Translations under genes and position numbers: made by a program
From: Dermatophagoides farinae
Taxonomy: Eukaryota > Arthropoda > Arachnida > Sarcoptiformes > Pyroglyphidae
Reading direction: 5' to 3'
Assembly (NCBI RefSeq): GCF_024713945.1
Contig: NW_027461517.1
Location: 62,001 to 126,000, forward strand
Length of the DNA stretch: 64,000 nucleotides
The notes under the pieces: model-generated
Databases searched by the model: none
Seen by the model: only the letters and a program-made list of their open reading frames with translations
Told to the model about the DNA's origin: nothing
Part shown: positions 1-64,000 of the stretch, piece by piece
How positions within the stretch are numbered: position 1 is the stretch's first letter
How the letters are laid out: the number at the start of each line of letters is the position of its first letter

Positions 1-1
1 A

Positions 2-259
2 ATCAACCCAAATCAGGATAGTGTAGAGCAACAAAAATACTACTCAAATGACGAAGATGAAAAGCTATTTTTAAATTTAAGCAATGATCAACGAAATTTA
101 CTTTTGCACAGCGTCCAAAATGAAGTAAACATATGGTTAGAAAGATTTGTAAAAACTCAGGATTTTAATACTCTTTGGATATATAGTGCTTTTGACAATA
201 TTTGTAAATTGAAATCGAAAAATCTAAAGTATGACAGACTGTCACAACAATGCAAATAA
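2..259 (+). CDS. C-terminal end of an unidentified protein (cut by window edge)
   Basis: An open frame enters from the left edge and stops at a TAA at 257-259, giving about 85 residues. The visible part is hydrophilic, with an acidic stretch (SNDEDEKLF) followed by a predicted helical segment containing NEVNIWLERF. Nothing in this tail identifies a family. It is treated as real because the frame is open from the first bases, and the next gene begins only 83 bases downstream on the same strand, the usual spacing here. An alternative is a chance open frame in AT-rich DNA; the tryptophan-containing, mixed-composition sequence makes that less likely. Confidence 0.5.
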   Translation: MNPNQDSVEQQKYYSNDEDEKLFLNLSNDQRNLLLHSVQNEVNIWLERFVKTQDFNTLWIYSAFDNICKLKSKNLKYDRLSQQCK

Positions 260-342
260 AAAGTTATCAATAAATCAAAAAAAATTATTTTTGCTTTGGA
301 GCAAGGCAATAAACTAAAAAAAAAATAATTTTATTATTTGCA

Positions 343-1821
343 ATGCTGAACGACGAAAATGAAGAACAGAAATTAGAAACAGAAGAAGTTATAACGAGAA
401 TTAATGGCTTGCTTGATAATTTGACGATCTCGAAATTTGAAGAGATATTAAAGCTGTTACTAGAGATAAACATGTTTCTCTATGAGCAAGTCTTCTCGAA
501 ATGCGTAGTTGATAAGGTATGCTCTGATAATAACGATTTGTTTTTGTTTACCGCTTTAACAACTTCTGTATTAGCAAGATTTGAATGTGATTATACAACA
601 ATACTTAAATTACTGCTACACGAATTTGTTAAATATCAAGATAAAAAGAACTGTTTCAAACTTAGCGTTATTACAAAGCTATTAAATTTGTTCTACTTAT
701 GGAACGTAGTTGACGACGAATTCATTCTGTGTTTCTACAAGTATTTGTTCAAACTCGATAATATTGATAGTGTTTATTTATTGGCGTTATCTTTCTCATT
801 AGTAGGATATAAATTAGAATATGCGTCAAAACCTAGTTTAGATAAATTTTTCAACAGATTAAAAAAAGCTTTGCAATGCACAAGTTTAAAACCGTTACAT
901 AAAAACAAGATTGAGCAATTGCATAAAGATCGTCGTTCAAATTATAGTAAACAAAAAACACACGTACAAAAATATTTTGAGCTCTGCAATCCAGATGATA
1001 TCGCACCGGTCAACGTGAAATTCTCGCTATTGATGGAAGAAGTTAAAAAAGGAAATGTTTTGAAATTAATGAATGTGAGTCGTGAAACTAAAATGTTGTT
1101 TGAGAAAAAATTTGAAGAAATTTCAAATACTTTTTTTGAAAGTGAGTCAGAACCCGAAGAAAGTAATGAACATGTTGAGAACGTTGGAGAGCTGGAGTTA
1201 GCTAAACGCAACGAAAAACAGTTGCAAGGAAAACTTGAACTAAAAAAGCAGGTTTATTTGATACAAATGTCATCGGCGAATTCTAATGAAGCTGTACATA
1301 AGATACTAGGAATAAGACCAAAGGATGAAGATTTGACCATAGTTGCGGAAATGATATTAAATTGTTGTGCAAAAGAAAGAGGATTTAACAAATTTTACGC
1401 ATTAGAGTCCTTAGGCTTGATAAAATCGATAAGAAACTTTTCTAAAGTATTGTCTGATTTGTTGTCAACTATATATGTTAACTGCGAAAACTACGAACGA
1501 TCCAACTTAAGAAATTTAGCAAAATTTTTTGGAATGCTACTTGCGTTAAACGCACTCGAATGGAGTTCTATTCGCATTATTCGACTAGAAAATGACGCTA
1601 CGTCAACTTCGTCGAGATATTTTCTGCAATATTTACTAGAAATGATTGTGGAAACGGCTGGAAAAGAAAAAACAAAAGAACTGATGTTCTGTGAGCAGCA
1701 TAGAGGAGTAACTCTATCGACTATTTACATATGTGAGTCAGACGAAAAAAAGCAGTTCTGTCGAAAGTTCTTGTCCGTTATAGGACTGGGCGAAATATTG
1801 CCCAGCCAGGAAGAATTCTGA
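343..1821 (+). CDS. CWC22: Pre-mRNA-splicing factor CWC22 homologue (MIF4G + MA3)
   Basis: A 492-residue protein. Residues about 10-190 form a helical MIF4G-like region. Residues about 302-420 are a clear MA3 domain: a KKQVYLIQMSSANSNEA segment is followed by RNLAKFFGMLLALNALEW and a serine/threonine-rich strip before the last helices. In CWC22 the same order is found, with the motif of a long MA3 helix that ends in an aspartate/serine strip. Known role: CWC22 joins the activated spliceosome, is needed for step one, and in animals loads eIF4A3 of the exon-junction complex. An acidic linker (residues about 265-285) separates the domains. The RS-rich C-terminal tail of animal CWC22 is absent, so this is a core-only version. 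NOM1/Sgd1 shares the domain order but fits less well. Confidence 0.85.
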   Translation: MLNDENEEQKLETEEVITRINGLLDNLTISKFEEILKLLLEINMFLYEQVFSKCVVDKVCSDNNDLFLFTALTTSVLARFECDYTTILKLLLHEFVKYQDKKNCFKLSVITKLLNLFYLWNVVDDEFILCFYKYLFKLDNIDSVYLLALSFSLVGYKLEYASKPSLDKFFNRLKKALQCTSLKPLHKNKIEQLHKDRRSNYSKQKTHVQKYFELCNPDDIAPVNVKFSLLMEEVKKGNVLKLMNVSRETKMLFEKKFEEISNTFFESESEPEESNEHVENVGELELAKRNEKQLQGKLELKKQVYLIQMSSANSNEAVHKILGIRPKDEDLTIVAEMILNCCAKERGFNKFYALESLGLIKSIRNFSKVLSDLLSTIYVNCENYERSNLRNLAKFFGMLLALNALEWSSIRIIRLENDATSTSSRYFLQYLLEMIVETAGKEKTKELMFCEQHRGVTLSTIYICESDEKKQFCRKFLSVIGLGEILPSQEEF

Positions 1822-1834
1822 TTGGTATTTTAAA

Positions 1835-3211
1835 CTAAGCATCTGTTAGGTCTGGAGTCCAGATGTTGAAAGATTCAGACCCGGTGCTGATGATGGTTTG
1901 TGGGATGTAAGGGTGGTACATGGCTGAGGCCAACTCAACTTGGCCACAGTGTTCAAACAACAGTTGGTCAGGTACACCTTCTACAACAGCGTCAGCATCG
2001 GTGGATTCGATTGACAAATCCCAAACACGAACTACGTTATCGTAGCTAGCTGACAAAAACATGGATTCGTCCGAAGGGTTCCAGTCCAGACTGCATATTG
2101 ACGTGGTTCCGTATCTGTAGGAAGCTAAGTTTACGTTTGGCATTCTAATATCGCGAAGCAAAATTAAGCCATCATTGTCTCCGGACAACAGATGGTTCGA
2201 ATTTTCGGTTTGCGAGAAGCTCAAACAGTTTATGTCGGAAAAGTGGCCTTTTTTCAAATCGATAGACACAGAGTTAGTTCTGAGATCCCAAATTTTAATG
2301 GTTTGATCCGCAGAACCACTTGCAAGAATGTTGTCGTCACATGTGTTAAAGCACAGTGCTTCGATAGAGCCATCGTGGCCTTTGAGAGTGGAACTGAGGC
2401 CCCACCCTCCTTCTATCGGCTTAAAAAGGTTGATCTTGTTGTTTCTAGATCCGGTGACGAATTCGACTTCATTGTTTTTCCAAGCTACAGAATACGCTTC
2501 GGAAGCAAGATTGTAATCGAAGATCGGCGAGTCATAAGAATTGCTGGTTGTTTCGTTCATTACTTGCTGAATCTTGTCGTTTATGTCGTATACCTGGATT
2601 AAACCATCTTCAAATGCGCAGTAGACGAGTCTTTCATACAATGGGCACTTTTTGACCTTGATGGCGCGTTTGTTTAGCGATATGGTAGCGTTAACCATCA
2701 TGCAGCTGGTGTGGTCGACTTGCGAACTGACAAAATCGTTTTTTTTGTTTAAGCTTCTGTAGTTTTTGGTCAGTACGTCGTAGTTGAAACGTGACACGTA
2801 AAGTTTGTTCTGTTTCAAGCTGTTGTCTGCCGAATAAGTGGCAGTCACAAGCAAAATCTCAGTTGAATCTGCCTCTTTCTTGAACCCACATTTTGAGGGC
2901 ACAAGTAAATCGAAAGAAAGACACGGCCATGTGTATGAAAACGACTGGAACATCTTGTACGCCTCAGGTTCCATGACTAGTTCGTCATCGGACTCCAGCT
3001 TATCTAAAGCTGGTCGGAACGGAACCACGTTGCTCTCGTCGACTTCGTCGCTCAGTTCCTCGTCTTCGTTGGTAATGATTTCAAACTCGTCTCCACTGTT
3101 GTTGAGCTTGTTTAACTCGTTATCTTCACTGTTTGATGTTTCGTCTGATACATCACTAATCTCTTCTTTTACCGACGGATAACCGGACATCGCAGAATTA
3201 GGGTTGAACAT
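1835..3211 (-). CDS. RRB1: Glutamate-rich WD40 protein GRWD1/Rrb1, ribosome-assembly chaperone
   Basis: A 458-residue WD40 protein. The N-terminus (about 15-80) is strongly acidic, followed at about 85-101 by the family signature in which a conserved EAY precedes WPCLSFDLL. About five to seven WD repeats follow, the best being GHDGSIEALCFNTCDDNILASG... and its closing KIWDLRT. GRWD1/Rrb1 is the dedicated chaperone of ribosomal protein uL3 and acts in 60S assembly in the nucleolus. The RBAP46/48 family is the nearest alternative; the acidic N-terminus and the PCLSFD motif favour Rrb1. It converges on CWC22 with only 13 bases between stop codons, so 3' untranslated regions must be very short or overlap. 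Confidence 0.88.
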   Translation of the reverse strand: MFNPNSAMSGYPSVKEEISDVSDETSNSEDNELNKLNNSGDEFEIITNEDEELSDEVDESNVVPFRPALDKLESDDELVMEPEAYKMFQSFSYTWPCLSFDLLVPSKCGFKKEADSTEILLVTATYSADNSLKQNKLYVSRFNYDVLTKNYRSLNKKNDFVSSQVDHTSCMMVNATISLNKRAIKVKKCPLYERLVYCAFEDGLIQVYDINDKIQQVMNETTSNSYDSPIFDYNLASEAYSVAWKNNEVEFVTGSRNNKINLFKPIEGGWGLSSTLKGHDGSIEALCFNTCDDNILASGSADQTIKIWDLRTNSVSIDLKKGHFSDINCLSFSQTENSNHLLSGDNDGLILLRDIRMPNVNLASYRYGTTSICSLDWNPSDESMFLSASYDNVVRVWDLSIESTDADAVVEGVPDQLLFEHCGQVELASAMYHPYIPQTIISTGSESFNIWTPDLTDA

Positions 3212-3273
3212 GACGTTTACAGTTCGCTACGTTGTGTAAAAATAAATTTGAGAACCGTTCAAAAAGAAAAATT

Positions 3274-3279
3274 TTTATT
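3274..3279 (-). terminator. Candidate poly(A) signal AATAAA just after the guanylyltransferase stop
   Basis: On the minus strand AATAAA occurs five bases after the stop codon of the guanylyltransferase gene, in the 70-base spacer before the next minus-strand gene. The hexamer is the canonical cleavage signal, but this is AT-rich DNA and one hexamer can occur by chance. Confidence 0.35.
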
Positions 3280-3281
3280 TT

Positions 3282-4619
3282 TTAACTTTTTTTATTGTTT
3301 AACTCGTAATATTCCGGCAGGATGCAGTGTTTGGAAGGGTACAAAATCTCTTCGTCGATCGTGCTTATGTACTCGTACAAATCTGTCAACGAGATGTTAG
3401 ATAGTATGGAGTTTAAAATTTTTTTCATTGTGAACTCGGAGTTGGGCGTGGTTTTATCTACTCGGATGCGTTCCGCAACCCAATTTTCACCTTCTTTGAT
3501 CGTTTGAATTTCGTAGGTGAAATATTGTTGCACGACTGTGTTAAAAGCGATTTTTACGTCTTTCTGTTCTATCAGTTCGTGCTGCGCGTGTTTTTGTATG
3601 TTTTGTAATATTTGTTCCGCGTTGTCTTTTTCTAGAGGCGTGGGGATGTGTGTCACGGCGGAATCGCTTACCACGCATTCTACTATAACATTGCTCAGAC
3701 TGGGGTTCTCTATCAGTTTGAGCGACAACTCCTGCCAACGACCGGAGTCCGTTGACAACCAAATTTCGTTATCAACCAACCGCGTACCCGAACTCAACAG
3801 CAGTTTGCCTCCGGCGGGAAAGTCGAACTGACGGGTTTTTAAGTTGTAATAATAAATAGGCTCAAAAGCGAAATCCACACTGTTCATGTGGTGGGGCTTC
3901 CACTTCAGTAGTTGCAAACACGTGCCCGGGATGTACGGCAAGTTTATGGGCGTGAAAATAAACCCGTCTGACAAGTGGAAGAATCTGCTCTTTAGTTGCT
4001 CGATCGCCGGCAGGTACGGTAACTCGAAAAAGTCTTTCAGGTAAATGGGGATGTGTGTTCCTTTCGTCTTTTCGTGTTCGACGATCTCGCGGTTCTCTTC
4101 TCGTAGTCTATTGTACGGGTCGATAAAACACACCTTTACGTACCTCAGCCGCTCCAGCAGATTCATTGGCATCAAGTTGATGCCTTGGATTTTGATCCCG
4201 TCAAAAATAATCAAAACCGTCGTCGCCGGGCCGTCCTCGTAATTCTCCACGACGACTTCCGCGTCCAGCACGGTGCCGTTTTGTGTGATGTACTGGTTGT
4301 TCTCGTTTTTCAAAAGGTGCTGGATAGGCGCTATGTTTTCGACCACGTAGATATCTTCTCGTCTGTCAATCAGTAAAATCACGTTAGACGTGCAGTACAT
4401 CAAAACCCGCACTCCGTCTGTCTTTTCACAGGCCGTATAATGATGCTTTTTCAACAGAGATATGTTATGCGTCGACAGCGAAACGGGGTGTGACCCTGGA
4501 AACGAGTTGAAATTCCACTTCAAGTGCTCTCTTACTTTTTTAATTATTTCCCTTTGCTGCTTGGCGTATGCCGTTTTCGAAATCAGCGTGCCCGGTATTT
4601 TTATTTCTGTTTCTTGCAT
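3282..4619 (-). CDS. CEG1: mRNA guanylyltransferase (capping enzyme, Ceg1-type)
   Basis: A 445-residue nucleotidyltransferase. The active-site motif is EKTDGVR at about 65-71, with Lys66 as the predicted GMP-linked lysine. Later motifs follow in the expected order: LLIDRR, a LDAEVVVE strand, DGFIFTP and LLKWKP, then a C-terminal OB-fold region. It transfers GMP from GTP to the 5' diphosphate end of nascent mRNA in the nucleus. There is no N-terminal RNA triphosphatase domain, so it is a stand-alone enzyme as in fungi and many protists, not the fused form of animals and plants. The stretch is visibly richer in G+C than its neighbours. It is divergent from TPI, with 92 bases between start codons. 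Confidence 0.92.
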   Translation of the reverse strand: MQETEIKIPGTLISKTAYAKQQREIIKKVREHLKWNFNSFPGSHPVSLSTHNISLLKKHHYTACEKTDGVRVLMYCTSNVILLIDRREDIYVVENIAPIQHLLKNENNQYITQNGTVLDAEVVVENYEDGPATTVLIIFDGIKIQGINLMPMNLLERLRYVKVCFIDPYNRLREENREIVEHEKTKGTHIPIYLKDFFELPYLPAIEQLKSRFFHLSDGFIFTPINLPYIPGTCLQLLKWKPHHMNSVDFAFEPIYYYNLKTRQFDFPAGGKLLLSSGTRLVDNEIWLSTDSGRWQELSLKLIENPSLSNVIVECVVSDSAVTHIPTPLEKDNAEQILQNIQKHAQHELIEQKDVKIAFNTVVQQYFTYEIQTIKEGENWVAERIRVDKTTPNSEFTMKKILNSILSNISLTDLYEYISTIDEEILYPSKHCILPEYYELNNKKS

Positions 4620-4711
4620 CTAGCTCGCTGATTCATCGCGCAAAATCTTGCAAAATAGTCAAAAAATTTAAATTTATAAATTATTTTAAATTTAGCATCA
4701 ACCTCAGATCA
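4620..4711. promoter_or_regulatory. Short bidirectional promoter between CEG1 and TPI
   Basis: The 92 bases between two divergent start codons must hold the promoters and 5' leaders of both genes. The TPI-proximal half is a strongly A/T-rich run of AAATTTA-type repeats (about 4664-4696). No TATA box or named element stands out; the call is from gene arrangement. Confidence 0.4.
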
Positions 4712-5470
4712 ATGGCGAGAAAAACTTGGATCGGCGCAAACTGGAAGTGCAACGGCTCATTTGAGTTGATCAAAAAGTTAAGCTCGACTTACAACGAACA
4801 CAAACCCGGGAAAGCTGACGTTGTGATTTTTCCTCCCGCGCTCTACGTCTTCGAATGCCAAAAAACGTTTCAAAAGCCTTATGAAATCGGAGTGCAGTCT
4901 GTTTTCGCTGCGAAGTGCGGCGCCTACACTGGAGACCTGTGCCCGGAGATGCTGGATGACTTTAACACCCAGTGGGTGCTGGTTGGACATTCAGAACGCA
5001 GGGCTATCCACAAAGAATCCAACTGCGACATTGCACAGCAAATTAGAGCTTTAATCGGCCATAACAAGAAAGTCGTGCTTTGCATCGGCGAAAACCAAAC
5101 TCAGTTCACAAACAACGAAACCAAAAAAGTACTCGACGAACAGCTGAGCAAGATACTGTCTAATACTGACATTTCTGACGAGAAGTTCGCTGAAATTGTA
5201 ATTGCATACGAACCTGTTTGGGCCATTGGCACCGGGATCTCCGCTGAACCGAAAGCTATTTCAGAGACTATCAACTACATCAGAGCTTCCATTGCAAAGA
5301 CTCGCTCTGCTGCAACCGCTGAAAAAATTAGAATTGTTTATGGTGGAAGTGTCAACCCAGCAAACTGCGACAGCTTTTTGAAAGAGGAGACTATTGACGG
5401 ATTGCTAGTTGGCGGCGCTTCTATTAAACCAGATTTCGGGCAAATCATCCAAGCTGCAAATAAGGCTTAA
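4712..5470 (+). CDS. TPI1: Triosephosphate isomerase
   Basis: A 252-residue TIM barrel, the normal size for the family. Catalytic positions are all visible: Asn/Lys in GANWKCNG (Lys12), the histidine in LVGHSERR, the general base glutamate in AYEPVWAIGTG with its flexible lid, the YGGSV phosphate loop and GLLVGGAS near the end. It interconverts dihydroxyacetone phosphate and glyceraldehyde 3-phosphate in glycolysis. The frame is open further upstream to 4568, but that part overlaps the divergent guanylyltransferase start; the ATG at 4712 gives the standard N-terminus and is chosen. Codons are more G+C-rich than in neighbours, as expected of a highly expressed gene. No targeting peptide is seen, so a cytosolic location is likely. 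Confidence 0.97.
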   Translation: MARKTWIGANWKCNGSFELIKKLSSTYNEHKPGKADVVIFPPALYVFECQKTFQKPYEIGVQSVFAAKCGAYTGDLCPEMLDDFNTQWVLVGHSERRAIHKESNCDIAQQIRALIGHNKKVVLCIGENQTQFTNNETKKVLDEQLSKILSNTDISDEKFAEIVIAYEPVWAIGTGISAEPKAISETINYIRASIAKTRSAATAEKIRIVYGGSVNPANCDSFLKEETIDGLLVGGASIKPDFGQIIQAANKA

Positions 5471-5570
5471 GTTTTTGTCGCGTTTGCGAGCCTAGGGACC
5501 CTATAACTAATTTTCGCTTCTTTGTATTATATTATTTACTTCTTTTTTATAATTTCGCTAAAATTTCTCT

Positions 5571-6275
5571 ATGCTTATCTGTAAAATATACTCTCTCTGT
5601 TCGAAATGCGCCCAACCAACTGTAGACTCTAAGAATGGCATGATTAAAGATTGGTTGTGCCTGAATTGCAAGCTAATTGTGAAAATTGCTGACAACCGGT
5701 TTTGTACATGCAAAAATAATGCTAGCCAAGACGCGAACCAAAACGTCTCCGTGCTAGAGTTTGCTGAAAACGATGAATTACTAACTGTTTTCGTCATTCT
5801 CCTCACTGACGTCTGCGAGAACCTATTTTTTTTGTCCAAATATTATAAAATTAAGATAACTTGTTTGATCTCTACCGAGTATTTCTCCAAAATTTTACCT
5901 GAGATGGCAGTCGCGTATCTATATGAAAACATCCAGTTGATTCCATGCAAATTCAAAACAGACTCGTTAGACTTCGTCAAAAGTTACGTAGTCAACTACG
6001 ACAGAAAAAAGGTCGAGCTTGAAAAAGCAAAAAAAGGAGAAATAAGAAAACCGCGTACAAAGCCGTTCAGCAGTGATCCAAAAAAAAATTTGTTAATAAA
6101 CCAATTAAATCAAATTAAAGGCGTTTCAATCAAGTTGGCAGAGGCTATCGCCAACGTCTACCCGACTGTTGCTGATTTATGCCGTGGTTTGGAGGATTTA
6201 GACGCTTTTACTAGTGTGGAAATTGTAGTCGCTGACGGAAAAAAGCCGATTGGCAAAAAACTTGGAGCTCTGTAA
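5571..6275 (+). CDS. Helix-hairpin-helix protein, possibly EME1/XPF-family subunit
   Basis: A 234-residue protein. The C-terminal 65 residues look like a tandem helix-hairpin-helix domain: INQLNQIKGVSIKLAEAIAN, then VYPTVADLCRGLEDL, ending IGKKLGAL. This is the arrangement at the end of EME1/Mms4 and other XPF/MUS81 family members, where the last motif is usually R-x-IG-x-x-L. The middle (about 65-135) could be a degenerate, catalytically dead nuclease fold. The N-terminus carries CSKC, CLNC and CTC cysteine pairs that may bind zinc, which is not typical of EME1. If right, it would be the non-catalytic partner of MUS81 in processing branched DNA. FAAP24- or ERCC1-like proteins are alternatives. 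The family call rests on the C-terminus only. Confidence 0.4.
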   Translation: MLICKIYSLCSKCAQPTVDSKNGMIKDWLCLNCKLIVKIADNRFCTCKNNASQDANQNVSVLEFAENDELLTVFVILLTDVCENLFFLSKYYKIKITCLISTEYFSKILPEMAVAYLYENIQLIPCKFKTDSLDFVKSYVVNYDRKKVELEKAKKGEIRKPRTKPFSSDPKKNLLINQLNQIKGVSIKLAEAIANVYPTVADLCRGLEDLDAFTSVEIVVADGKKPIGKKLGAL

Positions 6276-6354
6276 GTTGAAAAGCAAACCTTAACTTAGT
6301 ATTTACAAAATTTACGGCAAAGATGCAAACGTAGAAGAAAATATGTATTAAATG

Positions 6355-7137
6355 TCAACTTTGACATTGTAGTACTTGGCTGCAATAAATTCTAGTGGAC
6401 AAATCTAAACGTGGATTGGCGGACCGTATTAAAAAACTTACGCGATTATAGGACCAAACAAGTTTGACGTCCGGATTTTCGTGCTCTTTTTTTGTGTATT
6501 CGCTAAGATTGAAGATTTTCTTGATTTTGCTCATTTCCAAAATGTTCAAATTGGAAGACAATTCCTCCGATAACACAATAGGCTCACTGTTTAAGGTTAA
6601 ATCCATTGTGTGCAAAGGATTAACAAAGTTCGTTGCGGAGTTGATCGGCGATAAAGTGATGCCGGGGGAAGAAGACGACTGCTTGATCAACTGACCGAGT
6701 TTAGTCAGCACTTTTTTGTAAAGTTCAGAGTTTTTATCAAGGTTTGCAATGTAAAGTTCGTTATTATCAATGCATATGTAATCAGAGGCAAGCTTTACGT
6801 GTTTATTGTACCTTTCTCGTTTAGGCTTTTGTTCTAGCGCGTCTTGCTGAACCAGTCGCTGAATGTAGTCTTCTGGAACACCCTGAATGCCTCGAATTAA
6901 AAGAGAGATATCTGAGCGCTCCTCCAAGGCGTTTTGCACTTTGTTGAAGTTTTGCTTGTGGACTTGTAACAAGTGGACGGCCCAGCCCCTAGCTGTGTCG
7001 AGTTTTCGCTTGCATATTCTGCAGTTGAAATGCTTTGCTCGCTGATGAAAAATGAGTGATCTCTCGCTCACAAAACGTCTGTCACAATAGTAGCAAGGAG
7101 GTTTGAATTGTACAACTGCTTTCCGCGTTTTAGTCAT
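6355..7137 (-). CDS. BuGZ/ZNF207-like C2H2 zinc-finger protein
   Basis: A 260-residue protein with two adjacent N-terminal C2H2 fingers: CYYCDRRF...HQRAKH and CRICKRKL...HLLQVH, at about 16-60. They are followed by a VQNALEERSDISLLIRGIQG segment and then a PEDYIQR strip. This finger pair plus the NAL/RxDIxxxIxGxxGxPE strip is the signature of ZNF207/BuGZ, which binds microtubules and the checkpoint protein Bub3 in animals. In plants and protists, homologues are less well studied. The rest of the protein (about 105-260) lacks the long proline-rich region, and I cannot see the Bub3-binding GLEBS motif, so a spindle role is not assured. Confidence 0.75.
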   Translation of the reverse strand: MTKTRKAVVQFKPPCYYCDRRFVSERSLIFHQRAKHFNCRICKRKLDTARGWAVHLLQVHKQNFNKVQNALEERSDISLLIRGIQGVPEDYIQRLVQQDALEQKPKRERYNKHVKLASDYICIDNNELYIANLDKNSELYKKVLTKLGQLIKQSSSSPGITLSPINSATNFVNPLHTMDLTLNSEPIVLSEELSSNLNILEMSKIKKIFNLSEYTKKEHENPDVKLVWSYNRVSFLIRSANPRLDLSTRIYCSQVLQCQS

Positions 7138-7268
7138 ACTGAGTTTTTTTTCAACGGCTGCCCATTGTCAAAATCGTTTTTTCGTTTTTTGAATGTTAAA
7201 ATAAAACCCTAGAAACTTTTTAAATTAAAATTATTTTTGTTTTGATACTTGATGCAACATTGTGTTAT

Positions 7269-7874
7269 ATGTATAATGAAAATGCTAGTATAGACTCTGA
7301 AGAGCGTATTAAAATTTTAAAAGATGAGCTTTTGAGCTGCAATAACAAATGCATCGCCTTGGAAAACGAGATAGAGCACACTAAATTGGCTGAATCCACA
7401 AAAGTAGCGGAATTGCAAGCCAGGTTTATTGAAAAAAACAAAGAACTGGAAAACCAACTTGCCCAATATAAAAAGCACTTGTCAAACTACGAGTCTGAGG
7501 CTAGCAAAATTGATAGAGAATTAAACAACACGCGATACTTATGCAGAATGGCACATGATCGCATAGTAGAATTGACTCAAGAGAATCAAAAACTACAGAC
7601 AAAGCTAATCCAGCTGGAACGTAAAAACAAAGAACAAATACACATAATTAAAGACCTAAACTGGAAACTAGAGCAGGTGTCTTCCGCCCTTCACAAGTTT
7701 GAAAATTCCTCGGTGAATGCTGTTAACACTGATTGTGTCTGTGAAATCCTGCGCGAAAAATGCGGCGAAGCGGGGCTTATTCCGTTGATCAACACTGCAA
7801 TTAGGATTTCGGAGAAAGTAATTATAGAATCTGGTACGCAAACGGAAAATATAAGGATCGATAAATGTGTTTAA
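7269..7874 (+). CDS. Coiled-coil protein of unknown function
   Basis: About 201 residues from the first ATG at 7269; the frame is open to 7242 without an ATG. Residues about 15-155 show long heptad-like runs rich in leucine, lysine, glutamate and glutamine, such as ENEIEHTKLAESTKVAELQA and KLIQLERKNKEQIHI, a strong sign of a coiled coil. The C-terminal 45 residues contain CVCEILREKCGEAG and a short hydrophobic helix. No family is recognised. It converges on alpha-SNAP with six bases between stop codons. Confidence 0.6.
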   Translation: MYNENASIDSEERIKILKDELLSCNNKCIALENEIEHTKLAESTKVAELQARFIEKNKELENQLAQYKKHLSNYESEASKIDRELNNTRYLCRMAHDRIVELTQENQKLQTKLIQLERKNKEQIHIIKDLNWKLEQVSSALHKFENSSVNAVNTDCVCEILREKCGEAGLIPLINTAIRISEKVIIESGTQTENIRIDKCV

Positions 7875-7880
7875 ACAAGT

Positions 7881-8828
7881 TTACCGAATTTCAACTTCGC
7901 CATCTTCGTTCAGCTCGAAGTTGTGGAAATCGTTCGCATTGTTCGTCGTAGTTTCAGCCGCTGTAGTTGGCAAACGACTGGCAATGCGGTTAATTAGATG
8001 GTTCTTCAAGCTGTCTAACGGAGATATTTTTTCAAACGACTCTACTGCTAGGCTTAGTTCTTCGCTTGACTCGTTTAGTACGGCGTTCAGTAAATTCATA
8101 ATGAAGTTATATTCCCGGGTGTTTTTAAAAGAGTAGTGCATGTTGACTATCTCGAGCGTTTTGGGCTCTATATCAAACATTTCACCTTCTGCCAGCAACA
8201 AAAGAGCTATTTTAAATATCAAATCTTTGCACAAATATTCATAAGAACTAGTTGAAACACACTTTTTCAGTTCTGATTCCAACACGGCTCGAGCTTCTCT
8301 GAGCTGCCCGTTCAGCGCCAACACGTCAGCATATTCACAGTGGCTCTGGAGCATGCTTATTTTGGCAACAGAGTCCAGGCCGTAAGCGTCAGCCGAATTC
8401 TTAAAACACTGAGCAGCTAGATTGTACATCTTGCGGCTCTTGTAATGTTCTCCTGCAGTTTTCCAGGTTTTTCCGGCAATCGAAGGTCGTCCGTTGACAG
8501 CAGAAGTGTTACAGCCTGAGGCAAGTTCCTTAGGAATCGCTGTATCCGTGTTTTTTGTCATTTGCAACTTTAAAAGGCCGGCTTCGATCATCATGCTTGC
8601 TTCTCCGTAGTTGTCGTTGTCCAAACTGTATTGTTTCGCGGCTTCCACAAAACACATTACTGCTTTATCCACGTTTTTTTCAATCTTGTATTGAATCGCA
8701 GCTTTTTTGTAGTCCTCTGCTAATTCAAACGGATCTTTTTTGTTACCAAACAACTTTTGCAAAAAACCTGCTTTTTTGCTTTTTTCAGCTGCTTGCAAAT
8801 AGTTATCGCCGAGTGAAAAACTTGTCAT
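7881..8828 (-). CDS. SEC17: Alpha-SNAP-like NSF attachment protein
   Basis: A 315-residue all-helical protein built of TPR-like hairpins. The N-terminus has the SNAP pattern: AAEKSKKAGFLQKLFG followed by DPFELAEDYKKAAIQYKIEK. Human and yeast alpha-SNAP have the equivalent FxxLFG membrane-contact loop and the AxxLYxxAANxFK helix. Its role is to bind assembled SNARE complexes and recruit NSF for disassembly on every fusion-competent membrane. The C-terminus is acidic (FELNEDGEVEIR); in alpha-SNAP the C-terminal residues stimulate the NSF ATPase, usually through a leucine. Gamma-SNAP is the alternative, and by eye I cannot firmly separate the two. Confidence 0.8.
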   Translation of the reverse strand: MTSFSLGDNYLQAAEKSKKAGFLQKLFGNKKDPFELAEDYKKAAIQYKIEKNVDKAVMCFVEAAKQYSLDNDNYGEASMMIEAGLLKLQMTKNTDTAIPKELASGCNTSAVNGRPSIAGKTWKTAGEHYKSRKMYNLAAQCFKNSADAYGLDSVAKISMLQSHCEYADVLALNGQLREARAVLESELKKCVSTSSYEYLCKDLIFKIALLLLAEGEMFDIEPKTLEIVNMHYSFKNTREYNFIMNLLNAVLNESSEELSLAVESFEKISPLDSLKNHLINRIASRLPTTAAETTTNNANDFHNFELNEDGEVEIR

Positions 8829-9167
8829 TTCAATAAGTATACAACCGTGTCGTTCGTTTAATGATTCCCACTATCTGTTATATATCACAGTTAAACTATA
8901 ATTAGCATTTTTCTTTTATTATATCCAATCTGATTTTTTTATATTTTTTCTGGCTTACAGCACGCCAAAATTTTTTGTAAAAATTTCAATTTAAAAAATG
9001 TAAAGTTATTTGATATCTCTACGCTACATACTCACAGAAAAAGTTATTGGTAGATGTACAATAAGAGCACTTCGTCCTGTTTTGTGTAAATAATAATTTC
9101 TATCGCTTCTAATTTAGACAAAACATTTTCTTACAAATATTTTGGCTCTATTATTTAGCAAGCAAAT
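8829..9167. other. AT-rich divergent intergenic region, no gene seen
   Basis: The 339 bases separate divergent alpha-SNAP and S7 genes and hold long A and T runs. I see no open frame with coding character and no tRNA-like or snRNA-like sequence. It probably contains the two promoters. Confidence 0.5.
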
Positions 9168-9728
9168 ATGGCTAATCAGGTTAGTTCTCTTAAATCTGAA
9201 GTTCTAAGAACTTTGAATGACTTCGCTGAAATTTCCCAGTCGCCCGAAGTCGCCAAGGCTTTGAAAAATGCCAAACTTCTTTCCGCTCGTGAGTACGACG
9301 TTGAAGGAACTTCTCGTAAGGCTTTGGTTCTTTGCTATTCTTACAGGTCCTTTATGAAAGATATCAAGCCAATCCAAACAAAAATCTGTAATGAATTAGA
9401 AAAGAAAACCAAGAGACATGTTTGTTTCGTTGCCAAGCGTGATGTTTACGACAAACATCAAAAACGTCCAGGTCAGAGAATTCGTCCTTTCTCCAGAACT
9501 TTAGCTAGCTACCAAAACGCTTTGTTAAAAGACATCATTGGTAACATTGACATAGTCAACCGTAGAATCATTATTTCTCCAAGTGGCGAACGTGTTATCA
9601 AAATCTTCTTGAACCCAGAGGACAAACTCAGAGACAACATTGAAGAAAAACTTCCCACTTTCAGTACTGTTTACTCTAAACTAATTTCTAAAAAAGTTGC
9701 TTTCGAATTTGCTGACTACGTAATCTAA
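9168..9728 (+). CDS. RPS7: 40S ribosomal protein S7 (eS7)
   Basis: A 186-residue protein, close to the 190-194 residues of eS7. Family landmarks are in order: KALVLCYSYRSF, then NELEKKTKRHVCFVAKR, the basic SRTLASYQNALLKD helix, VNRRIIISPSGERVIKIFL and a terminal YSKLISKKVAFEF strand. It sits on the small subunit and is needed for 18S rRNA maturation. Base use differs from neighbours in the way expected of an abundant protein. The central basic loop is shorter than in animals. No intron is visible, although ribosomal protein genes often keep introns in reduced genomes. Confidence 0.93.
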   Translation: MANQVSSLKSEVLRTLNDFAEISQSPEVAKALKNAKLLSAREYDVEGTSRKALVLCYSYRSFMKDIKPIQTKICNELEKKTKRHVCFVAKRDVYDKHQKRPGQRIRPFSRTLASYQNALLKDIIGNIDIVNRRIIISPSGERVIKIFLNPEDKLRDNIEEKLPTFSTVYSKLISKKVAFEFADYVI

Positions 9729-10002
9729 AACAACTTACTCAAGACGTTTCTAATTAGTTGATTTTTACAATTGGTTTCATGAGTAATTTCTTTTACGTTT
9801 GGCTAGTATGCCACATTCTATAAATGTATCAATCAGATTAGACCTTTATAAAATTATATAATAAATATTTTCTTTCCCCGCATATTATCGATAAAAAAAT
9901 TTTCGTATGGTATAGGCCGCTGAAAAACTCATCGAATCGTGTCTTTACTCTCTGTAAATTTCAGAAAAAACAATAGCTAATATTGTTACTTAAGTAGCGC
10001 AA

Positions 10003-11262
10003 ATGTCGTCCATAGTTGATGAAATAACTCTCGAGAGTGCAACTAATTTCAGAGGACGAATAGCCTTGGCTGCTTTGACGGGTCGAAAATTACATTTAAA
10101 AAATGTCCACGCTGATGACAACATTTCTCCAGGTTTGCGGCCGCACGAGGCTGCTATTTTAAAGTTACTGCAACTCGTTTCAGAAGACATTGAAATCAAA
10201 GTCTCAGCCAACAACACAAACGTCATTATAAATCCTGGATTATTACTAGGTTGCAAAGACAAGCTAGTTTTTGAGTGCCCCACTACTCGAGGAATTTCTT
10301 ACTATTTAGAATTTCTATGTATGATATGCTACTTTTTCAGTTTTCCGTTGAACATCAAGCTTATGGGGGTGACAAACCACACGTTAGACCCGTCGGTGAA
10401 CAGTTTTTTTATAGCTATCTCTAGCTTTCAAAAACGCGTTAATCTCCCGGTTTTGTCTGTGAATGTCGAGGCTCGTGGCTTACTTCCAGACGGCGGAGGT
10501 TCAGTAACTGTCACCTGCCCAGTTGTCAAAAAGATTGAGCCTTTTACCATTTTAAACACAGGAAAGATATACAAACTTCGTGGTTCTGCCTTCTCATGCC
10601 ATGTTACAAAAAACTTTGTCGTGCGAATGATCTCGCAAATTAGAGAAATATTCAACCACGTTTTGAGCGACGTATATATATATGAAGATGTATGCGGAAA
10701 AGAAAAAGCAGGAAAGTCAACTGGATTTGGTGTTGAACTCGTTGCGGAAACTTTCTTAGGCACAATGTACGTTTCTGACTCTCACGTCTGTAACGAATCA
10801 TCCAACGATGCTGACAAAAATGTACCACGACAAATTTACAACGCCGACACCAACGACGTAAATAAAGTTGTTGTGGAAGCAACATCGAAGCTTTTGACCG
10901 AGCTCTCGTATGGTGCTACCGTTGATTATACTCTTCAGAAATACTGCATACTAATGATGTTGCTAGCTGACGACGTTGCCAAGTCCTTAGTGACAGTTTC
11001 TATGCTTTCTAAAGAAAACATACTATTCTTGCGAGACATCAACTTTATAACAGGTACGTTTTTTGACTGTGATTCTGTTGCTGAATTGCACACTCTAATC
11101 CAGTCGCACAAAAAACAAGAATTACCTAGTGCCCAAGAAGAAGAAACGCCGGCAACCTCGTTCGAACCCCCTTCCGAATTACAAACTAAAATGCAAAAAA
11201 AATCAATTTTCTTACGTGTCAAAGGACTCTCTGTGCACAATCTTACTCGATCAACTTTTTAA
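10003..11262 (+). CDS. RCL1: RNA 3'-phosphate cyclase-like protein Rcl1
   Basis: A 419-residue member of the RNA cyclase fold. GRIALAALTGRKLHLKNV, DDNISPGLRPHEAAILKLL and TTRGISYYLEFLCMICYFF match the Rcl1 branch, as does GVTNHTLDPSVNSF. Rcl1 is the catalytically inactive relative of RNA cyclase that partners the GTPase Bms1 and acts in early 18S rRNA cleavage in the nucleolus. The catalytic histidine region of true cyclases (near residue 300) is not visible here, which agrees with the Rcl1 assignment. It is about 50 residues longer than yeast Rcl1; the extra residues are a low-complexity EEETPATSFEPPSE insert near the C-terminus. Confidence 0.85.
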   Translation: MSSIVDEITLESATNFRGRIALAALTGRKLHLKNVHADDNISPGLRPHEAAILKLLQLVSEDIEIKVSANNTNVIINPGLLLGCKDKLVFECPTTRGISYYLEFLCMICYFFSFPLNIKLMGVTNHTLDPSVNSFFIAISSFQKRVNLPVLSVNVEARGLLPDGGGSVTVTCPVVKKIEPFTILNTGKIYKLRGSAFSCHVTKNFVVRMISQIREIFNHVLSDVYIYEDVCGKEKAGKSTGFGVELVAETFLGTMYVSDSHVCNESSNDADKNVPRQIYNADTNDVNKVVVEATSKLLTELSYGATVDYTLQKYCILMMLLADDVAKSLVTVSMLSKENILFLRDINFITGTFFDCDSVAELHTLIQSHKKQELPSAQEEETPATSFEPPSELQTKMQKKSIFLRVKGLSVHNLTRSTF

Positions 11263-11399
11263 TTTGCTTTTTAATTTTTAAATGTGTTTTTATTTCTAAA
11301 ATGAAACCTTATATTTATTTAACCTGTGATTTTTGGATAAGTCAGTTCGTATATGAGTGCAGCTATTGAGGCCTGCAGTACTGAAACAAGTTAAATAAA

Positions 11400-12128
11400 A
11401 TGTTCGGACAAATGAAAGGTTTTAAGTTTTGCCCTTTGGCATTAACTTTTTATCTTCTTGCTATGTTATTAACGCTCGTTTTTTTGCATAACATCGCGAT
11501 TTTTAGAAAAGATCTTGGCGTGTTTCTTCCAATACATAGCGCGGCGGTTATCATCGTTGGCAAACCTTCTGGCGGAGCGATCGAAGAATACGTGTTTCTA
11601 AGACAGTTGCCTTCCGTTTACTGGGTAGCTAACTTTGTGCGGTTGGAACAAATTTGGTTGATAATTAGTTCGTTGACGGCTTGTAATTATCTTATAACTA
11701 AGAAAAAAGTATTTGTTTACTCGGTTTATCTGTGTATACTTGGTTACAGTGCTTGCTATTTATTGACCGATATGGTGCTGCTCTACCTTTACAGTAAAGG
11801 CTTTTTATTTTCCGGCTTAAATAACAACCTTGAAAAGTCAAAATATTTTTTCTTTTTCAGCAATCTAAAATGGCCGATGTCTTTTTGGATCAGCTTAATC
11901 ACTAAAGGAGCCTTCAGTTTAATTATTTGTTACAATCTCGCAAACGTAGTCTACTCATTTTATAATGTACTTTGCGCAAATGGTAGCGGATGGGAATACA
12001 TGCGCGCTCTTGAGCTACCTGGCTGGCAGGCTTATCAAGAAGAAATCAAAAAGAAAAAAATATTTAATAGAGACAACTCTAGATATAATGGTTATGAACC
12101 AATGATCACTTTACACAGGGAAAAATAA
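11400..12128 (+). CDS. Multi-pass membrane protein of unknown function
   Basis: A 242-residue protein with about five hydrophobic segments: residues about 11-31, 77-97, 102-127, 150-165 and 168-190. The soluble C-terminal tail is charged (EEIKKKKIFNRDNSR). A short lumenal or cytosolic loop contains an aromatic LPSVYWVANFV run. No family is recognised. The start ATG at 11401 region is followed by a first helix that could act as a signal anchor. The frame is uninterrupted, so no intron is needed. Confidence 0.55.
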   Translation: MFGQMKGFKFCPLALTFYLLAMLLTLVFLHNIAIFRKDLGVFLPIHSAAVIIVGKPSGGAIEEYVFLRQLPSVYWVANFVRLEQIWLIISSLTACNYLITKKKVFVYSVYLCILGYSACYLLTDMVLLYLYSKGFLFSGLNNNLEKSKYFFFFSNLKWPMSFWISLITKGAFSLIICYNLANVVYSFYNVLCANGSGWEYMRALELPGWQAYQEEIKKKKIFNRDNSRYNGYEPMITLHREK

Positions 12129-12359
12129 ACTTCAGTTGTCTAGAAATACAAACGCAGGACACCGACAATAACTAATAGTAACAGTATTCTATAAGCGATA
12201 CTGCTTGTTAATTAATTAAATAGAGTCTCATTATAAGTATGATAACATTGTTTTCTAGGTTAAATAGATTTTTCGAACTTACTAAAATAGTATAACTAGG
12301 ATTCTGCTTTTGGAGCAATAACCATTATACCGGAAATTTGCTAAAAAATATTATTCTTA

Positions 12360-15029
12360 CTAACTTACTTTTAAAACATATTTCTCTGTAAAAGCTTTAG
12401 AATTGAAGTAGTTGCGAACTATTAGTTCAGGAAGTCCATGTAAATTCTTGCACAAATTAATGATATCTTCTGCAGGAAGTTCGCCGTCTAACTTGACTTG
12501 CTCGTCGTTGATGTTTGTCAAAATCATTTGCTCTTGAATATGCCGGGTAAAATTCGACATTATTAACTGATCTATGAGTTCTTCTGGGCTGTTTGCAAGG
12601 GCACGATACACACCAAATCGTTTACTGAGTGCCAACCCAATCGAGTTCTTCTGGATTTGTACAAAAGATTCGAGTACAGTAGAAATTGCGAAATCAATGT
12701 CAGACTTACTAACCACAGGGCTCAAGCGCATTTTCGCAAAAGCCGTGCTTATTCTGAGTAATGATTCCAAATTTCTCACAGTCATAGGCATGTTTCCTGA
12801 ATGAGCTGTAACCTGTCTTAGCGTGGTGTAGAAATTAACGATCTTAGATTCGTTTTGAGGCTGTAGTTTTGGAAAACACGTTTCTCTAGCGTACATAATA
12901 TATTTAGTTAAATATTCTTCTGGAATAATATTATCATTAACAACCCATCGCGGAATTCCTTCTTCATTTAAGGAATAATCGATCTGACTGGTCAACTGGT
13001 TCATGCTATTATAGTTTGTACCCGTTTGACTTTGTGAATTCAAGTAAGCCTTCTCATCGTTCACGCTGTGAGCGAAAATATGAGAATTTATTACGTGGTT
13101 TGCTAAATTTAAATCCTGCAACGGGAAAGCTTTATCACGAATTATACAAATTATATCGAACCTAGACAAAATAGGTCCGCTTAAATCGACGTTTCTGCTG
13201 AGATTTAAAGTTGGATTGTATTTATCTCCAATTGGATTTGCTGCAGCAATAACAGAACACCGAGCTTGTAGTGATGCTACAATTCCCGCTTTACTAATTG
13301 AAATAGATTGTTGTTCCATTGCTTCGTGAATACTAACCCTATCTTGCTCAGTCATTTTATCGAACTCATCAATTAAACAAATTCCTTGATCAGCACAAAC
13401 GAATGCTCCCGCCTCAAGAGACCATTCTCCAGTAACAGTGTTTCTCTTTACAACTGCAGTGAGTCCGACTCCTGAAGCTCCTTTACCTGTTGTCAGAATT
13501 GTTTTTGGAAATATGTGCTCAACATATTTTAAAAACTGCGATTTACCCATCCCTGGATCTCCAATCAGCAAAACATTTATATCTCCACGAATATTATGTC
13601 CTTCTGAAGCTAATTTCCTGTTACCTCCAAATAAAGCAGTGACAAGAGCTGTCTTGATAAACTGATTACCCCAAACAGCCGGAGCTATCGATTTAATCAA
13701 TTTTTGCCTAATTTGTGGGTGCTTAGATAATTTATAAAAGATCTTTATATCTGTTGGGCTTAAGTCCTTTATTCGTAGACTTTTGCGTTTTTGTACGTAG
13801 TTAGCTTTGAGTGTTTGTGTAAATAATGAAAAACCAACTTTACTGACTAATGAGATACTTTGATGAACTTCATATTGGCCTGTTACCAACACATCATCAC
13901 CTGGCTTTATCACATTAGTGAGAGAACCAAAAAGCTCGACTGTAAATTGATTAGGTATATCACCAGGCGGAATCGTTGAAGTTAATTCTTGCAAAACTAT
14001 TTGTTGATAATTCTCATAAACCGTGTTTTCCTGAGACACCAGAAATGGACCTTTCGATTGGCAATCTAGACATATTTTTTTAATGGTATTTTCAGTATGT
14101 ATAGTTATTCTATAAGGCCCATTGATCTCACTACCACAGTTTAGACATTTATAATACACAATTTTAAGTTGCGGAGACGCTTCGGTACGCTTGATACATA
14201 TACCTTCAACACAAATAAATTTATTTATGTGACCTGGAGTAATTTCACGAATTCTAAGAGAGAATGGGAAATTCGAAATTCTACACGCAATCGCTTTTTT
14301 TACATAAACGCTAGGATTTATTGCTTTAGCTATTGATAATACTATTTCATTGCAAAATGGTAATACAGTATCAGAGAAATTAATTAACCAATTGGTGAAG
14401 CGTTGGTCAAATTCGTTCAAATCTCGATAATCAATGACTAAGAAGTTATCTTCGTTATATACACACTGTTGAATTAATTTTATATATTTACCCACACCGG
14501 TTGATTCATTAACTTGAAAATACCAAAGAAAACCTTCAAAAATGATTTTTAAAGATTGAATTGACTTTTCGTTATTAAAACTAGATATATAAGCAGTGGG
14601 AATTTTTTGTGGGATTTCATTCACTAGACAGTCTACTAATGAAGCTCTGACCGCTTCAACTGTGTTCAGGCTAGGTTTGTCAATATTAATTTTCATTGAT
14701 CCAATTTGAAAAGCTTGAGTTTCTAACATATCATCCTCGTCGTCTGAAACATTTTTATCATCTATACCCAAATTTTGAAATAAATTTTCTATTCTTCCTC
14801 TTATAATGCTTTCTTTTAGCGGATCATTATCGATCATTTTGATACCTTGGTGTGTATATCCAATGTCATGGCCGTCTATATCATCCACTATTTCCTCTTC
14901 CTCATTTTCATCACCTTGTGATTCTAAGTCTTCGTGATTGGTATCTTCTAATTCATAGTCGCTTATTTCGGATTCAAAATTGTCATCTGACGAAACGGCC
15001 TCGTTTTCGTTGAAAGTTTCATTATTCAT
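12360..15029 (-). CDS. MCM2: DNA replication licensing factor MCM2
   Basis: An 889-residue AAA+ helicase subunit, normal for MCM2. The first 90 residues are acidic, as in MCM2. A four-cysteine zinc finger (CLNC...CLDC) lies at about 296-325. The ATPase core has Walker A GDPGMGKSQ at about 488, Walker B CLIDEFDKM at about 553, sensor AAANP and the arginine-finger motif LSRFD at about 622. The MCM2-type stretch EQQSISISKAGIVASLQARC separates it from other MCMs. It is part of the MCM2-7 ring that is loaded at origins and unwinds DNA. The gene is 2.7 kb with no intron. It is divergent from the dynamin gene. Confidence 0.95.
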   Translation of the reverse strand: MNNETFNENEAVSSDDNFESEISDYELEDTNHEDLESQGDENEEEEIVDDIDGHDIGYTHQGIKMIDNDPLKESIIRGRIENLFQNLGIDDKNVSDDEDDMLETQAFQIGSMKINIDKPSLNTVEAVRASLVDCLVNEIPQKIPTAYISSFNNEKSIQSLKIIFEGFLWYFQVNESTGVGKYIKLIQQCVYNEDNFLVIDYRDLNEFDQRFTNWLINFSDTVLPFCNEIVLSIAKAINPSVYVKKAIACRISNFPFSLRIREITPGHINKFICVEGICIKRTEASPQLKIVYYKCLNCGSEINGPYRITIHTENTIKKICLDCQSKGPFLVSQENTVYENYQQIVLQELTSTIPPGDIPNQFTVELFGSLTNVIKPGDDVLVTGQYEVHQSISLVSKVGFSLFTQTLKANYVQKRKSLRIKDLSPTDIKIFYKLSKHPQIRQKLIKSIAPAVWGNQFIKTALVTALFGGNRKLASEGHNIRGDINVLLIGDPGMGKSQFLKYVEHIFPKTILTTGKGASGVGLTAVVKRNTVTGEWSLEAGAFVCADQGICLIDEFDKMTEQDRVSIHEAMEQQSISISKAGIVASLQARCSVIAAANPIGDKYNPTLNLSRNVDLSGPILSRFDIICIIRDKAFPLQDLNLANHVINSHIFAHSVNDEKAYLNSQSQTGTNYNSMNQLTSQIDYSLNEEGIPRWVVNDNIIPEEYLTKYIMYARETCFPKLQPQNESKIVNFYTTLRQVTAHSGNMPMTVRNLESLLRISTAFAKMRLSPVVSKSDIDFAISTVLESFVQIQKNSIGLALSKRFGVYRALANSPEELIDQLIMSNFTRHIQEQMILTNINDEQVKLDGELPAEDIINLCKNLHGLPELIVRNYFNSKAFTEKYVLKVS

Positions 15030-15235
15030 TGTACTTTATATTTTAAGAATTTTTCTAACATTTCTTTAGTATTTTTGCTAAAAAGAATTTTCCATACTTG
15101 TACTTCATAATGATAGCATCGTCTTTAATATAATTAAATTATGAGAAAACTATTTACTAGTTAAAGAAAACTATTCTGTGTGTAACTTTCTCGGAAAAGC
15201 TTTTGGAATTCATAATTCTGCATATTTTTTTGTTT

Positions 15236-17416
15236 ATGACTGTAAGAAATTGGATACATAGATATACTTCTCGATCATCGCGTGTCGAGACTGATATAGA
15301 AGCAAATGAGTTTGGTATTTCTTTTATGAATTCTACCAATTCTCCAATTGACAAAAAAAATCCAATGTTGAACATTAACCCAAAAAATAAATTAAACTTA
15401 ATTTGCGAAATTCAGAATTTACTCGATCAATTGAACTGGCACGCTCCGTTTCATGATTTCATAGAAAATATTCCTAGATTAGTTGTAGTTGGAGCTCAAA
15501 GTGTTGGGAAAACTAGTATTTTAGAAAAAATAATCGGTCATTCTGATGTAATGCCTAAAGGAAATGGAATGGTAACACGACAGCCTGTTTCATTTAGATT
15601 ATATTATGAAAAATCAATTGATTTTTACGCAATTTTATCACTGAAGGTCCCTCCTCCTTCATATGATCAAATTCAAAAAGACGTGGTAGATGCAGCTGAC
15701 AATCGGTACGTTGTAGCTACAACTCCTCATGAACTTTCAGAGACCGCCTATAAATTTTTAAAGACAGACAAGTGGTTGGTTGAAACTCCTTTATTTATCA
15801 AAATTTACAGCCGAAAGTGTCCTAATTTATCACTAGTAGATTTACCGGGCTTAATCAGAGTACCGGATGATAGACAGCCTAAAGATTTAGATGAGCAAAT
15901 AAAAAAATTAATCATGTCTTATATAACGCAGTCCAACACGGTTATTGTGGCAATAAGTCCTGCTAATCAAGATATAGCAACTTCAGATAGCTTAAAATTA
16001 GCTCGTGAAGTAGATCCAACAGGAAATCGAACCGTAGGAGTCATATCTAAATACGACTTAGTAGGCTCGGATGAAATAATTGAGGGAGTAATTAAAGGTA
16101 AACTTTATAAGTTACGTTATGGATATATTCCAATCATAATATCAAACGAAAAACCAGCTGAAGAAGAAAAAACGATTAAAAATTTAATTACTAGACTAGA
16201 AGTGGTATTGTTCAATATAATGGCCAGTTCAATTAGCTTGTTAAAAAAAAAATTTGATCAAAAACTCGGAGAGATCAACAAAGAACTAACTAGTTTTAAG
16301 TCATTAGACACTATTGCTGTAAATACTATGCATATAACAAAACAATCATTCTCATTTAACAAAAAGAAAGAAGGCCAAACCTTGAGTCAATTGAACGAAT
16401 CTAGCTGTTTTTATACATTCGTCACAACTCTAAACGAATACGTGTCTTCCTTCGAGGATGTGCTCGAGGGTAGAGCACTTTTTTCAAGAGATAACTTAGT
16501 GGGTGGGAGTTTATTAATTGAACTATTGAATGGGGCTTATAAGAACGAACTATATAGTATTGATCCAACTATTGATATCAATTCAACCGCATTAAATATA
16601 GCGATAAAAAATTGTTGTGGTAATAGTACATACATTTTCACTCCTGAAAAAGTGTTTGACGTCATAATTCGTGAAAAAATTAAAATGATGTATTCAATAG
16701 TTGAATCATATATAAATAAATCAATGAAATTACTACTCGAGATGAATCAAACCGTGCTTGAGTTGGTTCCATATTTTACATTATATCTTAAATTGAAAGA
16801 CGCAATAAAAGAAAAAGTTTTAAGTTATTGCGAAGAGAATACTAGAATCTGTCAAGAATTTTGTCGAAACATCATAAACATCGAACTAGCTTATATTAAT
16901 AAACGACACCCTGATTTCATGTACGCTTTTGAATCATTATTAAACACACCTAAGAATGATAATTTAGACAAAATAACGGTCAAAGCTTTTTCTGAAAGTC
17001 AGTTCAACGCTAAAAACGATGAGGAAATAAAATTAACGGAAAGAAAAAATAAATTTGACGAAGAGTTGAATTTGTATAGCGATACTGATTCAACTGGAGA
17101 TTTGTATAGTAATTCGAGTACTAACGTCGTAGCAATCAGTACCCCTATCGGGCATATAGAACCAACAAAAGATACAGAAGAGTACGACACGAACACCCAG
17201 CTAATAAAACGATTAGTCAAGTCTTATTTCGAAATAGTCAGAAAAAACATTTATGACAGCTCTCAAAAAGCCATTATGCATTTCCTGATAAATGGCACCA
17301 AACTAAGTATTCAAAACAACTTGATCGTCAGTCTGCAGCCTAACGTTTCAAAACTTATACAATTAGATTCTGGATCATTAAAAGAAAGGGAAAATCTTTA
17401 CATTCGTAAAAAGTAA
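15236..17416 (+). CDS. Dynamin-family GTPase (Vps1/DRP type)
   Basis: About 726 residues from the ATG at 15236; the frame is open 33 bases further upstream without an ATG. The GTPase domain has G1 GAQSVGKTS at about 85, G2 threonine in MVTRQPV, G3 DLPG at about 201 and G4 SKYD at about 270 (usually TKxD). A stalk region and a C-terminal GED-like helix set (about 650-726, beginning QLIKRLVKSYFEIVRK) follow. There is no PH domain or proline-rich tail, as in Vps1, Dnm1 and plant DRP3. Such proteins cut vacuolar, peroxisomal or mitochondrial membranes. Which of these it serves cannot be told from sequence by eye. A serine-rich, acidic insert lies just before the GED. Confidence 0.85.
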   Translation: MTVRNWIHRYTSRSSRVETDIEANEFGISFMNSTNSPIDKKNPMLNINPKNKLNLICEIQNLLDQLNWHAPFHDFIENIPRLVVVGAQSVGKTSILEKIIGHSDVMPKGNGMVTRQPVSFRLYYEKSIDFYAILSLKVPPPSYDQIQKDVVDAADNRYVVATTPHELSETAYKFLKTDKWLVETPLFIKIYSRKCPNLSLVDLPGLIRVPDDRQPKDLDEQIKKLIMSYITQSNTVIVAISPANQDIATSDSLKLAREVDPTGNRTVGVISKYDLVGSDEIIEGVIKGKLYKLRYGYIPIIISNEKPAEEEKTIKNLITRLEVVLFNIMASSISLLKKKFDQKLGEINKELTSFKSLDTIAVNTMHITKQSFSFNKKKEGQTLSQLNESSCFYTFVTTLNEYVSSFEDVLEGRALFSRDNLVGGSLLIELLNGAYKNELYSIDPTIDINSTALNIAIKNCCGNSTYIFTPEKVFDVIIREKIKMMYSIVESYINKSMKLLLEMNQTVLELVPYFTLYLKLKDAIKEKVLSYCEENTRICQEFCRNIINIELAYINKRHPDFMYAFESLLNTPKNDNLDKITVKAFSESQFNAKNDEEIKLTERKNKFDEELNLYSDTDSTGDLYSNSSTNVVAISTPIGHIEPTKDTEEYDTNTQLIKRLVKSYFEIVRKNIYDSSQKAIMHFLINGTKLSIQNNLIVSLQPNVSKLIQLDSGSLKERENLYIRKK

Positions 17417-17869
17417 GTTTCTAAAGACATAATAATTTTAGTTTGTTGGAACGAGCAAAGTCACTTATTGAGTTAGTGGAAAAAACAGACGCTTAATTGT
17501 GTCAAAATTGCAAATGTAATTTTTATGCTTGTACAGTCAAAAAGTTAAATATATCTAAAAAATTTGGGAAGTTGAATTAAACGCGATTTTAGCATTGACC
17601 GCAATATAACTATAGTTTCAATGTTCTCAATGCATTACTTTGAGAGATAAATACTATTTTATGGATTGTAAAAACTTAGTTATAAGTTTTCTCAATTAGA
17701 GCCAAATTTTCAATTTAGAGCGCTGCCATCGGCACGTTTAAAGGTCGTAAGCAAGAAAATCAATCAAATTTTTTCACAGAACCGGTTAAAAGATAATAAA
17801 ATATTTAATTTTAATTATTACGTTGCGGAGCGGTAATATGGCTGCCGGGGAGAAAAAATAATATTAATC
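17417..17869. other. Intergenic AT-rich region
   Basis: The 453 bases after the dynamin gene hold only short frames. A complete minimal frame of seven codons starts at 17838 and ends (TAA at 17859-17861) just before the ATG of the next small gene at 17870, so it could act as an upstream open frame. No RNA gene is recognised. Confidence 0.4.
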
Positions 17870-18079
17870 ATGGTGGAAAAATTGTACGCGGATGCGCAAT
17901 TGCTCGAGTTTATTCGCCAAACGAACAAGAGTTTGGGGTACAGCGGAAAAGTACGTTTCTTCTGGTATTTTCATATCTAGGTTCGCGTAGAAAAACGAGT
18001 TTTGGACAAGCTCAACAACGTGGCTCACGTCATCGCGCTGTCTGTTTTGACGGATGCAAACGAACAAAGCAAAGAGTAA
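17870..18079 (+). CDS. Small two-exon gene, 59-residue helical protein
   Basis: Exons 17870-17950 and 17981-18079. Exon 1 codes 27 residues starting MVEKLYADAQ and ends in phase 0. The 30-base intron (GTACGT...TCTAG) would add a stop if retained. Exon 2 gives 32 residues including VEKRVLDKLNNVAHVIALSV and ends EQSKE. The joined protein is a short amphipathic helical sequence in two helices; a histone-fold or other small complex subunit is possible but not shown. The donor GAGTAAGT at the stop codon could instead splice to an acceptor at 18115, which would change only the last residues (to KDV). Base use is richer in G+C than the flanks, which supports coding. The minus-strand frame in the same place is treated as a shadow. 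Confidence 0.55.
17951..17980 (+). other. 30-nt spliceosomal intron
   Basis: It begins GTACGT and ends ATCTAG, in phase 0. The length is a multiple of three and the final TAG is an in-frame stop if the intron is kept. Splicing joins codons 27 and 28 of the small gene. Confidence 0.6.
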
Positions 18080-18345
18080 GTAATTATTATTTTACGCAAA
18101 ATAAAATAATTCCAGCGTCTGATCAGAGATCAATCTTTTTTTAGCAAATTAATCAATCGTCAAGCAATAATCAATGCAGCCAAAAATTATTGGTATTGTG
18201 GTTAACTCGATGGTATTTTTTCTTTGTTTTTTTTGTTCCAAAATCCAGATTCTCTTGTAATTTTAATCAGCTTAAAATATTTATTACATAGATTAAGAAA
18301 TCAATAAGTTCTTTAAGAACCGAACGCAACCCAGATCATCAAAAA

Positions 18346-18969
18346 ATGTTTGATATTATTAATAATTCGCAACTAAGTCAAGACTCTCATTACCAAAGAT
18401 TGGTGTCGAATGCAATTCAGGAGGCGTCATTTCTTACTATCCATCCCGAGTGGTTTGAAAAATACCTTACCTATTCCAAATTTAACTACGGTCAATCTAA
18501 AGATAATAGCAAGCTTGCGATGTCGAGGCGCTGCATTGCTTTATCCTCTAAGAATACCGACTGTGAAAAAATCTACAACCTACTTTCTAACTGTTCCACG
18601 GACTCAGAAACTCAGTGCAACAAGTTGATGAACAGCTGCATCAACAATCTAGGATGCAACAACATGTTTATTTCAACTAAAACTTTGAAAAAACGAAAAG
18701 TAGTCTCCAACAACAAAATATCCACGAAGTCGTACATTAAACGGGACTTCATTCCGATGGTTTGTTGCTGCTGCGAAGTCCGAAGTACGCCGCAATGGCG
18801 ATACATTCAAGATTTGCGTTTTTGCAATGCGTGCTACATGAGGCTCAAGCGACGCGCTGACTGCATCATAAACAGTTCAGACAAGTCGGCCACGGCACTC
18901 AATAGATCTACGCATCGTGAAGAAATGATCTTACTGATGGAAAAGATTTTTTTGAAGGAAAAAAGATAA
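18346..18969 (+). CDS. GATA-type zinc-finger protein
   Basis: A 207-residue protein with one GATA-like finger at about 139-170: CCCCEVRSTPQWR...CNACYMRLKRR. The STPxWR and CNACY cores match GATA factors, which bind WGATAR DNA sites. The loop between the cysteine pairs has 16 residues, one fewer than the usual 17, and a basic tail follows the finger as it does in GATA proteins. The first 130 residues are asparagine/serine-rich with a few cysteines and match nothing known. It is likely a nuclear transcription factor; its targets are unknown. Confidence 0.75.
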   Translation: MFDIINNSQLSQDSHYQRLVSNAIQEASFLTIHPEWFEKYLTYSKFNYGQSKDNSKLAMSRRCIALSSKNTDCEKIYNLLSNCSTDSETQCNKLMNSCINNLGCNNMFISTKTLKKRKVVSNNKISTKSYIKRDFIPMVCCCCEVRSTPQWRYIQDLRFCNACYMRLKRRADCIINSSDKSATALNRSTHREEMILLMEKIFLKEKR

Positions 18970-19371
18970 TTCCAAATTTTTTGGTTAATTCAACATCACT
19001 GAAGCTTTAGTGGGTTTTCCAAACTGCTATTCTTTCAGATAAAACAAAAAGATAATTCAACTTAGTTAAAACAAGTAATTCAATTACCAATTTAAAATGA
19101 CTTTTCGATCGATTAGTTTATGAAGGTAATTGCGCAGATTAAGCGACACTCAAATGAAAACTATATTTTATAACATGAAAAAATTTCGTATAATATTTGC
19201 TATTTAGTTCGTCATTTCATGAATGCATTATGCAAACAAACTCAGTAGATACGTCGGGTAGAACGACGAAAAACCGTTTTAAAAAAATTTTAAATTCTTT
19301 GGCAATGTATGCTGTATTTGTTTGCAATAAATAGATCAAAATTGATTTAAAAAAACACGCTTGAAACAAAC
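18970..19371. other. AT-rich intergenic region, no gene seen
   Basis: The 402 bases between two plus-strand genes hold short frames only. No RNA gene or repeat stands out. Confidence 0.4.
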
Positions 19372-20143
19372 ATGTTAAAGTGTAGTAAAATGCTTAGATT
19401 TGCAATAGCAAGTGCTTTTGTGAGCTGTATCTGCAATGGAAAAAGCGTGCCTGATCAGCTGCAGAATAATTCAGGATCGTTGGTTTCGAACCTGAAAAAC
19501 CGCTTAAATATGAAAACGGACAAAAGTAAGTGTAACGATTTAATATTTATGTAGATTTACAAAAAACGAACGAAAGTTCGAAATTAAGAAGCAAACTCGA
19601 GGCTAGAAAGCAACGACGCCAATTAGATAACTCAGTGAATTATTCGGCTAATAATTACGGTTTTCGCCAGCTAGCAAATGACGCCGAAAGTAGTGTTTTC
19701 GAACAAGGAATGGACAAATCAGAGGACAGCGAAAAAGCAAACGACGGTGCGAAGCCTCTCGGTGACAATCTTGAAGAAAGCGCAAAACTGAAGGATAGCG
19801 AACCGCCGCAAGTCACTCTGATGCCCAACGGAGCGACGGAAGCCAACCCCGACAACAATTCAGACATCAATGATGTTACGAACGACAACCCGATAACTAA
19901 CAAACCAATTTATGATTCAAAGCAAAACGCAGGACTGATACGCAGCGAATCCCCAGAAGATAATAAGCTTAACAATGAGGAAAACAGCATTGAAGCCGAA
20001 CAAGATATGCTAGATAATAGTAGTAAGTAATCCACAACTATGGAACGAAGAACTATATCTCTGTTTTAGTTGAAAAAAAGAATTCGCAAGAGAAAAATGC
20101 AGAACTAGATTACGTGGTGAAAACTACGAGTGAAAACACATAA
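19372..20143 (+). CDS. Three-exon acidic secreted protein, unknown
   Basis: Exons 19372-19525, 19555-20022 and 20070-20143 give 231 residues. Both joins are in phase 1 with GTAAGT donors. The N-terminus (MLKCSKMLRFAIASAFVSCI) looks like a signal peptide, with possible cleavage near CNGKS; the Met at residue 7 could be the real start. After a basic patch (KLEARKQRRQLD) the body is very hydrophilic and rich in Asp, Glu, Asn, Ser and Pro, with no predicted fold, and ends KTTSENT. It is not recognised. A secreted, disordered acidic protein could be a matrix or host-facing protein if the organism is a parasite, which is inference. Without splicing the gene falls into two broken frames. Confidence 0.65.
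19526..19554 (+). other. 29-nt intron, first of the acidic secreted gene
   Basis: GTAAGT donor and TGTAG acceptor, phase 1. Removal joins the signal-peptide exon to the downstream frame, which has no ATG of its own at its start. Confidence 0.7.
20023..20069 (+). other. 47-nt intron, second of the acidic secreted gene
   Basis: GTAAGT donor and TTTTAG acceptor, phase 1. It is the longest intron found in the window. If not spliced, the protein ends at once at residue SSK. Confidence 0.5.
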
Positions 20144-20144
20144 T

Positions 20145-20790
20145 TTACTTATTGATTTTATTTAAAACTTTCAAGAATTCCTGATGTGTCTGCACGGGAA
20201 GATTGCTTTCCGTTGCAGCATTTTCGCTGTTGCTTATGAGAGATTGTATTTCTTTGTCGGTCGAATATTGTTGAATGGTATTTGCGAGCGAACATAAAAA
20301 CTCTTGTCCAAAAAAATAAAGCGTACTCAACAATAACACGAGCATGATTGGGTGCTTGATCAACTCAAAAATACTCAATGGTCGTTCTTCATTGTAAAAG
20401 TCAAGTTTTCTACTTAATGGGATTCGACATTTGGGAGCGACTTCTAAATTCGCTTTCTTGTAGCTCAAAATGGGTGATATTATTATTGAGCCGCTCAGTG
20501 AAGAATCAACGATGGCTTCTTCAAATAACAGAAACGGGTGAAGCACTTTAATTGAATAATTTTTTTTTGTATCCCTAGTAAAGCCTTATTACACAACTGA
20601 CTTACACGTGAAACTGCAAATCTTGATCGAGTTGAGCCAAAAGGACTCCTTTATCAGTGATTAATTTAACTTTGAAATCCGAAACGCTCAAAGCGGAAGT
20701 TAGGTATTTAGGTAGATTATTTTTCAAGGCTAAGGAGCAAACAGTGGCTTGAGCCGAAGCTAAAAACGCTAACAAAAAAAACACAATCAT
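20145..20790 (-). CDS. EMC7: ER membrane protein complex subunit 7 (EMC7)
   Basis: Exons 20790-20606 and 20574-20145. An upstream ATG at 20868 is in frame but overlaps the CCA-enzyme gene, and the Met at 20790 starts a clean signal peptide (MIVFFLLAFLASAQATVCSL), so it is preferred. The body is a beta-sandwich region (FKVKLITDKGVLLAQLDQDL). Splicing then continues it as NYSIKVLHPFLLFEEAIVD, the region that is GSYxxxVxSPxYxFDxVRVDI in other EMC7 proteins. A C-terminal single TM follows (IKHPIMLVLLLSTLYFFG), preceded by a SIFELIKHP strip that matches the FLMNPM of animals. The EMC inserts tail-anchored and multi-pass proteins into the ER. The two frames mean nothing singly, which supports the join. 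Confidence 0.75.
20575..20605 (-). other. 31-nt intron in EMC7
   Basis: On the minus strand it begins GTAAGT and ends ACTAG. It splits a valine codon in phase 2. The join restores the EMC7 fold across the two frames. Confidence 0.75.
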
Positions 20791-20851
20791 CCGGACAAAG
20801 TTAGTCGTGAGCTGCGTTTGTGATTCAATTAAATAATAGTAATTTCCACGG

Positions 20852-22414
20852 TCAATAATTAGAGGCAATAAATTCTTTCATTTTATTTATTAAATCAATT
20901 TTAAGAGTTTCAGGAGAATTTTTGTATTGAGAGAATCGTTCGTAAATGAACTGATCCTGAAACGCCATCAGATCTGACATACAGTTAAAATTAGGCTGGG
21001 ACTTAAGCTCAAGCAACATGGCTTTGACTATGTTGCCATTCAATAATCTTGGACATTCCCAAATCCCGTCGAAATCGTACTTGTTCACAATGAGATCTAA
21101 AACTTTATGAAGCGTTTCATTCAACTCAACGAAGTGTTCAGTGTCAGTTATTTGGAAATAAAGCAAAGCAGCAATAATCAGCGCGTAAAGCCAAAATTCC
21201 TTGCTCTTTTTCTGAGTCAGTATTTTAATTAAGTGTTCTCTTTCAGAAGTGCTGTAATTTTGAGAGAAAAAATCAAGCCAATAGAAGATCAACATTATGA
21301 TTTCTGTGGTACTTTTGAAAAAAGACGAGCAGGAAAACCAATTTAGTGCGTGCTGCACAGCCGCAAACCTCTTCTTGTTATCATTGCAGCCGAAATCTAC
21401 GTAGCAATATAATAGAATCGAAAACAGCAAAAGTCCTCTAAATTTAAAAGTTAGGTAAGGGAAGTTCAAATACAACTCCGAGATTTTCAAAAACTCGATT
21501 AATTGTGATTTTCCAACGTTCACGACGCTGAGAAATTGTTTCATGAATTCGTCAAACATGATTGCACATGTTATGTATTTTTGATCGATATTGGAATGCA
21601 GGGAAGCTACTTCTCCTGCTGAGGCCGGAAGAATCAGCGACCATAAGTTCCATTTGAACATGATGCGGTAAGCTTGACTGATGTCGTCGTATTTGTGCAA
21701 CTTGACGAATTCTTGGTGAATCCGTTGAGGGCTAACTTTCAACCTCAAAGCGGATCGAACCTCTTCATTTTCAAGGACCTTGTCGATTTGTGGGTCATAA
21801 ATAAAGTCTGGAAATTTTGAAATGAAACGAACGAGTCGAACAGTCCGCAAAGGGTCGTCCAAAAACGTGCGAACGGGATCTAGCGGCGTTCTGAATATTT
21901 TCGCTTCTAAATCGTCCATGCCAAGCATGGTCCAATCTTCGATTTTGTTAGTGCAAATGTTGAAAAACAAAGCGTTAACCGTGAAGTCACGTCTGAAAGC
22001 GTCTTCCTTTGGGCTACCAACAGTAACGATCGGTATTCGCGAGTTTCCTTCGTAGCGTTCGCTTCTAAAACTAACAAAATCAACGTCTAAACCCAACGAC
22101 GAAAACGTAACCATTGTAGTTTCCAAGTGTTTAGACTGTTCTGGGTTAGCTTTAACCTTTGCGTTGATCGACACTGAGTCTCCATTGCTTTCTGACATCC
22201 ATTTTAATAATGCGGCTGCAAAAACCTCACCTGTGCAATCTTCAATTGTGACATCGATGTCTGAAGAATTTAGTTTTAGCAATTTGTCACGCACCCAGCC
22301 GCCTGCAAACCGTATGTTTTTTTTAGTTGGACAGGTTGGTGATTCACGAACAAAAGTCTTCAGCAAATTTATCAACTCGAGCTCTTTTTCGTTAATGTAA
22401 ATATCCACACTCAT
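20852..22414 (-). CDS. CCA1: CCA-adding tRNA nucleotidyltransferase
   Basis: A 520-residue class II enzyme. The N-terminal head has GGWVRD and the metal-binding SSDIDVTIED at about 40-60, then RRDFTVNALFF, WTMLGMDDL and the base-reading strip FLDDPLRTVRLVRF. The helical tail follows. It adds or repairs the CCA end of every tRNA in nucleus, cytosol and mitochondrion. No clear targeting peptide is visible in the first 25 residues. The C-terminal half is divergent, typical of the family. The annotated EMC7 start at 20790 keeps the two genes from overlapping. Confidence 0.93.
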   Translation of the reverse strand: MSVDIYINEKELELINLLKTFVRESPTCPTKKNIRFAGGWVRDKLLKLNSSDIDVTIEDCTGEVFAAALLKWMSESNGDSVSINAKVKANPEQSKHLETTMVTFSSLGLDVDFVSFRSERYEGNSRIPIVTVGSPKEDAFRRDFTVNALFFNICTNKIEDWTMLGMDDLEAKIFRTPLDPVRTFLDDPLRTVRLVRFISKFPDFIYDPQIDKVLENEEVRSALRLKVSPQRIHQEFVKLHKYDDISQAYRIMFKWNLWSLILPASAGEVASLHSNIDQKYITCAIMFDEFMKQFLSVVNVGKSQLIEFLKISELYLNFPYLTFKFRGLLLFSILLYCYVDFGCNDNKKRFAAVQHALNWFSCSSFFKSTTEIIMLIFYWLDFFSQNYSTSEREHLIKILTQKKSKEFWLYALIIAALLYFQITDTEHFVELNETLHKVLDLIVNKYDFDGIWECPRLLNGNIVKAMLLELKSQPNFNCMSDLMAFQDQFIYERFSQYKNSPETLKIDLINKMKEFIASNY

Positions 22415-22536
22415 TTAAATAATTTTTCTAATTTCGCTTTGTTAGGCCTTGCTCACAATACGTCAGCTATTGGTTTTTCAACCGAATAAAAATATTACAA
22501 AATAGTAATAATTATTCTAAATCCTGCGCTTCTGAA

Positions 22537-23061
22537 TTAATACTTGATTATTATTTCATTCAGCATTGAAGACAGCTGCTTCCACTGCTGGTTTTGCTTT
22601 TCGTGTTTTTGAACTTGCTCAATAAACTGCTTTTCTAGCTGTTTTTTTGTCACAGACTCAATCAACGAGTCAAGCTGTTGCATTACCTGATGTTCAGATA
22701 TGTATTTTTGATAGCTGTTTTTTATTTCTTCAGTGCGTTTCTTGTTGTTTTCATTAAGCTTTGCAATCAACTTTTCGCAAATCTCGTTAACATCAGCGTC
22801 ACAGTTGTGAATTATTTTTTCATTTTGTTCAATTTGAGTTTTTCCATTTTCAGCCAAAAAATTTAAACTCGAATTGGTTTTCAGTTTTGCTTGATAGATT
22901 TGATTCAAATCGTATTTAAACTCGTTATCACATTCCTTCAAATAGTCGAGATACAATGAATCGCAAAATAATCGCAAGTTGTGTTTTGCCGCTAAATCCG
23001 CGTTTTGAGATACTTCAAAATATTCAAACTGCTTCGAATACGCTGTGCTGAAGCTTGTCAT
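22537..23061 (-). CDS. Coiled-coil protein of unknown function
   Basis: About 174 residues from the ATG at 23061; the frame is open 75 bases further upstream with no ATG. The sequence is rich in Gln, Lys, Glu and Asn. A long helical region from about 90 to the end includes LAENGKTQIEQNEK and LEKQFIEQVQKHEKQ, which look like a coiled coil. No family is recognised. It is head-to-head with the exonuclease gene, with only 93 bases between start codons. Confidence 0.55.
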   Translation of the reverse strand: MTSFSTAYSKQFEYFEVSQNADLAAKHNLRLFCDSLYLDYLKECDNEFKYDLNQIYQAKLKTNSSLNFLAENGKTQIEQNEKIIHNCDADVNEICEKLIAKLNENNKKRTEEIKNSYQKYISEHQVMQQLDSLIESVTKKQLEKQFIEQVQKHEKQNQQWKQLSSMLNEIIIKY

Positions 23062-23154
23062 GAAATTTTTCTTTTTATGTATTTTTGTTTTAGCGGTAAT
23101 ATATTCACACAAAAAATTTAAAAATTTCCCCAGCAACGAAATTAGATAAACTTT

Positions 23155-26019
23155 ATGGGTATCCCCTTATTCACGTCAGTGTTAATTAAAAAGTACGACA
23201 TAGTGCAAAAACCGTCTCGAAACATTCAACCTAAGTTATGTGATAATTTTTACAAGCTACCAACACTAAACGAGATCTCCCTCGACCCCTGTAGTGAAAA
23301 TACTAATTATTTGTATGTTGATTTAAATTCTATTGTACATCCAATGTTGAGTTTTCCCGAGGTCAACTCACGTAACTATACGAGAGGATTTAACTTCATT
23401 GGAGCTTACTTAGATAGACTTATTTTAACTTTTACGCCAAACAAACTTATTTACATTGCTGTTGATGGTGTAGCTCCTGCAGCAAAAATGATTCAGCAAC
23501 GCACTAGACGTTATCGAAAGGCTGGCGAATTAATTGCTAAAAAAAAAATTCACAATCACATTAACGAACTTTTACGTTCGAAAGACGCGAGTAAATACGA
23601 CATCGATGAAGAGTTGTACTTTGACACTAACTGCATTTCCCCAGGAACAGAATTTATGAATGAGCTCGACGTTTTCATAAATGACTATATACGCTCGGCG
23701 CAGTCAAAATTGCATGAAAAAGGACTCGATGTCGGTATTATTTACAGTGGGCATAAAATCGCGGGAGAAGGGGAACACAAGATATTAGATTTCATCAAAG
23801 CTAATAGACACAATAAAACATTTTATAACGCTTCTCATGTGCTTTTTTCACCTGATGCAGACTTGATTTTGCTATTGCTAGCTTCACATGTAAAAAATAT
23901 CTTATTGGTTCGCGAAGGTATTAAATTTCAAAATAAATCTCCTCCCGCAGCCGAACACGATTTCGAACTCCGCAATACCGATAAATCAAAAGAAAATATG
24001 ACCATAAAAAACAAACCAGTTCAGACAAACGACGCCAAACGGAATAATTCCGACTATTACAACAAAAACAGCTTTGAAAATCAATCCAAACAGCTTAGAA
24101 ACAAGAATATTCAGTATAATTCAAATGCAAAAACTGTACCCACAGCTCAAATTAGATTTCAAAATTGCCATGGCTCAAATAACAAGAAAAGAGAACCTAC
24201 AAAAAAAGAAAAACAATTCGAATTCGAATGTCTACCTTATTTACACGGACTGTCGATGATATCAATTGAAAAATTGAGGCATAGCATAGTTGACTCCGTT
24301 AAACTTATCATTGGAGAAGACTATCATTTAACAGAATCTCAGCAAAACTCTATTATATCTGATTTTGTGTTTATTTCCATTCTTATTGGAAACGATTTCT
24401 TGCCAAACATAAGAGACTTGTCCATTTCTTCTGGGGGTTTCGACTTGGTTTTTATTATCTATTGTTTCAACCTTGGTAAATTAAACGGGTTTTTATTAAA
24501 GGACTCTACCATTAACTGGCCTGTAATAAATACCTTTTTTCAAATATTGAATAAGTATTCGATTCTTTTCACGTACATTCAAGAAATTCAGGATATCAAG
24601 AGTTTAAGCATCACGGGCCGCAATTTAACCACCTCTGTTAATGAACTTGCATCCATCAGGTTTGCCGATGTCGATAAAAACATTAAATCATTCAAATCAA
24701 TCGTTTTTAATTTTTTGAAAAGCGTGCCGTTAATTGATTTAAACACTTACACGGTAATACCTAACTTAAACACTAAGTCTATTTTTCCAAATATCCCCAT
24801 GGCAATCGGCTTGCAACTGAAGAAAAAAACTGCAGATAAAAACAACATACTAAACAAAGATATATATACAAACATATACAACAACTTTATTAGAATGCGA
24901 GAGTCTGCTTTGATTTGTAAGGATTTGTTTGAATCCCAAGACAAATTTATCAGCTTTTCACTGGATCAAGAATTTTCACACACGAATCTCACAGATAGGC
25001 TCAGACAAAAAGTCACAGAATATACAAAGAATAATAATAATTTCATCGAGCACCGATTTATAGAATTTTGGGTTTGTAAGTTTGTCGAGTCAGTTCTGCT
25101 CGATAAGTACAAAATAAGTGACAACTTTATTGCAAGCTTTGAGAAAGAACTCAAAGAACGAAACAAGCGCCATTTCCACATTAAAGATTCGGATAACGAA
25201 TATTTATATGAGACCGAAATGAGCCAACACTGCAAAAAATATTTCGATGCGCTTCAGTGGGTTACCGAGTACTATTTTGCAAAGATTTCTGACTGGTCAT
25301 TTTTTTACGACTCGCCAGACGCTCCTTACATCTCTGATTTATCAAACTTTTTGAAGAAGACCAATTATCAGGGCACCGTTTTTAAAAAGACAGGTCCCGT
25401 AAATGAAGCCATTCAACTAATCACCATTATTCCTGCGATGTCTAAAAAAATTCTGAGCGAACTAGACGTTTTAAGACACATCAAGTATTATCTAGAATCC
25501 AGAATTCTTGATACTTCTATCGTTGCTTCCTCACATTACAATATGAAGTCTTGGATGTGGCACTACAACTTGAATACTGTCGACATAAACAAGTTAATTG
25601 AGTACTGGCGAAATCACTACGACTCCAACCCTTACTTACATTATTATAATGAGTCTCCTGAAGTCGAAGACAGACATATTAAATACGTGCTTACAGATTC
25701 TAGTGGCAAACAAGCCGTTCTGGATTTCACGAATGCAACTTTCTTACAAAGCTTAAACAGTTTTGTTGTTAACTATCTCGGCCTACCTGACAAAAAATTC
25801 GATTACTGCAGTTCTTATGAACCGTTGCAATACACGATTACGCCAACTACAGCTCTTTTCGAAAAGTTTCCAGGCACTTACTTCCATGCTCTTCCGGAAG
25901 GCCAAGTGAAAGACGAGGTTTTAGAATCCAACTCAAACAGAAGTAGATTTTATTATTCTCAGATACGAAAATCGTGTTTTACGAAATTCTTTGATTTGAA
26001 AATCCAAGAAATCATGTAA
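23155..26019 (+). CDS. XRN1: 5'-3' exoribonuclease, Xrn1 type
   Basis: A 954-residue nuclease. The XRN catalytic core is clear: MGIPLF, YVDLNSIVHP, IAVDGVAPAAKMIQQRTRR, then GEGEHKI at about 205, SPDADLILLLL at about 238 and LIGNDFLPN at about 415. These acidic positions bind two metal ions. Residues about 265-360 are a low-complexity Asn/Lys-rich insert inside the core. The second conserved region has LQWVTEYYFAKISDW and APYISDL, closer to Xrn1 (ALQWILHYYY, APYISDI) than to the nuclear Xrn2/Rat1. The long C-terminal domains of yeast Xrn1 are missing. It should degrade decapped mRNA in the cytoplasm. No CxxC zinc knuckle of Rat1 is seen. Confidence 0.85.
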   Translation: MGIPLFTSVLIKKYDIVQKPSRNIQPKLCDNFYKLPTLNEISLDPCSENTNYLYVDLNSIVHPMLSFPEVNSRNYTRGFNFIGAYLDRLILTFTPNKLIYIAVDGVAPAAKMIQQRTRRYRKAGELIAKKKIHNHINELLRSKDASKYDIDEELYFDTNCISPGTEFMNELDVFINDYIRSAQSKLHEKGLDVGIIYSGHKIAGEGEHKILDFIKANRHNKTFYNASHVLFSPDADLILLLLASHVKNILLVREGIKFQNKSPPAAEHDFELRNTDKSKENMTIKNKPVQTNDAKRNNSDYYNKNSFENQSKQLRNKNIQYNSNAKTVPTAQIRFQNCHGSNNKKREPTKKEKQFEFECLPYLHGLSMISIEKLRHSIVDSVKLIIGEDYHLTESQQNSIISDFVFISILIGNDFLPNIRDLSISSGGFDLVFIIYCFNLGKLNGFLLKDSTINWPVINTFFQILNKYSILFTYIQEIQDIKSLSITGRNLTTSVNELASIRFADVDKNIKSFKSIVFNFLKSVPLIDLNTYTVIPNLNTKSIFPNIPMAIGLQLKKKTADKNNILNKDIYTNIYNNFIRMRESALICKDLFESQDKFISFSLDQEFSHTNLTDRLRQKVTEYTKNNNNFIEHRFIEFWVCKFVESVLLDKYKISDNFIASFEKELKERNKRHFHIKDSDNEYLYETEMSQHCKKYFDALQWVTEYYFAKISDWSFFYDSPDAPYISDLSNFLKKTNYQGTVFKKTGPVNEAIQLITIIPAMSKKILSELDVLRHIKYYLESRILDTSIVASSHYNMKSWMWHYNLNTVDINKLIEYWRNHYDSNPYLHYYNESPEVEDRHIKYVLTDSSGKQAVLDFTNATFLQSLNSFVVNYLGLPDKKFDYCSSYEPLQYTITPTTALFEKFPGTYFHALPEGQVKDEVLESNSNRSRFYYSQIRKSCFTKFFDLKIQEIM

Positions 26020-26595
26020 TTTACTGCTGTTTACATTTATTTTTTATGATATTACACGAACTATATAAATAAGAACTTTACCCGTGGTTCGTTGAGTTAA
26101 TTCAATAAATCAGATTTGCATCTTATCAGGCCAAAATTTGAGGGTGTTAGCTTCTATTTTGTATATATATATATATAAATTTTTATAATCTGTCGCAGAA
26201 GCTTGAACATCAAAATAAAAAGCGTAAAAATGGTATTTTTATAAGCTAAAACGATAAACCACTTATCGAAAATTAGCATAACGTTTGATTGCATGATAGA
26301 ATTATAACTTTATCAGGTAATTGTTTTGCTGGTAAGCGTTCTGCTATTTAATTGATGCACAAACCATATTAGAAAAATACTAGCTTCCTGCAAATAAAAA
26401 AGCGATATAAACTTATTTAACATAAAAATTCAATACATACGCAATTCCTTTGCTGAAATGAAATGATATAATCGATTACAAATGTCCCAGCCTTCTGCAG
26501 TAAACACAGATTTAATTTTAAAATAATAAATAAAAAAAAAAGTTTTGAGATTCAATGCTAAACTACTGGTCAGATAACTAATACATTTCAAAAGG
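26020..26595. other. AT-rich spacer with a TA microsatellite
   Basis: The 576 bases between two plus-strand genes are AT-rich. A TA-dinucleotide run of about eight units lies at 26162-26177. There is no coding frame of note. Nothing like a spliceosomal or tRNA gene was recognised. Confidence 0.45.
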
Positions 26596-27951
26596 ATGTT
26601 AAACTACTACAGCTTGGTTTTCGCCCCGTTAATATCGGGCTCATTTTTTTTTTGTGGGTTACTTTTAAACACAGGAAAATGGCTCTCAGTAGGTGACTGG
26701 TACTACAATACAAACCACAACATGCTGCTTACTTGTTTTGAATCTTCTATGAAAAATATCACAGAGCTAGAACAAAAAGGTAGAGATTTTTGTTCCATTG
26801 AACATAATAGCTTGTCCGATAAAAAAATAAAGAAGCTTCTTTCTATAAATAGTGACTTTTGCAAGTTCAAGGAAATAGAATTATTTGAAATTCGCAAAAA
26901 CAAAATGTGTTTGCTGGCTTGGGATGGGGATGTCGAGAGTGAATATCTTCGTAAAAAAATCCAATCTATAATTACAAAATCTTTGGGCATTGTGTATCCC
27001 GGCTACGTTGGCTACTTTTTTGTACGTAATTTGCTTGAATCGTTATTAGGCAACGTTTTTATTATTTTACTTAGCTACTACTGCTTTCTATACAATCAAT
27101 CAAAATTTGATGAATCAAACAATGATAAAGCAAGCAAATATAACCAAAAGAGTTTTTTAACCGATAAAAAATATCATTACGATGATTCTCAAAGCATTGG
27201 CAAAGTTACAGGTCAGTCATCTGGAAATGGTTCAAACGTCAACAGGTGGACTTTTTGGCGTAAAATCATTACAACTAAAATATACACCGATTACTTTTAT
27301 GTCCGCAAACTACTGACAAGCAGCACATGTCGTCAAGAATTCATTGAACTACTGAAACTTAAATACGCAAATTTATCGTTTCCGTCGAAATATTTAATTT
27401 ACGTGGTTTTGTTAATGTTGTACAGAATATTTATTGTATATTTCTTAATATCAAACGTAATTTTATCTTCTGCACCGGTAGAAAAATTGCTAATGAAACT
27501 GAACAATTACGTGTCACCATACTCAATTCAGAGGTTTGAAACTTCTGACCACGCTATTCTAGTTACTTTTCTTCTTACGCTTCTACTCAATCTTTTTTTT
27601 TATGAACAGAATTCGATAAAAAATGATTTAAAAGCATGCGTAGACATTGTAACTATTAAAATCAGAGAATTGAGCTATGATAAATTGAAGTTTAAAATTC
27701 TATTTAGCGATGAGTTTAAACTATTTTATAATACCATTGCGCGCTTGATATTGATTTTTTGTACTTTGTTATGTTCGTGGTCACAATTTTTCACAGCTGC
27801 ATTTTATCACACAGGTACGGAAATTACAGTAGGGTTACTGATATTCGTAATATTTATAATAGTTCCTTGTATCTATATTAATCAATATGTTTATAAAAAC
27901 GTGAAACAAGTCTCAGAATCAAAATTGCAGTTGATTCTAATAAATTATTAA
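26596..27951 (+). CDS. Multi-pass membrane protein of unknown function
   Basis: A 451-residue protein with about six hydrophobic segments, at about 5-25, 145-170, 270-293, 315-335, 375-395 and 405-425. A soluble, cysteine-containing loop (residues about 40-130) lies between the first two, and a Lys/Asn/Ser-rich loop of about 60 residues comes next. The first segment could be a signal peptide or anchor. I do not recognise the family; a transporter- or channel-like topology is possible. Its stop codon overlaps the stop of PRP8 by four bases, tail to tail. Confidence 0.55.
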   Translation: MLNYYSLVFAPLISGSFFFCGLLLNTGKWLSVGDWYYNTNHNMLLTCFESSMKNITELEQKGRDFCSIEHNSLSDKKIKKLLSINSDFCKFKEIELFEIRKNKMCLLAWDGDVESEYLRKKIQSIITKSLGIVYPGYVGYFFVRNLLESLLGNVFIILLSYYCFLYNQSKFDESNNDKASKYNQKSFLTDKKYHYDDSQSIGKVTGQSSGNGSNVNRWTFWRKIITTKIYTDYFYVRKLLTSSTCRQEFIELLKLKYANLSFPSKYLIYVVLLMLYRIFIVYFLISNVILSSAPVEKLLMKLNNYVSPYSIQRFETSDHAILVTFLLTLLLNLFFYEQNSIKNDLKACVDIVTIKIRELSYDKLKFKILFSDEFKLFYNTIARLILIFCTLLCSWSQFFTAAFYHTGTEITVGLLIFVIFIIVPCIYINQYVYKNVKQVSESKLQLILINY

Positions 27952-30900
27952 AAATAAGTTGGGTCCAACGGAGACTCAAAGTCATTCTTCAAATTTTCTT
28001 CGGCAGATGCTTCTGTTGCTTCTCCTTTTCCCAAGGCAAAACTTAGGAAGTGCACAGCACGGCTGCGTTTTTCATAAAAATCGGTTGGAGGCATTACAAT
28101 GTATTGTACGTTTTCGATTGCGGAAAAACCAAAAGAGTTCCAGTTGAAGTTCCAAATCTTTGTTTGTGGAACGAAAAATATTCCTTTATTATTCGTGTCT
28201 ACCTCACTTTCGATTTCATTGAAAAAGCCTTGTTCAAATTCTTTTATGGGATTGCCTCTTAAAACTTCACTTATGCCTTTCTCAGACAAAACATATGAGG
28301 CGACCTGCACTCCAGTAGTAAGCAGTTGCAAAATACACAAGCAACAGTTGTTGATGGCCAGTGAGCCAAAATTATCTTTGTTTGGATCAAGCATTTGTCT
28401 GAAAACAAGCAAGTCTTGCTTGTTGGGAAGTGTGTTCCAAGCAGAAGTTCTTATAAATCCAAAACAAGCTTGATCAGATAATAGCGCGTGAGTCGGATCA
28501 CTAGCACACAAAACAACATACTCATTTGTACCGTACTGGGGAGGAATTAAAAACTTGGTGACATTCCAAATTTCGTCACTTGATTTGTGGCCGAACATGT
28601 ATGCTCCTATGCTCGCTGAAAAAGATCCCGCCTTAACAAATTTGCTCAGTAAATTAGAACATATCACTAACTTGCTTGCTCCAGCGACATCACTGCAAGA
28701 CTGAACAATTTTAATATTGGCTGCAATCGCTGGTAATATGCGACTGTCTTGTATTTGGATTCTCCAGCTGGTATTTCCTGAAAACTTCTGAGACTCGTAA
28801 TCAGTCTGCGTCGCCACAATAATGTTTTGACCATGTACATTCGAAGTTTTAAAAGCCTTCACAGACGCATCAGTAGATACACCTTTAGAACTATCAATTT
28901 TTTGGGCTTCTGCGTTGTTAGCCGTGGCGTTCATGTTACTGGCTCCCAAAATAATATCACGTATTTCTGATTGCAACAAACTACTGACCGAGATATTGTT
29001 TCTTATCGCATAGTTATTGAGGACAATATCAGTTAACTCAGACTCAAGCTTTTCCCACAAATCCAATGACAACGTAGGCCAAATATGAGGGGAATTTGGA
29101 TTCATATTTTCATTTAAAAGCTTAATAGTTTCTTCTGTATTTACTAAAGCAGCTCTTAAAATGATCAAAAGTCGAGTAAACGCTGTGTAAGCAGATATTT
29201 CATTCAACCAATCGTCGTAAATATTGTAAATATGTAACTCAGATTTCTCAGCTGCGTCAATTAAAGCTCGAAGCTTGGGTACCTTTATTAACGCAGCGAA
29301 AGGCAAGTCTAACTCGCTATGTTTTATTTGAATGTCAGGATAGTCAAGTAAATTTACTTCAATGGGATCCATTGTGCTCTTTCTAATTAAGATTAGTTCA
29401 CTAGGATGAGCCTCAACCGGCATTGAACGAATTAATAAACTAATTTCTTCAGCAGCCTTCCATTTAGACAACTGAGACAGTCGCTTTTGACCTGCCCAAA
29501 CACTTGAATGTACTATTTTCAAAAACAGCTCACCTGTTGCTGCGTTGACAATAAATATAGCTCCGTTTACTGGTTTAGTCGCTAAATTTCCTTCAAACGT
29601 TCTGTGTATTGAAACTCGGTACACGTTTTTATCGTCAATAAACCATGCTGACTGATTATTCAACATGGCAGAAAGGTTGATTGTAGTGAATTTCATTTGG
29701 TCAGGCATGTTGGAATGCAGTTGTAGACTCTTTTTTATTCTTTCTCTAAGAATGTAAAGAGCAGGATTATTTCGATTCATTTTTTCTAATGCGTCACGTA
29801 AAAACGGTTTAAACCGGTGGAAGTATCTTCCGTACGCGCTGTAGATGTTGTAAGCTAAATCGAAACCAATAACGATTCCGTTTTTACATGGGTATAAAGT
29901 AACGGCATCCGTCGTGTAATCTAGATATTTTATTTTTGAGTGTTTTTCTATGTTGTGAGTATCATAGTTTCCCCAGCAAAGTTGAATGTCTATGAATAAA
30001 TTGCGAGCATCATCTGGATTACTGGCGTACGCGTCTTCTTTGGAAAGCAAACTAGGTTCAGACAACAATACAGGGTTAATAGTTTCTAGTAATATATCTG
30101 CGGCGGAGAAGTTCATTTTATAACTCTTTCGTGGGTGAATACTCATTTTCTTTACAGAAGACAATTTCAAATTCAATGTTTCAAGATCTAATAATTGACA
30201 TAAATCCATTACCAGACTTTCATGGATTTTTTGCCATAAATGTGCCCGGAAGATTTGGACTAAACAAATTTTCAAAATAGGTATTTTACCATGCATAAAT
30301 ATTCCTGTTAAGTCTAGTTGTACTTGAAAACCTATATATACATTAGCTCTGTTAATCGTAGGACTCCACCATAAAGCGAAACGTCTATTTGGAATTTGAT
30401 TTAAACCGCTGCGCTGAGCATTTGTTAATTTTTTGCACTTAAGCACTACTTCAAGCCCTTGATTTCGCTGCCAAAACAAACCTTCCCATGAAGAGAAAAA
30501 AGTTGCTTTGAACAGCGAATGCTCCAAAATACATTCTATTCCGCCCAACGCTTGGATAATATCTGTACGGTAATTGTTCAAATTCCATAGTCTGCCATCG
30601 AAGTATTGAGATGTCCAATAAAATAAAACCCATTTACATGTTTGATATTTCACAAACTCGGCTCGAGCGCGCCAACCTCTATTGTAATACAACAAAAATC
30701 TGTTTTTTTGAAACAAAACATTGATTCTCGGTAACCCTCTATCCCAAATATCATTCACGTCTTCAAGCGATAGTTTACGATTTTCGATTGTACAAAGCTT
30801 TCTTTTTAACAAATATTCATTCCACACAATAACACTGTCATTAAACTCAGTTTCCCACGAATTAATATATCGGTATAAATTAGGAATGACAGAATTTGTT

Positions 30901-33900
30901 TCTATATCTCCTAACCCAGCTCTAAAATGGGTGATTACGGATTCAACTTGTTTGCTATATTTCAAATCAGCCGAAGGAATCAAAACGTGACCCATGGAGA
31001 GCATACCTAAACCACCTAATTCTTTAGGCGCGTAAAAAACAACAGGTGGAAACCTAGAAGGCATTTTGCTGTTAAGTCCCGACTTAATTCTTACTTGAAT
31101 TTTGTTTTCAGATTTAACTATTAAATCCAACATTCGTTCACTAGTCACCGCAGCTTCTCTATAGTACGCAAGCATACTTAATAAAGTAGTATTCCATTTT
31201 GCAGCCACTTTAGTGAATGTAGCATTTGTTGTGCATTGCAGAATATTGCGAATTCTATTTTCAAATTCATGAATGCCTTCTTTAGAAATCGTTAAATATA
31301 AAGTTGCAATTACTTCATTATCGATAGAATGCAAAGGCCAAAATGCTGACGAAGTGGAAATTATACTTGTTGGATCCACATCGATATCAGAACTTAACTT
31401 AAGTATGTCGGATTCTCTACAACGTGGCAAAAAACGTAAATCGAAATTACACATCTTGAGTAAAAGATTCGGATTCTCTGCAGAATAAATAGAGACAAAT
31501 GAATCTGAAGCGCAAATTTCAGCTACATATTTTGGAATACGAGCTGAGATAAAAGTATAAACTACGTTTGCTAGTCGAAAATCTTCGGCTACAAACCTCA
31601 TTCTATAAGATTCAGGCCATATTAACTGGCAAGAGTCATCAAAAAGAAGCTTATTATCTGAAAAAACATCAGATTTTTCTTGAACATATTGACAAACTAT
31701 TTCATTTGAGTCTTTTTCAGAAATATGAATGAGAATAAAAACTTCGTCTAAATAACGTCGATATGCAACAATTGGAAGTTTAATGTCTGGGTCGTTACTA
31801 GTGAAATTCTTGACCTCTTCCTTAGGAAGATTTTCGAGTTTTCCCTTGTGTAATTTATCGGCCATTTCTATACCTAGAATTAGTAGATCACATGCCAAAC
31901 CGTAAAATTGAAGAACGAAAGATGAAAATTGTAAACCGAGCAACATTCCGAAATGGTTTGTGTACGACATATCCTTAAAAGCCAACACTACGTTAAATTT
32001 GCTCGAAATATAATCAGCCAAACTATTGTCCATAATCAATCTGAGTAGTCGATTAAGTAATGTCAGATCAACATATTTAGCCAGCTTACATAATTTAGCT
32101 CTCATCAGCGCTACTCGCGAGCCGTTTTCTGTATCCCAAATCTTTGGAATTCTATTAATTTCGGTAGCAAACTTATATATCATCAAAGGGTTGGGTTCAG
32201 TATCCGATGGTTTAATCCAGTCAGGGAATAACTCAGCGACATCAGCTTCATAACATAAATATTGATCAAGATAGGCGTCGACAATAGATTCAAACGCGTC
32301 GACCTGATAAATTGGCACTATGTCGCTTCCTGTTTCATTAAAGTCAAGAACGATTTCTTTATATGAACGCTGAACTAAAAAATATTTCTTAATTTTCAGT
32401 AACGTTTCGATTGGATTTTCTCTCGCTTTCTCAATCATCTCCAAACAATTTCTTTGAGAAGACGTTAACGAAGAGTTACTTGAATAAACTTCTTGCAATC
32501 TGTCTAGAGCCAAAGTCAATATTTGATTATTATGTTTGTAATTTGAATTTGGAAAAGTAATTTGTTGAAATCCTTGTAACTGTAGCCAATATGCCATTGA
32601 GTTATACATTTTAAGTGCATCCGTAATCGAAATAAAAGGCCCTTGAGCGAGATACGTTTTTTGTCTTTCATGTTCTTCTTTAACATAAAGTCGAGCCAAC
32701 CTACCGAGGTTTTTTTTTGCTACGGCTTTTGGAATTATCACACCTCGCAACATTCTCTTACGCAATATTAACGCGTAGTTAGTCCACCACTGACTCTTCA
32801 AAATAATGTACCTTTCTATTACTTTGGCAATTGGTTCTGGCAAGATAGAAAGGTCGTAATGTTTATTTGCTTTCCAACATCTCCAAGTTTCAGAAAGATG
32901 CTCAAGAATTAGTTTTGATTTTGATTCTCGCAAAGACAGTGGTATTAATTGAGAAATTTCACGTATTACAGCAGCCTTCATTTCCAGATTGCTGTACGCC
33001 TCGATTCTTTGTTTAGAAACTACTTTCGCGGTTTTAACAGTATTTCTTCCTTCAAAAGTTCTCAGCAACAAGTTTCCAAGCCAATCTGTCAATAAAGGCA
33101 AAATCCCACGAATGAAAGTAACCCACGTTTTCCACGATTGAATCCAAAAACCAACACCTGGGCCTTTTTTTAGCGGGGGCGTATTAAATTTGGCATATAC
33201 CAACCTTTTAATGGCTTTACATTTTTTAATTTGGCGTAATACTCTATATTTATATCTGTAAATTGAAGTAATATGTCCCATATGATTTAACGTATATTGA
33301 ATACAATCGGCCAACTGGTACGCATTGATTCGATGTATTCGATATTGAACGTGCGCGTCGCAAAGTATTTTTAATGTTCTTAATAACTCACGGCACAAAT
33401 GAAAACTATTTCCAAATCGACTTTTTTTTCTTTCTTTGGTAGTAAGAGTTTTAGTCGGTCGTATGTTGAAATTATAATCAAGATGTAGAAACTGCAGATT
33501 TCTCTTGTGCAAAAGCAAATTCAGTATTCTATGGCCTTGCTTGCAAACTGATAAAGCAACTTCCAGCCAGTCCATTTCTGTTTTGGAAAAATACGGAGTT
33601 TTTTCCAATAAGCTCAAAAGACTGGCTTTCTTTTTTACCGTCAATCTTCTGTTTTTAATACAGCACTTGGTCCATATTTTAAGCAGTTGCTTGGCGCTTT
33701 TAGAAACTTTGAACTTTTCTGTTTGCGGGATGTGATCTCTGTACCAGCTTTTTGCTATGGAAACTTCATGAGCAGATTTAGTAGGACCAGATAATCGATG
33801 AAATACTGGGCTCGCGACATACAGTTCCAACACATTTGTTAAAACTGACGAATCCAAGTCGATATTTTTTAGAAAAGGGTCGAATCGTGATCTACCAATT

Positions 33901-34973
33901 AAGGATTTGACATCGATTTCTGTTTTACTTACTGATAACTGAGGCGAATAAAGTTTTAAGTTATTGTCTTCCCACGGAAGCAAACACCAATTGGAAAAAT
34001 TGTCACATTCTTCAAACAGGAAGTACTCGTCGTCGAAGACATAGGCTGTTTCTTCGTCTTGTTTGTTTGGCAAACAATATAACGGATAAGCATACCTGTT
34101 TAGCATAATATTCCGCGGCCTTTCACAGTAAAGACTAGGGAAAGCTAAAATATATTGATTTTTCAATTTCACTCTGTATATGTTAGTTATTACAGGTCTG
34201 AGAGTAGAAAAAAATGAAATGCTAGTGGTGTCTTCGTCTTTAAACAAAGGTTCAAATTTCGGAAAACCAGGGAGCGTCAAACTTAAACTTTTCCCGTTAT
34301 AAAAAGAAACGAGGTCAAACAGATAGTAATAGTTTGGATCATTTCTTGTTAAGTTAAGCACTGACGCACATTTAGCTAAGTAAGCACTGGTTTCAGCGTC
34401 AATCGAGTAAGAAGAATAGTTCAAACCAGATACGAGGCTCTTTTTTTTGTCAAATTGAGACCCTTTCACAAACAAAAACGGTTTTGAAGAACGAAGCTGC
34501 TTGTTGACAGATTCGTTGTCAATGTTCAAGCTCAAAGTCACAGGCTCTGGAAGTGGTTTAGCAAGTACGTACTCCGTATAATTAATAATTGGCTCGTCAT
34601 CATCGAACACTGGCACGTTCAATCGATGAAAATTGGGTCTGTCGAATTTCTCTTGTCGCATTGCCCTCCAGGCTCCAGAACACTGCGCGTTAAAAACAGA
34701 TGGAATTACTTTGTTGGAATTCAAGATGAAAGACAGTGCTCCAGAATTGTGGTAAAGCACAGTTACATTTTTGGCAGACTCCCAAGGCATGGGAATGTTT
34801 TCAAACGCTTTAAATATAGCTAGTGGCAAATACTTGAGTCCAGCCAAAAACAGTAATTTTTGTGACTTGAGTTTTTTGCTAGATTGGCTGTCATAACTCA
34901 AAAAAATTTTTCTCAATAGCTCTGGAGGCTGATACAAAGCATAATTTTTTGTCAAGTCATTTTTGAAATTCAT
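27948..34973 (-). CDS. PRP8: Pre-mRNA-processing-splicing factor 8 (Prp8)
   Basis: A 2341-residue protein, the normal length, coded in one 7-kb frame. Landmarks seen are the N-terminal PPELLRK motif, the thumb-region signature GPGVGFWIQSWKTWVTF, and the RNase-H-like region near HSSVWAGQKRLSQLSKWK. The C-terminal Jab1/MPN domain ends in SRAVHFLSFALGKGEA, the match to human FLNFALLQEGE, and has a short extension. Prp8 forms the cavity of the U5 snRNP and spliceosome that holds the active site and regulates Brr2 and Snu114. The N-terminal proline-rich stretch of other species is absent. The 7-kb gene has no intron. Confidence 0.95.
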   Translation of the reverse strand: MNFKNDLTKNYALYQPPELLRKIFLSYDSQSSKKLKSQKLLFLAGLKYLPLAIFKAFENIPMPWESAKNVTVLYHNSGALSFILNSNKVIPSVFNAQCSGAWRAMRQEKFDRPNFHRLNVPVFDDDEPIINYTEYVLAKPLPEPVTLSLNIDNESVNKQLRSSKPFLFVKGSQFDKKKSLVSGLNYSSYSIDAETSAYLAKCASVLNLTRNDPNYYYLFDLVSFYNGKSLSLTLPGFPKFEPLFKDEDTTSISFFSTLRPVITNIYRVKLKNQYILAFPSLYCERPRNIMLNRYAYPLYCLPNKQDEETAYVFDDEYFLFEECDNFSNWCLLPWEDNNLKLYSPQLSVSKTEIDVKSLIGRSRFDPFLKNIDLDSSVLTNVLELYVASPVFHRLSGPTKSAHEVSIAKSWYRDHIPQTEKFKVSKSAKQLLKIWTKCCIKNRRLTVKKKASLLSLLEKTPYFSKTEMDWLEVALSVCKQGHRILNLLLHKRNLQFLHLDYNFNIRPTKTLTTKERKKSRFGNSFHLCRELLRTLKILCDAHVQYRIHRINAYQLADCIQYTLNHMGHITSIYRYKYRVLRQIKKCKAIKRLVYAKFNTPPLKKGPGVGFWIQSWKTWVTFIRGILPLLTDWLGNLLLRTFEGRNTVKTAKVVSKQRIEAYSNLEMKAAVIREISQLIPLSLRESKSKLILEHLSETWRCWKANKHYDLSILPEPIAKVIERYIILKSQWWTNYALILRKRMLRGVIIPKAVAKKNLGRLARLYVKEEHERQKTYLAQGPFISITDALKMYNSMAYWLQLQGFQQITFPNSNYKHNNQILTLALDRLQEVYSSNSSLTSSQRNCLEMIEKARENPIETLLKIKKYFLVQRSYKEIVLDFNETGSDIVPIYQVDAFESIVDAYLDQYLCYEADVAELFPDWIKPSDTEPNPLMIYKFATEINRIPKIWDTENGSRVALMRAKLCKLAKYVDLTLLNRLLRLIMDNSLADYISSKFNVVLAFKDMSYTNHFGMLLGLQFSSFVLQFYGLACDLLILGIEMADKLHKGKLENLPKEEVKNFTSNDPDIKLPIVAYRRYLDEVFILIHISEKDSNEIVCQYVQEKSDVFSDNKLLFDDSCQLIWPESYRMRFVAEDFRLANVVYTFISARIPKYVAEICASDSFVSIYSAENPNLLLKMCNFDLRFLPRCRESDILKLSSDIDVDPTSIISTSSAFWPLHSIDNEVIATLYLTISKEGIHEFENRIRNILQCTTNATFTKVAAKWNTTLLSMLAYYREAAVTSERMLDLIVKSENKIQVRIKSGLNSKMPSRFPPVVFYAPKELGGLGMLSMGHVLIPSADLKYSKQVESVITHFRAGLGDIETNSVIPNLYRYINSWETEFNDSVIVWNEYLLKRKLCTIENRKLSLEDVNDIWDRGLPRINVLFQKNRFLLYYNRGWRARAEFVKYQTCKWVLFYWTSQYFDGRLWNLNNYRTDIIQALGGIECILEHSLFKATFFSSWEGLFWQRNQGLEVVLKCKKLTNAQRSGLNQIPNRRFALWWSPTINRANVYIGFQVQLDLTGIFMHGKIPILKICLVQIFRAHLWQKIHESLVMDLCQLLDLETLNLKLSSVKKMSIHPRKSYKMNFSAADILLETINPVLLSEPSLLSKEDAYASNPDDARNLFIDIQLCWGNYDTHNIEKHSKIKYLDYTTDAVTLYPCKNGIVIGFDLAYNIYSAYGRYFHRFKPFLRDALEKMNRNNPALYILRERIKKSLQLHSNMPDQMKFTTINLSAMLNNQSAWFIDDKNVYRVSIHRTFEGNLATKPVNGAIFIVNAATGELFLKIVHSSVWAGQKRLSQLSKWKAAEEISLLIRSMPVEAHPSELILIRKSTMDPIEVNLLDYPDIQIKHSELDLPFAALIKVPKLRALIDAAEKSELHIYNIYDDWLNEISAYTAFTRLLIILRAALVNTEETIKLLNENMNPNSPHIWPTLSLDLWEKLESELTDIVLNNYAIRNNISVSSLLQSEIRDIILGASNMNATANNAEAQKIDSSKGVSTDASVKAFKTSNVHGQNIIVATQTDYESQKFSGNTSWRIQIQDSRILPAIAANIKIVQSCSDVAGASKLVICSNLLSKFVKAGSFSASIGAYMFGHKSSDEIWNVTKFLIPPQYGTNEYVVLCASDPTHALLSDQACFGFIRTSAWNTLPNKQDLLVFRQMLDPNKDNFGSLAINNCCLCILQLLTTGVQVASYVLSEKGISEVLRGNPIKEFEQGFFNEIESEVDTNNKGIFFVPQTKIWNFNWNSFGFSAIENVQYIVMPPTDFYEKRSRAVHFLSFALGKGEATEASAEENLKNDFESPLDPTYF

Positions 34974-35174
34974 TCACTATAAACATTTGTAATAACAAAA
35001 CTAATAGTATCAACAAAGACTAAAATCAAGTTTTGGCATGTAGAGTTAATCCAAGTCTGCTAGTACTCAGAAAACGAATTACTTTATAGAAATTTAATTT
35101 TTTTTTAATATCCAAATATTTCTGCTAATGAATGAACGGCTATAATTAAGTCTGATTGATCAAACATTAACAAT

Positions 35175-35815
35175 ATGATTTTAAGTTTTTTTCTTATTAG
35201 TTTGCAGATCATTCGTGCCACGGAATATATCATTTTAAGCAAGTATAGCGCCAGATGTAATCAACAACAAACCATACCATCCAATATTTTTACAATAAAC
35301 GTAAGTTATAAATAAAAAATGCTTAGAACTTAGTCAACTTGTTATATGAACCTATTTATGAATGTTTACTAGCATCATTTACAAAAAGTAACGACATTAT
35401 TGAAAATATTACACTTTGTAATGGCAATGCAGCTGAAATTCACGCTGACTCACCGCAACAGTTTTTCTTATTGACAAAATCTTCTTTAATGTGTTTTTTT
35501 AAAAACTCTGCATACACGGTTGAAATAAACGCTCAAGAAGTATGTCAGAAAAAAAAATACACTCGGCTAAATCCAAATGTGACGTCGCTTAGCGAGATAT
35601 TCAATCAGCTGCGAAATGCTGAATCTGAAAAATTAACAGTTAATCTAACGGACCCGTCGGCTATTTCTGCATACGAATGTATTTCCAAAAGTGAAATAAA
35701 AGCTGCAGACGCTTTCTTCATACTAGTTCGTAAAAGAACGAAAAAGTCTTTCAATTCACTGGGTGTCGAAGGCTATCTAGCGCCTTGTGATATAAAAGGT
35801 TCTATTGAAAATTAG
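35175..35815 (+). CDS. Secreted orphan protein, two exons
   Basis: Exons 35175-35300 and 35327-35815 give 204 residues. The intron is 26 bases, phase 0, and the later of two possible AGs (35333) would break the frame, so the first (35326) is used. The N-terminus MILSFFLISLQIIRATEYI looks like a signal peptide. The rest is mixed alpha/beta in appearance with a few cysteines (CLLAS, LCNGNA, MCFF, QEVCQ, ECIS), possibly disulfide-bonded, and no family is recognised. The next gene begins 12 bases after its stop on the same strand. If real, it is an extracellular or endomembrane protein. Confidence 0.6.
35301..35326 (+). other. 26-nt intron, shortest in the window
   Basis: GTAAGT donor, CTTAG acceptor, phase 0. 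A second acceptor-like TTAG lies seven bases further on, but using it breaks the downstream frame. Confidence 0.6.
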
Positions 35816-35827
35816 TTTTAAAGCGCA

Positions 35828-36542
35828 ATGCGCTTTGTAATAAATCAGTCACCACTCTTGGAAATGAACACGGAGGTTATTACATTTATAATAAGTAATA
35901 ACATACAAACATTAGCTCATACTTCTGTTTTTTTCAGCCATTTTGTCAGTCAAAACCCTGTATTTGTTACATCAGACTATCTCATATGTATCTTGTTAGC
36001 TAGCTTTTCTCGTCTCGTCTGGTATCCCACCACTAGAATTTCCAAAGTAAGTTTTGTGCAAACCATTTTTGTAGTATTGGTTTTCATATGTCGATGTTGT
36101 ATTCAACATTTTAGTTTTAGTGCCCGTTTTATTGGTCGAAAGGAAAAAAAAATATACTACAAAAAAACATAAAATACTTCTATCGTGGCCAAGTATAGCT
36201 ATCCTCTCATTGCTTTTAGGAGTCATTGAAAATCCTGAAAGAAATATTTACTCGAGACAAATTCTAGTCGGTTTTAGCTTTTATAACGAAGCGTTGGCCA
36301 TGTTACCACAGATCATCAATTTACTCCAACACGAACAACACATTACAAGCAGTTTTCTCACTCACTTTTTGTTCATGGCGTCAAAATTACTCAAAATTTA
36401 TTTCTGGTTTCAAATGTTGTCGTTTCAATCAACTTTTTTTTTTTTAATTTGTGCTGACATGTTGTCGATCATTTTAACACTATCCTACATTTACTACTAT
36501 CAACTACACAAACTTAAATATTATTATTACTTAGTTCGTTAA
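35828..36542 (+). CDS. ERD2-like seven-helix protein (KDEL-receptor family, divergent)
   Basis: Exons 35828-36046 and 36075-36542 give 228 residues, or 216 from the Met at codon 13 (35864), the size of ERD2. The splice joins LVWYPTTRISK to YWFSYVDVVFNILVL. The best match is the TM5 region: GFSFYNEALAMLPQIINLLQ, where ERD2 has FSIYLESVAILPQLFM with its conserved glutamate. Next, ITSSFLTHFLF matches the ITTHYLFFLG of ERD2. ERD2 returns escaped ER-resident proteins from the Golgi. Two ligand residues of true receptors (the Arg in TM6 and the Asp in TM7) do not appear at the expected places in an eye alignment, so function may differ. Confidence 0.6.
36047..36074 (+). other. 28-nt intron in the ERD2-like gene
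   Basis: GTAAGT donor, TTGTAG acceptor, phase 0. It joins the N-terminal frame to the frame that carries the ERD2 core. Confidence 0.7.
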
Positions 36543-37024
36543 TCACTCAGTACGTTCTTTCAAGTTTTCAAATAGATATATATGAGTAACAATTTTAAAT
36601 GTTTGCAATATGTTTTATAATATCAAATTCAAATTGTAACAGTAAAATTTCTTTATTAAAATTATACTTTTATTTCGGATTAATTACTAAAATTAATAGC
36701 CCTGCAAGTAAATTAAATTTGATTATTTACTAGAATTACGATTCAGTCTCTTATGCTTCAATTCAATGTAATTCTCACGTTTTTGTATTTGATTCAGTAT
36801 AACATGTTAATTCAGGCTTTAACTATCAAATTGCCAAAGCTTTAAACATATAATACTTATAATTGTTCATGAAATTGTTTATATATAATACATATAATAA
36901 ATTTTGTTCACTAATAGGAAACTTTATAATTCATAATTATTTTTTTACTAAATATACATAGACTTTAATATTACATTATATTAATATTTGTAAAATAAAG
37001 TTGCCAAGCAAATCCGATAGTTGA
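36543..37024. other. AT-rich tail-to-tail spacer
   Basis: The 482 bases between the ends of the ERD2-like gene and of DOP1 hold TATATA-type runs and no gene that I can support. Confidence 0.4.
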
Positions 37025-40000
37025 TTATTTAAAAAAATTGTTTATCGCTAAATGAGCCCAAATAATGTATTTATTGTTGAAATCTAAAGAGGTTAACATG
37101 TTATTAATGTTTTTCAAATTGAGAAAAAAATCTTCTAAAACTGATAATACGTGAATATGATTTCCTAGTTGCGACAACGTGTAATATAAATTGTAAAAAC
37201 TTAGTTTCAAATCGAGATTTTGACCGCAGTATTCGTATGAACATACTTTCTCCACAAATATTCTAAAATCGTAAAAATAATTCATACTAATTGACTCGAA
37301 CTTAATAAAACAAATAAAATAAATAGTCAATATCAAATTCAGACTCGCAATAAAATTTGAGCTTTCTTGCAAGTCTTTCGGATGGTCGATCAGACAATCC
37401 GTAATTATGTTGTGAAGAAAAAGTTGTAAGGACTCTAATATTAATTTGAGAGACTCGTTATTAGAGCCAAGCAATATCAAAATTAACTCTCTAAGATTGT
37501 TCACCAATTTACAAAAATCTGGCGCCGTTGCCTGAGCCGTTATATTCCATAGTCTAGAAGGATACGGGTAAAAATTTATGAAATCTCCCAGCAGATTGAG
37601 TGTCAGCTGCTCAATTGTAGCCTTTTGATATCCTTCAAACGACTTAGTTGTGCAGTAGAGTTTTTTTTTTACTGTTAATTCATAAAAATCTTTCACATAA
37701 ATCTCAATTTCAGATAAATTAATACTATTATTTGTTGGCCTGACGCTACGTAAAACTGAACCTGTTCCTTTCTTGTTCATCTTTGATTCTAAACCATCAG
37801 TAGATTGTAATTCACAAGCAATTGAATCTGTGATGGAAGTATCGCTAGCATTATCTTCTATAGTCACAGTAGTTGTAGACTTTTTTTCTTCTTTCAAAAA
37901 ATTTTTGTAATGAGAATAAAGATTGTTATATTTAGACATAAAAACTTTGTTGTAATCTTGGTCAAATTGAAGTAACAAATTCTTTATATTTCGAATGTTG
38001 TTTATTCTTTCGTCTAGAAATAAGTCAACTAATGATAGCGCTATCTTCAGTTGACGATGTTTTACCAAAGTTCGAAGGTACAATTCGTTCTTTACCAGCA
38101 TGCTGCATATTTTAACGAGCTTGTACTTGGTTAACAATTTATTAATACTGATGAGCGTATGCGAATACAAAAACTGGTTGTCCAGTTCGTTGTTTTTGCC
38201 GATAAAAGCAAACATACTTAAATTTACAATGCTATCAACGCTTCGTTTCAAGGTTTTGACAGAAACATGATCTAAAATATGCATGTCGTCGCAGTTCGTA
38301 TCTTCAATGAGTTCCATGATATACAACAAGAGTTTCACAACGGAAATGTGCTCCACAGTATATGATATCGAGCATATTTTCTCGTACTGCGATAAGACTA
38401 TTTTATAATCCGGCTTAGTTGGAAGTGTTGAACAGAAGCGTTTGTAGAAATCAATAGCATAGGAAATATATTGACCTTCGGTCTTGTACACTAAATTAAA
38501 TAAATAATCGATATTTTGTTTTTCAAGTGGCAAAGCATTCTTAAACAGTTTCACATAAACGTCGGTGTTTTCTATATAGGAATTTCTAATTATAGTGTTA
38601 AAAAAATTTTGAGTGTACATTTTTAGCGTAGTATGAATTAAATCAACAAAACGTCTGTTCTTTTCGAAGTTTTGGTTTGCCCATAGAGTTGTCAACATCG
38701 TATAATCAATACTAACTTCGTTGATGAGTTCGTCTTTGTCATGTTTTTTGTCACAATGTACGTCTGTAGCTTTCTTTATTTTCGTTTTGTTTATACTGTG
38801 AAGTAAGTTTATTTGGAAGCTTATTATTGAGTCGTAAATTTGTTTTGTGTTTGTTTGAAAAGTACTGTACTCTGTGTCGCCCGCCATATTGATTAACCAA
38901 GTGCACAACAGTTTAACTAGTTTGCTTTTTCCTGTATAAGAATATTTAACCAAATTAATAAAGATTTCACGTAATAAACTTAATACTGAAAACAAGTGTT
39001 GTGAAGTAAAATTTGCTATGATAACACTGCTTGAGTTTGCACGCGCTAAGTCTTCTATAAAATTCGAAATCATAAAAATAAAAAAATCTGAAAATTTTTG
39101 TCCTTTGCATTCTGAGCACTCTTTAGTCTTGTTTGGACCATGCTCTCTTGATTCGCCTTTGATCAGGTAGTTTATGTGGTTGTTGAAAAGCAATAACTGA
39201 ATTAGGATAACATATTCTGAATATACAAGTCTCGTGTGTATAGCAGAGTATTGTTTGAAAATGTGAAATGAATGTTCTTCTATGGAGACTAAGTAAAATA
39301 TATTTAAAATAATTTCACATCGCTTTTCCAGATCTAATCTGTGTTTCGAAATATCGCTGTTTTGTTGATCTAGAGGGTAGTTTGCTATTCTGGCCACGTG
39401 ATCATTAAAAATTCCTAAATAACTTGTCAGTAAACCATTTATAAGATCTTCAGATGAAGCTATAACACATTTGATTAGTTCTGAAGGTAAATTTTTCAGT
39501 ATTGAATATATGTAAGGAATAAACTTCTCAGAAGATAAAGAAAAATAATGCTTCAAAAAGTCCATTTGCATTTCATTTTCCAAGAAAATGTCTGTGATAA
39601 AATTTAAGTAATTCAGATTCGTATATTTCAATGCATTGCAAGATATTGTTTCTAGAATCACAGAAAAAACCTCAACAGAAATGGAGTATACATTAACATT
39701 TGAATCTTTGTAATCGTGAAGTAAGTTTGTTAGATAGTTAGTATAACAAATAAGAACGTTTATTGTGTGAAGTTCTTTCTGTGAAATCAGTCTTAAATTG
39801 AATTCCTCGACGTTGTTTAAAAAAAATTCATAGTCGATATATGTTTTAACTGAATAAACCCAGTTCGATAAAAGTTTATCTATTATATCTTGTTTGAATT
39901 CTGGAATTATGTGACAGTACTGCCACAAGAAATCATTTTTGAACACATATTCCGCTATTGTTTTTAAATCGAGATTCAATAGAAAAAAATTCATGTTGGT

Positions 40001-41449
40001 TTTAAATTCTTCTGTAGGTGTTATATTAACAGTTGCTAATGTTAAGAATTCAGAGTTTTGGCTTAGAAAAGCATGTAAATCGATTTTTGACTTTTCATAA
40101 ACATAATATACTGTTTTCCAGTCAGAATTCGCCAGTCCGGAAAATAAACAGTACACGAGCGCGTTATAGTGGTCTGCCCAAATAATTGTAGGACTGGTAT
40201 ATAATATAAGTTTGTAAATAAACGGACTGTAAGTATTTATAAAGCTTAAATTCACATATTTCAACTGATCTACAAGATAGTCAATGAATTTAAAGTTGGA
40301 TTCGTAGGAAAATTCTGGGTCGATTTTCGTCCAATAGTCAAACATTATTAGACAATGCTGCAGAGGGAAATAATTATATTTTTTTGATACCAATGAATCC
40401 AATGCCTTGTAAATATGTGTGGTCATGGTTTCTTCATGCGCTTCTTCTTTCAAGGCTTTGAAAATATTAATTGGATTGTTTGCAAGGTAAAATTTATTGT
40501 CGGCATCTATTAAAATAAAAGACTCAATAATGGTAAGAGTAGTGTTTTCATTGAAAGAGCTGAACAATGTAATCAGTCTCGCGTTGACACTTGAATCGTT
40601 CAATATAAAAAACAAAAGCATAAATTCTAAAAGTTGCTTGAAAATAACATTATTGTGATTCTTGCTGGTCAATGATTCACTGGTGATCAATAAACATTCT
40701 AATATGTTTCGAACCAAGACAATATAATTATCTCTATCGTTTATTTGCGGTAATCTGTACGAAATTATTTCATGGATGTTTTTTAGATATGCTATTTTTT
40801 CTTCAGCTATAATGGAATCATCTGAAAATACCCGTAAAATTTCAAACGAAACAGCTGCTGCCAGATCACCGGAACACGTTGCGATCTTAGTAAGTTTTTT
40901 CATGTAAAAACTGGATCCCCACTTCGTCCTACACATTTCAAAAAATGGCAAAAGCGTTAAATACTCGTTTGAGTTAGGATTTTCAGCACATGTTATTATT
41001 GGTAGCAAAATATTTAAAGCATTACGCTTTAAGTCGCTTACATATTGTATGATGAACTTTTCATAGATAGACAACACAATAACTTTGATATTGCTAGTAG
41101 CGTAATTAAAGAGTAGTTGAAATGGGACTATAGCATTGTTTATTAAATATAAAATCTCGTCTGTCTCGTTATTTGTTGTCAGTAAGTTGATAATAAACTC
41201 TAAAGTAATTTTATGGATTCCTGGAGGTAAATTTGGATCTAACAAACGCCATATTACTGCCCAAAAAGATTGTTTTACTTGATTGTCTATTTCAGAAATG
41301 ACTAGTCCACTCGAAAATAACTATAAATTTATCATTAAAAAAATTACCTTTGTGAATTTCTGAATCGAAATGACCTTGTCAGTCCACTCATCAGATTTAT
41401 TAAATTCTACAATATAGTTTTTAAGCTTATCAATTTTTGATTTAGACAT
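37025..41449 (-). CDS. DOP1: Dopey-family protein (Dop1)
   Basis: Exons 41449-41348 and 41320-37025, 1465 residues. Splicing over a 27-base intron adds an ATG-started exon (MSKSKIDKLKNYIVEFNKSD) to a frame that has no usable ATG near its start. Together residues about 1-190 match the Dopey N-terminal domain: a WTDKVISIQKF helix, then LLDPNLPPGIHKITLEFI, the LFNYATSNIKVIVLSIYEKF repeat and CRTKWGSSFY. Dop1 with Mon2 acts in endosome-to-Golgi traffic and in lipid flippase (Neo1) function. The rest is helical repeats with low similarity, and the C-terminal 150 residues may be the leucine-zipper-like end. It is about 230 residues shorter than yeast Dop1. Confidence 0.75.
41321..41347 (-). other. 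27-nt intron in DOP1
   Basis: On the minus strand it begins GTAATT and ends TTATAG, phase 0. Its length is divisible by three, and its last three bases are an in-frame TAG if it is not spliced. Confidence 0.7.
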
Positions 41450-41644
41450 TCAAAAATTTTTATTATGCATTAAATCAGACTACGATTTTTTCATCTGATT
41501 AATTAAAGAATAGAATCAAGCTTCTTATTTTTAGCGCCGAAATATAAATAAATTATGTATTGTAGTTGTTCGATTGATATATATAGTTTCTAAAATTATG
41601 TGTGGTAAGAAACAACTTCGAGTTCGTTCATGAACTGAAATTTT
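41450..41644. promoter_or_regulatory. Divergent promoter region between DOP1 and a secreted gene
   Basis: The 195 AT-rich bases lie between divergent start codons and so hold two promoters. No named element was recognised. Confidence 0.3.
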
Positions 41645-43216
41645 ATGTTTAAAAAAAAAACTTATTTTTTGCTGCTTAATTTGAGCTTTCTTTTGACTGT
41701 AAAAACGGCAGCCAATTCAATATCTTTACTGTCTTGTTACAATAACGGAGATTGTGAGGGACAAGGAGCAATAAAAATAACTGATGTTGGTTCGTTTGAC
41801 CTCAAAAATTCTAAAATTAAAAACTCGAAACAGTTTTTAGGATTATTATTATATGAGGATTTGAAAAATGCCGTAAAAGAACATGGTATTGAAATGAAAA
41901 ATGAAGTCACTCTTGAAGCTTTGGAGAACGTAGGAGAAATTGCTAAATTTGCGTTGAACGAAGAATCTAAAAGCAATGTTCTTCAATGGTTAAATCTTTC
42001 TCAAAATATCTCTCAACCTTTATTTCCTCTAGTGCCAGACTTGAACGATTTTTACAACCACGCTAAAGAAGCATTGAAGGAAACTGAAGCCTTGCATATT
42101 GAACAATATGACTTAGGTATTGTTTCTTCATTTTTACAATTACTCGCTGCTTGTGCTGATAACAATACCGTCAGTAAAATTATGGCTCATGGCGATCCTA
42201 ACAAAACTGATTATGAAATTGAAGTTGGAGAAATACTCGGAAGTATTGTTCACAAAGGTTTGCCTCTACCGAAAGTTGAAAGAACATCTTCTTACTCTAG
42301 CGAATTTGAAGCCAAAGCTCCCACAGAAATTGTTATGAAACGAGATAATTCAAAAGATTATTCCGACAATGCGATAAAGCCTATCAGCGTTGTGAAAAAT
42401 GATAAACTCAATAACGATACTTATGTTGATTCTATCAAAAAAAAAGGACAAGAAAAAGAAAATTTAAGGCATAATACAGATTTGAAAGTTATAAACGAAA
42501 TAAAAGAGCTCAATAAAAATCTTTCTGATTTGAAGCTTATTTTAACAGAATTAAAAAAATCAACTTCTGATCAAGCTGTGCCCGATCACTTATTTTCAGA
42601 TCTTAAAAAAGAAAATTTCATAACTTCACATTTTCACCGCTATGGAAACCAACCATATAATTTACTGGATATAGAGGATCTAATGACAAAACTGAAATAT
42701 TCACTAGCGTTGAAATTTGATGTACTGCACGCCATAAATCCTATTAAGCTTTTAACGAAGAAAATTGATTATTTATCCGAGATGTTACTAAATAAATTTC
42801 ATATTGACACGAGAATGTTTACAAATAACGACGATAACTTAGATTTCGGATACTACTCCCAATCTCCTTTTAGCTTAGATGAAAAGTATAATTTAGAATC
42901 AGTTTCCGTTTACAATAACAATATTAATACACCTTCTAATAATGATAAATTTGATAGAATGACTGATAATACAATTAGCAATCAAAAAAATCCAACTTTT
43001 TACCAAAAAATCACCAATAAAGTTGAAGAATCAATGAATATTATCGAGTCACTGATTCCAAAAAAAGAAGTAAATGAAATAGTTAACTCAGTGGTTTCGT
43101 CAGTCGTCGAAGCACCTGTTATTGGCCCAACAATTCTAGCTATTAAGCAAGCGAGCGCAAATGGGCTAAAAAATGCATATAACAAAGTAAACGAGCTATT
43201 CGAGTATTATGACTAG
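41645..43216 (+). CDS. Large secreted orphan protein
   Basis: A 523-residue protein with a good signal peptide (residues 1-23, hydrophobic YFLLLNLSFLLTV, cleavage likely after TAANS). After it comes a CYNNGDCEGQG strip, whose two cysteines may form a disulfide. The middle (about 210-280) is low-complexity Asn/Lys/Ser-rich, and a helical segment follows around KELNKNLSDLKLILTELKK. The C-terminal 70 residues are helical (VNSVVSSVVEAPVIGPTILA). No family is recognised and there is no transmembrane anchor after the signal peptide. It converges on another putative secreted gene with seven bases between stops. Together they could be secreted effector-like or wall-like proteins; this is inference. 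Confidence 0.65.
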   Translation: MFKKKTYFLLLNLSFLLTVKTAANSISLLSCYNNGDCEGQGAIKITDVGSFDLKNSKIKNSKQFLGLLLYEDLKNAVKEHGIEMKNEVTLEALENVGEIAKFALNEESKSNVLQWLNLSQNISQPLFPLVPDLNDFYNHAKEALKETEALHIEQYDLGIVSSFLQLLAACADNNTVSKIMAHGDPNKTDYEIEVGEILGSIVHKGLPLPKVERTSSYSSEFEAKAPTEIVMKRDNSKDYSDNAIKPISVVKNDKLNNDTYVDSIKKKGQEKENLRHNTDLKVINEIKELNKNLSDLKLILTELKKSTSDQAVPDHLFSDLKKENFITSHFHRYGNQPYNLLDIEDLMTKLKYSLALKFDVLHAINPIKLLTKKIDYLSEMLLNKFHIDTRMFTNNDDNLDFGYYSQSPFSLDEKYNLESVSVYNNNINTPSNNDKFDRMTDNTISNQKNPTFYQKITNKVEESMNIIESLIPKKEVNEIVNSVVSSVVEAPVIGPTILAIKQASANGLKNAYNKVNELFEYYD

Positions 43217-43223
43217 TTAACAT

Positions 43224-43880
43224 TTATAAGTACTCATATGGTTGGCACTGATCTTTGGGCCTGCCACAACACTCTGGGTGTAGCAGACAGGATATTAAAG
43301 TGAACCGTTCACCAAGTGCGGTTAGATTTTCTTGTTTCGTTTTGCCAATTTCATCTGAGTAGTCGTTCATTGGTTTGATAATGTTGTCTATTATAGTATT
43401 ATCATACTTTTTCTTGTATTCTGCGATAGCTGATCCTATTTTTGCGGAAGCATCTCTAATAGGACCCAGTTTTTCAAAATTAGCTTTTAATTTTTCGTTT
43501 AAATAAGTATCACGATTGTTTACCCATGCGTTGCGATACTCTTCTACCGGTTTCATTTTTTCTAAAAATTTTTTCTCCGTATCATTGATAGCATCTTGTA
43601 GTCTTTGAGTAGTTTCTTCAACAGTCTAAAAAAATGGGAATCTATATAAACTTACATCCTGAATTTGATGGGAACGTGAAATAAGGCTTGGCAAGCCAAG
43701 CAGGTTGGTGTTTTGTGTACTGTTTGGTGTCGAATCTATATTATGTATTAAACCAGTATCGGCCAAATTTAAAACATTAGATTTTTTAACTCTTTCTAAT
43801 ACACTATCTGCCAATTTGAGTATGCCAGTTAGTTCTGTTTTAGCAAACTTAAATAAAAAGAAACAAAATAACTTATGCAT
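43224..43880 (-). CDS. Two-exon orphan, possibly secreted, with a cysteine-rich end
   Basis: Exons 43880-43656 and 43625-43224 give 208 residues. The N-terminus MHKLFCFFLFKFAKTELTGI is short and hydrophobic and may be a signal peptide, though it is weak. The middle is helical, with a charged KKYDNTIIDNIIKPMNDY segment. The last 25 residues have four cysteines: CLLHPECCGRPKDQC. The intron is supported by a canonical GTAAGT and by an in-frame TAG at its end. No family is recognised. Confidence 0.6.
43626..43655 (-). other. 30-nt intron in the convergent orphan gene
   Basis: It begins GTAAGT and ends TTTTAG, phase 0, and its terminal TAG is in frame if it is kept. Splicing joins HQIQD to TVEETTQ. 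Confidence 0.7.
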
Positions 43881-44106
43881 AAAGAATTATACTTTTGCTT
43901 CAAAACTATATAATGTGATATTTTTACATATTTTTACACGCAATGTAACAGAAACAATATTTATATTAGTCAGGATCTACTTGTTAAACTAGCAGAAATG
44001 GAAGGATCAACAATTTTATTATGCACTTCGAGAATGTAGAATTTTTATGTAAAACGTTATCGCGCGAGTGTTTACTTTGTTAATAGAAAAAATTAATATC
44101 AATGGA

Positions 44107-46912
44107 ATGAATGCCGTTCAAAAGCCAGGAGTCGGAAGCTTGAGAGAACTAAAATTATGGTTAGCCAATGGAAATCGGTATGATTCATATAAATTCGAGA
44201 ATCGAACCTTACTAGGTGAGGCAATTTTTTTTAACAATATTGAAATAATTGACTATTTATTGACTGTAAGTTTTATACATGAAACTAGTTTAGAAATTCA
44301 AATGTCAAAACGAGCTTGACCAAAACGGTGTGCCGATAGTTGATTTGTTAATATTGAAATCTTTTAGCGAATTTAATTTTAAATTCCGTCAGAAATGGAT
44401 ACGATTGGTAGAATTGGCTATAAAAAAAGGCTCAAAATTGCTAGTCCCTGATAAATATAATAATACAGTTCTGCACGTAGCAGCTGAGAAACATAAAGAA
44501 TTAGATTTCGTTGGAGTTCTTCAGTTCCTAAAAGACTGCAGTAAAAATACTGATTTGTTCAGTGAAGCTTTGTATACAAAATTATTCATTCATTTCTGTC
44601 AAAAAAACGAGGAATTAGTAGAATGTGGCTTATTACTCATTCCTGGATGGGGTTTCAAGACACCTTTACATGATTTGTGTATTAACGGGGCTTACTCTTG
44701 TTTAAAAGTCTGTGGATCATATTTACATAGATTTCGAAACAAGTTTGGCTATTTACCATGCCCGATGGACTCTTACGGGTTGACTCCATTGCATTACGCT
44801 TTTCGAGAAGGACACACAGATATAATACTATTTCTAATTAAGCTCGGGGCAGACATTTTTAGCGTTGATCAATTTTCGCGTAGTCCCATCGCGATGCAAT
44901 CAGATAAGATTTCTAAACCTAATTTAGAAAAAATTTTAAAAGAAATAAGCTTGCATGAAAGTCTCATAGTGAAAAACGAAAAAAAGTTACTGCGGCACAA
45001 GTTCTATTATTTGATAGTCACGTTTGGTATTTGTGTAGGGGTGTATGATTTGTTTTTAAAATACAGGATACTCGGACATAAACTTATTAATGATTATATT
45101 ACAACTTTAGTAATGGTTTTACCGTTGGTTAGTTATTTAGTTTTGTTAACAGGAATATATAGGCAGTTCAAATTCACACTCTTAGCGCCTATTATTCAGC
45201 AGTTTAATTTAGGTTTAGTTTTAAACATTAATTATTTTGAGATAAGTAAAATTAAACGATTTTTGATAGAAAAAGCCAATCTCTATACGAGTTTATTGTA
45301 CCAATCAGCTAATTTTAAAGTCAAATCTAAACACACAAATTCTGAACTAGAATATTGTCCGATAAAGGCTGAATTACGAAAAGAATGGAGTATGTCATAC
45401 AGAATTCTTTCTTCTGTTTTGCAGGAATCAGACGTAAATTATTACGTAATGTATTTGTTCTGGATTTTCAATAATTTGAAATTGATCTCTCCGCAAAAAC
45501 TTGATAATTCTGGTTTGAATAGTATTTTAAGCAAATATAAAAACACTAATGACACCAGAAGTTCAGTGAATATAATTACGTATGGGTCTCACTACTCTGG
45601 ACTGGTGTCAAATTTCGTTGCTCTATCGCCGTCTAGTGTAAGTGTAAGAAGTTCACCTGTATCAACCCCGAGTTATGATTCCACTATGCATAATGATAAT
45701 GACTATCAGTCACAACGCGAAAATTTTTTATTTGAAAACACTAAAAGCCAGTATTCAACGTTAACACAAAATTCAAACATTAATTTTCAGTCCATCGTTG
45801 AAAATAATAAATTAACAGCCGATACCTTGCGACAAGTTTTATTTGATAATAGCACATCCCAAAATCTTAAAAAATCAAAAAAAAACTACAAAATAGTTTT
45901 TGACGCCATTGATGCAAGGCTAGATTCGAAGTTGACGGATGAAAAGTTTGTTAGCACAGACAAAGAAGTTTCTTACGAAACTTCGCAGTCACTTAAAGAG
46001 ATAACAAGAAATCTTGTATTCGAATGTATACAGAACAATAGTCATAAAAACAAGCAATTGTCAGTAGACTTTAGTGAAAATATTTTTATTTCTTCAGATA
46101 TCAGCACAAACGGCTTTAAAGAGCAGCGTGATATTTGTATTGACATAAACGGCAACAACGAGGTCGATATAATTCAAGAAAATGAATATAGAGATGAAGA
46201 ATTTCCGTTCGACGTTATAATTAAGTTGTATACTGCCGATGAAAATATTAACTCAGCAAGGTCGCTTGATAATCCTTTATTGAATTACTTAACGAGCTAC
46301 TTAATCGCAAACAATTTAGTAATAAATTTTTTTTCTGATTGGCGAATCCAATTCGAACGTTGTAGAGAGTTTAATAAAGAAATTCCTCTATTGTTCTCGC
46401 AGACAAACCAAATGCTGAAACTGAAAAATCAAACGTTTTCTATCATGGATGAAAAAGAATCATTGAAAGCTGAAATTATAAATAGAAATAAATTCACAAA
46501 TGAGAAATTTATTGATCGAATCTTTTCTTTAACTAACGTGCTGATAAACAAGAGTAGCAACAACAAACTTGATCTCATTACAAATATGTTGTTGATTGAG
46601 CATTCTTTACAAGCGGATTCTGCGCAGCTAACATCTTGTTTTGCTAGTCTGGACGTCATAAATACAAAAAATTATTTGCAAATATCAAATACAGTTACGA
46701 ACGGAAAGATCAAAGCAGAGATTCTGCAAACTGCAAGAAAAAAGTTTAACAGATTTATTTGGATAATAGTGCCTTTCATGCTGAATTTTATTCCGTTTTT
46801 GGTGTATTTGTTGTTACACGCAACGTTGCTTTATGAAAAGAATAATTTAACGAGGTTTATTGAATATGTAATTTATGAAACGTTATTTTTTTCAATCACA
46901 TTAGTCACATAA
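44107..46912 (+). CDS. Ankyrin-repeat multi-pass membrane protein, unknown
   Basis: Exons 44107-44265 and 44294-46912 give 925 residues. The ATG at 44107 is the first in frame, since a stop precedes. About four ankyrin-like repeats lie in residues 15-270: TLLGEAIFFNNIEIIDYLLT, TVLHVAAEKHKELDF, TPLHDLCINGAYSCL and TPLHYAFREGHTDIILFLIK. Two TM helices follow (FYYLIVTFGICVGVYDLFL; TTLVMVLPLVSYLVLLTGIY), then a long hydrophilic Ser/Asn-rich stretch and a last TM (IWIIVPFMLNFIPFLVYLLL). There is no DHHC motif, so it is not the Akr1 acyltransferase, and I see no ion-channel signature. The family is unknown. Confidence 0.65.
44266..44293 (+). other. 28-nt intron in the ankyrin gene
   Basis: GTAAGT donor, GTTTAG acceptor, phase 0. 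It joins an exon with the first ankyrin repeat to the frame with the rest of the repeats. Confidence 0.75.
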
Positions 46913-46977
46913 TATGAGCTAGCGTACTATTACATTGATAATACTAGTTAATTGATAAAGATAGATTAGGTAGCCTT

Positions 46978-48675
46978 TCATTTGTCGTGGTTGTGAATAG
47001 ATTTTAAGAATTCAACGAAAATTGGTGATGGAGTTTCAAAACGAGACAAGAATTCAGGGTGATACTGAACACCGATAAAGAATGGGTGATTCTTGAACTC
47101 TACAGCTTCGATGTGATGGTGGAGCTTATCCTTAGCAGGAAAGATGTAGCCAAATTTGGTTAATTTATTTTCATAAGCGTTATTCATCACGTATTTGTGT
47201 CTGTGTCGTTCATTGATGAGCTTTTGTTTGTTGTAGCAGCGGTATATGAGAGAATCTTCGTCGTCGATGCGAATTGAGTTCAGACCGAGCCTCATCGTAC
47301 CGTTGAAAGCGGAATTTTCGTTTTTCGCTAAAAAGCAAATAACTCTTTTATCGTCCATAGCGCCGAATTCTTCGCTTCCACATTGAGGGTCGATGAAAGT
47401 CTGAGCCGCTTCAATGCAAACTAACTGCATTCCAAGACAAATTCCGAAAAACGGAGTCTTGGATTCTCGAGCGTATTTAACTGCAGCAATCATACCATTG
47501 GTGCCTCTGTAGCCAAAGCCTCCAGGAAGCAAGATGGCACTACAAGACTTTAGCTTTCTCCATTCATTTTCATATTCGCTTGAGTTGAGCGAAGGGTCAA
47601 GAAGTTCGGAGTTGATTTCAACCAACTCGTAGAAAACGTCGGTGGCAATGCCTGCGTATTCCATAGCTTTCAACACACTTGTATAAGTGCTGTTGGAGCC
47701 TCCATACTTGATGACAAACGCAATTTTGTGTCTGTCGGCTGAGGCAGCATTTTTCGCATGGTAGTCTGTTGCTTTGGTGATCATGTATTTAAGTTTGATT
47801 TGAGCAGATTTGTTAGGAGAGAGTGACTCGAGAGGAATGTTCAGGGCCTTTAAAATTTTATTAGTTAGGTCTTGCTGCTGAAGAGTGCTAATAATTTTGT
47901 AAAAGTGTTTTACGTTGTGTTGACTAATAATGCATTCTGGTGAGAGTCCTGAGTAGATAGCGATTTTCTGTTTAGCACGGTCGTTCAGAACGGTATTGCA
48001 TCTCGCAATAATAAAGTCAGGAAATAAACCTGCTTGTTTTAGTAAGCTTACTGAATGTTGAGCGCATTTAGTCTTTTGTTCTTCTTCGATTTGTGGGACA
48101 AAAGCTACGTGGCAGACAAGTATTTTGTCGTGGGTATATTTGGTTTTGAACTGTCTGATAGCTTCCAAAAACAAAGCAGACTCAATGTCTCCGACAGTTC
48201 CTCCGATTTCAATTAGACACACATCAGGCTTTTGGTTTGACCCGGTGAGTCTCATTGAAGCAGTGTTAACGATGTGCTCGATAATGCAGTCAGTCACATG
48301 GGGAATGAGTTGGACGGTTTTGCCTTTGTAATGCCCGCAACGCTCAGCAGCAAAGACTTTACTGTAAATAACACCTGTAGTGATACTGTGATGTTTTGTC
48401 AAATTTTTGTTTAAGGCTCGTTCGTAGTTTCCTAAATCGAGGTCACATTCGTGTCCGTCATCAAGAACAAATACTTCTCCGTGCTCATGAGGAGACATCG
48501 TTCCAGCATCGATATTCAGATACGGATCAACCTTGATAATTGTGACATTTAGGTTGGCAGCACTTAGCAACATGCCGAGGACGGAAATAAAAGTGCCTTT
48601 GCCAAGTCCTGAAATAGACCCCTAAACAGGATGTGGGAAGTTTTAACTTACCCCTGTTGTGAATATGTAATTCAT
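46978..48675 (-). CDS. CTPS: CTP synthase
   Basis: Exons 48675-48652 and 48621-46978 give 555 residues. The first exon codes only MNYIFTTG, and splicing restores the family's N-terminus: TGGSISGLGKG, where others have TGGVISGIGKG. The synthetase domain has DPYLNIDAGTMSPHEHGE and DLDLGNYE. The glutaminase domain has GICLGMQL with the nucleophile Cys, and GVQYHPEF with the catalytic His and Glu. It converts UTP to CTP with glutamine. The extra first exon of eight codons explains why the frame otherwise starts inside the P-loop. It is a soluble enzyme of the cytosol. Confidence 0.95.
48622..48651 (-). other. 30-nt intron in CTP synthase
   Basis: It begins GTAAGT and ends GTTTAG, phase 0, with an in-frame TAA at its third codon. 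It lies after codon 8, between the two halves of the P-loop motif TGG-SISG, so the join is proved by a conserved motif. Confidence 0.9.
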
Positions 48676-48842
48676 GCTAACTAATTGCCTCAAAAATTTT
48701 GCTAAATTATTGTAAAAGAATTTTGTTTTGCTTTTTTAGCGGCAGTATTTTCGATTCTTTATTTTGAATTCTTGTTTTTTATAAATCTTAAGAAGTGTAT
48801 TTTCTTTTGGTATGCATTTTCTAATAATTAATTGTCTTTATA

Positions 48843-50660
48843 ATGAATGGGAGGGTGAGTGATGAAATACAAGAAAAAAAATATCCGTTACTACTAGAAA
48901 GTGGCTGTTTTTATTACATAAAAAATCCAGAACCCGCATCCGAGAATAAACGTCAATCTAAGATCGTGTCTAAAACCAAAATAAAATGGGAGGTTAAAAA
49001 TTCACGTGAAAATAGTTTCTTTGGAATAGATATCAATACGCAGCCAAACATTTTTCCGTGTTTGGATTTTAGTTTAAACAATAAAGTCAAGGGCAAAGGC
49101 CAGTCAGCAGGCGTTAAAAAGTATCAATTACGTCCACTCACTAAATCTGATATTTGTGATAACCAAGTAACTCTACTTGCTCCGCTACCTGATGTGATTA
49201 GTTTGAAAATGTGGCTGAGTTATGACTCATTGAAATTCATCAATGACAGCGAAAAAAAAATCGCAAATCATTTTAATTCAAAACGATATGGGTCTCGTCA
49301 AGGTATTTTGAACGACAATGTAGACGATGTAGTGCAAAACGCTGTAGCACTGCGAATCAAAGCAGTAAACTCAGCTCCGCCGTCCCCGTGTAAAAAAATT
49401 TTATACAAAATATTGGGCATAGGCGAGTGTCCAGACTGTGAGCAACACCGCGACGACTCTAATCAGTTAGCAGCTGCTATTCGTGCTTCTTTTGTTTATA
49501 AGCAATTGCAATTTTTTATACAATCAAAGTATAAAGATATGGAAGCTATTCGCGAAATATACAACTTGTTTAGAGATACTGAATACTCTACGTTTAAAAG
49601 CAAGAACATGGTCAATTTCATTTCAGAGATGAGTCAAAACAAGCTTGGTCAAAATAAAAGAAACGCTCAACTTGTTGAAGGCACTAATAATAATGGTAAG
49701 GAAATCAGAAGCAAGGCGACCGATCAAGATGCAGTCAACTCTATGAACAGCAATACAAAGCCAGATGTAGATATTGTACCGGCTAATTCTGTTGAAATAG
49801 ACCTTGTTCGACGGTGTATTATCGAATTCGTGTGCCGAGAACATTCATCTAGGATACTAGTTGATTTTATGAATATTCTCATTGGCCTTCTAGCTGCTGA
49901 TAAGAAAGATGCATCTGAATACATATTGACATTTTTAAAAGGTTTCTTTTCCGATTTTGACTTAATGCAGTTACCAATACTTTTCTTTGACTACTCAGCG
50001 AAGGACGACACCTGTACAGATTTATTTACTAAAAATAAATGTATAAAGAAAAACTTGCTTTGCTCGGATAAACTAGTCGAACTCATCCAAGAAACACAAA
50101 TTAATCGTCACTGCACAAATTTAAGAAGACTCAGTCTCTTAATTTTGATCGCTTGTAATTTAATTTATTTTTCAGACACTATTTCCGATGAGATTAAGGT
50201 TGGCATTTTCGACCTATTTTGCCAGACTATCTACAGAAAATATTTACTTAGCGAGACCATTAGCGAAAGTGCATTTGTTGGGGAGGATTTGGAAATGGTT
50301 CTCATTTCAGACTTGTTCATTTTGCTCAGTACAATTTTCCTTAAAACCTGTCTCAAGGTGGAAACTGGTATAAGAAAATTGAAATTCGAAACGTCTAAAA
50401 TATTTGAGTTATGTTACAACATTATTACAGAAATAATTAGTTCATACACTCCAGACTCGGTTCAACACAAAAAATTTGTCGATTTTACTAATTTGATTGA
50501 AAAATATTTATCATTTTTTAATAATTATAGTGGCAGGAATAATCATAAGGCACACGGACAACTCCAAAATATTAAAACCGGTTCTTTTTTCACCGAAAGT
50601 GAACCTAATGATGATTTATACAGTAAAATAATTAATTCATTAACGGATCTTATAAGTTGA
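48843..50660 (+). CDS. Unrecognised 605-residue protein
   Basis: The first 140 residues are basic and low-complexity; the next part has CxxC-like CPDCEQH at about 200. Residues about 330-560 are predicted helical, with alternating hydrophobic runs such as LSLLILIACNLIYF and SDLFILLSTIFLKT. These could be solenoid helices rather than membrane spans. No domain was identified. Its position, divergent from CTP synthase, gives no clue to function. The single open frame of 1.8 kb and mixed composition make it very likely real. Confidence 0.6.
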   Translation: MNGRVSDEIQEKKYPLLLESGCFYYIKNPEPASENKRQSKIVSKTKIKWEVKNSRENSFFGIDINTQPNIFPCLDFSLNNKVKGKGQSAGVKKYQLRPLTKSDICDNQVTLLAPLPDVISLKMWLSYDSLKFINDSEKKIANHFNSKRYGSRQGILNDNVDDVVQNAVALRIKAVNSAPPSPCKKILYKILGIGECPDCEQHRDDSNQLAAAIRASFVYKQLQFFIQSKYKDMEAIREIYNLFRDTEYSTFKSKNMVNFISEMSQNKLGQNKRNAQLVEGTNNNGKEIRSKATDQDAVNSMNSNTKPDVDIVPANSVEIDLVRRCIIEFVCREHSSRILVDFMNILIGLLAADKKDASEYILTFLKGFFSDFDLMQLPILFFDYSAKDDTCTDLFTKNKCIKKNLLCSDKLVELIQETQINRHCTNLRRLSLLILIACNLIYFSDTISDEIKVGIFDLFCQTIYRKYLLSETISESAFVGEDLEMVLISDLFILLSTIFLKTCLKVETGIRKLKFETSKIFELCYNIITEIISSYTPDSVQHKKFVDFTNLIEKYLSFFNNYSGRNNHKAHGQLQNIKTGSFFTESEPNDDLYSKIINSLTDLIS

Positions 50661-50831
50661 CGGCGTACATTGGCGAATAATACGCGTTTACACGTAAAAA
50701 AATGTGATTTATACTGATTTGTAATTTTTAAAGAATGAATGTGTAAATAATAAAGTCAATAAGAATGTGTAGGAATGTTTCAGTGCAAAATAGTATATGA
50801 TTAGACCTGATGAGCATTCCAACTGATTCAT

Positions 50832-53054
50832 ATGATTTCATTGCTAAATAGCTTTGTTTATAATAAAAATAAAAATCAACAGTATTCTAGATTAAGCGAG
50901 CTAGTTGAAGCAACAAAAAAAAATATAGTGGTTTATTTTTGTTTGAGTACTGCATTGGTAAAACAAATACTGGAATGTGCCAAGTTCGATTTATGTGACT
51001 ACTTTCCACAAGCCGCATTGTTATTTTTAGATTTTTTTGATGCTGAGGTAGTGTTTTGCAACGCTTATAAACAGTTTCAATTGACAACAAAATATACATG
51101 TTACAAATTTGTAAATAGTATATGTGTATTTGAAGGTTTTGATCTAAACACAGAGACTGGATCGTTACTTTTAGTTATTGACAACAAAAAACAGTTGCTT
51201 TACAAAAGAAAACAAGCGTGGCTGACTCAATATATCGATGAACTGATTATTTGGGTTTATCTCAACCAAGGAATTTTTAGATTTTTGACTTGTGTTGCAG
51301 AAAATGCTGACTCGCCTGAGCTCAACGCACTCAATTACAAGTGTATTTATTTTAGCTTGATCAAGTATAATCCAGAACAGTCTTTTCTAAGTTTATTTTT
51401 TCAAAAAGAAACTACTACCAACAATAACAACAAGTTCTTGTGCATTTCTAGTTGCCACCAGGATCACGCTTTGATAAAAAGTGACATGAAGGTTTTTAAC
51501 GACATTTGCGTCGTTCCAGTCCAGATGCAATTTTCTAATAAGTATTTAATAACTCATTTGCATTTTTTATTGGTTTTTATAAGTGTTATTAAGCAGAAAA
51601 ATGTGAAAATTGATCATGGTTTGTTACAGCCCGACGAATCGAAAAAATTGAAAGATCTTTGTACCAAGCACGTTATTCGTACGTACTGGAACTGCTTGAA
51701 ACGAGTCAACATTTTTAAGTTTAAGACAATAATAGATCAATATGCATTTGACCATCAAGATTTAGTTACAGTCAAAAATTGGTTCAGCACCGTACAGTTG
51801 TATTTAAGTCCCGAATTTTCTTTGGGCAAATATTATTCTTCCTCAAGCCAGATCTTTACTTTTATAGCATTAACTAAATTTTTTCAAGTTCAAGATCGCT
51901 TGGTAAACAATAATTTAAAATATGAAAACGAAATTATTACAAAAGATGAAAATCACGATAATATGATGCAAAAAACCGGTTTTGATTTCATTAGTTCATA
52001 TATTTTTTTAAATCATGAAAGTGAAATTATCACTGGTAACCGAGTTTTTATCAAGGAGTTAAGTCAAAACAACTTGCCATACAAGAAGCAAACCAACAAA
52101 CCTGACGTTAAATACAAAACTGAGTCGAGTTTCGTTTATGCACAGACAATCCAGAGTTCAAATTTAGCTTTGAAATCGCCGAATTTAATGCGTAATAGCC
52201 CGATTTTAAAAGAGTCTTATAATGAAAAAATCAATTACAAATTAAGTCTTGACTTAAAAACCAGCTTCAGATCACAAAAAAAATATTACAACACAACAAA
52301 AAACGTAGAATATTCAATTCAGCCTAAATCTTTGTTTGATGACAAGGCGAAATCGTCGAATTACAAATTGGATATAAAAAATATGAAGTTTTGTAACGAC
52401 TACCAAAACTTCGAAAGACTTTCTGGTGAAGAAACTGCTTGTTCGCGCACAACATCAGTTTACAATGACCGTAGTTTCGAACCGAACAACAATTTTGATC
52501 TTGATAGCAACAAGTTTTACAAGAACAAAGACGATATTAAATTTAATTTGTTTCTTAAGTCTCTAAAAAAAGAAGAGACAATCCTCGACGATAAAGCAAT
52601 GTTGTCTAATTTTTTTTTCGGACAAGTTGAAAGACCTGTAAACAAAGCAGACTTTGACTTAATAACAAGTTCTTTCGAATTATTACCTACGCTAGAGTTT
52701 AGTCCAAAAGTATCTTCAATTTCTAAGCTAAAAAAAATCGATAATCAAATAATTAAAGTTAATTCAGCATACGATAAACGTAACGATTGCCAATTTTATG
52801 TGCATCAAAATAACAATGACGAACATTCACGTCTACATGATCCTAATTCAGAAGTTATGGATGAATTACTGGTCGAGGATTTGAGCGTTGATGACCTTTT
52901 TGATTTAGAAAATGTCGAGTGTAATCTTAAAAATAAAATCTATAATAAAGGTTATGAGAGTGAAAATGAAGATATACTTTGGGAGACAGATCCATGGTTT
53001 TCATTTTTATACAGACCAACGATGTTAATTTGTTCTAAAGAATCTGGTACCTAA
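50832..53054 (+). CDS. Unrecognised 740-residue protein
   Basis: A hydrophilic protein with two parts. Residues about 1-370 look folded, with alternating helices and many aromatic residues (YIDELIIWVYLNQGIFRFL). Residues about 380-740 are low-complexity, rich in Asn, Lys, Ser and Asp, and end in an acidic LLVEDLSVDDLFDLENVE strip. There is no signal peptide and no membrane span. No family is recognised. The gene starts at the first ATG after a short spacer and lies in a run of six plus-strand genes. Confidence 0.6.
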   Translation: MISLLNSFVYNKNKNQQYSRLSELVEATKKNIVVYFCLSTALVKQILECAKFDLCDYFPQAALLFLDFFDAEVVFCNAYKQFQLTTKYTCYKFVNSICVFEGFDLNTETGSLLLVIDNKKQLLYKRKQAWLTQYIDELIIWVYLNQGIFRFLTCVAENADSPELNALNYKCIYFSLIKYNPEQSFLSLFFQKETTTNNNNKFLCISSCHQDHALIKSDMKVFNDICVVPVQMQFSNKYLITHLHFLLVFISVIKQKNVKIDHGLLQPDESKKLKDLCTKHVIRTYWNCLKRVNIFKFKTIIDQYAFDHQDLVTVKNWFSTVQLYLSPEFSLGKYYSSSSQIFTFIALTKFFQVQDRLVNNNLKYENEIITKDENHDNMMQKTGFDFISSYIFLNHESEIITGNRVFIKELSQNNLPYKKQTNKPDVKYKTESSFVYAQTIQSSNLALKSPNLMRNSPILKESYNEKINYKLSLDLKTSFRSQKKYYNTTKNVEYSIQPKSLFDDKAKSSNYKLDIKNMKFCNDYQNFERLSGEETACSRTTSVYNDRSFEPNNNFDLDSNKFYKNKDDIKFNLFLKSLKKEETILDDKAMLSNFFFGQVERPVNKADFDLITSSFELLPTLEFSPKVSSISKLKKIDNQIIKVNSAYDKRNDCQFYVHQNNNDEHSRLHDPNSEVMDELLVEDLSVDDLFDLENVECNLKNKIYNKGYESENEDILWETDPWFSFLYRPTMLICSKESGT

Positions 53055-53171
53055 CAATGCATTTTTGACTCGATAATTATTAGTGTATCTGTTATTTAAA
53101 TTAAATTTACATTTGTCGCTAACGCTTTTTGTTACAATAGTTAGAACTAGAGTCGATTAATTCGAGTGAGA

Positions 53172-53543
53172 ATGAATTCAAAAATAGAAGAAATACCTTC
53201 AGCGGAAGTAGAAGTAAAGGAAAACTTGCTAAGTTTGGTTACCGAATCCTGCTCTAAAATTAACGACAATTTAAAATTAATACTAAATAAAATTATAGAT
53301 ATTAATTCGCAATCAGTTTCTCAAAACTCAAATTTGACACCTCAACCATTCAACGAAGAGTGTGATAATATCAATTCTGTGCTTTTCGGTTTGTCAAAAC
53401 AACTACACGAAGAAATCGATAAGACTTCATTTGAAAAGGTGCCTATTAAACCTTCGTTGCTTCATCGATTGCTCGCAACCAATATAACAGAAATATTAGA
53501 AGAACGTCTTAATTATCCTGATCACATTGAAAATAACAATTAA
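53172..53543 (+). CDS. Small helical protein, unknown
   Basis: About 123 residues from the ATG at 53172; a GTG at 53166 is in frame but not preferred. A helical part, ENLLSLVTESCSKINDNLK, leads into LKLILNKIIDIN, and there is a C-terminal segment PSLLHRLLATNITEIL. The Ser/Asn-rich middle is disordered. No family is recognised. The gene ends 13 bases before the next start. Confidence 0.45.
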   Translation: MNSKIEEIPSAEVEVKENLLSLVTESCSKINDNLKLILNKIIDINSQSVSQNSNLTPQPFNEECDNINSVLFGLSKQLHEEIDKTSFEKVPIKPSLLHRLLATNITEILEERLNYPDHIENNN

Positions 53544-53556
53544 TACTTTTTTTCTT

Positions 53557-54090
53557 ATGATGTCTAAAAATAATATAAAAAATCTGCTGGCGGAAGAAGG
53601 CAGTTGTGATGGAGTCTTTTTTTATTGTTTTTACTATCAGTTGGTTGCTGAGTTTATTCAAACATATGATGACATCTCCAAAGTCAAAACAGAAATTGAT
53701 TTTATAGTTCAACAACTGGCTTCTGATATAATAAATGAGTATTTGGTGCGCTTCTTCAGTCCTGACTTATTTGAAAATGAACTTGAGATATTAAGACATA
53801 TCATTTTGACTATTCCAGAATTATATTTCGGCGTAAAAGTCGAACAAACGGATTTAAAACTGAATTGTGTTACGTGCAATTATATCGATTATTCTGAACA
53901 ATTTTTTCCTCTTGATCAAGAACTTTTTGTAAATTTTTCGCTTAAAAAATTTGTGAATCAAGTTTTAAAACAGATTTTTCTGCTTCTTAGTGGGGATATC
54001 GAAATCTATGCTCGTGGACCACATACCTTTATGTTTGTTTTAACTAAACTAAATGATGAAACTTCCGAACCCGAGAGCAAAAGAACTTGA
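53557..54090 (+). CDS. TRAPP subunit, TRAPPC6/Trs33-like
   Basis: A 177-residue protein from the first ATG (53557; a second Met follows at once). The frame is open upstream without ATG and overlaps the previous gene. The pattern fits the Bet3/TRAPP fold: a LVAEFIQTY helix early, ELEILRHIILTIPELYFGVKVEQTD where TRAPPC6 has ELDVMKFICKDFWxxxFxKQxD, a VNQVLKQIF helix, and a last strand HTFMFVLTKL where TRAPPC6 has CKFQVMI. TRAPP is the exchange factor for Rab1/Ypt1 in ER-Golgi traffic. The match is weak and by eye; other Bet3 relatives (Bet3, TRAPPC5) are possible. One cysteine pair (CVTC) is extra. Confidence 0.5.
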   Translation: MMSKNNIKNLLAEEGSCDGVFFYCFYYQLVAEFIQTYDDISKVKTEIDFIVQQLASDIINEYLVRFFSPDLFENELEILRHIILTIPELYFGVKVEQTDLKLNCVTCNYIDYSEQFFPLDQELFVNFSLKKFVNQVLKQIFLLLSGDIEIYARGPHTFMFVLTKLNDETSEPESKRT

Positions 54091-54207
54091 GTTTTATATT
54101 GTCAATAAGATGTTTTTCATAAAAAAATCTAAACGAGTATTAAGCTAAGTCATAAACGTGTGTGAAATTAATTATATATTTGAAAAATCAGTCATAAAGA
54201 TGGTCTA

Positions 54208-55548
54208 ATGATCGCTAATCGATCTAAAGAAACTATTGAAAATCCCGGCTGCTGGGTCAAAATGTTCACAAACCGTTGGTTTGCCACAGCAGCCATTGGG
54301 GCTCATTTAATTTTGGTGGCGTGCATTTACTCGAGTTGGTCGCAATATTCAATGATCATAATGCGAAGCCGAATTTACAGCTACAAATGTCAAGAATCAG
54401 ATGTAAAAATTTTTGACAATATTCCTATGGTATTCTGCAAAGAAAGAGAAAAATATGTGGAAAAAATTTTGTTTTATCTCGTAGGGTTCGAGCTCCTTTC
54501 TGCGCTGCCTGCTGGAATCGCTTACGACGGCTTAGGTCCTAAAAAATGCGCAGCACTCGGCGCATTACTCAGCATTTTGGGTAGTACTATTTGGAGATAT
54601 AGCTACTTAAACGATATAATGCCGATTTTATATTGTTTTTGTTCCGGATTCGCATGTAATTTCATGGGGTTTGCAGCACTTGAACTGAAAAACCATTTCT
54701 CAAACGCCAGTTTTGCAATTTCGTTTAGTATTGCGGCTCAATGTATGAGTGGAATAACCAGTATTATCATCTGGAATGTCTGGAAAAGATTTCCGAACGT
54801 ATCATTCTCAACAGTGAATTTGATTTATTTGTTTGGCATAGTCATTCCGTTATCTTTGTTAGTCTATTTGTCTATACCGAACACAGTCCACGTTCAGCAA
54901 CATGAAGAAAAGCCATCTCTCAAACTTTATAAAAAACTCATTTTCAATCCTGTTTTTGCCATTGTTGGATTGCTATCTTTACTGGGAATGGTCTTGGCAA
55001 ACTATTGGACGGTCATTGCGTTTGATCATTTCGGAAAGCCAATAGCTGATTTCCTTGGATACATCAACCCTTTACAGTTTTTTGCCACTTTGTTGTTTGG
55101 GTATTTATCCGGTCATTATAAACCCTCAACAGTCGCAACTTTTATGTTTCTTTGTTACTTTGCAGGATATTCTATTTCCTTAACGAATAACGACATCTTG
55201 ATATATTTATCTGCTATCTTAATCACGATCGGTATGTCGTATACTTATTCCTACAAGTATAGCCAGCTAGAAGTACTCGTGCCCAAAAATACTTTTGGGG
55301 TGATTGTCGGCTTAAACGGTGCTTTTAGTGGTTTAGGTATGTTCTTCAACGATGTCACCTCGTACGTTAAGAACGAACGTCAAGTATTAAAAATATTATC
55401 GTTCACTGCTTTTCTTTGTATAATTATGGCTTTGTACTTGTCATTTGGTAAATCTTCTGCAAGTTTAAAAATGACTTTTCAAAATAGCAGAGTAGACTCA
55501 AAAATAAATTCGTCTGGTATTATTGAGACGATGAAGGCTATTATATAA
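54208..55548 (+). CDS. Major facilitator superfamily transporter
   Basis: A 446-residue protein with about 12 hydrophobic segments. An MFS-type loop between TM2 and TM3 (AYDGLGPKKCAALGALLSIL) resembles the GxxxDxxGPKxxxxxG motif of the SLC43/Fmp42 group, which moves amino acids. The N-terminus has a cytosolic NPGCWVKMFTNRWF strip and a first helix with many aromatic residues; a large loop between TM1 and TM2 has cysteines. Substrate and membrane are unknown. It could import nutrients if the cell depends on a host, but that is inference. Confidence 0.7.
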   Translation: MIANRSKETIENPGCWVKMFTNRWFATAAIGAHLILVACIYSSWSQYSMIIMRSRIYSYKCQESDVKIFDNIPMVFCKEREKYVEKILFYLVGFELLSALPAGIAYDGLGPKKCAALGALLSILGSTIWRYSYLNDIMPILYCFCSGFACNFMGFAALELKNHFSNASFAISFSIAAQCMSGITSIIIWNVWKRFPNVSFSTVNLIYLFGIVIPLSLLVYLSIPNTVHVQQHEEKPSLKLYKKLIFNPVFAIVGLLSLLGMVLANYWTVIAFDHFGKPIADFLGYINPLQFFATLLFGYLSGHYKPSTVATFMFLCYFAGYSISLTNNDILIYLSAILITIGMSYTYSYKYSQLEVLVPKNTFGVIVGLNGAFSGLGMFFNDVTSYVKNERQVLKILSFTAFLCIIMALYLSFGKSSASLKMTFQNSRVDSKINSSGIIETMKAII

Positions 55549-56413
55549 AACATTGTTTACTACAAAATTATTTAATGCTTCTATTTGGACGGTACAAGTA
55601 TTTACAATGAACTTATTTTCGAGTACTATTTGATAGTAAAAAAGAATCAAGGCTTATGTATCATCGATATATTTGTTTTTATTGACCTCTATAAAACATG
55701 TTGTTCTATAAAAATGCAAAAAAGTTTTATCGATCTCTGAACAGTTAATCGAACAGATATTCCACAAAAAAATATAATTCGTATCGAAGCAGTCTACGTA
55801 TCTAAAAATTATTATTAGCAATATACGTTTGTTTTACAATACTAATGTTTACTAAGAGCAACATTACCGTTGTCGTATTTACTTCTTCGCTGTTGCCGCC
55901 AAATAATATACTATACATTTAAAAAATTTAAAGCCGGTCTTACTACCATTGATTTCTAATCATGACGATTTGTTTTTTAAGCCGGCATATTTGATACACA
56001 TAAGGAAAAATTTTTTTTTGCAATTCTGCAAATTTATCACTAACTGTTAAGCTTAGGTTTTTATATCCACGTTCTTGATAGAATAAATAAACGTAATTTT
56101 AAGAAGAGTTAGATATTCATATATGAAAATACGAAAAACGTTTTACTGATTGTTAATACAGTAATCATAATTTGACGGTCAAAAGCTTTAAAATAAGATC
56201 TACAATTAAAAAGCTATATTTTAATCGACTGATCTAAAATTAAACTCTTTCTCATTGCCGTTCAAAAAATAATAAATCTAAAACTACACACTAATTCAAT
56301 ATTTAAATTTTATTAGCCTTATTGGAAGTGAGTGATTTACACTTTCGTCGCCAAGTCGGTCAAAATAAATATTTATATTGCATAAATAAAAAAGTCTTTA
56401 CTACTAAATAACG
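55549..56413. other. 865-base AT-rich spacer, largest gap, no gene supported
   Basis: No frame with coding character is visible on either strand. AAGCCGG occurs twice, at about 55932 and 55980, once followed by T and once by C, on either side of a 40-base core. That is an oddity in otherwise AT-rich DNA. I compared the region by eye with U1, U2, U4, U5 and U6 core sequences and with tRNA T-arm motifs and saw none. An unknown RNA gene is possible but not shown. Confidence 0.4.
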
Positions 56414-57109
56414 ATGTCTGAAGTCAAGTCAAACGAATCAAATATTCAGATCGACCAAATGGTCGCGTTTATCATCAATGAAGCCAAGGACAAAGTTAGT
56501 GAAATAGAGTTGAAGGCTTATGAAGACTACAATATGGAGAAATTAAAAACCATACAAACTAAACGAGCTGAGATTGTCAGAAATATAGAGAATCGGTTCA
56601 ACGAACACAAAAAAAATATTATGATTAAAACATCTGCTCTTAAATTGAAGATGAGATTGCAGCTTTTGACGCAGCGTGCTTTAAAAGTAGAAAAAATACA
56701 AGAAATGTGTCTGAAGCGAGTGAACGAGGAAATAACAAACTTAGATTTTTATACGAAGTTTTGTAGCGACTTAATTGTCGAAGCAGTAATAAAGCTGCAT
56801 AGCTCGGATGTTTTTGTGCAGTGCTTGAGGCGTGACTATGCTGTATGCAAAAAGGCTTGTAGCCAGGCTGAACACAATATTTCGAAGCTATTTGCCGAGC
56901 ATGGATTGAGTAGCGCTACAATAAACATTGAATTAACAAAAGACCACTTGGACGATGAATATGACGAGCCGTTGGAAGAAGTAGTTGGAGGAGTTATTGT
57001 ATCTACAAAAGATCAAATAAAACGTTTAGATAACACGATTAAAACTAGACTAGACCTAATATTTAACTCTTTTCTGTGTGAATTGCGTAATGTTTTGTTT
57101 GAAGATTAG
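56414..57109 (+). CDS. VMA4: V-type proton ATPase subunit E
   Basis: A 231-residue protein, normal for the family. The N-terminus (QIDQMVAFIINEAKDKVSE) is the typical E-subunit start, then come a long basic-acidic coiled coil to about residue 110 and a folded C-terminal part ending LRNVLFED. Subunit E pairs with G to form the stators that hold the V1 head against rotation. It shows that the cell has an acidified endomembrane or vacuole system. One gene only is visible. Confidence 0.85.
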   Translation: MSEVKSNESNIQIDQMVAFIINEAKDKVSEIELKAYEDYNMEKLKTIQTKRAEIVRNIENRFNEHKKNIMIKTSALKLKMRLQLLTQRALKVEKIQEMCLKRVNEEITNLDFYTKFCSDLIVEAVIKLHSSDVFVQCLRRDYAVCKKACSQAEHNISKLFAEHGLSSATINIELTKDHLDDEYDEPLEEVVGGVIVSTKDQIKRLDNTIKTRLDLIFNSFLCELRNVLFED

Positions 57110-57183
57110 AAAATATTTAAGCATCATGTAAATTACATAAATTAAGTGATTCTATGCTATATATGAAGAGTTTACGTGGTATA

Positions 57184-58112
57184 TTAATAAATAATCGCTT
57201 CGTGTCCAGCGAAGAACTCATTATTTTCTGGAAGCGGCTCATCCTTGTTGGGGTCAAAACCTGGCATAGAGCGGATTAAATCGCACATTACGTTTCGTAC
57301 TCTGTGTTTGAATTCATCTACTGTCTCACTTGGGTAAGGTTTCATGAGATCACCGAACTTGGCGTATGCAGTACCTGGATACATCCAAATAGCGCCGACT
57401 GGCCAAAGTTTTTGAGAGTTGAACGAAACCATTGGAAGTACTTGCCAATTGTTTTCAATTGCAAACCTGAAAAAACCGCTTTTGAACGGTTGGAGACGTG
57501 AGGCGGACCCTCGCGTGCCTTCTGGGAACAGTAAAACTGGCATACTGTATTTCTCATCAGTGTCTTTGATTAAGTTCATCGATTTCATAAGTTCAGCTTT
57601 GTCGATAGTTGGTTGTTTTTTAGTTTTAGTTGGAATAGGTATATCTTTGGACAATCTTAATATTCGGCCGTAGAAAGGAATATTCAAAAGGCTTTTTTTA
57701 AACACCCACTTCGCCTCAATCGTTCCGAGCGCAGCTGAAACCAACCATGGATCGGCTTGAGTAAGATGGTTGCAAACAATCAGTACTTTTCTTTGCTTCT
57801 TGATGTCTTTTGGAGGATTGTTTAATGTTTTGACTGACCAAAACGGATTCAACTTAACAGATATCAACACCGTCCAAAATCGAAGCATGCGTCCCATCCA
57901 GTAGTATTTATGTCGAGGGTTAAACAAATAGATGGGCCACATGGTCAACAAGTACAAAATCTAAAAAATGTAAAAAATAAATGTCAACGTACCTGAAAAA
58001 TAAATGCGACGAGCAAACCGTTCATTAAGATCAGAGTTATATAGTATGAAACCAATTTCTGCTTGAAAGTAGCACGCAACTTTGCTTTTTTCTGTATCTC
58101 ACATTTATCCAT
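57184..58112 (-). CDS. 1-acyl-sn-glycerol-3-phosphate acyltransferase family protein
   Basis: Exons 58112-57993 and 57960-57184 give 298 residues. The first exon supplies MDKCEIQKKAKLRATFKQK and a hydrophobic helix (YYITLILMNGLLVAFIFQ), so the spliced form has an N-terminal membrane anchor. The acyltransferase motifs are clear: NHLTQAD (NHX4D motif, here about 105), an FYGRILR block, then LFPEGTRG and a VLPMVSFNS block. It adds an acyl group to lysophosphatidate or a related lysolipid at the ER. The exact acceptor cannot be told; the LCLAT1/AGPAT3-5 group is closest in feel. Confidence 0.8.
57961..57992 (-). other. 32-nt intron in the acyltransferase gene
   Basis: It begins GTACGT and ends TTTTAG, phase 0. 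It links the N-terminal anchor exon to the catalytic exon. Confidence 0.8.
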
Positions 58113-58318
58113 ATTAAGTACGTTTATCTTCGTTTCTAAACTTTAATTAACCGTTTAATTATGAAACCTAGTTTTTCGATCTGGAATAACTATGAAATTA
58201 ATTCAAGATATTAATTGTTGGATATTTTGTTATAAATAATAAAATTACAAAAATTAATTTTATTTCTGCATTGAATGAAAAACCAATTCTAATAAAGTTA
58301 TTCAGCCAGGTTATTTTT

Positions 58319-58555
58319 TTATTCGTAAAACGAAACTATAGTGTCACCCCGTATTATTAATAAACCCAGTTCTCTGTTTAAATTTTTTTCTTCTTCGTTA
58401 GAAGCACTTTTTTTTTCTACTTTGTGCTCGAGCGCATTATTTAATACAATATTCATATGTGTGTCGATAGCTAACAAAATGCCAGATATTTTTTTATTGC
58501 TACGTAAGATTATTGTGATTTGATGACCAACATAATCTTGGATTTTTTTTTTCAT
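58319..58555 (-). CDS. Sm/Lsm-fold protein, likely SmB
   Basis: A 78-residue protein with both Sm motifs: Sm1 GILLAIDTHMNIVL and Sm2 ELGLLIIRGDTIVS. The AIDTHMN core and the VS at the end fit SmB (AFDKHMN, LLRGENLVS), as does the charged loop between the motifs (EEEKNLNRE). SmB is part of the seven-subunit ring on U1, U2, U4 and U5 snRNAs. It has no RG- or proline-rich tail, so it is a minimal version. Lsm8 is the nearest alternative. Confidence 0.75.
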   Translation of the reverse strand: MKKKIQDYVGHQITIILRSNKKISGILLAIDTHMNIVLNNALEHKVEKKSASNEEEKNLNRELGLLIIRGDTIVSFYE

Positions 58556-58801
58556 TGGGTGTAGACGGTATTAGCGAGGCGGTGTTAAAACGTAGTAAGT
58601 CTTGGGTTTGTACGGATACAATAAAATTATGCCGTGATATTCTATAAAAAAATAAATGTAGATTTATTTAATGGCAAGTGAAAAATGACCGAATTTTCAA
58701 CGAATTAATTTGGTTGGAGACGATTATTAAATATCGTATTGGACATTCATTTCATTGGATGTTCAAAAGTACATGAAAAGAATTAACATTAAGACAACTT
58801 A

Positions 58802-59389
58802 ATGAATACGCAGCTGGTTTGGAACGTGCAGCCGGTAGATTCATTAACCGGTTCGCTCGAAAAGGAAGGAAAGCCGTTTATTTTATTTGAAAAAAATATC
58901 GTTTACGAAGACAATGACGCTGTAGGCCTTAATAGTTGCAAGTTTCTTTCTGTGTTTGTGATTATCATTCACCAAAACTTTGTTCCATACGTTTTGCTAC
59001 TTTGTGATACCAACAAAAATGGCGACAACGCTTACGGACTGCCGTCTTTTTGGCTTTCGTACACGAACAGCCAAGATGTCGTTATTAATGAGTTTAAAAA
59101 ACGAATTGAAAACAAGCAAAATTTCAAATGCGAGCTTATCGGCACTCTATGGAGAACTTCCAAGTCTTCTGATTTCGTCAGCCTTCTACCTCCACATTGC
59201 AGACAACCATACCAAAGAATCAATTACTACTCTATTATGTACTCAGGCAAATTATCGCTAAAAACGTCTAAAGGAACGAGAATTAAAGGCGCCCCGCTGT
59301 TTCAGCTTGCAATTTTACCTAAAATCTTGAATGTGATCCCTTATTTCGTAAGCAGGTACAAGTTACGGTTTGAATACGAACAACGTTAG
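58802..59389 (+). CDS. NUDT21: Cleavage factor Im 25-kDa subunit (CFIm25/NUDT21)
   Basis: A 195-residue Nudix-fold protein. The strand block VFVIIIHQNFVPYVLLL fits the CFIm25 pattern of VEGVLIVHEHRLPHVLLL. Later come LLPPHCRQPYQRINYYSI, matching the PPHITKPKEHKK area, and the terminal KGAPLFQLAILPKILNVIPY then FVSRYK, where human has [30 protein letters not shown]. CFIm25 binds UGUA upstream of poly(A) sites and helps choose them. The catalytic Nudix box is absent, as in all CFIm25. The gene is absent from budding yeast, so this is a mark of the 3'-end machinery of a wider eukaryote kind. Confidence 0.8.
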   Translation: MNTQLVWNVQPVDSLTGSLEKEGKPFILFEKNIVYEDNDAVGLNSCKFLSVFVIIIHQNFVPYVLLLCDTNKNGDNAYGLPSFWLSYTNSQDVVINEFKKRIENKQNFKCELIGTLWRTSKSSDFVSLLPPHCRQPYQRINYYSIMYSGKLSLKTSKGTRIKGAPLFQLAILPKILNVIPYFVSRYKLRFEYEQR

Positions 59390-59450
59390 TTTTAACCGCC
59401 GAAAAAATAATTAAAAAATTTTCATTTTAGTTTAGAAACATTACTCAACT

Positions 59451-60983
59451 ATGGCTAAGCCAACCAATCGAACAAGAAAAACTCCTTTGGAGGAAAATAT
59501 AAAACATATAAAATCAAAATTAAGCAGTTGTAAAAATCCACCTGCTGAAATAGTCGAGCTTGTCGAAGCGCTTTCTAGAACTGCCACTGTTGACCCGGCC
59601 AAAGATGTGGTTATATACGCTTCTTGCAGCTTTCCTGGACCAAGAAGATTTTCCTCTTTAGCTTACAACAACAAGAATTTATATTTTTACGGCGGTGAAC
59701 ACGATGACGGCAAAAATGCTAAGGCTTTTTCTGACACAATAATCGCTAACTTGAATCAATTAGATTCATGTAAAAAGCTAAGTAGTGAAGTGTTTCCTTT
59801 GTTGAGATCTGGTCACGCGATGGCTAGCTTTGAAGGCGGTTTTTTTATTCATGGAGGTGAATTTTTGTTCGACGATATCAACTTTTGTTACAACGACTTG
59901 TGGTTTTTTGATTACGCAAAGAAAAGATGGTTCGAAATTGAGCTGACTGGAAACGTGCCGGCCGCGCGAAGCGGCCACCGAATGACCTATCATCAAGGAA
60001 TTATTTTCATTTCTTGTGGTTACTCAATGCTGCCTAATGGCGTTATCTCAATATATCACAACGATTTGTACGCAATTAAGCCAACTACAGGAGAATGTAG
60101 ACAAGTCAACGTGCAAATGAAAGGTCGTATTTTCACTCCTCGCAGTGGATGCCTGTTAACTTCTTGGAATGATAAAATAATCGTCCTAGGAGGTTATTCA
60201 TTGTTGGATCTTTCGGAAAATAATTTGCAAGGGTCGTTGAGCAACGAGATGTGGCAGTCAGACATTTCCCACATTATGCGATTGTTTTCTGAACACTCGA
60301 ACCAAGTTATTCCAGCAGAATTGGAACGCATTAGATGGGAAAAAATCCCGAAAACCTTTTTTTACCGCTGCGCCATTGCTTCCACTGTGAATAAAGGATT
60401 ACTGTACATGTTTGGAGGAGTGATTGATGACGACAGAGGCGGTTTGAACCATCAAGTGACTTTCTTTTTCAATGATGTGACTTGCATCGACCTAGCCAAT
60501 AAGACTTTTACTTCGTTAAGCAACAAGGAACAAGACGCGACCGTGACAGCTTTTTGCTGGAAGAACAACATATTCGAGCAGGTGGAAATCCCCGTTATTG
60601 AGTTGCAAAGAGTTTATTCAAAAAACAAAAAGACAAACGCTTCCATTGCTTACAAAACAATTAGAAGTTTCGAGCAAAGCAAGTTGAAAGTAGCTTTCGA
60701 GGAATTGAACATGCCCATTCCGCGAATAGGAGCTTCTATTTTTTACGCCAACAAGTGTATTTATTTATTTGGCGGTAGCCTCGAAGTCAGCAAAAAAAAT
60801 ATGATGTTAAACGACTTTTGGAAGTTTGATTTGCAAACGGCCACCTGGACTCTGCTTAAAAAGTCGGTAGAGCCAGCGCTTAACAAGCGTTCTAACGGTG
60901 ACAAAGAGTCTGAGTCAGAAAGCTCTGACACCTCCGACGAATCCGATTCTGATGACGTCGAGCTCTGCTCTTCTGAAGACTAA
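59451..60983 (+). CDS. Kelch-repeat protein, KLHDC4/Kel3-like
   Basis: A 510-residue protein of about six Kelch repeats with GG pairs: YFYGGEHDDG, FFIHGGEFLF, RSGHRMTYHQG, RSGCLLTSWNDKIIVLGGYS and IYLFGGSLEV. The first repeat is preceded by PGPRRFSSLAYNNKNLYFYGG. The order and the ARSGHRM block fit KLHDC4. The C-terminus is very acidic with alternating Ser, Glu and Asp (SESESSDTSDESDSDDVE). KLHDC4 has no well-defined role; yeast Kel3 is cytoplasmic and its function is unknown. Confidence 0.8.
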   Translation: MAKPTNRTRKTPLEENIKHIKSKLSSCKNPPAEIVELVEALSRTATVDPAKDVVIYASCSFPGPRRFSSLAYNNKNLYFYGGEHDDGKNAKAFSDTIIANLNQLDSCKKLSSEVFPLLRSGHAMASFEGGFFIHGGEFLFDDINFCYNDLWFFDYAKKRWFEIELTGNVPAARSGHRMTYHQGIIFISCGYSMLPNGVISIYHNDLYAIKPTTGECRQVNVQMKGRIFTPRSGCLLTSWNDKIIVLGGYSLLDLSENNLQGSLSNEMWQSDISHIMRLFSEHSNQVIPAELERIRWEKIPKTFFYRCAIASTVNKGLLYMFGGVIDDDRGGLNHQVTFFFNDVTCIDLANKTFTSLSNKEQDATVTAFCWKNNIFEQVEIPVIELQRVYSKNKKTNASIAYKTIRSFEQSKLKVAFEELNMPIPRIGASIFYANKCIYLFGGSLEVSKKNMMLNDFWKFDLQTATWTLLKKSVEPALNKRSNGDKESESESSDTSDESDSDDVELCSSED

Positions 60984-61038
60984 TAATTAGTTTACCCACT
61001 GTGGCTCATAAAAATATAAACAAAGTAAATTGCCGCAA

Positions 61039-61527
61039 TTATGCATTTTTTTCACTCTCTTTTATAGATTCAATTTGTTTTTTTATTCGGTCTAGGTATT
61101 CGTTATAGTCTTTTTTATATATTTGAAACGGTTCTGTCTGAGCTGGAGACAAAATATTTGGGTTGTCGAGTAAATCTTGAATGCCTAACAATATCTGTCG
61201 AACAGTGATGGAAGGCACCCAGTCTTCGTCTTCGTTCAGAATGGACAGACAGACAGTGCCGCTCGGAAACACGTTCGGATGAAATAGCACGGTGTCGAAT
61301 TTGCATTTCGGGGGTTTGATCGGGTAGTCGTCGTCGAAACTCACTAACAAACGGTACCGAGCGCCCGCCCACGGACCCAGACTTTTCCCCGGAACGTAGC
61401 AGATCCATTTGTACAAATCGGGTTTTCCGTTTTCCTTTTTGTCCGGCGTAATTTCAAAATCTTTCAACGGGTTCGTGCGCAAATTGCTTAGTTCCAGCGC
61501 TAAACGACGCCTAGCTATATTAGACAT
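61039..61527 (-). CDS. UBC9: SUMO-conjugating enzyme UBC9
   Basis: A 162-residue E2. It has the UBC9 N-terminus ([16 protein letters not shown]) and [20 protein letters not shown]. The active-site block is [16 protein letters not shown] with catalytic Cys, followed by the UBC9-typical [26 protein letters not shown]. It carries SUMO from E1 to substrates in the nucleus. The G+C content is higher than in nearby genes. It is about five residues longer than human UBC9 at the C-terminus. Confidence 0.95.
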
Positions 61528-61756
61528 GCAATTTTAAATGATAAACAAAAAAACCCAGTGAATGGAGGAAAAAGAAAACAGGTTGTTTGATTTTGCAATA
61601 AATCCGAAAAATAAATTTTCTTTTACTAGGTTTTTCCGTTTTGAAAACTGACGATTTAACGAATATCGGTCATTAATATATGAAACACACACCACCATAA
61701 GCAATTTACACAAAAACAGACTAAACTAAAGGTACTACTTTTGAATCAAAAAATCC

Positions 61757-61762
61757 TTTATT
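61757..61762 (-). terminator. Poly(A) signal overlapping the eL43 stop codon
   Basis: On the minus strand the stop codon TAA of eL43 lies inside AATAAA, so the hexamer begins before the stop. The next gene, UBC9, starts about 230 bases further on. Confidence 0.45.
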
Positions 61763-62033
61763 CGTTGGCTTTCTTGAGTCTCAAAATGGTGGATTTGGCA
61801 GAGGCAGCGGCGTCAGTGCCGAGTATCCAAGCTCCTCCGGCGAGCACCTTGTCACATCCTCGGCACTTCCAAATTCCAATGGCTTTGCGCTTGACCGTGT
61901 TCTTTCCGCAAAATACACAGCTGTATTTGGCGTGGGCTGAAGCTTCGAGTTTACGTGAGATTTTACGAAGAGAAGCTCCGTATCTTACTCCGTATTTACC
62001 AGTAATACCGACTTTCTTGGTTCTTCGCGACAT
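61758..62033 (-). CDS. RPL43: 60S ribosomal protein L43 (eL43, L37A)
   Basis: A 91-residue protein, the normal size. It has [19 protein letters not shown] at the start, then a four-cysteine zinc ribbon ([19 protein letters not shown], then GC) at about 39-60, and GGAWILGT. It is a small zinc-binding protein of the large subunit. The base use is that of a highly expressed gene. It is divergent from the peroxiredoxin gene with 120 bases between start codons. Confidence 0.97.
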
Positions 62034-62153
62034 TTCTGATTTTTGAAATAATTTTAAATAGCATAATCACGTTTTGTTTTTTTTTGTAATTATTTATAAT
62101 TTTCTCTAATTATTTTTAAATAAAGAAATCAATTATTTTACGTATCGAAAGAA
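62034..62153. promoter_or_regulatory. Short divergent promoter between eL43 and peroxiredoxin
   Basis: The 120 bases are rich in T runs with TATTTATAA-like strings (about 62090-62100). It must serve two likely highly expressed genes. No specific element is proved. Confidence 0.4.
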
Positions 62154-62744
62154 ATGGTCCTTCCAGGTGAACAAGCCCCTCAATTCAAATGTGAAGCCGT
62201 AATGGCTGACGGTAGCTTCGGCACTGTTGATCTAGCCGACTATAAAGGAAAATACGTTGTGCTCTTCTTCTGGCCATACGACTTTACCTTTGTCTGTCCC
62301 ACCGAAATAATCGAATACAACAAACTACACAAGGAATTAAAAGAAAAGAATGCCGTAATTTTGGGATGCTCATGTGACTCCAAATTCGTTCACGCGGCTT
62401 GGAGAAACACTGAAATTAAGAACGGTGGTATCGGAAAGGTCGATTTCCCTCTTCTCGACGACCACAGAGGAGAGATCGTCGACGCTTTCGGTTGTCGTGA
62501 CAAAGTTGAAGGTGTACCGCTCCGCGCTACCTACATCATCAACCCTGATCAGACTGTTCGCCACGTCGAGATCAGCGACTTATCTATTGGACGTTTAACC
62601 AGCTCTGTTGTTCGTGTAATTGAAGCCGACAAGCACGTCACTAAGCACGGTGAAGTCTGTCCCGCTAACTGGAACAAAGACAAACAATCCATGAAGCCCA
62701 CTAGAGAAGGCGTTCAGGAGTACTTAACTAAACACTTAGTTTAA
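62154..62744 (+). CDS. Typical 2-Cys peroxiredoxin
   Basis: A 196-residue protein. The peroxidatic cysteine is in DFTFVCPTEI (about 50), and the resolving one in GEVCPANWN near the end. GGIG is present and the C-terminal helix is EYLTKHLV, where sensitive peroxiredoxins have YF. A second cysteine pair (GCSCDSKF) replaces the usual AVSVDS. It reduces peroxides with thioredoxin as donor. There is no signal or targeting peptide, so it is cytosolic. Codon use points to high expression. Confidence 0.95.
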   Translation: MVLPGEQAPQFKCEAVMADGSFGTVDLADYKGKYVVLFFWPYDFTFVCPTEIIEYNKLHKELKEKNAVILGCSCDSKFVHAAWRNTEIKNGGIGKVDFPLLDDHRGEIVDAFGCRDKVEGVPLRATYIINPDQTVRHVEISDLSIGRLTSSVVRVIEADKHVTKHGEVCPANWNKDKQSMKPTREGVQEYLTKHLV

Positions 62745-62835
62745 GTTATTTTTCTCTTATATTTTTTTTGCATGTAATTTTCTTTTTTAGCAGTTTAGAA
62801 TTCACAATTAACTGATTATGGTATAGATCTAATTC

Positions 62836-64000
62836 ATGAATCCCATGTCATCAAACATTGAAGAAATGGACAAAAAGCATTTAGCCAAGTCCGACTCAGT
62901 ATGTTCTTTTTCGCTCGTAACAAGCCGCGAAAACAGCGAAAAACAATCGCCTAACTCCATAAAATTAGAAGTACGCAAATTCTCTGGTTCGCAAGATTTC
63001 GGAGACGTTCATGTCAATATGTTTGGAATTTTGCCACAAATCGAACATACAGAAAGTCGCATCCCGGCACTCGAGCTCATGCTTTCCGATGATAAACTGT
63101 TGGAATCCATGATTGGTGACATAAAACACCCAGTCATCAGCAAACTAGTTGAAATCATATGCAAATCATCGCAAGAAACCATTATAAGCCAAATAAATTT
63201 CTTTAATAAGCGAGTAGTTGTTAACTCCCAAAACTGGATGCCCCGGGAAGTTGCCGAAGCTCTTACAAAAATATTCTGCGTTTACTGCAAGCAACAGTTT
63301 ATAAAGATCATAGACATAGAGCGAGCGTCAATTAATGTCGTGCAGGACGCTTTTAAGACTCAAAACAGCGTTGGGTCCGACGTGAATGACATTACAAAAT
63401 CAACTAAATCAGAAATCCTTCGGACAGCTTCAATATGTTCAGGTCTTGAAGACAACTTTGTTGATAATGTTTACTTTCAGCAATGGCAACTCATTCATGC
63501 TGTTTTGAAATTGATTAGAAATATTTGTGTCAGTAAGAACATCCAAGCCGTCGTAGAAGATTATCAAATAGGAAAATTTGCCTTCGAACAGTTAATCAAC
63601 TGTTTTGGAGTCTCAGCTGAAAACGCAAAACTGACCTTTCCGGAGTATCATAAGATGCGTACAGCCTTGACGCACACTGTTATTACGCTTCTATCAAATA
63701 TAATGGTCGGTAACAAACCTATTACAGATCATTACTTAAATTACTTTTGGTTTGACAATTTAGAACAGCTGTTCTTGATGTGCAAGGGCGACTCTTATTT
63801 GCTGAATGATTTCATTATGCTAATGCATTCGTTATTTTTTTTTTTGTGCCAAGAGCTTGAAGAAAATATTTTGCCGAGTGTACATAATGAAGCTAACACG
63901 AAAATCGGTGAGCTAGTTGAAAATTTGCGTTTTATATATCAACTTAAGCTTGAGGAATACGATTTTGCAAACGAAAAAATCATTGAAAAGAACAAATTTT
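62836..64000 (+). CDS. N-terminal part of an unidentified protein (cut by window edge)
   Basis: The frame begins at an ATG at 62836 and stays open for 388 codons to the window edge. The first 60 residues are hydrophilic; from about 110 the sequence is predicted helical and of armadillo/HEAT-like composition (KLVEIICKSSQETIISQI, FNKRVVVNSQNW, VLKLIRNICVSKN). A homopolymer T run codes FFFF near 63838. No family is recognised. The full gene must be seen for any call. Confidence 0.6.
   Translation, partial: MNPMSSNIEEMDKKHLAKSDSVCSFSLVTSRENSEKQSPNSIKLEVRKFSGSQDFGDVHVNMFGILPQIEHTESRIPALELMLSDDKLLESMIGDIKHPVISKLVEIICKSSQETIISQINFFNKRVVVNSQNWMPREVAEALTKIFCVYCKQQFIKIIDIERASINVVQDAFKTQNSVGSDVNDITKSTKSEILRTASICSGLEDNFVDNVYFQQWQLIHAVLKLIRNICVSKNIQAVVEDYQIGKFAFEQLINCFGVSAENAKLTFPEYHKMRTALTHTVITLLSNIMVGNKPITDHYLNYFWFDNLEQLFLMCKGDSYLLNDFIMLMHSLFFFLCQELEENILPSVHNEANTKIGELVENLRFIYQLKLEEYDFANEKIIEKNKF

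Follow-up and report, generated by a model that had tools for sequence, protein, structure and literature searches.

Very short introns, probably of major spliceosomal type, in a compact, apparently gregarine-like nuclear genome assembled together with that of a probable mite host

This study supports, with a probability that we put at about 0.85, the reading that the 64,000-nt stretch of DNA analysed here (the window) carries real introns of the major spliceosomal type, about 26–35 nt long, and that these belong to a gregarine-like apicomplexan whose compact nuclear genome was sequenced together with that of its mite host, probably a Dermatophagoides. Splicing itself, the branch point, the host species and the parasitic life of the source are what we infer.

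Results

All eleven introns listed in the first-pass annotation were verified as GT...TAG intervals, six on the forward and five on the reverse strand (Table 1), with the three donor types that it had named (GTAAGT in eight, GTACGT in two, GTAATT in one). Remeasurement likewise gave 26–32 nt for ten of the eleven, the exception being 47 nt. The list was incomplete: it omitted an intron in a dynamin gene, probably a second near the 3' end of an MCM gene, and possibly a third at the end of a MUS81/EME1-like frame. The last was missed by the gene finder with learned weights, and splicing did not improve its Pfam bit score. The GTAAGT of the dynamin intron is masked by the apparent stop of the dynamin ORF, and the 47-nt intron is the second intron of the gene that holds the 29-nt intron upstream of it (19526..19554).

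Table 1. Features located in the window, with positions counted from its first nucleotide.
Feature	Positions	Strand	Gene and basis
Possible extra intron, 28 nt	6272..6299	+	End of MUS81/EME1-like ORF; motif match
Ribosomal protein eS7	9159..9728	+	PDB chain matches
Probable extra intron, 28 nt	12341..12368	-	Near MCM gene 3' end; learned-weight gene finder, spliced model
Extra intron, 29 nt	17413..17441	+	Dynamin gene; GED gain; learned-weight gene finder
Intron, 30 nt, GTACGT...TAG	17951..17980	+	In 59-aa ORF; both gene-finder runs, spliced model
Intron, 29 nt, GTAAGT...TAG	19526..19554	+	Both gene-finder runs, spliced model
Intron, 47 nt, GTAAGT...TAG, length outlier	20023..20069	+	Learned-weight gene finder, spliced model
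Intron, 31 nt	20575..20605	-	In possible EMC7-like membrane protein; both gene-finder runs
Prp8, single 2341-aa frame	27951..34973	-	Seven Prp8 Pfam domains; sequence strongly diverged
Intron, 26 nt	35301..35326	+	Learned-weight gene finder, spliced model
Intron, 28 nt	36047..36074	+	ER-lumen (KDEL) receptor gene; PF00810 gain on splicing
Intron, 27 nt, GTAATT...TAG	41321..41347	-	3' of short first exon, 1465-aa gene model; both gene-finder runs, spliced model
Intron, 30 nt	43626..43655	-	Both gene-finder runs, spliced model
Intron, 28 nt	44266..44293	+	Ankyrin-repeat gene; both gene-finder runs
Intron, 30 nt	48622..48651	-	CTP synthase gene, N-terminal P-loop segment; CTP_synth_N gain
Intron, 32 nt, GTACGT...TAG	57961..57992	-	Acyltransferase gene; learned-weight gene finder
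Sm/LSm domain match	58331..58546 (C14:120331-120546)	-	61.9 bits

After splicing, the twelve gene models that cover the eleven listed introns, the dynamin intron and the one near the MCM gene end all ran uninterrupted from ATG to stop; left unspliced, each of the twelve contained in-frame stops. None needed a reassigned stop, in keeping with the standard code already proposed for this DNA. Domain continuity across the junction was observed in three genes, clearly in CTP synthase and modestly in dynamin and the KDEL receptor. The CTP synthase intron had been described as proved by the P-loop, and this was borne out by a gain of 16 bits in the N-terminal profile (CTP_synth_N, 327.1 bits unspliced and 343.1 spliced), the profile start moving from 8 to 2. 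In dynamin, the GED score rose from 47.8 to 52.6 bits and the profile match extended from 4–75 to 4–90 of 92 positions; in the KDEL receptor, PF00810 rose from 36.4 to 39.3 bits with the start shifting from 33 to 10. No gain was obtained for the acyltransferase gene (64.5 to 64.0 bits), whose domain lies within exon 2. The continuity also claimed for EMC7 and Dopey was not confirmed, as the Pfam EMC7 match of the gene at 20575 reached 18.0 bits, under the cut-off of 26.6, and the 1431-aa exon assigned to Dopey had no Pfam match at E ≤ 1.

When a gene finder was run with GT-AG ends only and a flat length prior, it returned 24 predictions, 12 of them of 24–35 nt, and recovered six of the eleven listed introns; donors of the form GT[AG][AC][GT]T, which this run did not request, were present in 11 of the 12. 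Ten decoy dinucleotide pairs yielded 22–24 predictions each, with 1–7 at 24–35 nt, so that the length class, not the total, exceeds the decoys. The decoy that reached seven, CT-AC, reads as GT-AG on the opposite strand and can therefore catch the same introns there. A run with learned weights for donors and acceptors and a flat length prior of 15–250 nt, in which the scanned sequence had also served for training, recovered all eleven introns among 37 predictions in about 204 kb. Twelve of the 37, with a nonconsensus donor or at least 80 nt long, were dropped as probable noise before counting; since these include a prediction of 242 nt with a GTAAGT donor, a few longer introns may exist. The 25 retained introns (consensus donor, <80 nt), 13 from the window and 12 from seven of 14 further 10-kb loci of contigs C14–C21, had a median of 29 nt; 23 measured 26–35 nt, the outliers being 47 and 72 nt, 24 ended in TAG and 20 started with GTAAGT. 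Twenty of the 25 fell within the opening 34% of their gene models, and this position near gene 5' ends fits a long-term loss of other introns and shrinkage of the survivors.

The window contains 15 matches to the motif GTA[AC]GT-N17-24-TAG, whereas 60 order-2 Markov resamples gave 4.23 ± 2.01 (maximum 9); nine of the 15 are listed introns. Three others were rejected as introns: the match at 27022 sits within a 457-aa ORF, that at 36550 lies just past an ORF end, and at 12255 the frame is already closed upstream. It is highly improbable that most of the eleven are chance GT...AG joins of neighbouring frames, sequencing indels or small pseudogene breaks. A GT-AG-only total no higher than that of the decoys and the recovery of merely six introns in that run are in line with chance, but the 12 introns of 24–35 nt, their unrequested donors, the 15 motif-length matches where 4.2 were expected, and the CTP synthase and dynamin domains that run on across their junctions all speak against it.

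The 62.4-Mb assembly holds two nuclear genomes. One is arthropod-like; the other, in which the window lies, is compact, at 2.70 Mb (C14–C21) or possibly 3.59 Mb (C11–C21). A Prp8 gene is present on both C7 and C14; six MCM genes, as we grouped the gene pieces, lie on C1, C2, C6, C8 and C10 and six on C14, C15, C16 and C18. Eight Cpn60/TCP1 genes (one in two pieces) are found on C14–C21 and the remainder on C1–C10, and each genome has its own set of proteasome genes. C4 and C6 begin with telomeric TTAGG arrays, C14 and C16 with CCCTAAA units. The coding fraction was 0.82 (gene finder, GT-AG-only run), and GC was 32–38% in the window and in internal loci of C15–C21. The earlier description of very short introns of spliceosomal type within a nuclear gene set was upheld.

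Gregarine affinity is demonstrated for one gene, pyruvate kinase. The kinase on C21 shares 497 of 500 residues with an entry filed as Dermatophagoides pteronyssinus; after it, the best organism-labelled matches among those listed are from Gregarina species (53–55%). Three longer proteins without an organism label outscore Gregarina (606–624 vs 588 bits) and fall with dinoflagellates in the tree (C20 model, 42 of 120 listed matches), in which the C21 kinase groups with Gregarina with an SH-aLRT of 97. A join to a second mite-filed kinase in this tree was flagged as long branches meeting. Three AP2 matches above the cut-off were detected, on C19, C16 and C14, with one below it on C11 and none on C1–C10; among 14 control genomes, one, Deinobacterium, also triggered the AP2 profile. 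The four best PDB chains for eS7, three of which we take to be from Toxoplasma and Plasmodium, scored 112–121 bits and the next 91, and a large protein set gave just two matches, both unnamed. Actin did not separate lineages among PDB chains (two at 544.7 and 543.6 bits), and alveolin was rejected as a lineage marker on a single weak match of 34.2 bits from a profile that also rings in Caulobacter.

The first-pass annotation had described Prp8 as normal, which holds for its complete domain set but not for its sequence: identity to eight compared Prp8 proteins was 43.5–46.8%, and of 701 positions that do not vary among 23 other eukaryotes, 175 were altered. The C20 mixture (23 of 120 listed matches) placed it with 11 apicomplexans (SH-aLRT 99), LG (40 of 120) placed it outside all others, and an apicomplexan clade excluding it was unrejected (p-AU 0.295). 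With a branch length of 2.73 in LG+G4 and 7.06 in C20, too long for a lineage marker, the Prp8 tree was retained mainly against a fungal origin.

LSm-domain matches numbered 11 on C11–C21, six of these on C14–C21. On C11–C21, the Rfam models gave no U6 among the 48 of 7910 candidates scored and no U2 among the 46 of 3769 scored, and U6 core patterns with up to one and up to three mismatches were absent; above-cut-off matches occurred elsewhere in the assembly, for U6 on C3 and C10 and for U2 on C6. Rfam at gathering thresholds found only two tRNAs in 140 kb of C14–C21, and nothing in the window or in 30 kb of C11–C13. As to a branch-point motif, no 4- or 5-mer exceeded the 95% maximum obtained by shuffling; uncorrected p was 0.046 for ATTT and 0.030 for ATTTA. 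The count of A per position from -4 to -19 peaked at 14 of 25 introns, at the 11th base from the 3' end, and distances from the last A to the acceptor were scattered from 1 to 10 among 26 introns.

Discussion

A donor of the GTAAGT type is complementary to the 5' end of U1. Splicing here would operate by intron definition acting on a minimal intron, in which U1 would base-pair to the nearly invariant GTAAGT donor, an A at no fixed place within the AT-rich interior of about 20 nt would provide the branch point, and a short T-rich stretch would precede the TAG acceptor. The surprising parts are the small genome and the U2 and U6 unrecognised on its contigs.

The most likely source of the compact genome is a gregarine-like apicomplexan of a mite. 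Another alveolate or SAR parasite of arthropods, such as a perkinsid, dinoflagellate or rhizarian relative, is an unlikely source: Prp8 is too diverged for placement, and the eS7 ranking cannot separate such lineages because few of them, to our knowledge, are represented by PDB ribosomes, but in its tree the pyruvate kinase joins Gregarina and stands clear of Vitrella, Platyproteum and the dinoflagellate rows. That placement, together with the AP2 domains, the CCCTAAA telomere units and the rejection of Prp8 with the two fungi tested (p-AU 0.00018), makes a microsporidian or other fungus-related mite parasite less likely again, although a small genome, a coding fraction of 0.82 and accelerated proteins are microsporidia-like, the short introns, tiny genome and diverged Prp8 would fit, and visual reading of the frame 18292-18969 suggests a GATA-like zinc finger. 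Nucleomorphs and ciliates, to which these introns had been compared, are the textbook hosts of introns so short. An origin from either is scarcely conceivable here, as the companion nucleus carries TTAGG telomeres of the arthropod type, it and the compact set each possess MCM and proteasome genes (six MCM genes in the compact set, which also holds eight Cpn60/TCP1 genes), and none of the 12 gene models requires a reassigned stop.

The first-pass annotation had named ciliates and nucleomorphs as precedents and left out the nearest one, the apicomplexans. For the marine gregarine Porospora cf. gigantea, the available text of PMC9250747 gives introns with a median of 28 (27–30) bp, compared with 29 here, and a class of about 25–30 bp, with a mode of 28, that makes up 71–72%, compared with 23 of 25 consensus-donor introns at 26–35 nt, likewise in a compact, gene-dense apicomplexan genome. 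Porospora differs in a strongly conserved A 6 bp 5' of the acceptor (here the sixth base is A in 3 of 25) and in a genome of 8.8–9.0 Mb with 54% GC (here 2.7–3.6 Mb and 32–38%). Babesia microti, as cited in the same text, is also an apicomplexan with a very-short-intron class, but its introns are of 20 bp and it belongs to another lineage. Gregarina niphandrodes, from the genus of the closest labelled kinases, differs in introns with a median of 95 (56–145) bp and a mode of 37, and in a genome of 13.9 Mb (PMC9250747, Table 1). The butterfly neogregarine Ophryocystis elektroscirrha is similarly a small-genome apicomplexan of invertebrates, whose genome of about 8.9 Mb is termed the second smallest reported in the accessible part of PMC10210345, whereas the compact set here amounts to at most 3.6 Mb assembled. 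The accessible parts of PMC10603697 and PMC8051059 hold nothing bearing on these points. On the published text at hand, the short introns described here are an addition to the class of 25–30 bp known from Porospora (PMC9250747).

As this class is present in a marine gregarine and in a presumed mite-associated relative, it may go back far in gregarines or have arisen in them repeatedly. Of greater value is the genomic context: an apicomplexan genome of very small size, in few contigs, accompanies that of an arthropod, and the Prp8 of this compact genome has diverged far more than the pyruvate kinase encoded there; such a system would allow one to ask which parts of the spliceosome change as introns shrink. 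It is possible rather than probable that the mite gregarine combines a genome of 2.7–3.6 Mb (against 8.8–9 Mb) and introns nearly all of 26–35 nt with a rebuilt spliceosome, in which Prp8 retains about 45% identity and U2 and U6, even the U6 core, have changed beyond the standard models and a three-mismatch scan. The data also suggest that proteins of the compact-genome organism have found their way into sets filed as house dust mite.

Two nuclear genomes in one assembly

The assembly holding the window comprises 62.4 Mb in 22 contigs. Prp8 has two matches in it, on C7 and C14, and MCM genes number six on C1, C2, C6, C8 and C10 and six on C14, C15, C16 and C18. Of the Cpn60/TCP1 genes, eight lie on C14–C21 (one on C20 in two pieces) and the remainder on C1–C10. 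Proteasome genes number 14 on C1–C10, seven on C14–C21, three on C11 and one on C13 (neighbouring pieces being grouped as one gene in the MCM and proteasome counts), and LSm-domain matches number six on C14–C21, four on C11 and one on C12, with the remainder on C1–C10. Therefore, two nuclear genomes are present, an arthropod-like one on C1–C10 and a compact one that includes C14, on which the window spans 62001–126000. At contig starts, TTAGG arrays were found on C4 and C6 among the ten large contigs (C3 and C7 are masked there), and CCCTAAA units on C14 and C16 among C14–C20 (C18 is masked there).

Gene content favours the inclusion of C11–C13 in the compact genome, because the complete eukaryotic set of 14 proteasome genes is found on C1–C10 and because C11–C13 carry no MCM or Cpn60/TCP1 match duplicating those of C14–C21. 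The codon-usage distances of C12 (0.365) and C13 (0.290) fall inside the range of the C14–C21 loci (0.24–0.83), and the tetranucleotide signature of C12 is closer to C14–C21 (0.44 vs 0.12), that of C13 being close to neither group. Codon usage and tetranucleotide signature of C11 count against this inclusion: its codon-usage distance of 0.705 is at the edge of the C14–C21 loci and just under the lowest C1–C10 locus (0.796), and its signature is closer to C1–C10 (0.36) than to C14–C21 (0.13), although one third of the stretch used was telomere array or sparse. The compact second genome inside this arthropod-like assembly thus measures 2.70–3.59 Mb, namely 2,701,745 bases for C14–C21 alone and 3,593,788 bases in 11 contigs with C11–C13, its completeness having been spot-checked with four gene families.

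Contig groups and features in the window and in 10-kb loci of other contigs
Feature	Location	Description
Arthropod-like contigs	C1–C10	about 58.8 Mb
Possible further compact contigs	C11–C13	645, 157 and 90 kb
Compact contigs	C14–C21	483 to 250 kb
Smallest contig	C22	14,266 bases
Candidate intron	window 6272–6299	near C-terminus
Candidate intron	window 12341–12368	near C-terminus
Dynamin GED intron	window 17413–17441	absent from the first list
Eleven listed introns	window 17951–57992	GT...TAG
GATA-like zinc finger	window 18292–18969	by eye, C-X2-C ... C-N-A-C
Prp8	window 27951–34973	one 2341-aa frame
Small Sm/LSm domain match	window 58331–58546	minus strand, in apparent intergenic gap
Telomere-like degenerate array	L013:1–1030 (C11)	mixed CCTAA, CCTAAA and CCCTAAA units
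Open frame	L015:1–10000 (C13)	3332 aa
Open frame	L021:1–10000 (C19)	3332 aa
Pyruvate kinase	L029:255–1754 (C21)	

Short introns of the compact genome

The first-pass annotation had listed eleven spliceosomal introns of 26–47 nt in the window, taken as part of a nuclear genome using the standard code, and all 11 intervals indeed read GT...TAG, ten being 26–32 nt long and one 47 nt. Once these and two further introns were removed, 12 of 12 gene models were open from ATG to stop; unspliced, the same 12 models all contained in-frame stops.

A two-strand gene finder, trained on the long frames of the scanned sequence itself and given a flat intron-length prior of 15–250 nt, was run on the window and loci L016–L029, about 204 kb of compact contigs. 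With GT-AG as the sole signal, it made 24 calls and recovered six of the 11 listed introns; 12 of the calls were 24–35 nt long, and 11 of these 12 had GT[AG][AC][GT]T donors, though this motif had not been specified. Ten decoy dinucleotide pairs gave 22–24 calls each with just 1–7 at 24–35 nt, the pair reaching 7 being CT-AC, as the GT-AG ends read on the opposite strand. As the GT-AG total is similar to the decoy totals, the raw number of calls is uninformative, and it is the length class and the donor that carry information.

With learned donor and acceptor weights under a flat length prior, 37 introns were predicted in 133 gene models, including all 11 listed ones. A consensus donor and a length below 80 nt were found in 25, and the other 12, which were noise-like or at least 127 nt long, were excluded. 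Among the 25 (13 in the window and 12 in seven of the 14 other loci), 23 were 26–35 nt long, with a median of 29, GTAAGT was the donor in 20 and TAG the acceptor in 24. The pattern GTA[AC]GT-N17-24-TAG occurred 15 times in the window vs 4.23 ± 2.01 expected from 60 order-2 resamples. The observation of short introns is confirmed by these data, and the interpretation attached to it is partly supported.

Domain continuity was improved at several junctions. Splicing raised the score of the N-terminal Pfam domain of CTP synthase from 327.1 to 343.1 bits (profile start from 8 to 2) and that of the KDEL receptor from 36.4 to 39.3 bits (start from 33 to 10). The newly found intron in the dynamin gene joins the end of the GED domain, whose score rises from 47.8 to 52.6 bits as its match extends from profile position 75 to 90 of 92; the intron had been hidden because GTAAGT includes TAA and can look like a stop. 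The C-termini produced by the two remaining candidate introns are plausible; the one at 6272 brought no gain in Pfam score on splicing, nor did intron 57961 in the acyltransferase gene (64.5 to 64.0 bits). EMC7 and Dopey, which had been offered as proof by domain continuity, are not confirmed, EMC7 scoring 18.0 bits against a cut-off of 26.6 and Dopey having no Pfam match at E≤1.

Lineage of the compact genome

The pyruvate kinase of C21 has 497 of 500 positions identical in a UniRef entry listed as Dermatophagoides pteronyssinus, and its next organism-named matches are Gregarina (53–55%), followed by Eimeria and Vitrella. Gregarina (588 bits) is outscored by three longer proteins (606–624 bits), which fall among the dinoflagellate rows of the tree. 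In this tree (C20 mixture model; 42 of the 120 matches listed), the kinase groups with Gregarina (SH-aLRT 97), apart from the coccidia, haemosporidia, Vitrella and dinoflagellate rows; a second mite-filed kinase groups with it, in a join flagged with a long-branch warning. AP2 domains above the cut-off occur on C19, C16 and C14 and none on C1–C10, and ribosomal protein eS7 is closest to four PDB chains (112–121 bits; next 91), three of which we take to be Toxoplasma and Plasmodium ribosomes.

Prp8 does not help much as lineage evidence. Its branch has 2.73 (LG+G4) or 7.06 (C20) changes per column; LG+G4 places it outside the rest and C20 with 11 apicomplexans (SH-aLRT 99), and an apicomplexan clade excluding it was not rejected (p-AU 0.295). 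A grouping with the two fungi tested was rejected (p-AU 0.00018).

Based on these sequences, we conclude that the compact genome would be that of a gregarine-like apicomplexan of a mite. The host is probably Dermatophagoides, in view of the 497/500 kinase match and the telomeres. Gregarine 18S sequence has been met in one mite of the PMC6321676 study, Caparinia, and gregarine contamination in 12 arthropod transcriptome assemblies (PMC5244568). As a mite-filed protein is nearly identical to the C21 kinase, public dust-mite protein sets seem to contain proteins of this gregarine-like organism.

Prp8, snRNAs and splicing

Prp8 is among the slowest-evolving proteins known. The Prp8 of the window had been described as normal, which holds for its seven Prp8 Pfam domains, all kept in one frame, but not for its strongly diverged sequence. 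Compared singly with eight other Prp8 proteins, it shows 43.5–46.8% identity, whereas the bird Prp8 is 61.4–81.5% identical to the other seven; 175 of 701 positions invariant across 23 other eukaryotes are changed, and every one of the eight stretches examined contains some of them. The C21 pyruvate kinase, the only gene so compared, is 52–54% identical to three Gregarina proteins, which are themselves 55–66% identical to those of Eimeria, Vitrella, Besnoitia, Plasmodium and Lankesteria, and thus appears far less out of line than Prp8.

Rfam models located U6 on C3 and C10 (48 of 7910 candidates scored) and U2 on C6 (46 of 3769 scored), and neither on the compact contigs C11–C21. A U6 core pattern with at most one mismatch gave 14 matches in the assembly, none on C11–C22, and a longer core with at most three mismatches hit only two sites, the U6 copies of C3 and C10. 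The lack of U2 and U6 matches on C11–C21 possibly reflects gaps in the assembly, masking or true divergence. Taken together, the spliceosome of the compact genome appears not to be an ordinary one.

As a donor, GTAAGT can pair at all of its bases with the 5' end of U1. The interior of the 25 introns is about 20 nt long, with 46% T and 33% A, and across 26 introns T occupies 60% of positions −9 to −4, followed by TAG. No branch-point motif stood out in a search of the 26, and A at any single position from −4 to −19 was found in at most 14 of 25. The first 34% of the gene model holds 20 of the 25 introns, and such a 5' bias is what one would expect if 3' introns had been lost. These introns are probably spliced.

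Comparison with known gregarines

In the intron results of PMC9250747, the lobster gregarine Porospora cf. gigantea has introns of about 25–30 bp (mode 28) that make up 71–72% of its total, a class its authors liken to the 20-bp introns of Babesia microti, while those of Gregarina niphandrodes have a median of 95 and a mode of 37. The length class found here (median 29) is like that of Porospora, so that our introns join a class already published; however, the Porospora introns described there have a conserved A 6 bp upstream of the acceptor, whereas no such conserved A is seen in those of the compact genome, the sixth base from the 3' end being A in 3 of 25. The intron length is therefore ordinary in a gregarine relative, and the interest lies in the very small apicomplexan genome, the strongly diverged Prp8 and the unrecognised snRNAs. 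Gregarine genomes reported in PMC9250747 (Porospora, Gregarina niphandrodes) and PMC10210345 measure 8.8–13.9 Mb, and the compact genome is far smaller than those of 8.8–9 Mb. A search of the open-access literature, covering few subscription journals and no bioRxiv preprints, showed among the papers listed no genome of a gregarine, or of any apicomplexan, that came from mites or dust mites.

Other observations

The window frame with the GATA-like zinc finger had no match in a Pfam search. The C13 and C19 loci are each a single open frame throughout their 10 kb; the C13 frame had no Pfam match, and the C19 frame resembles, by eye, an enoyl-reductase from a giant synthase of fatty acids or polyketides.
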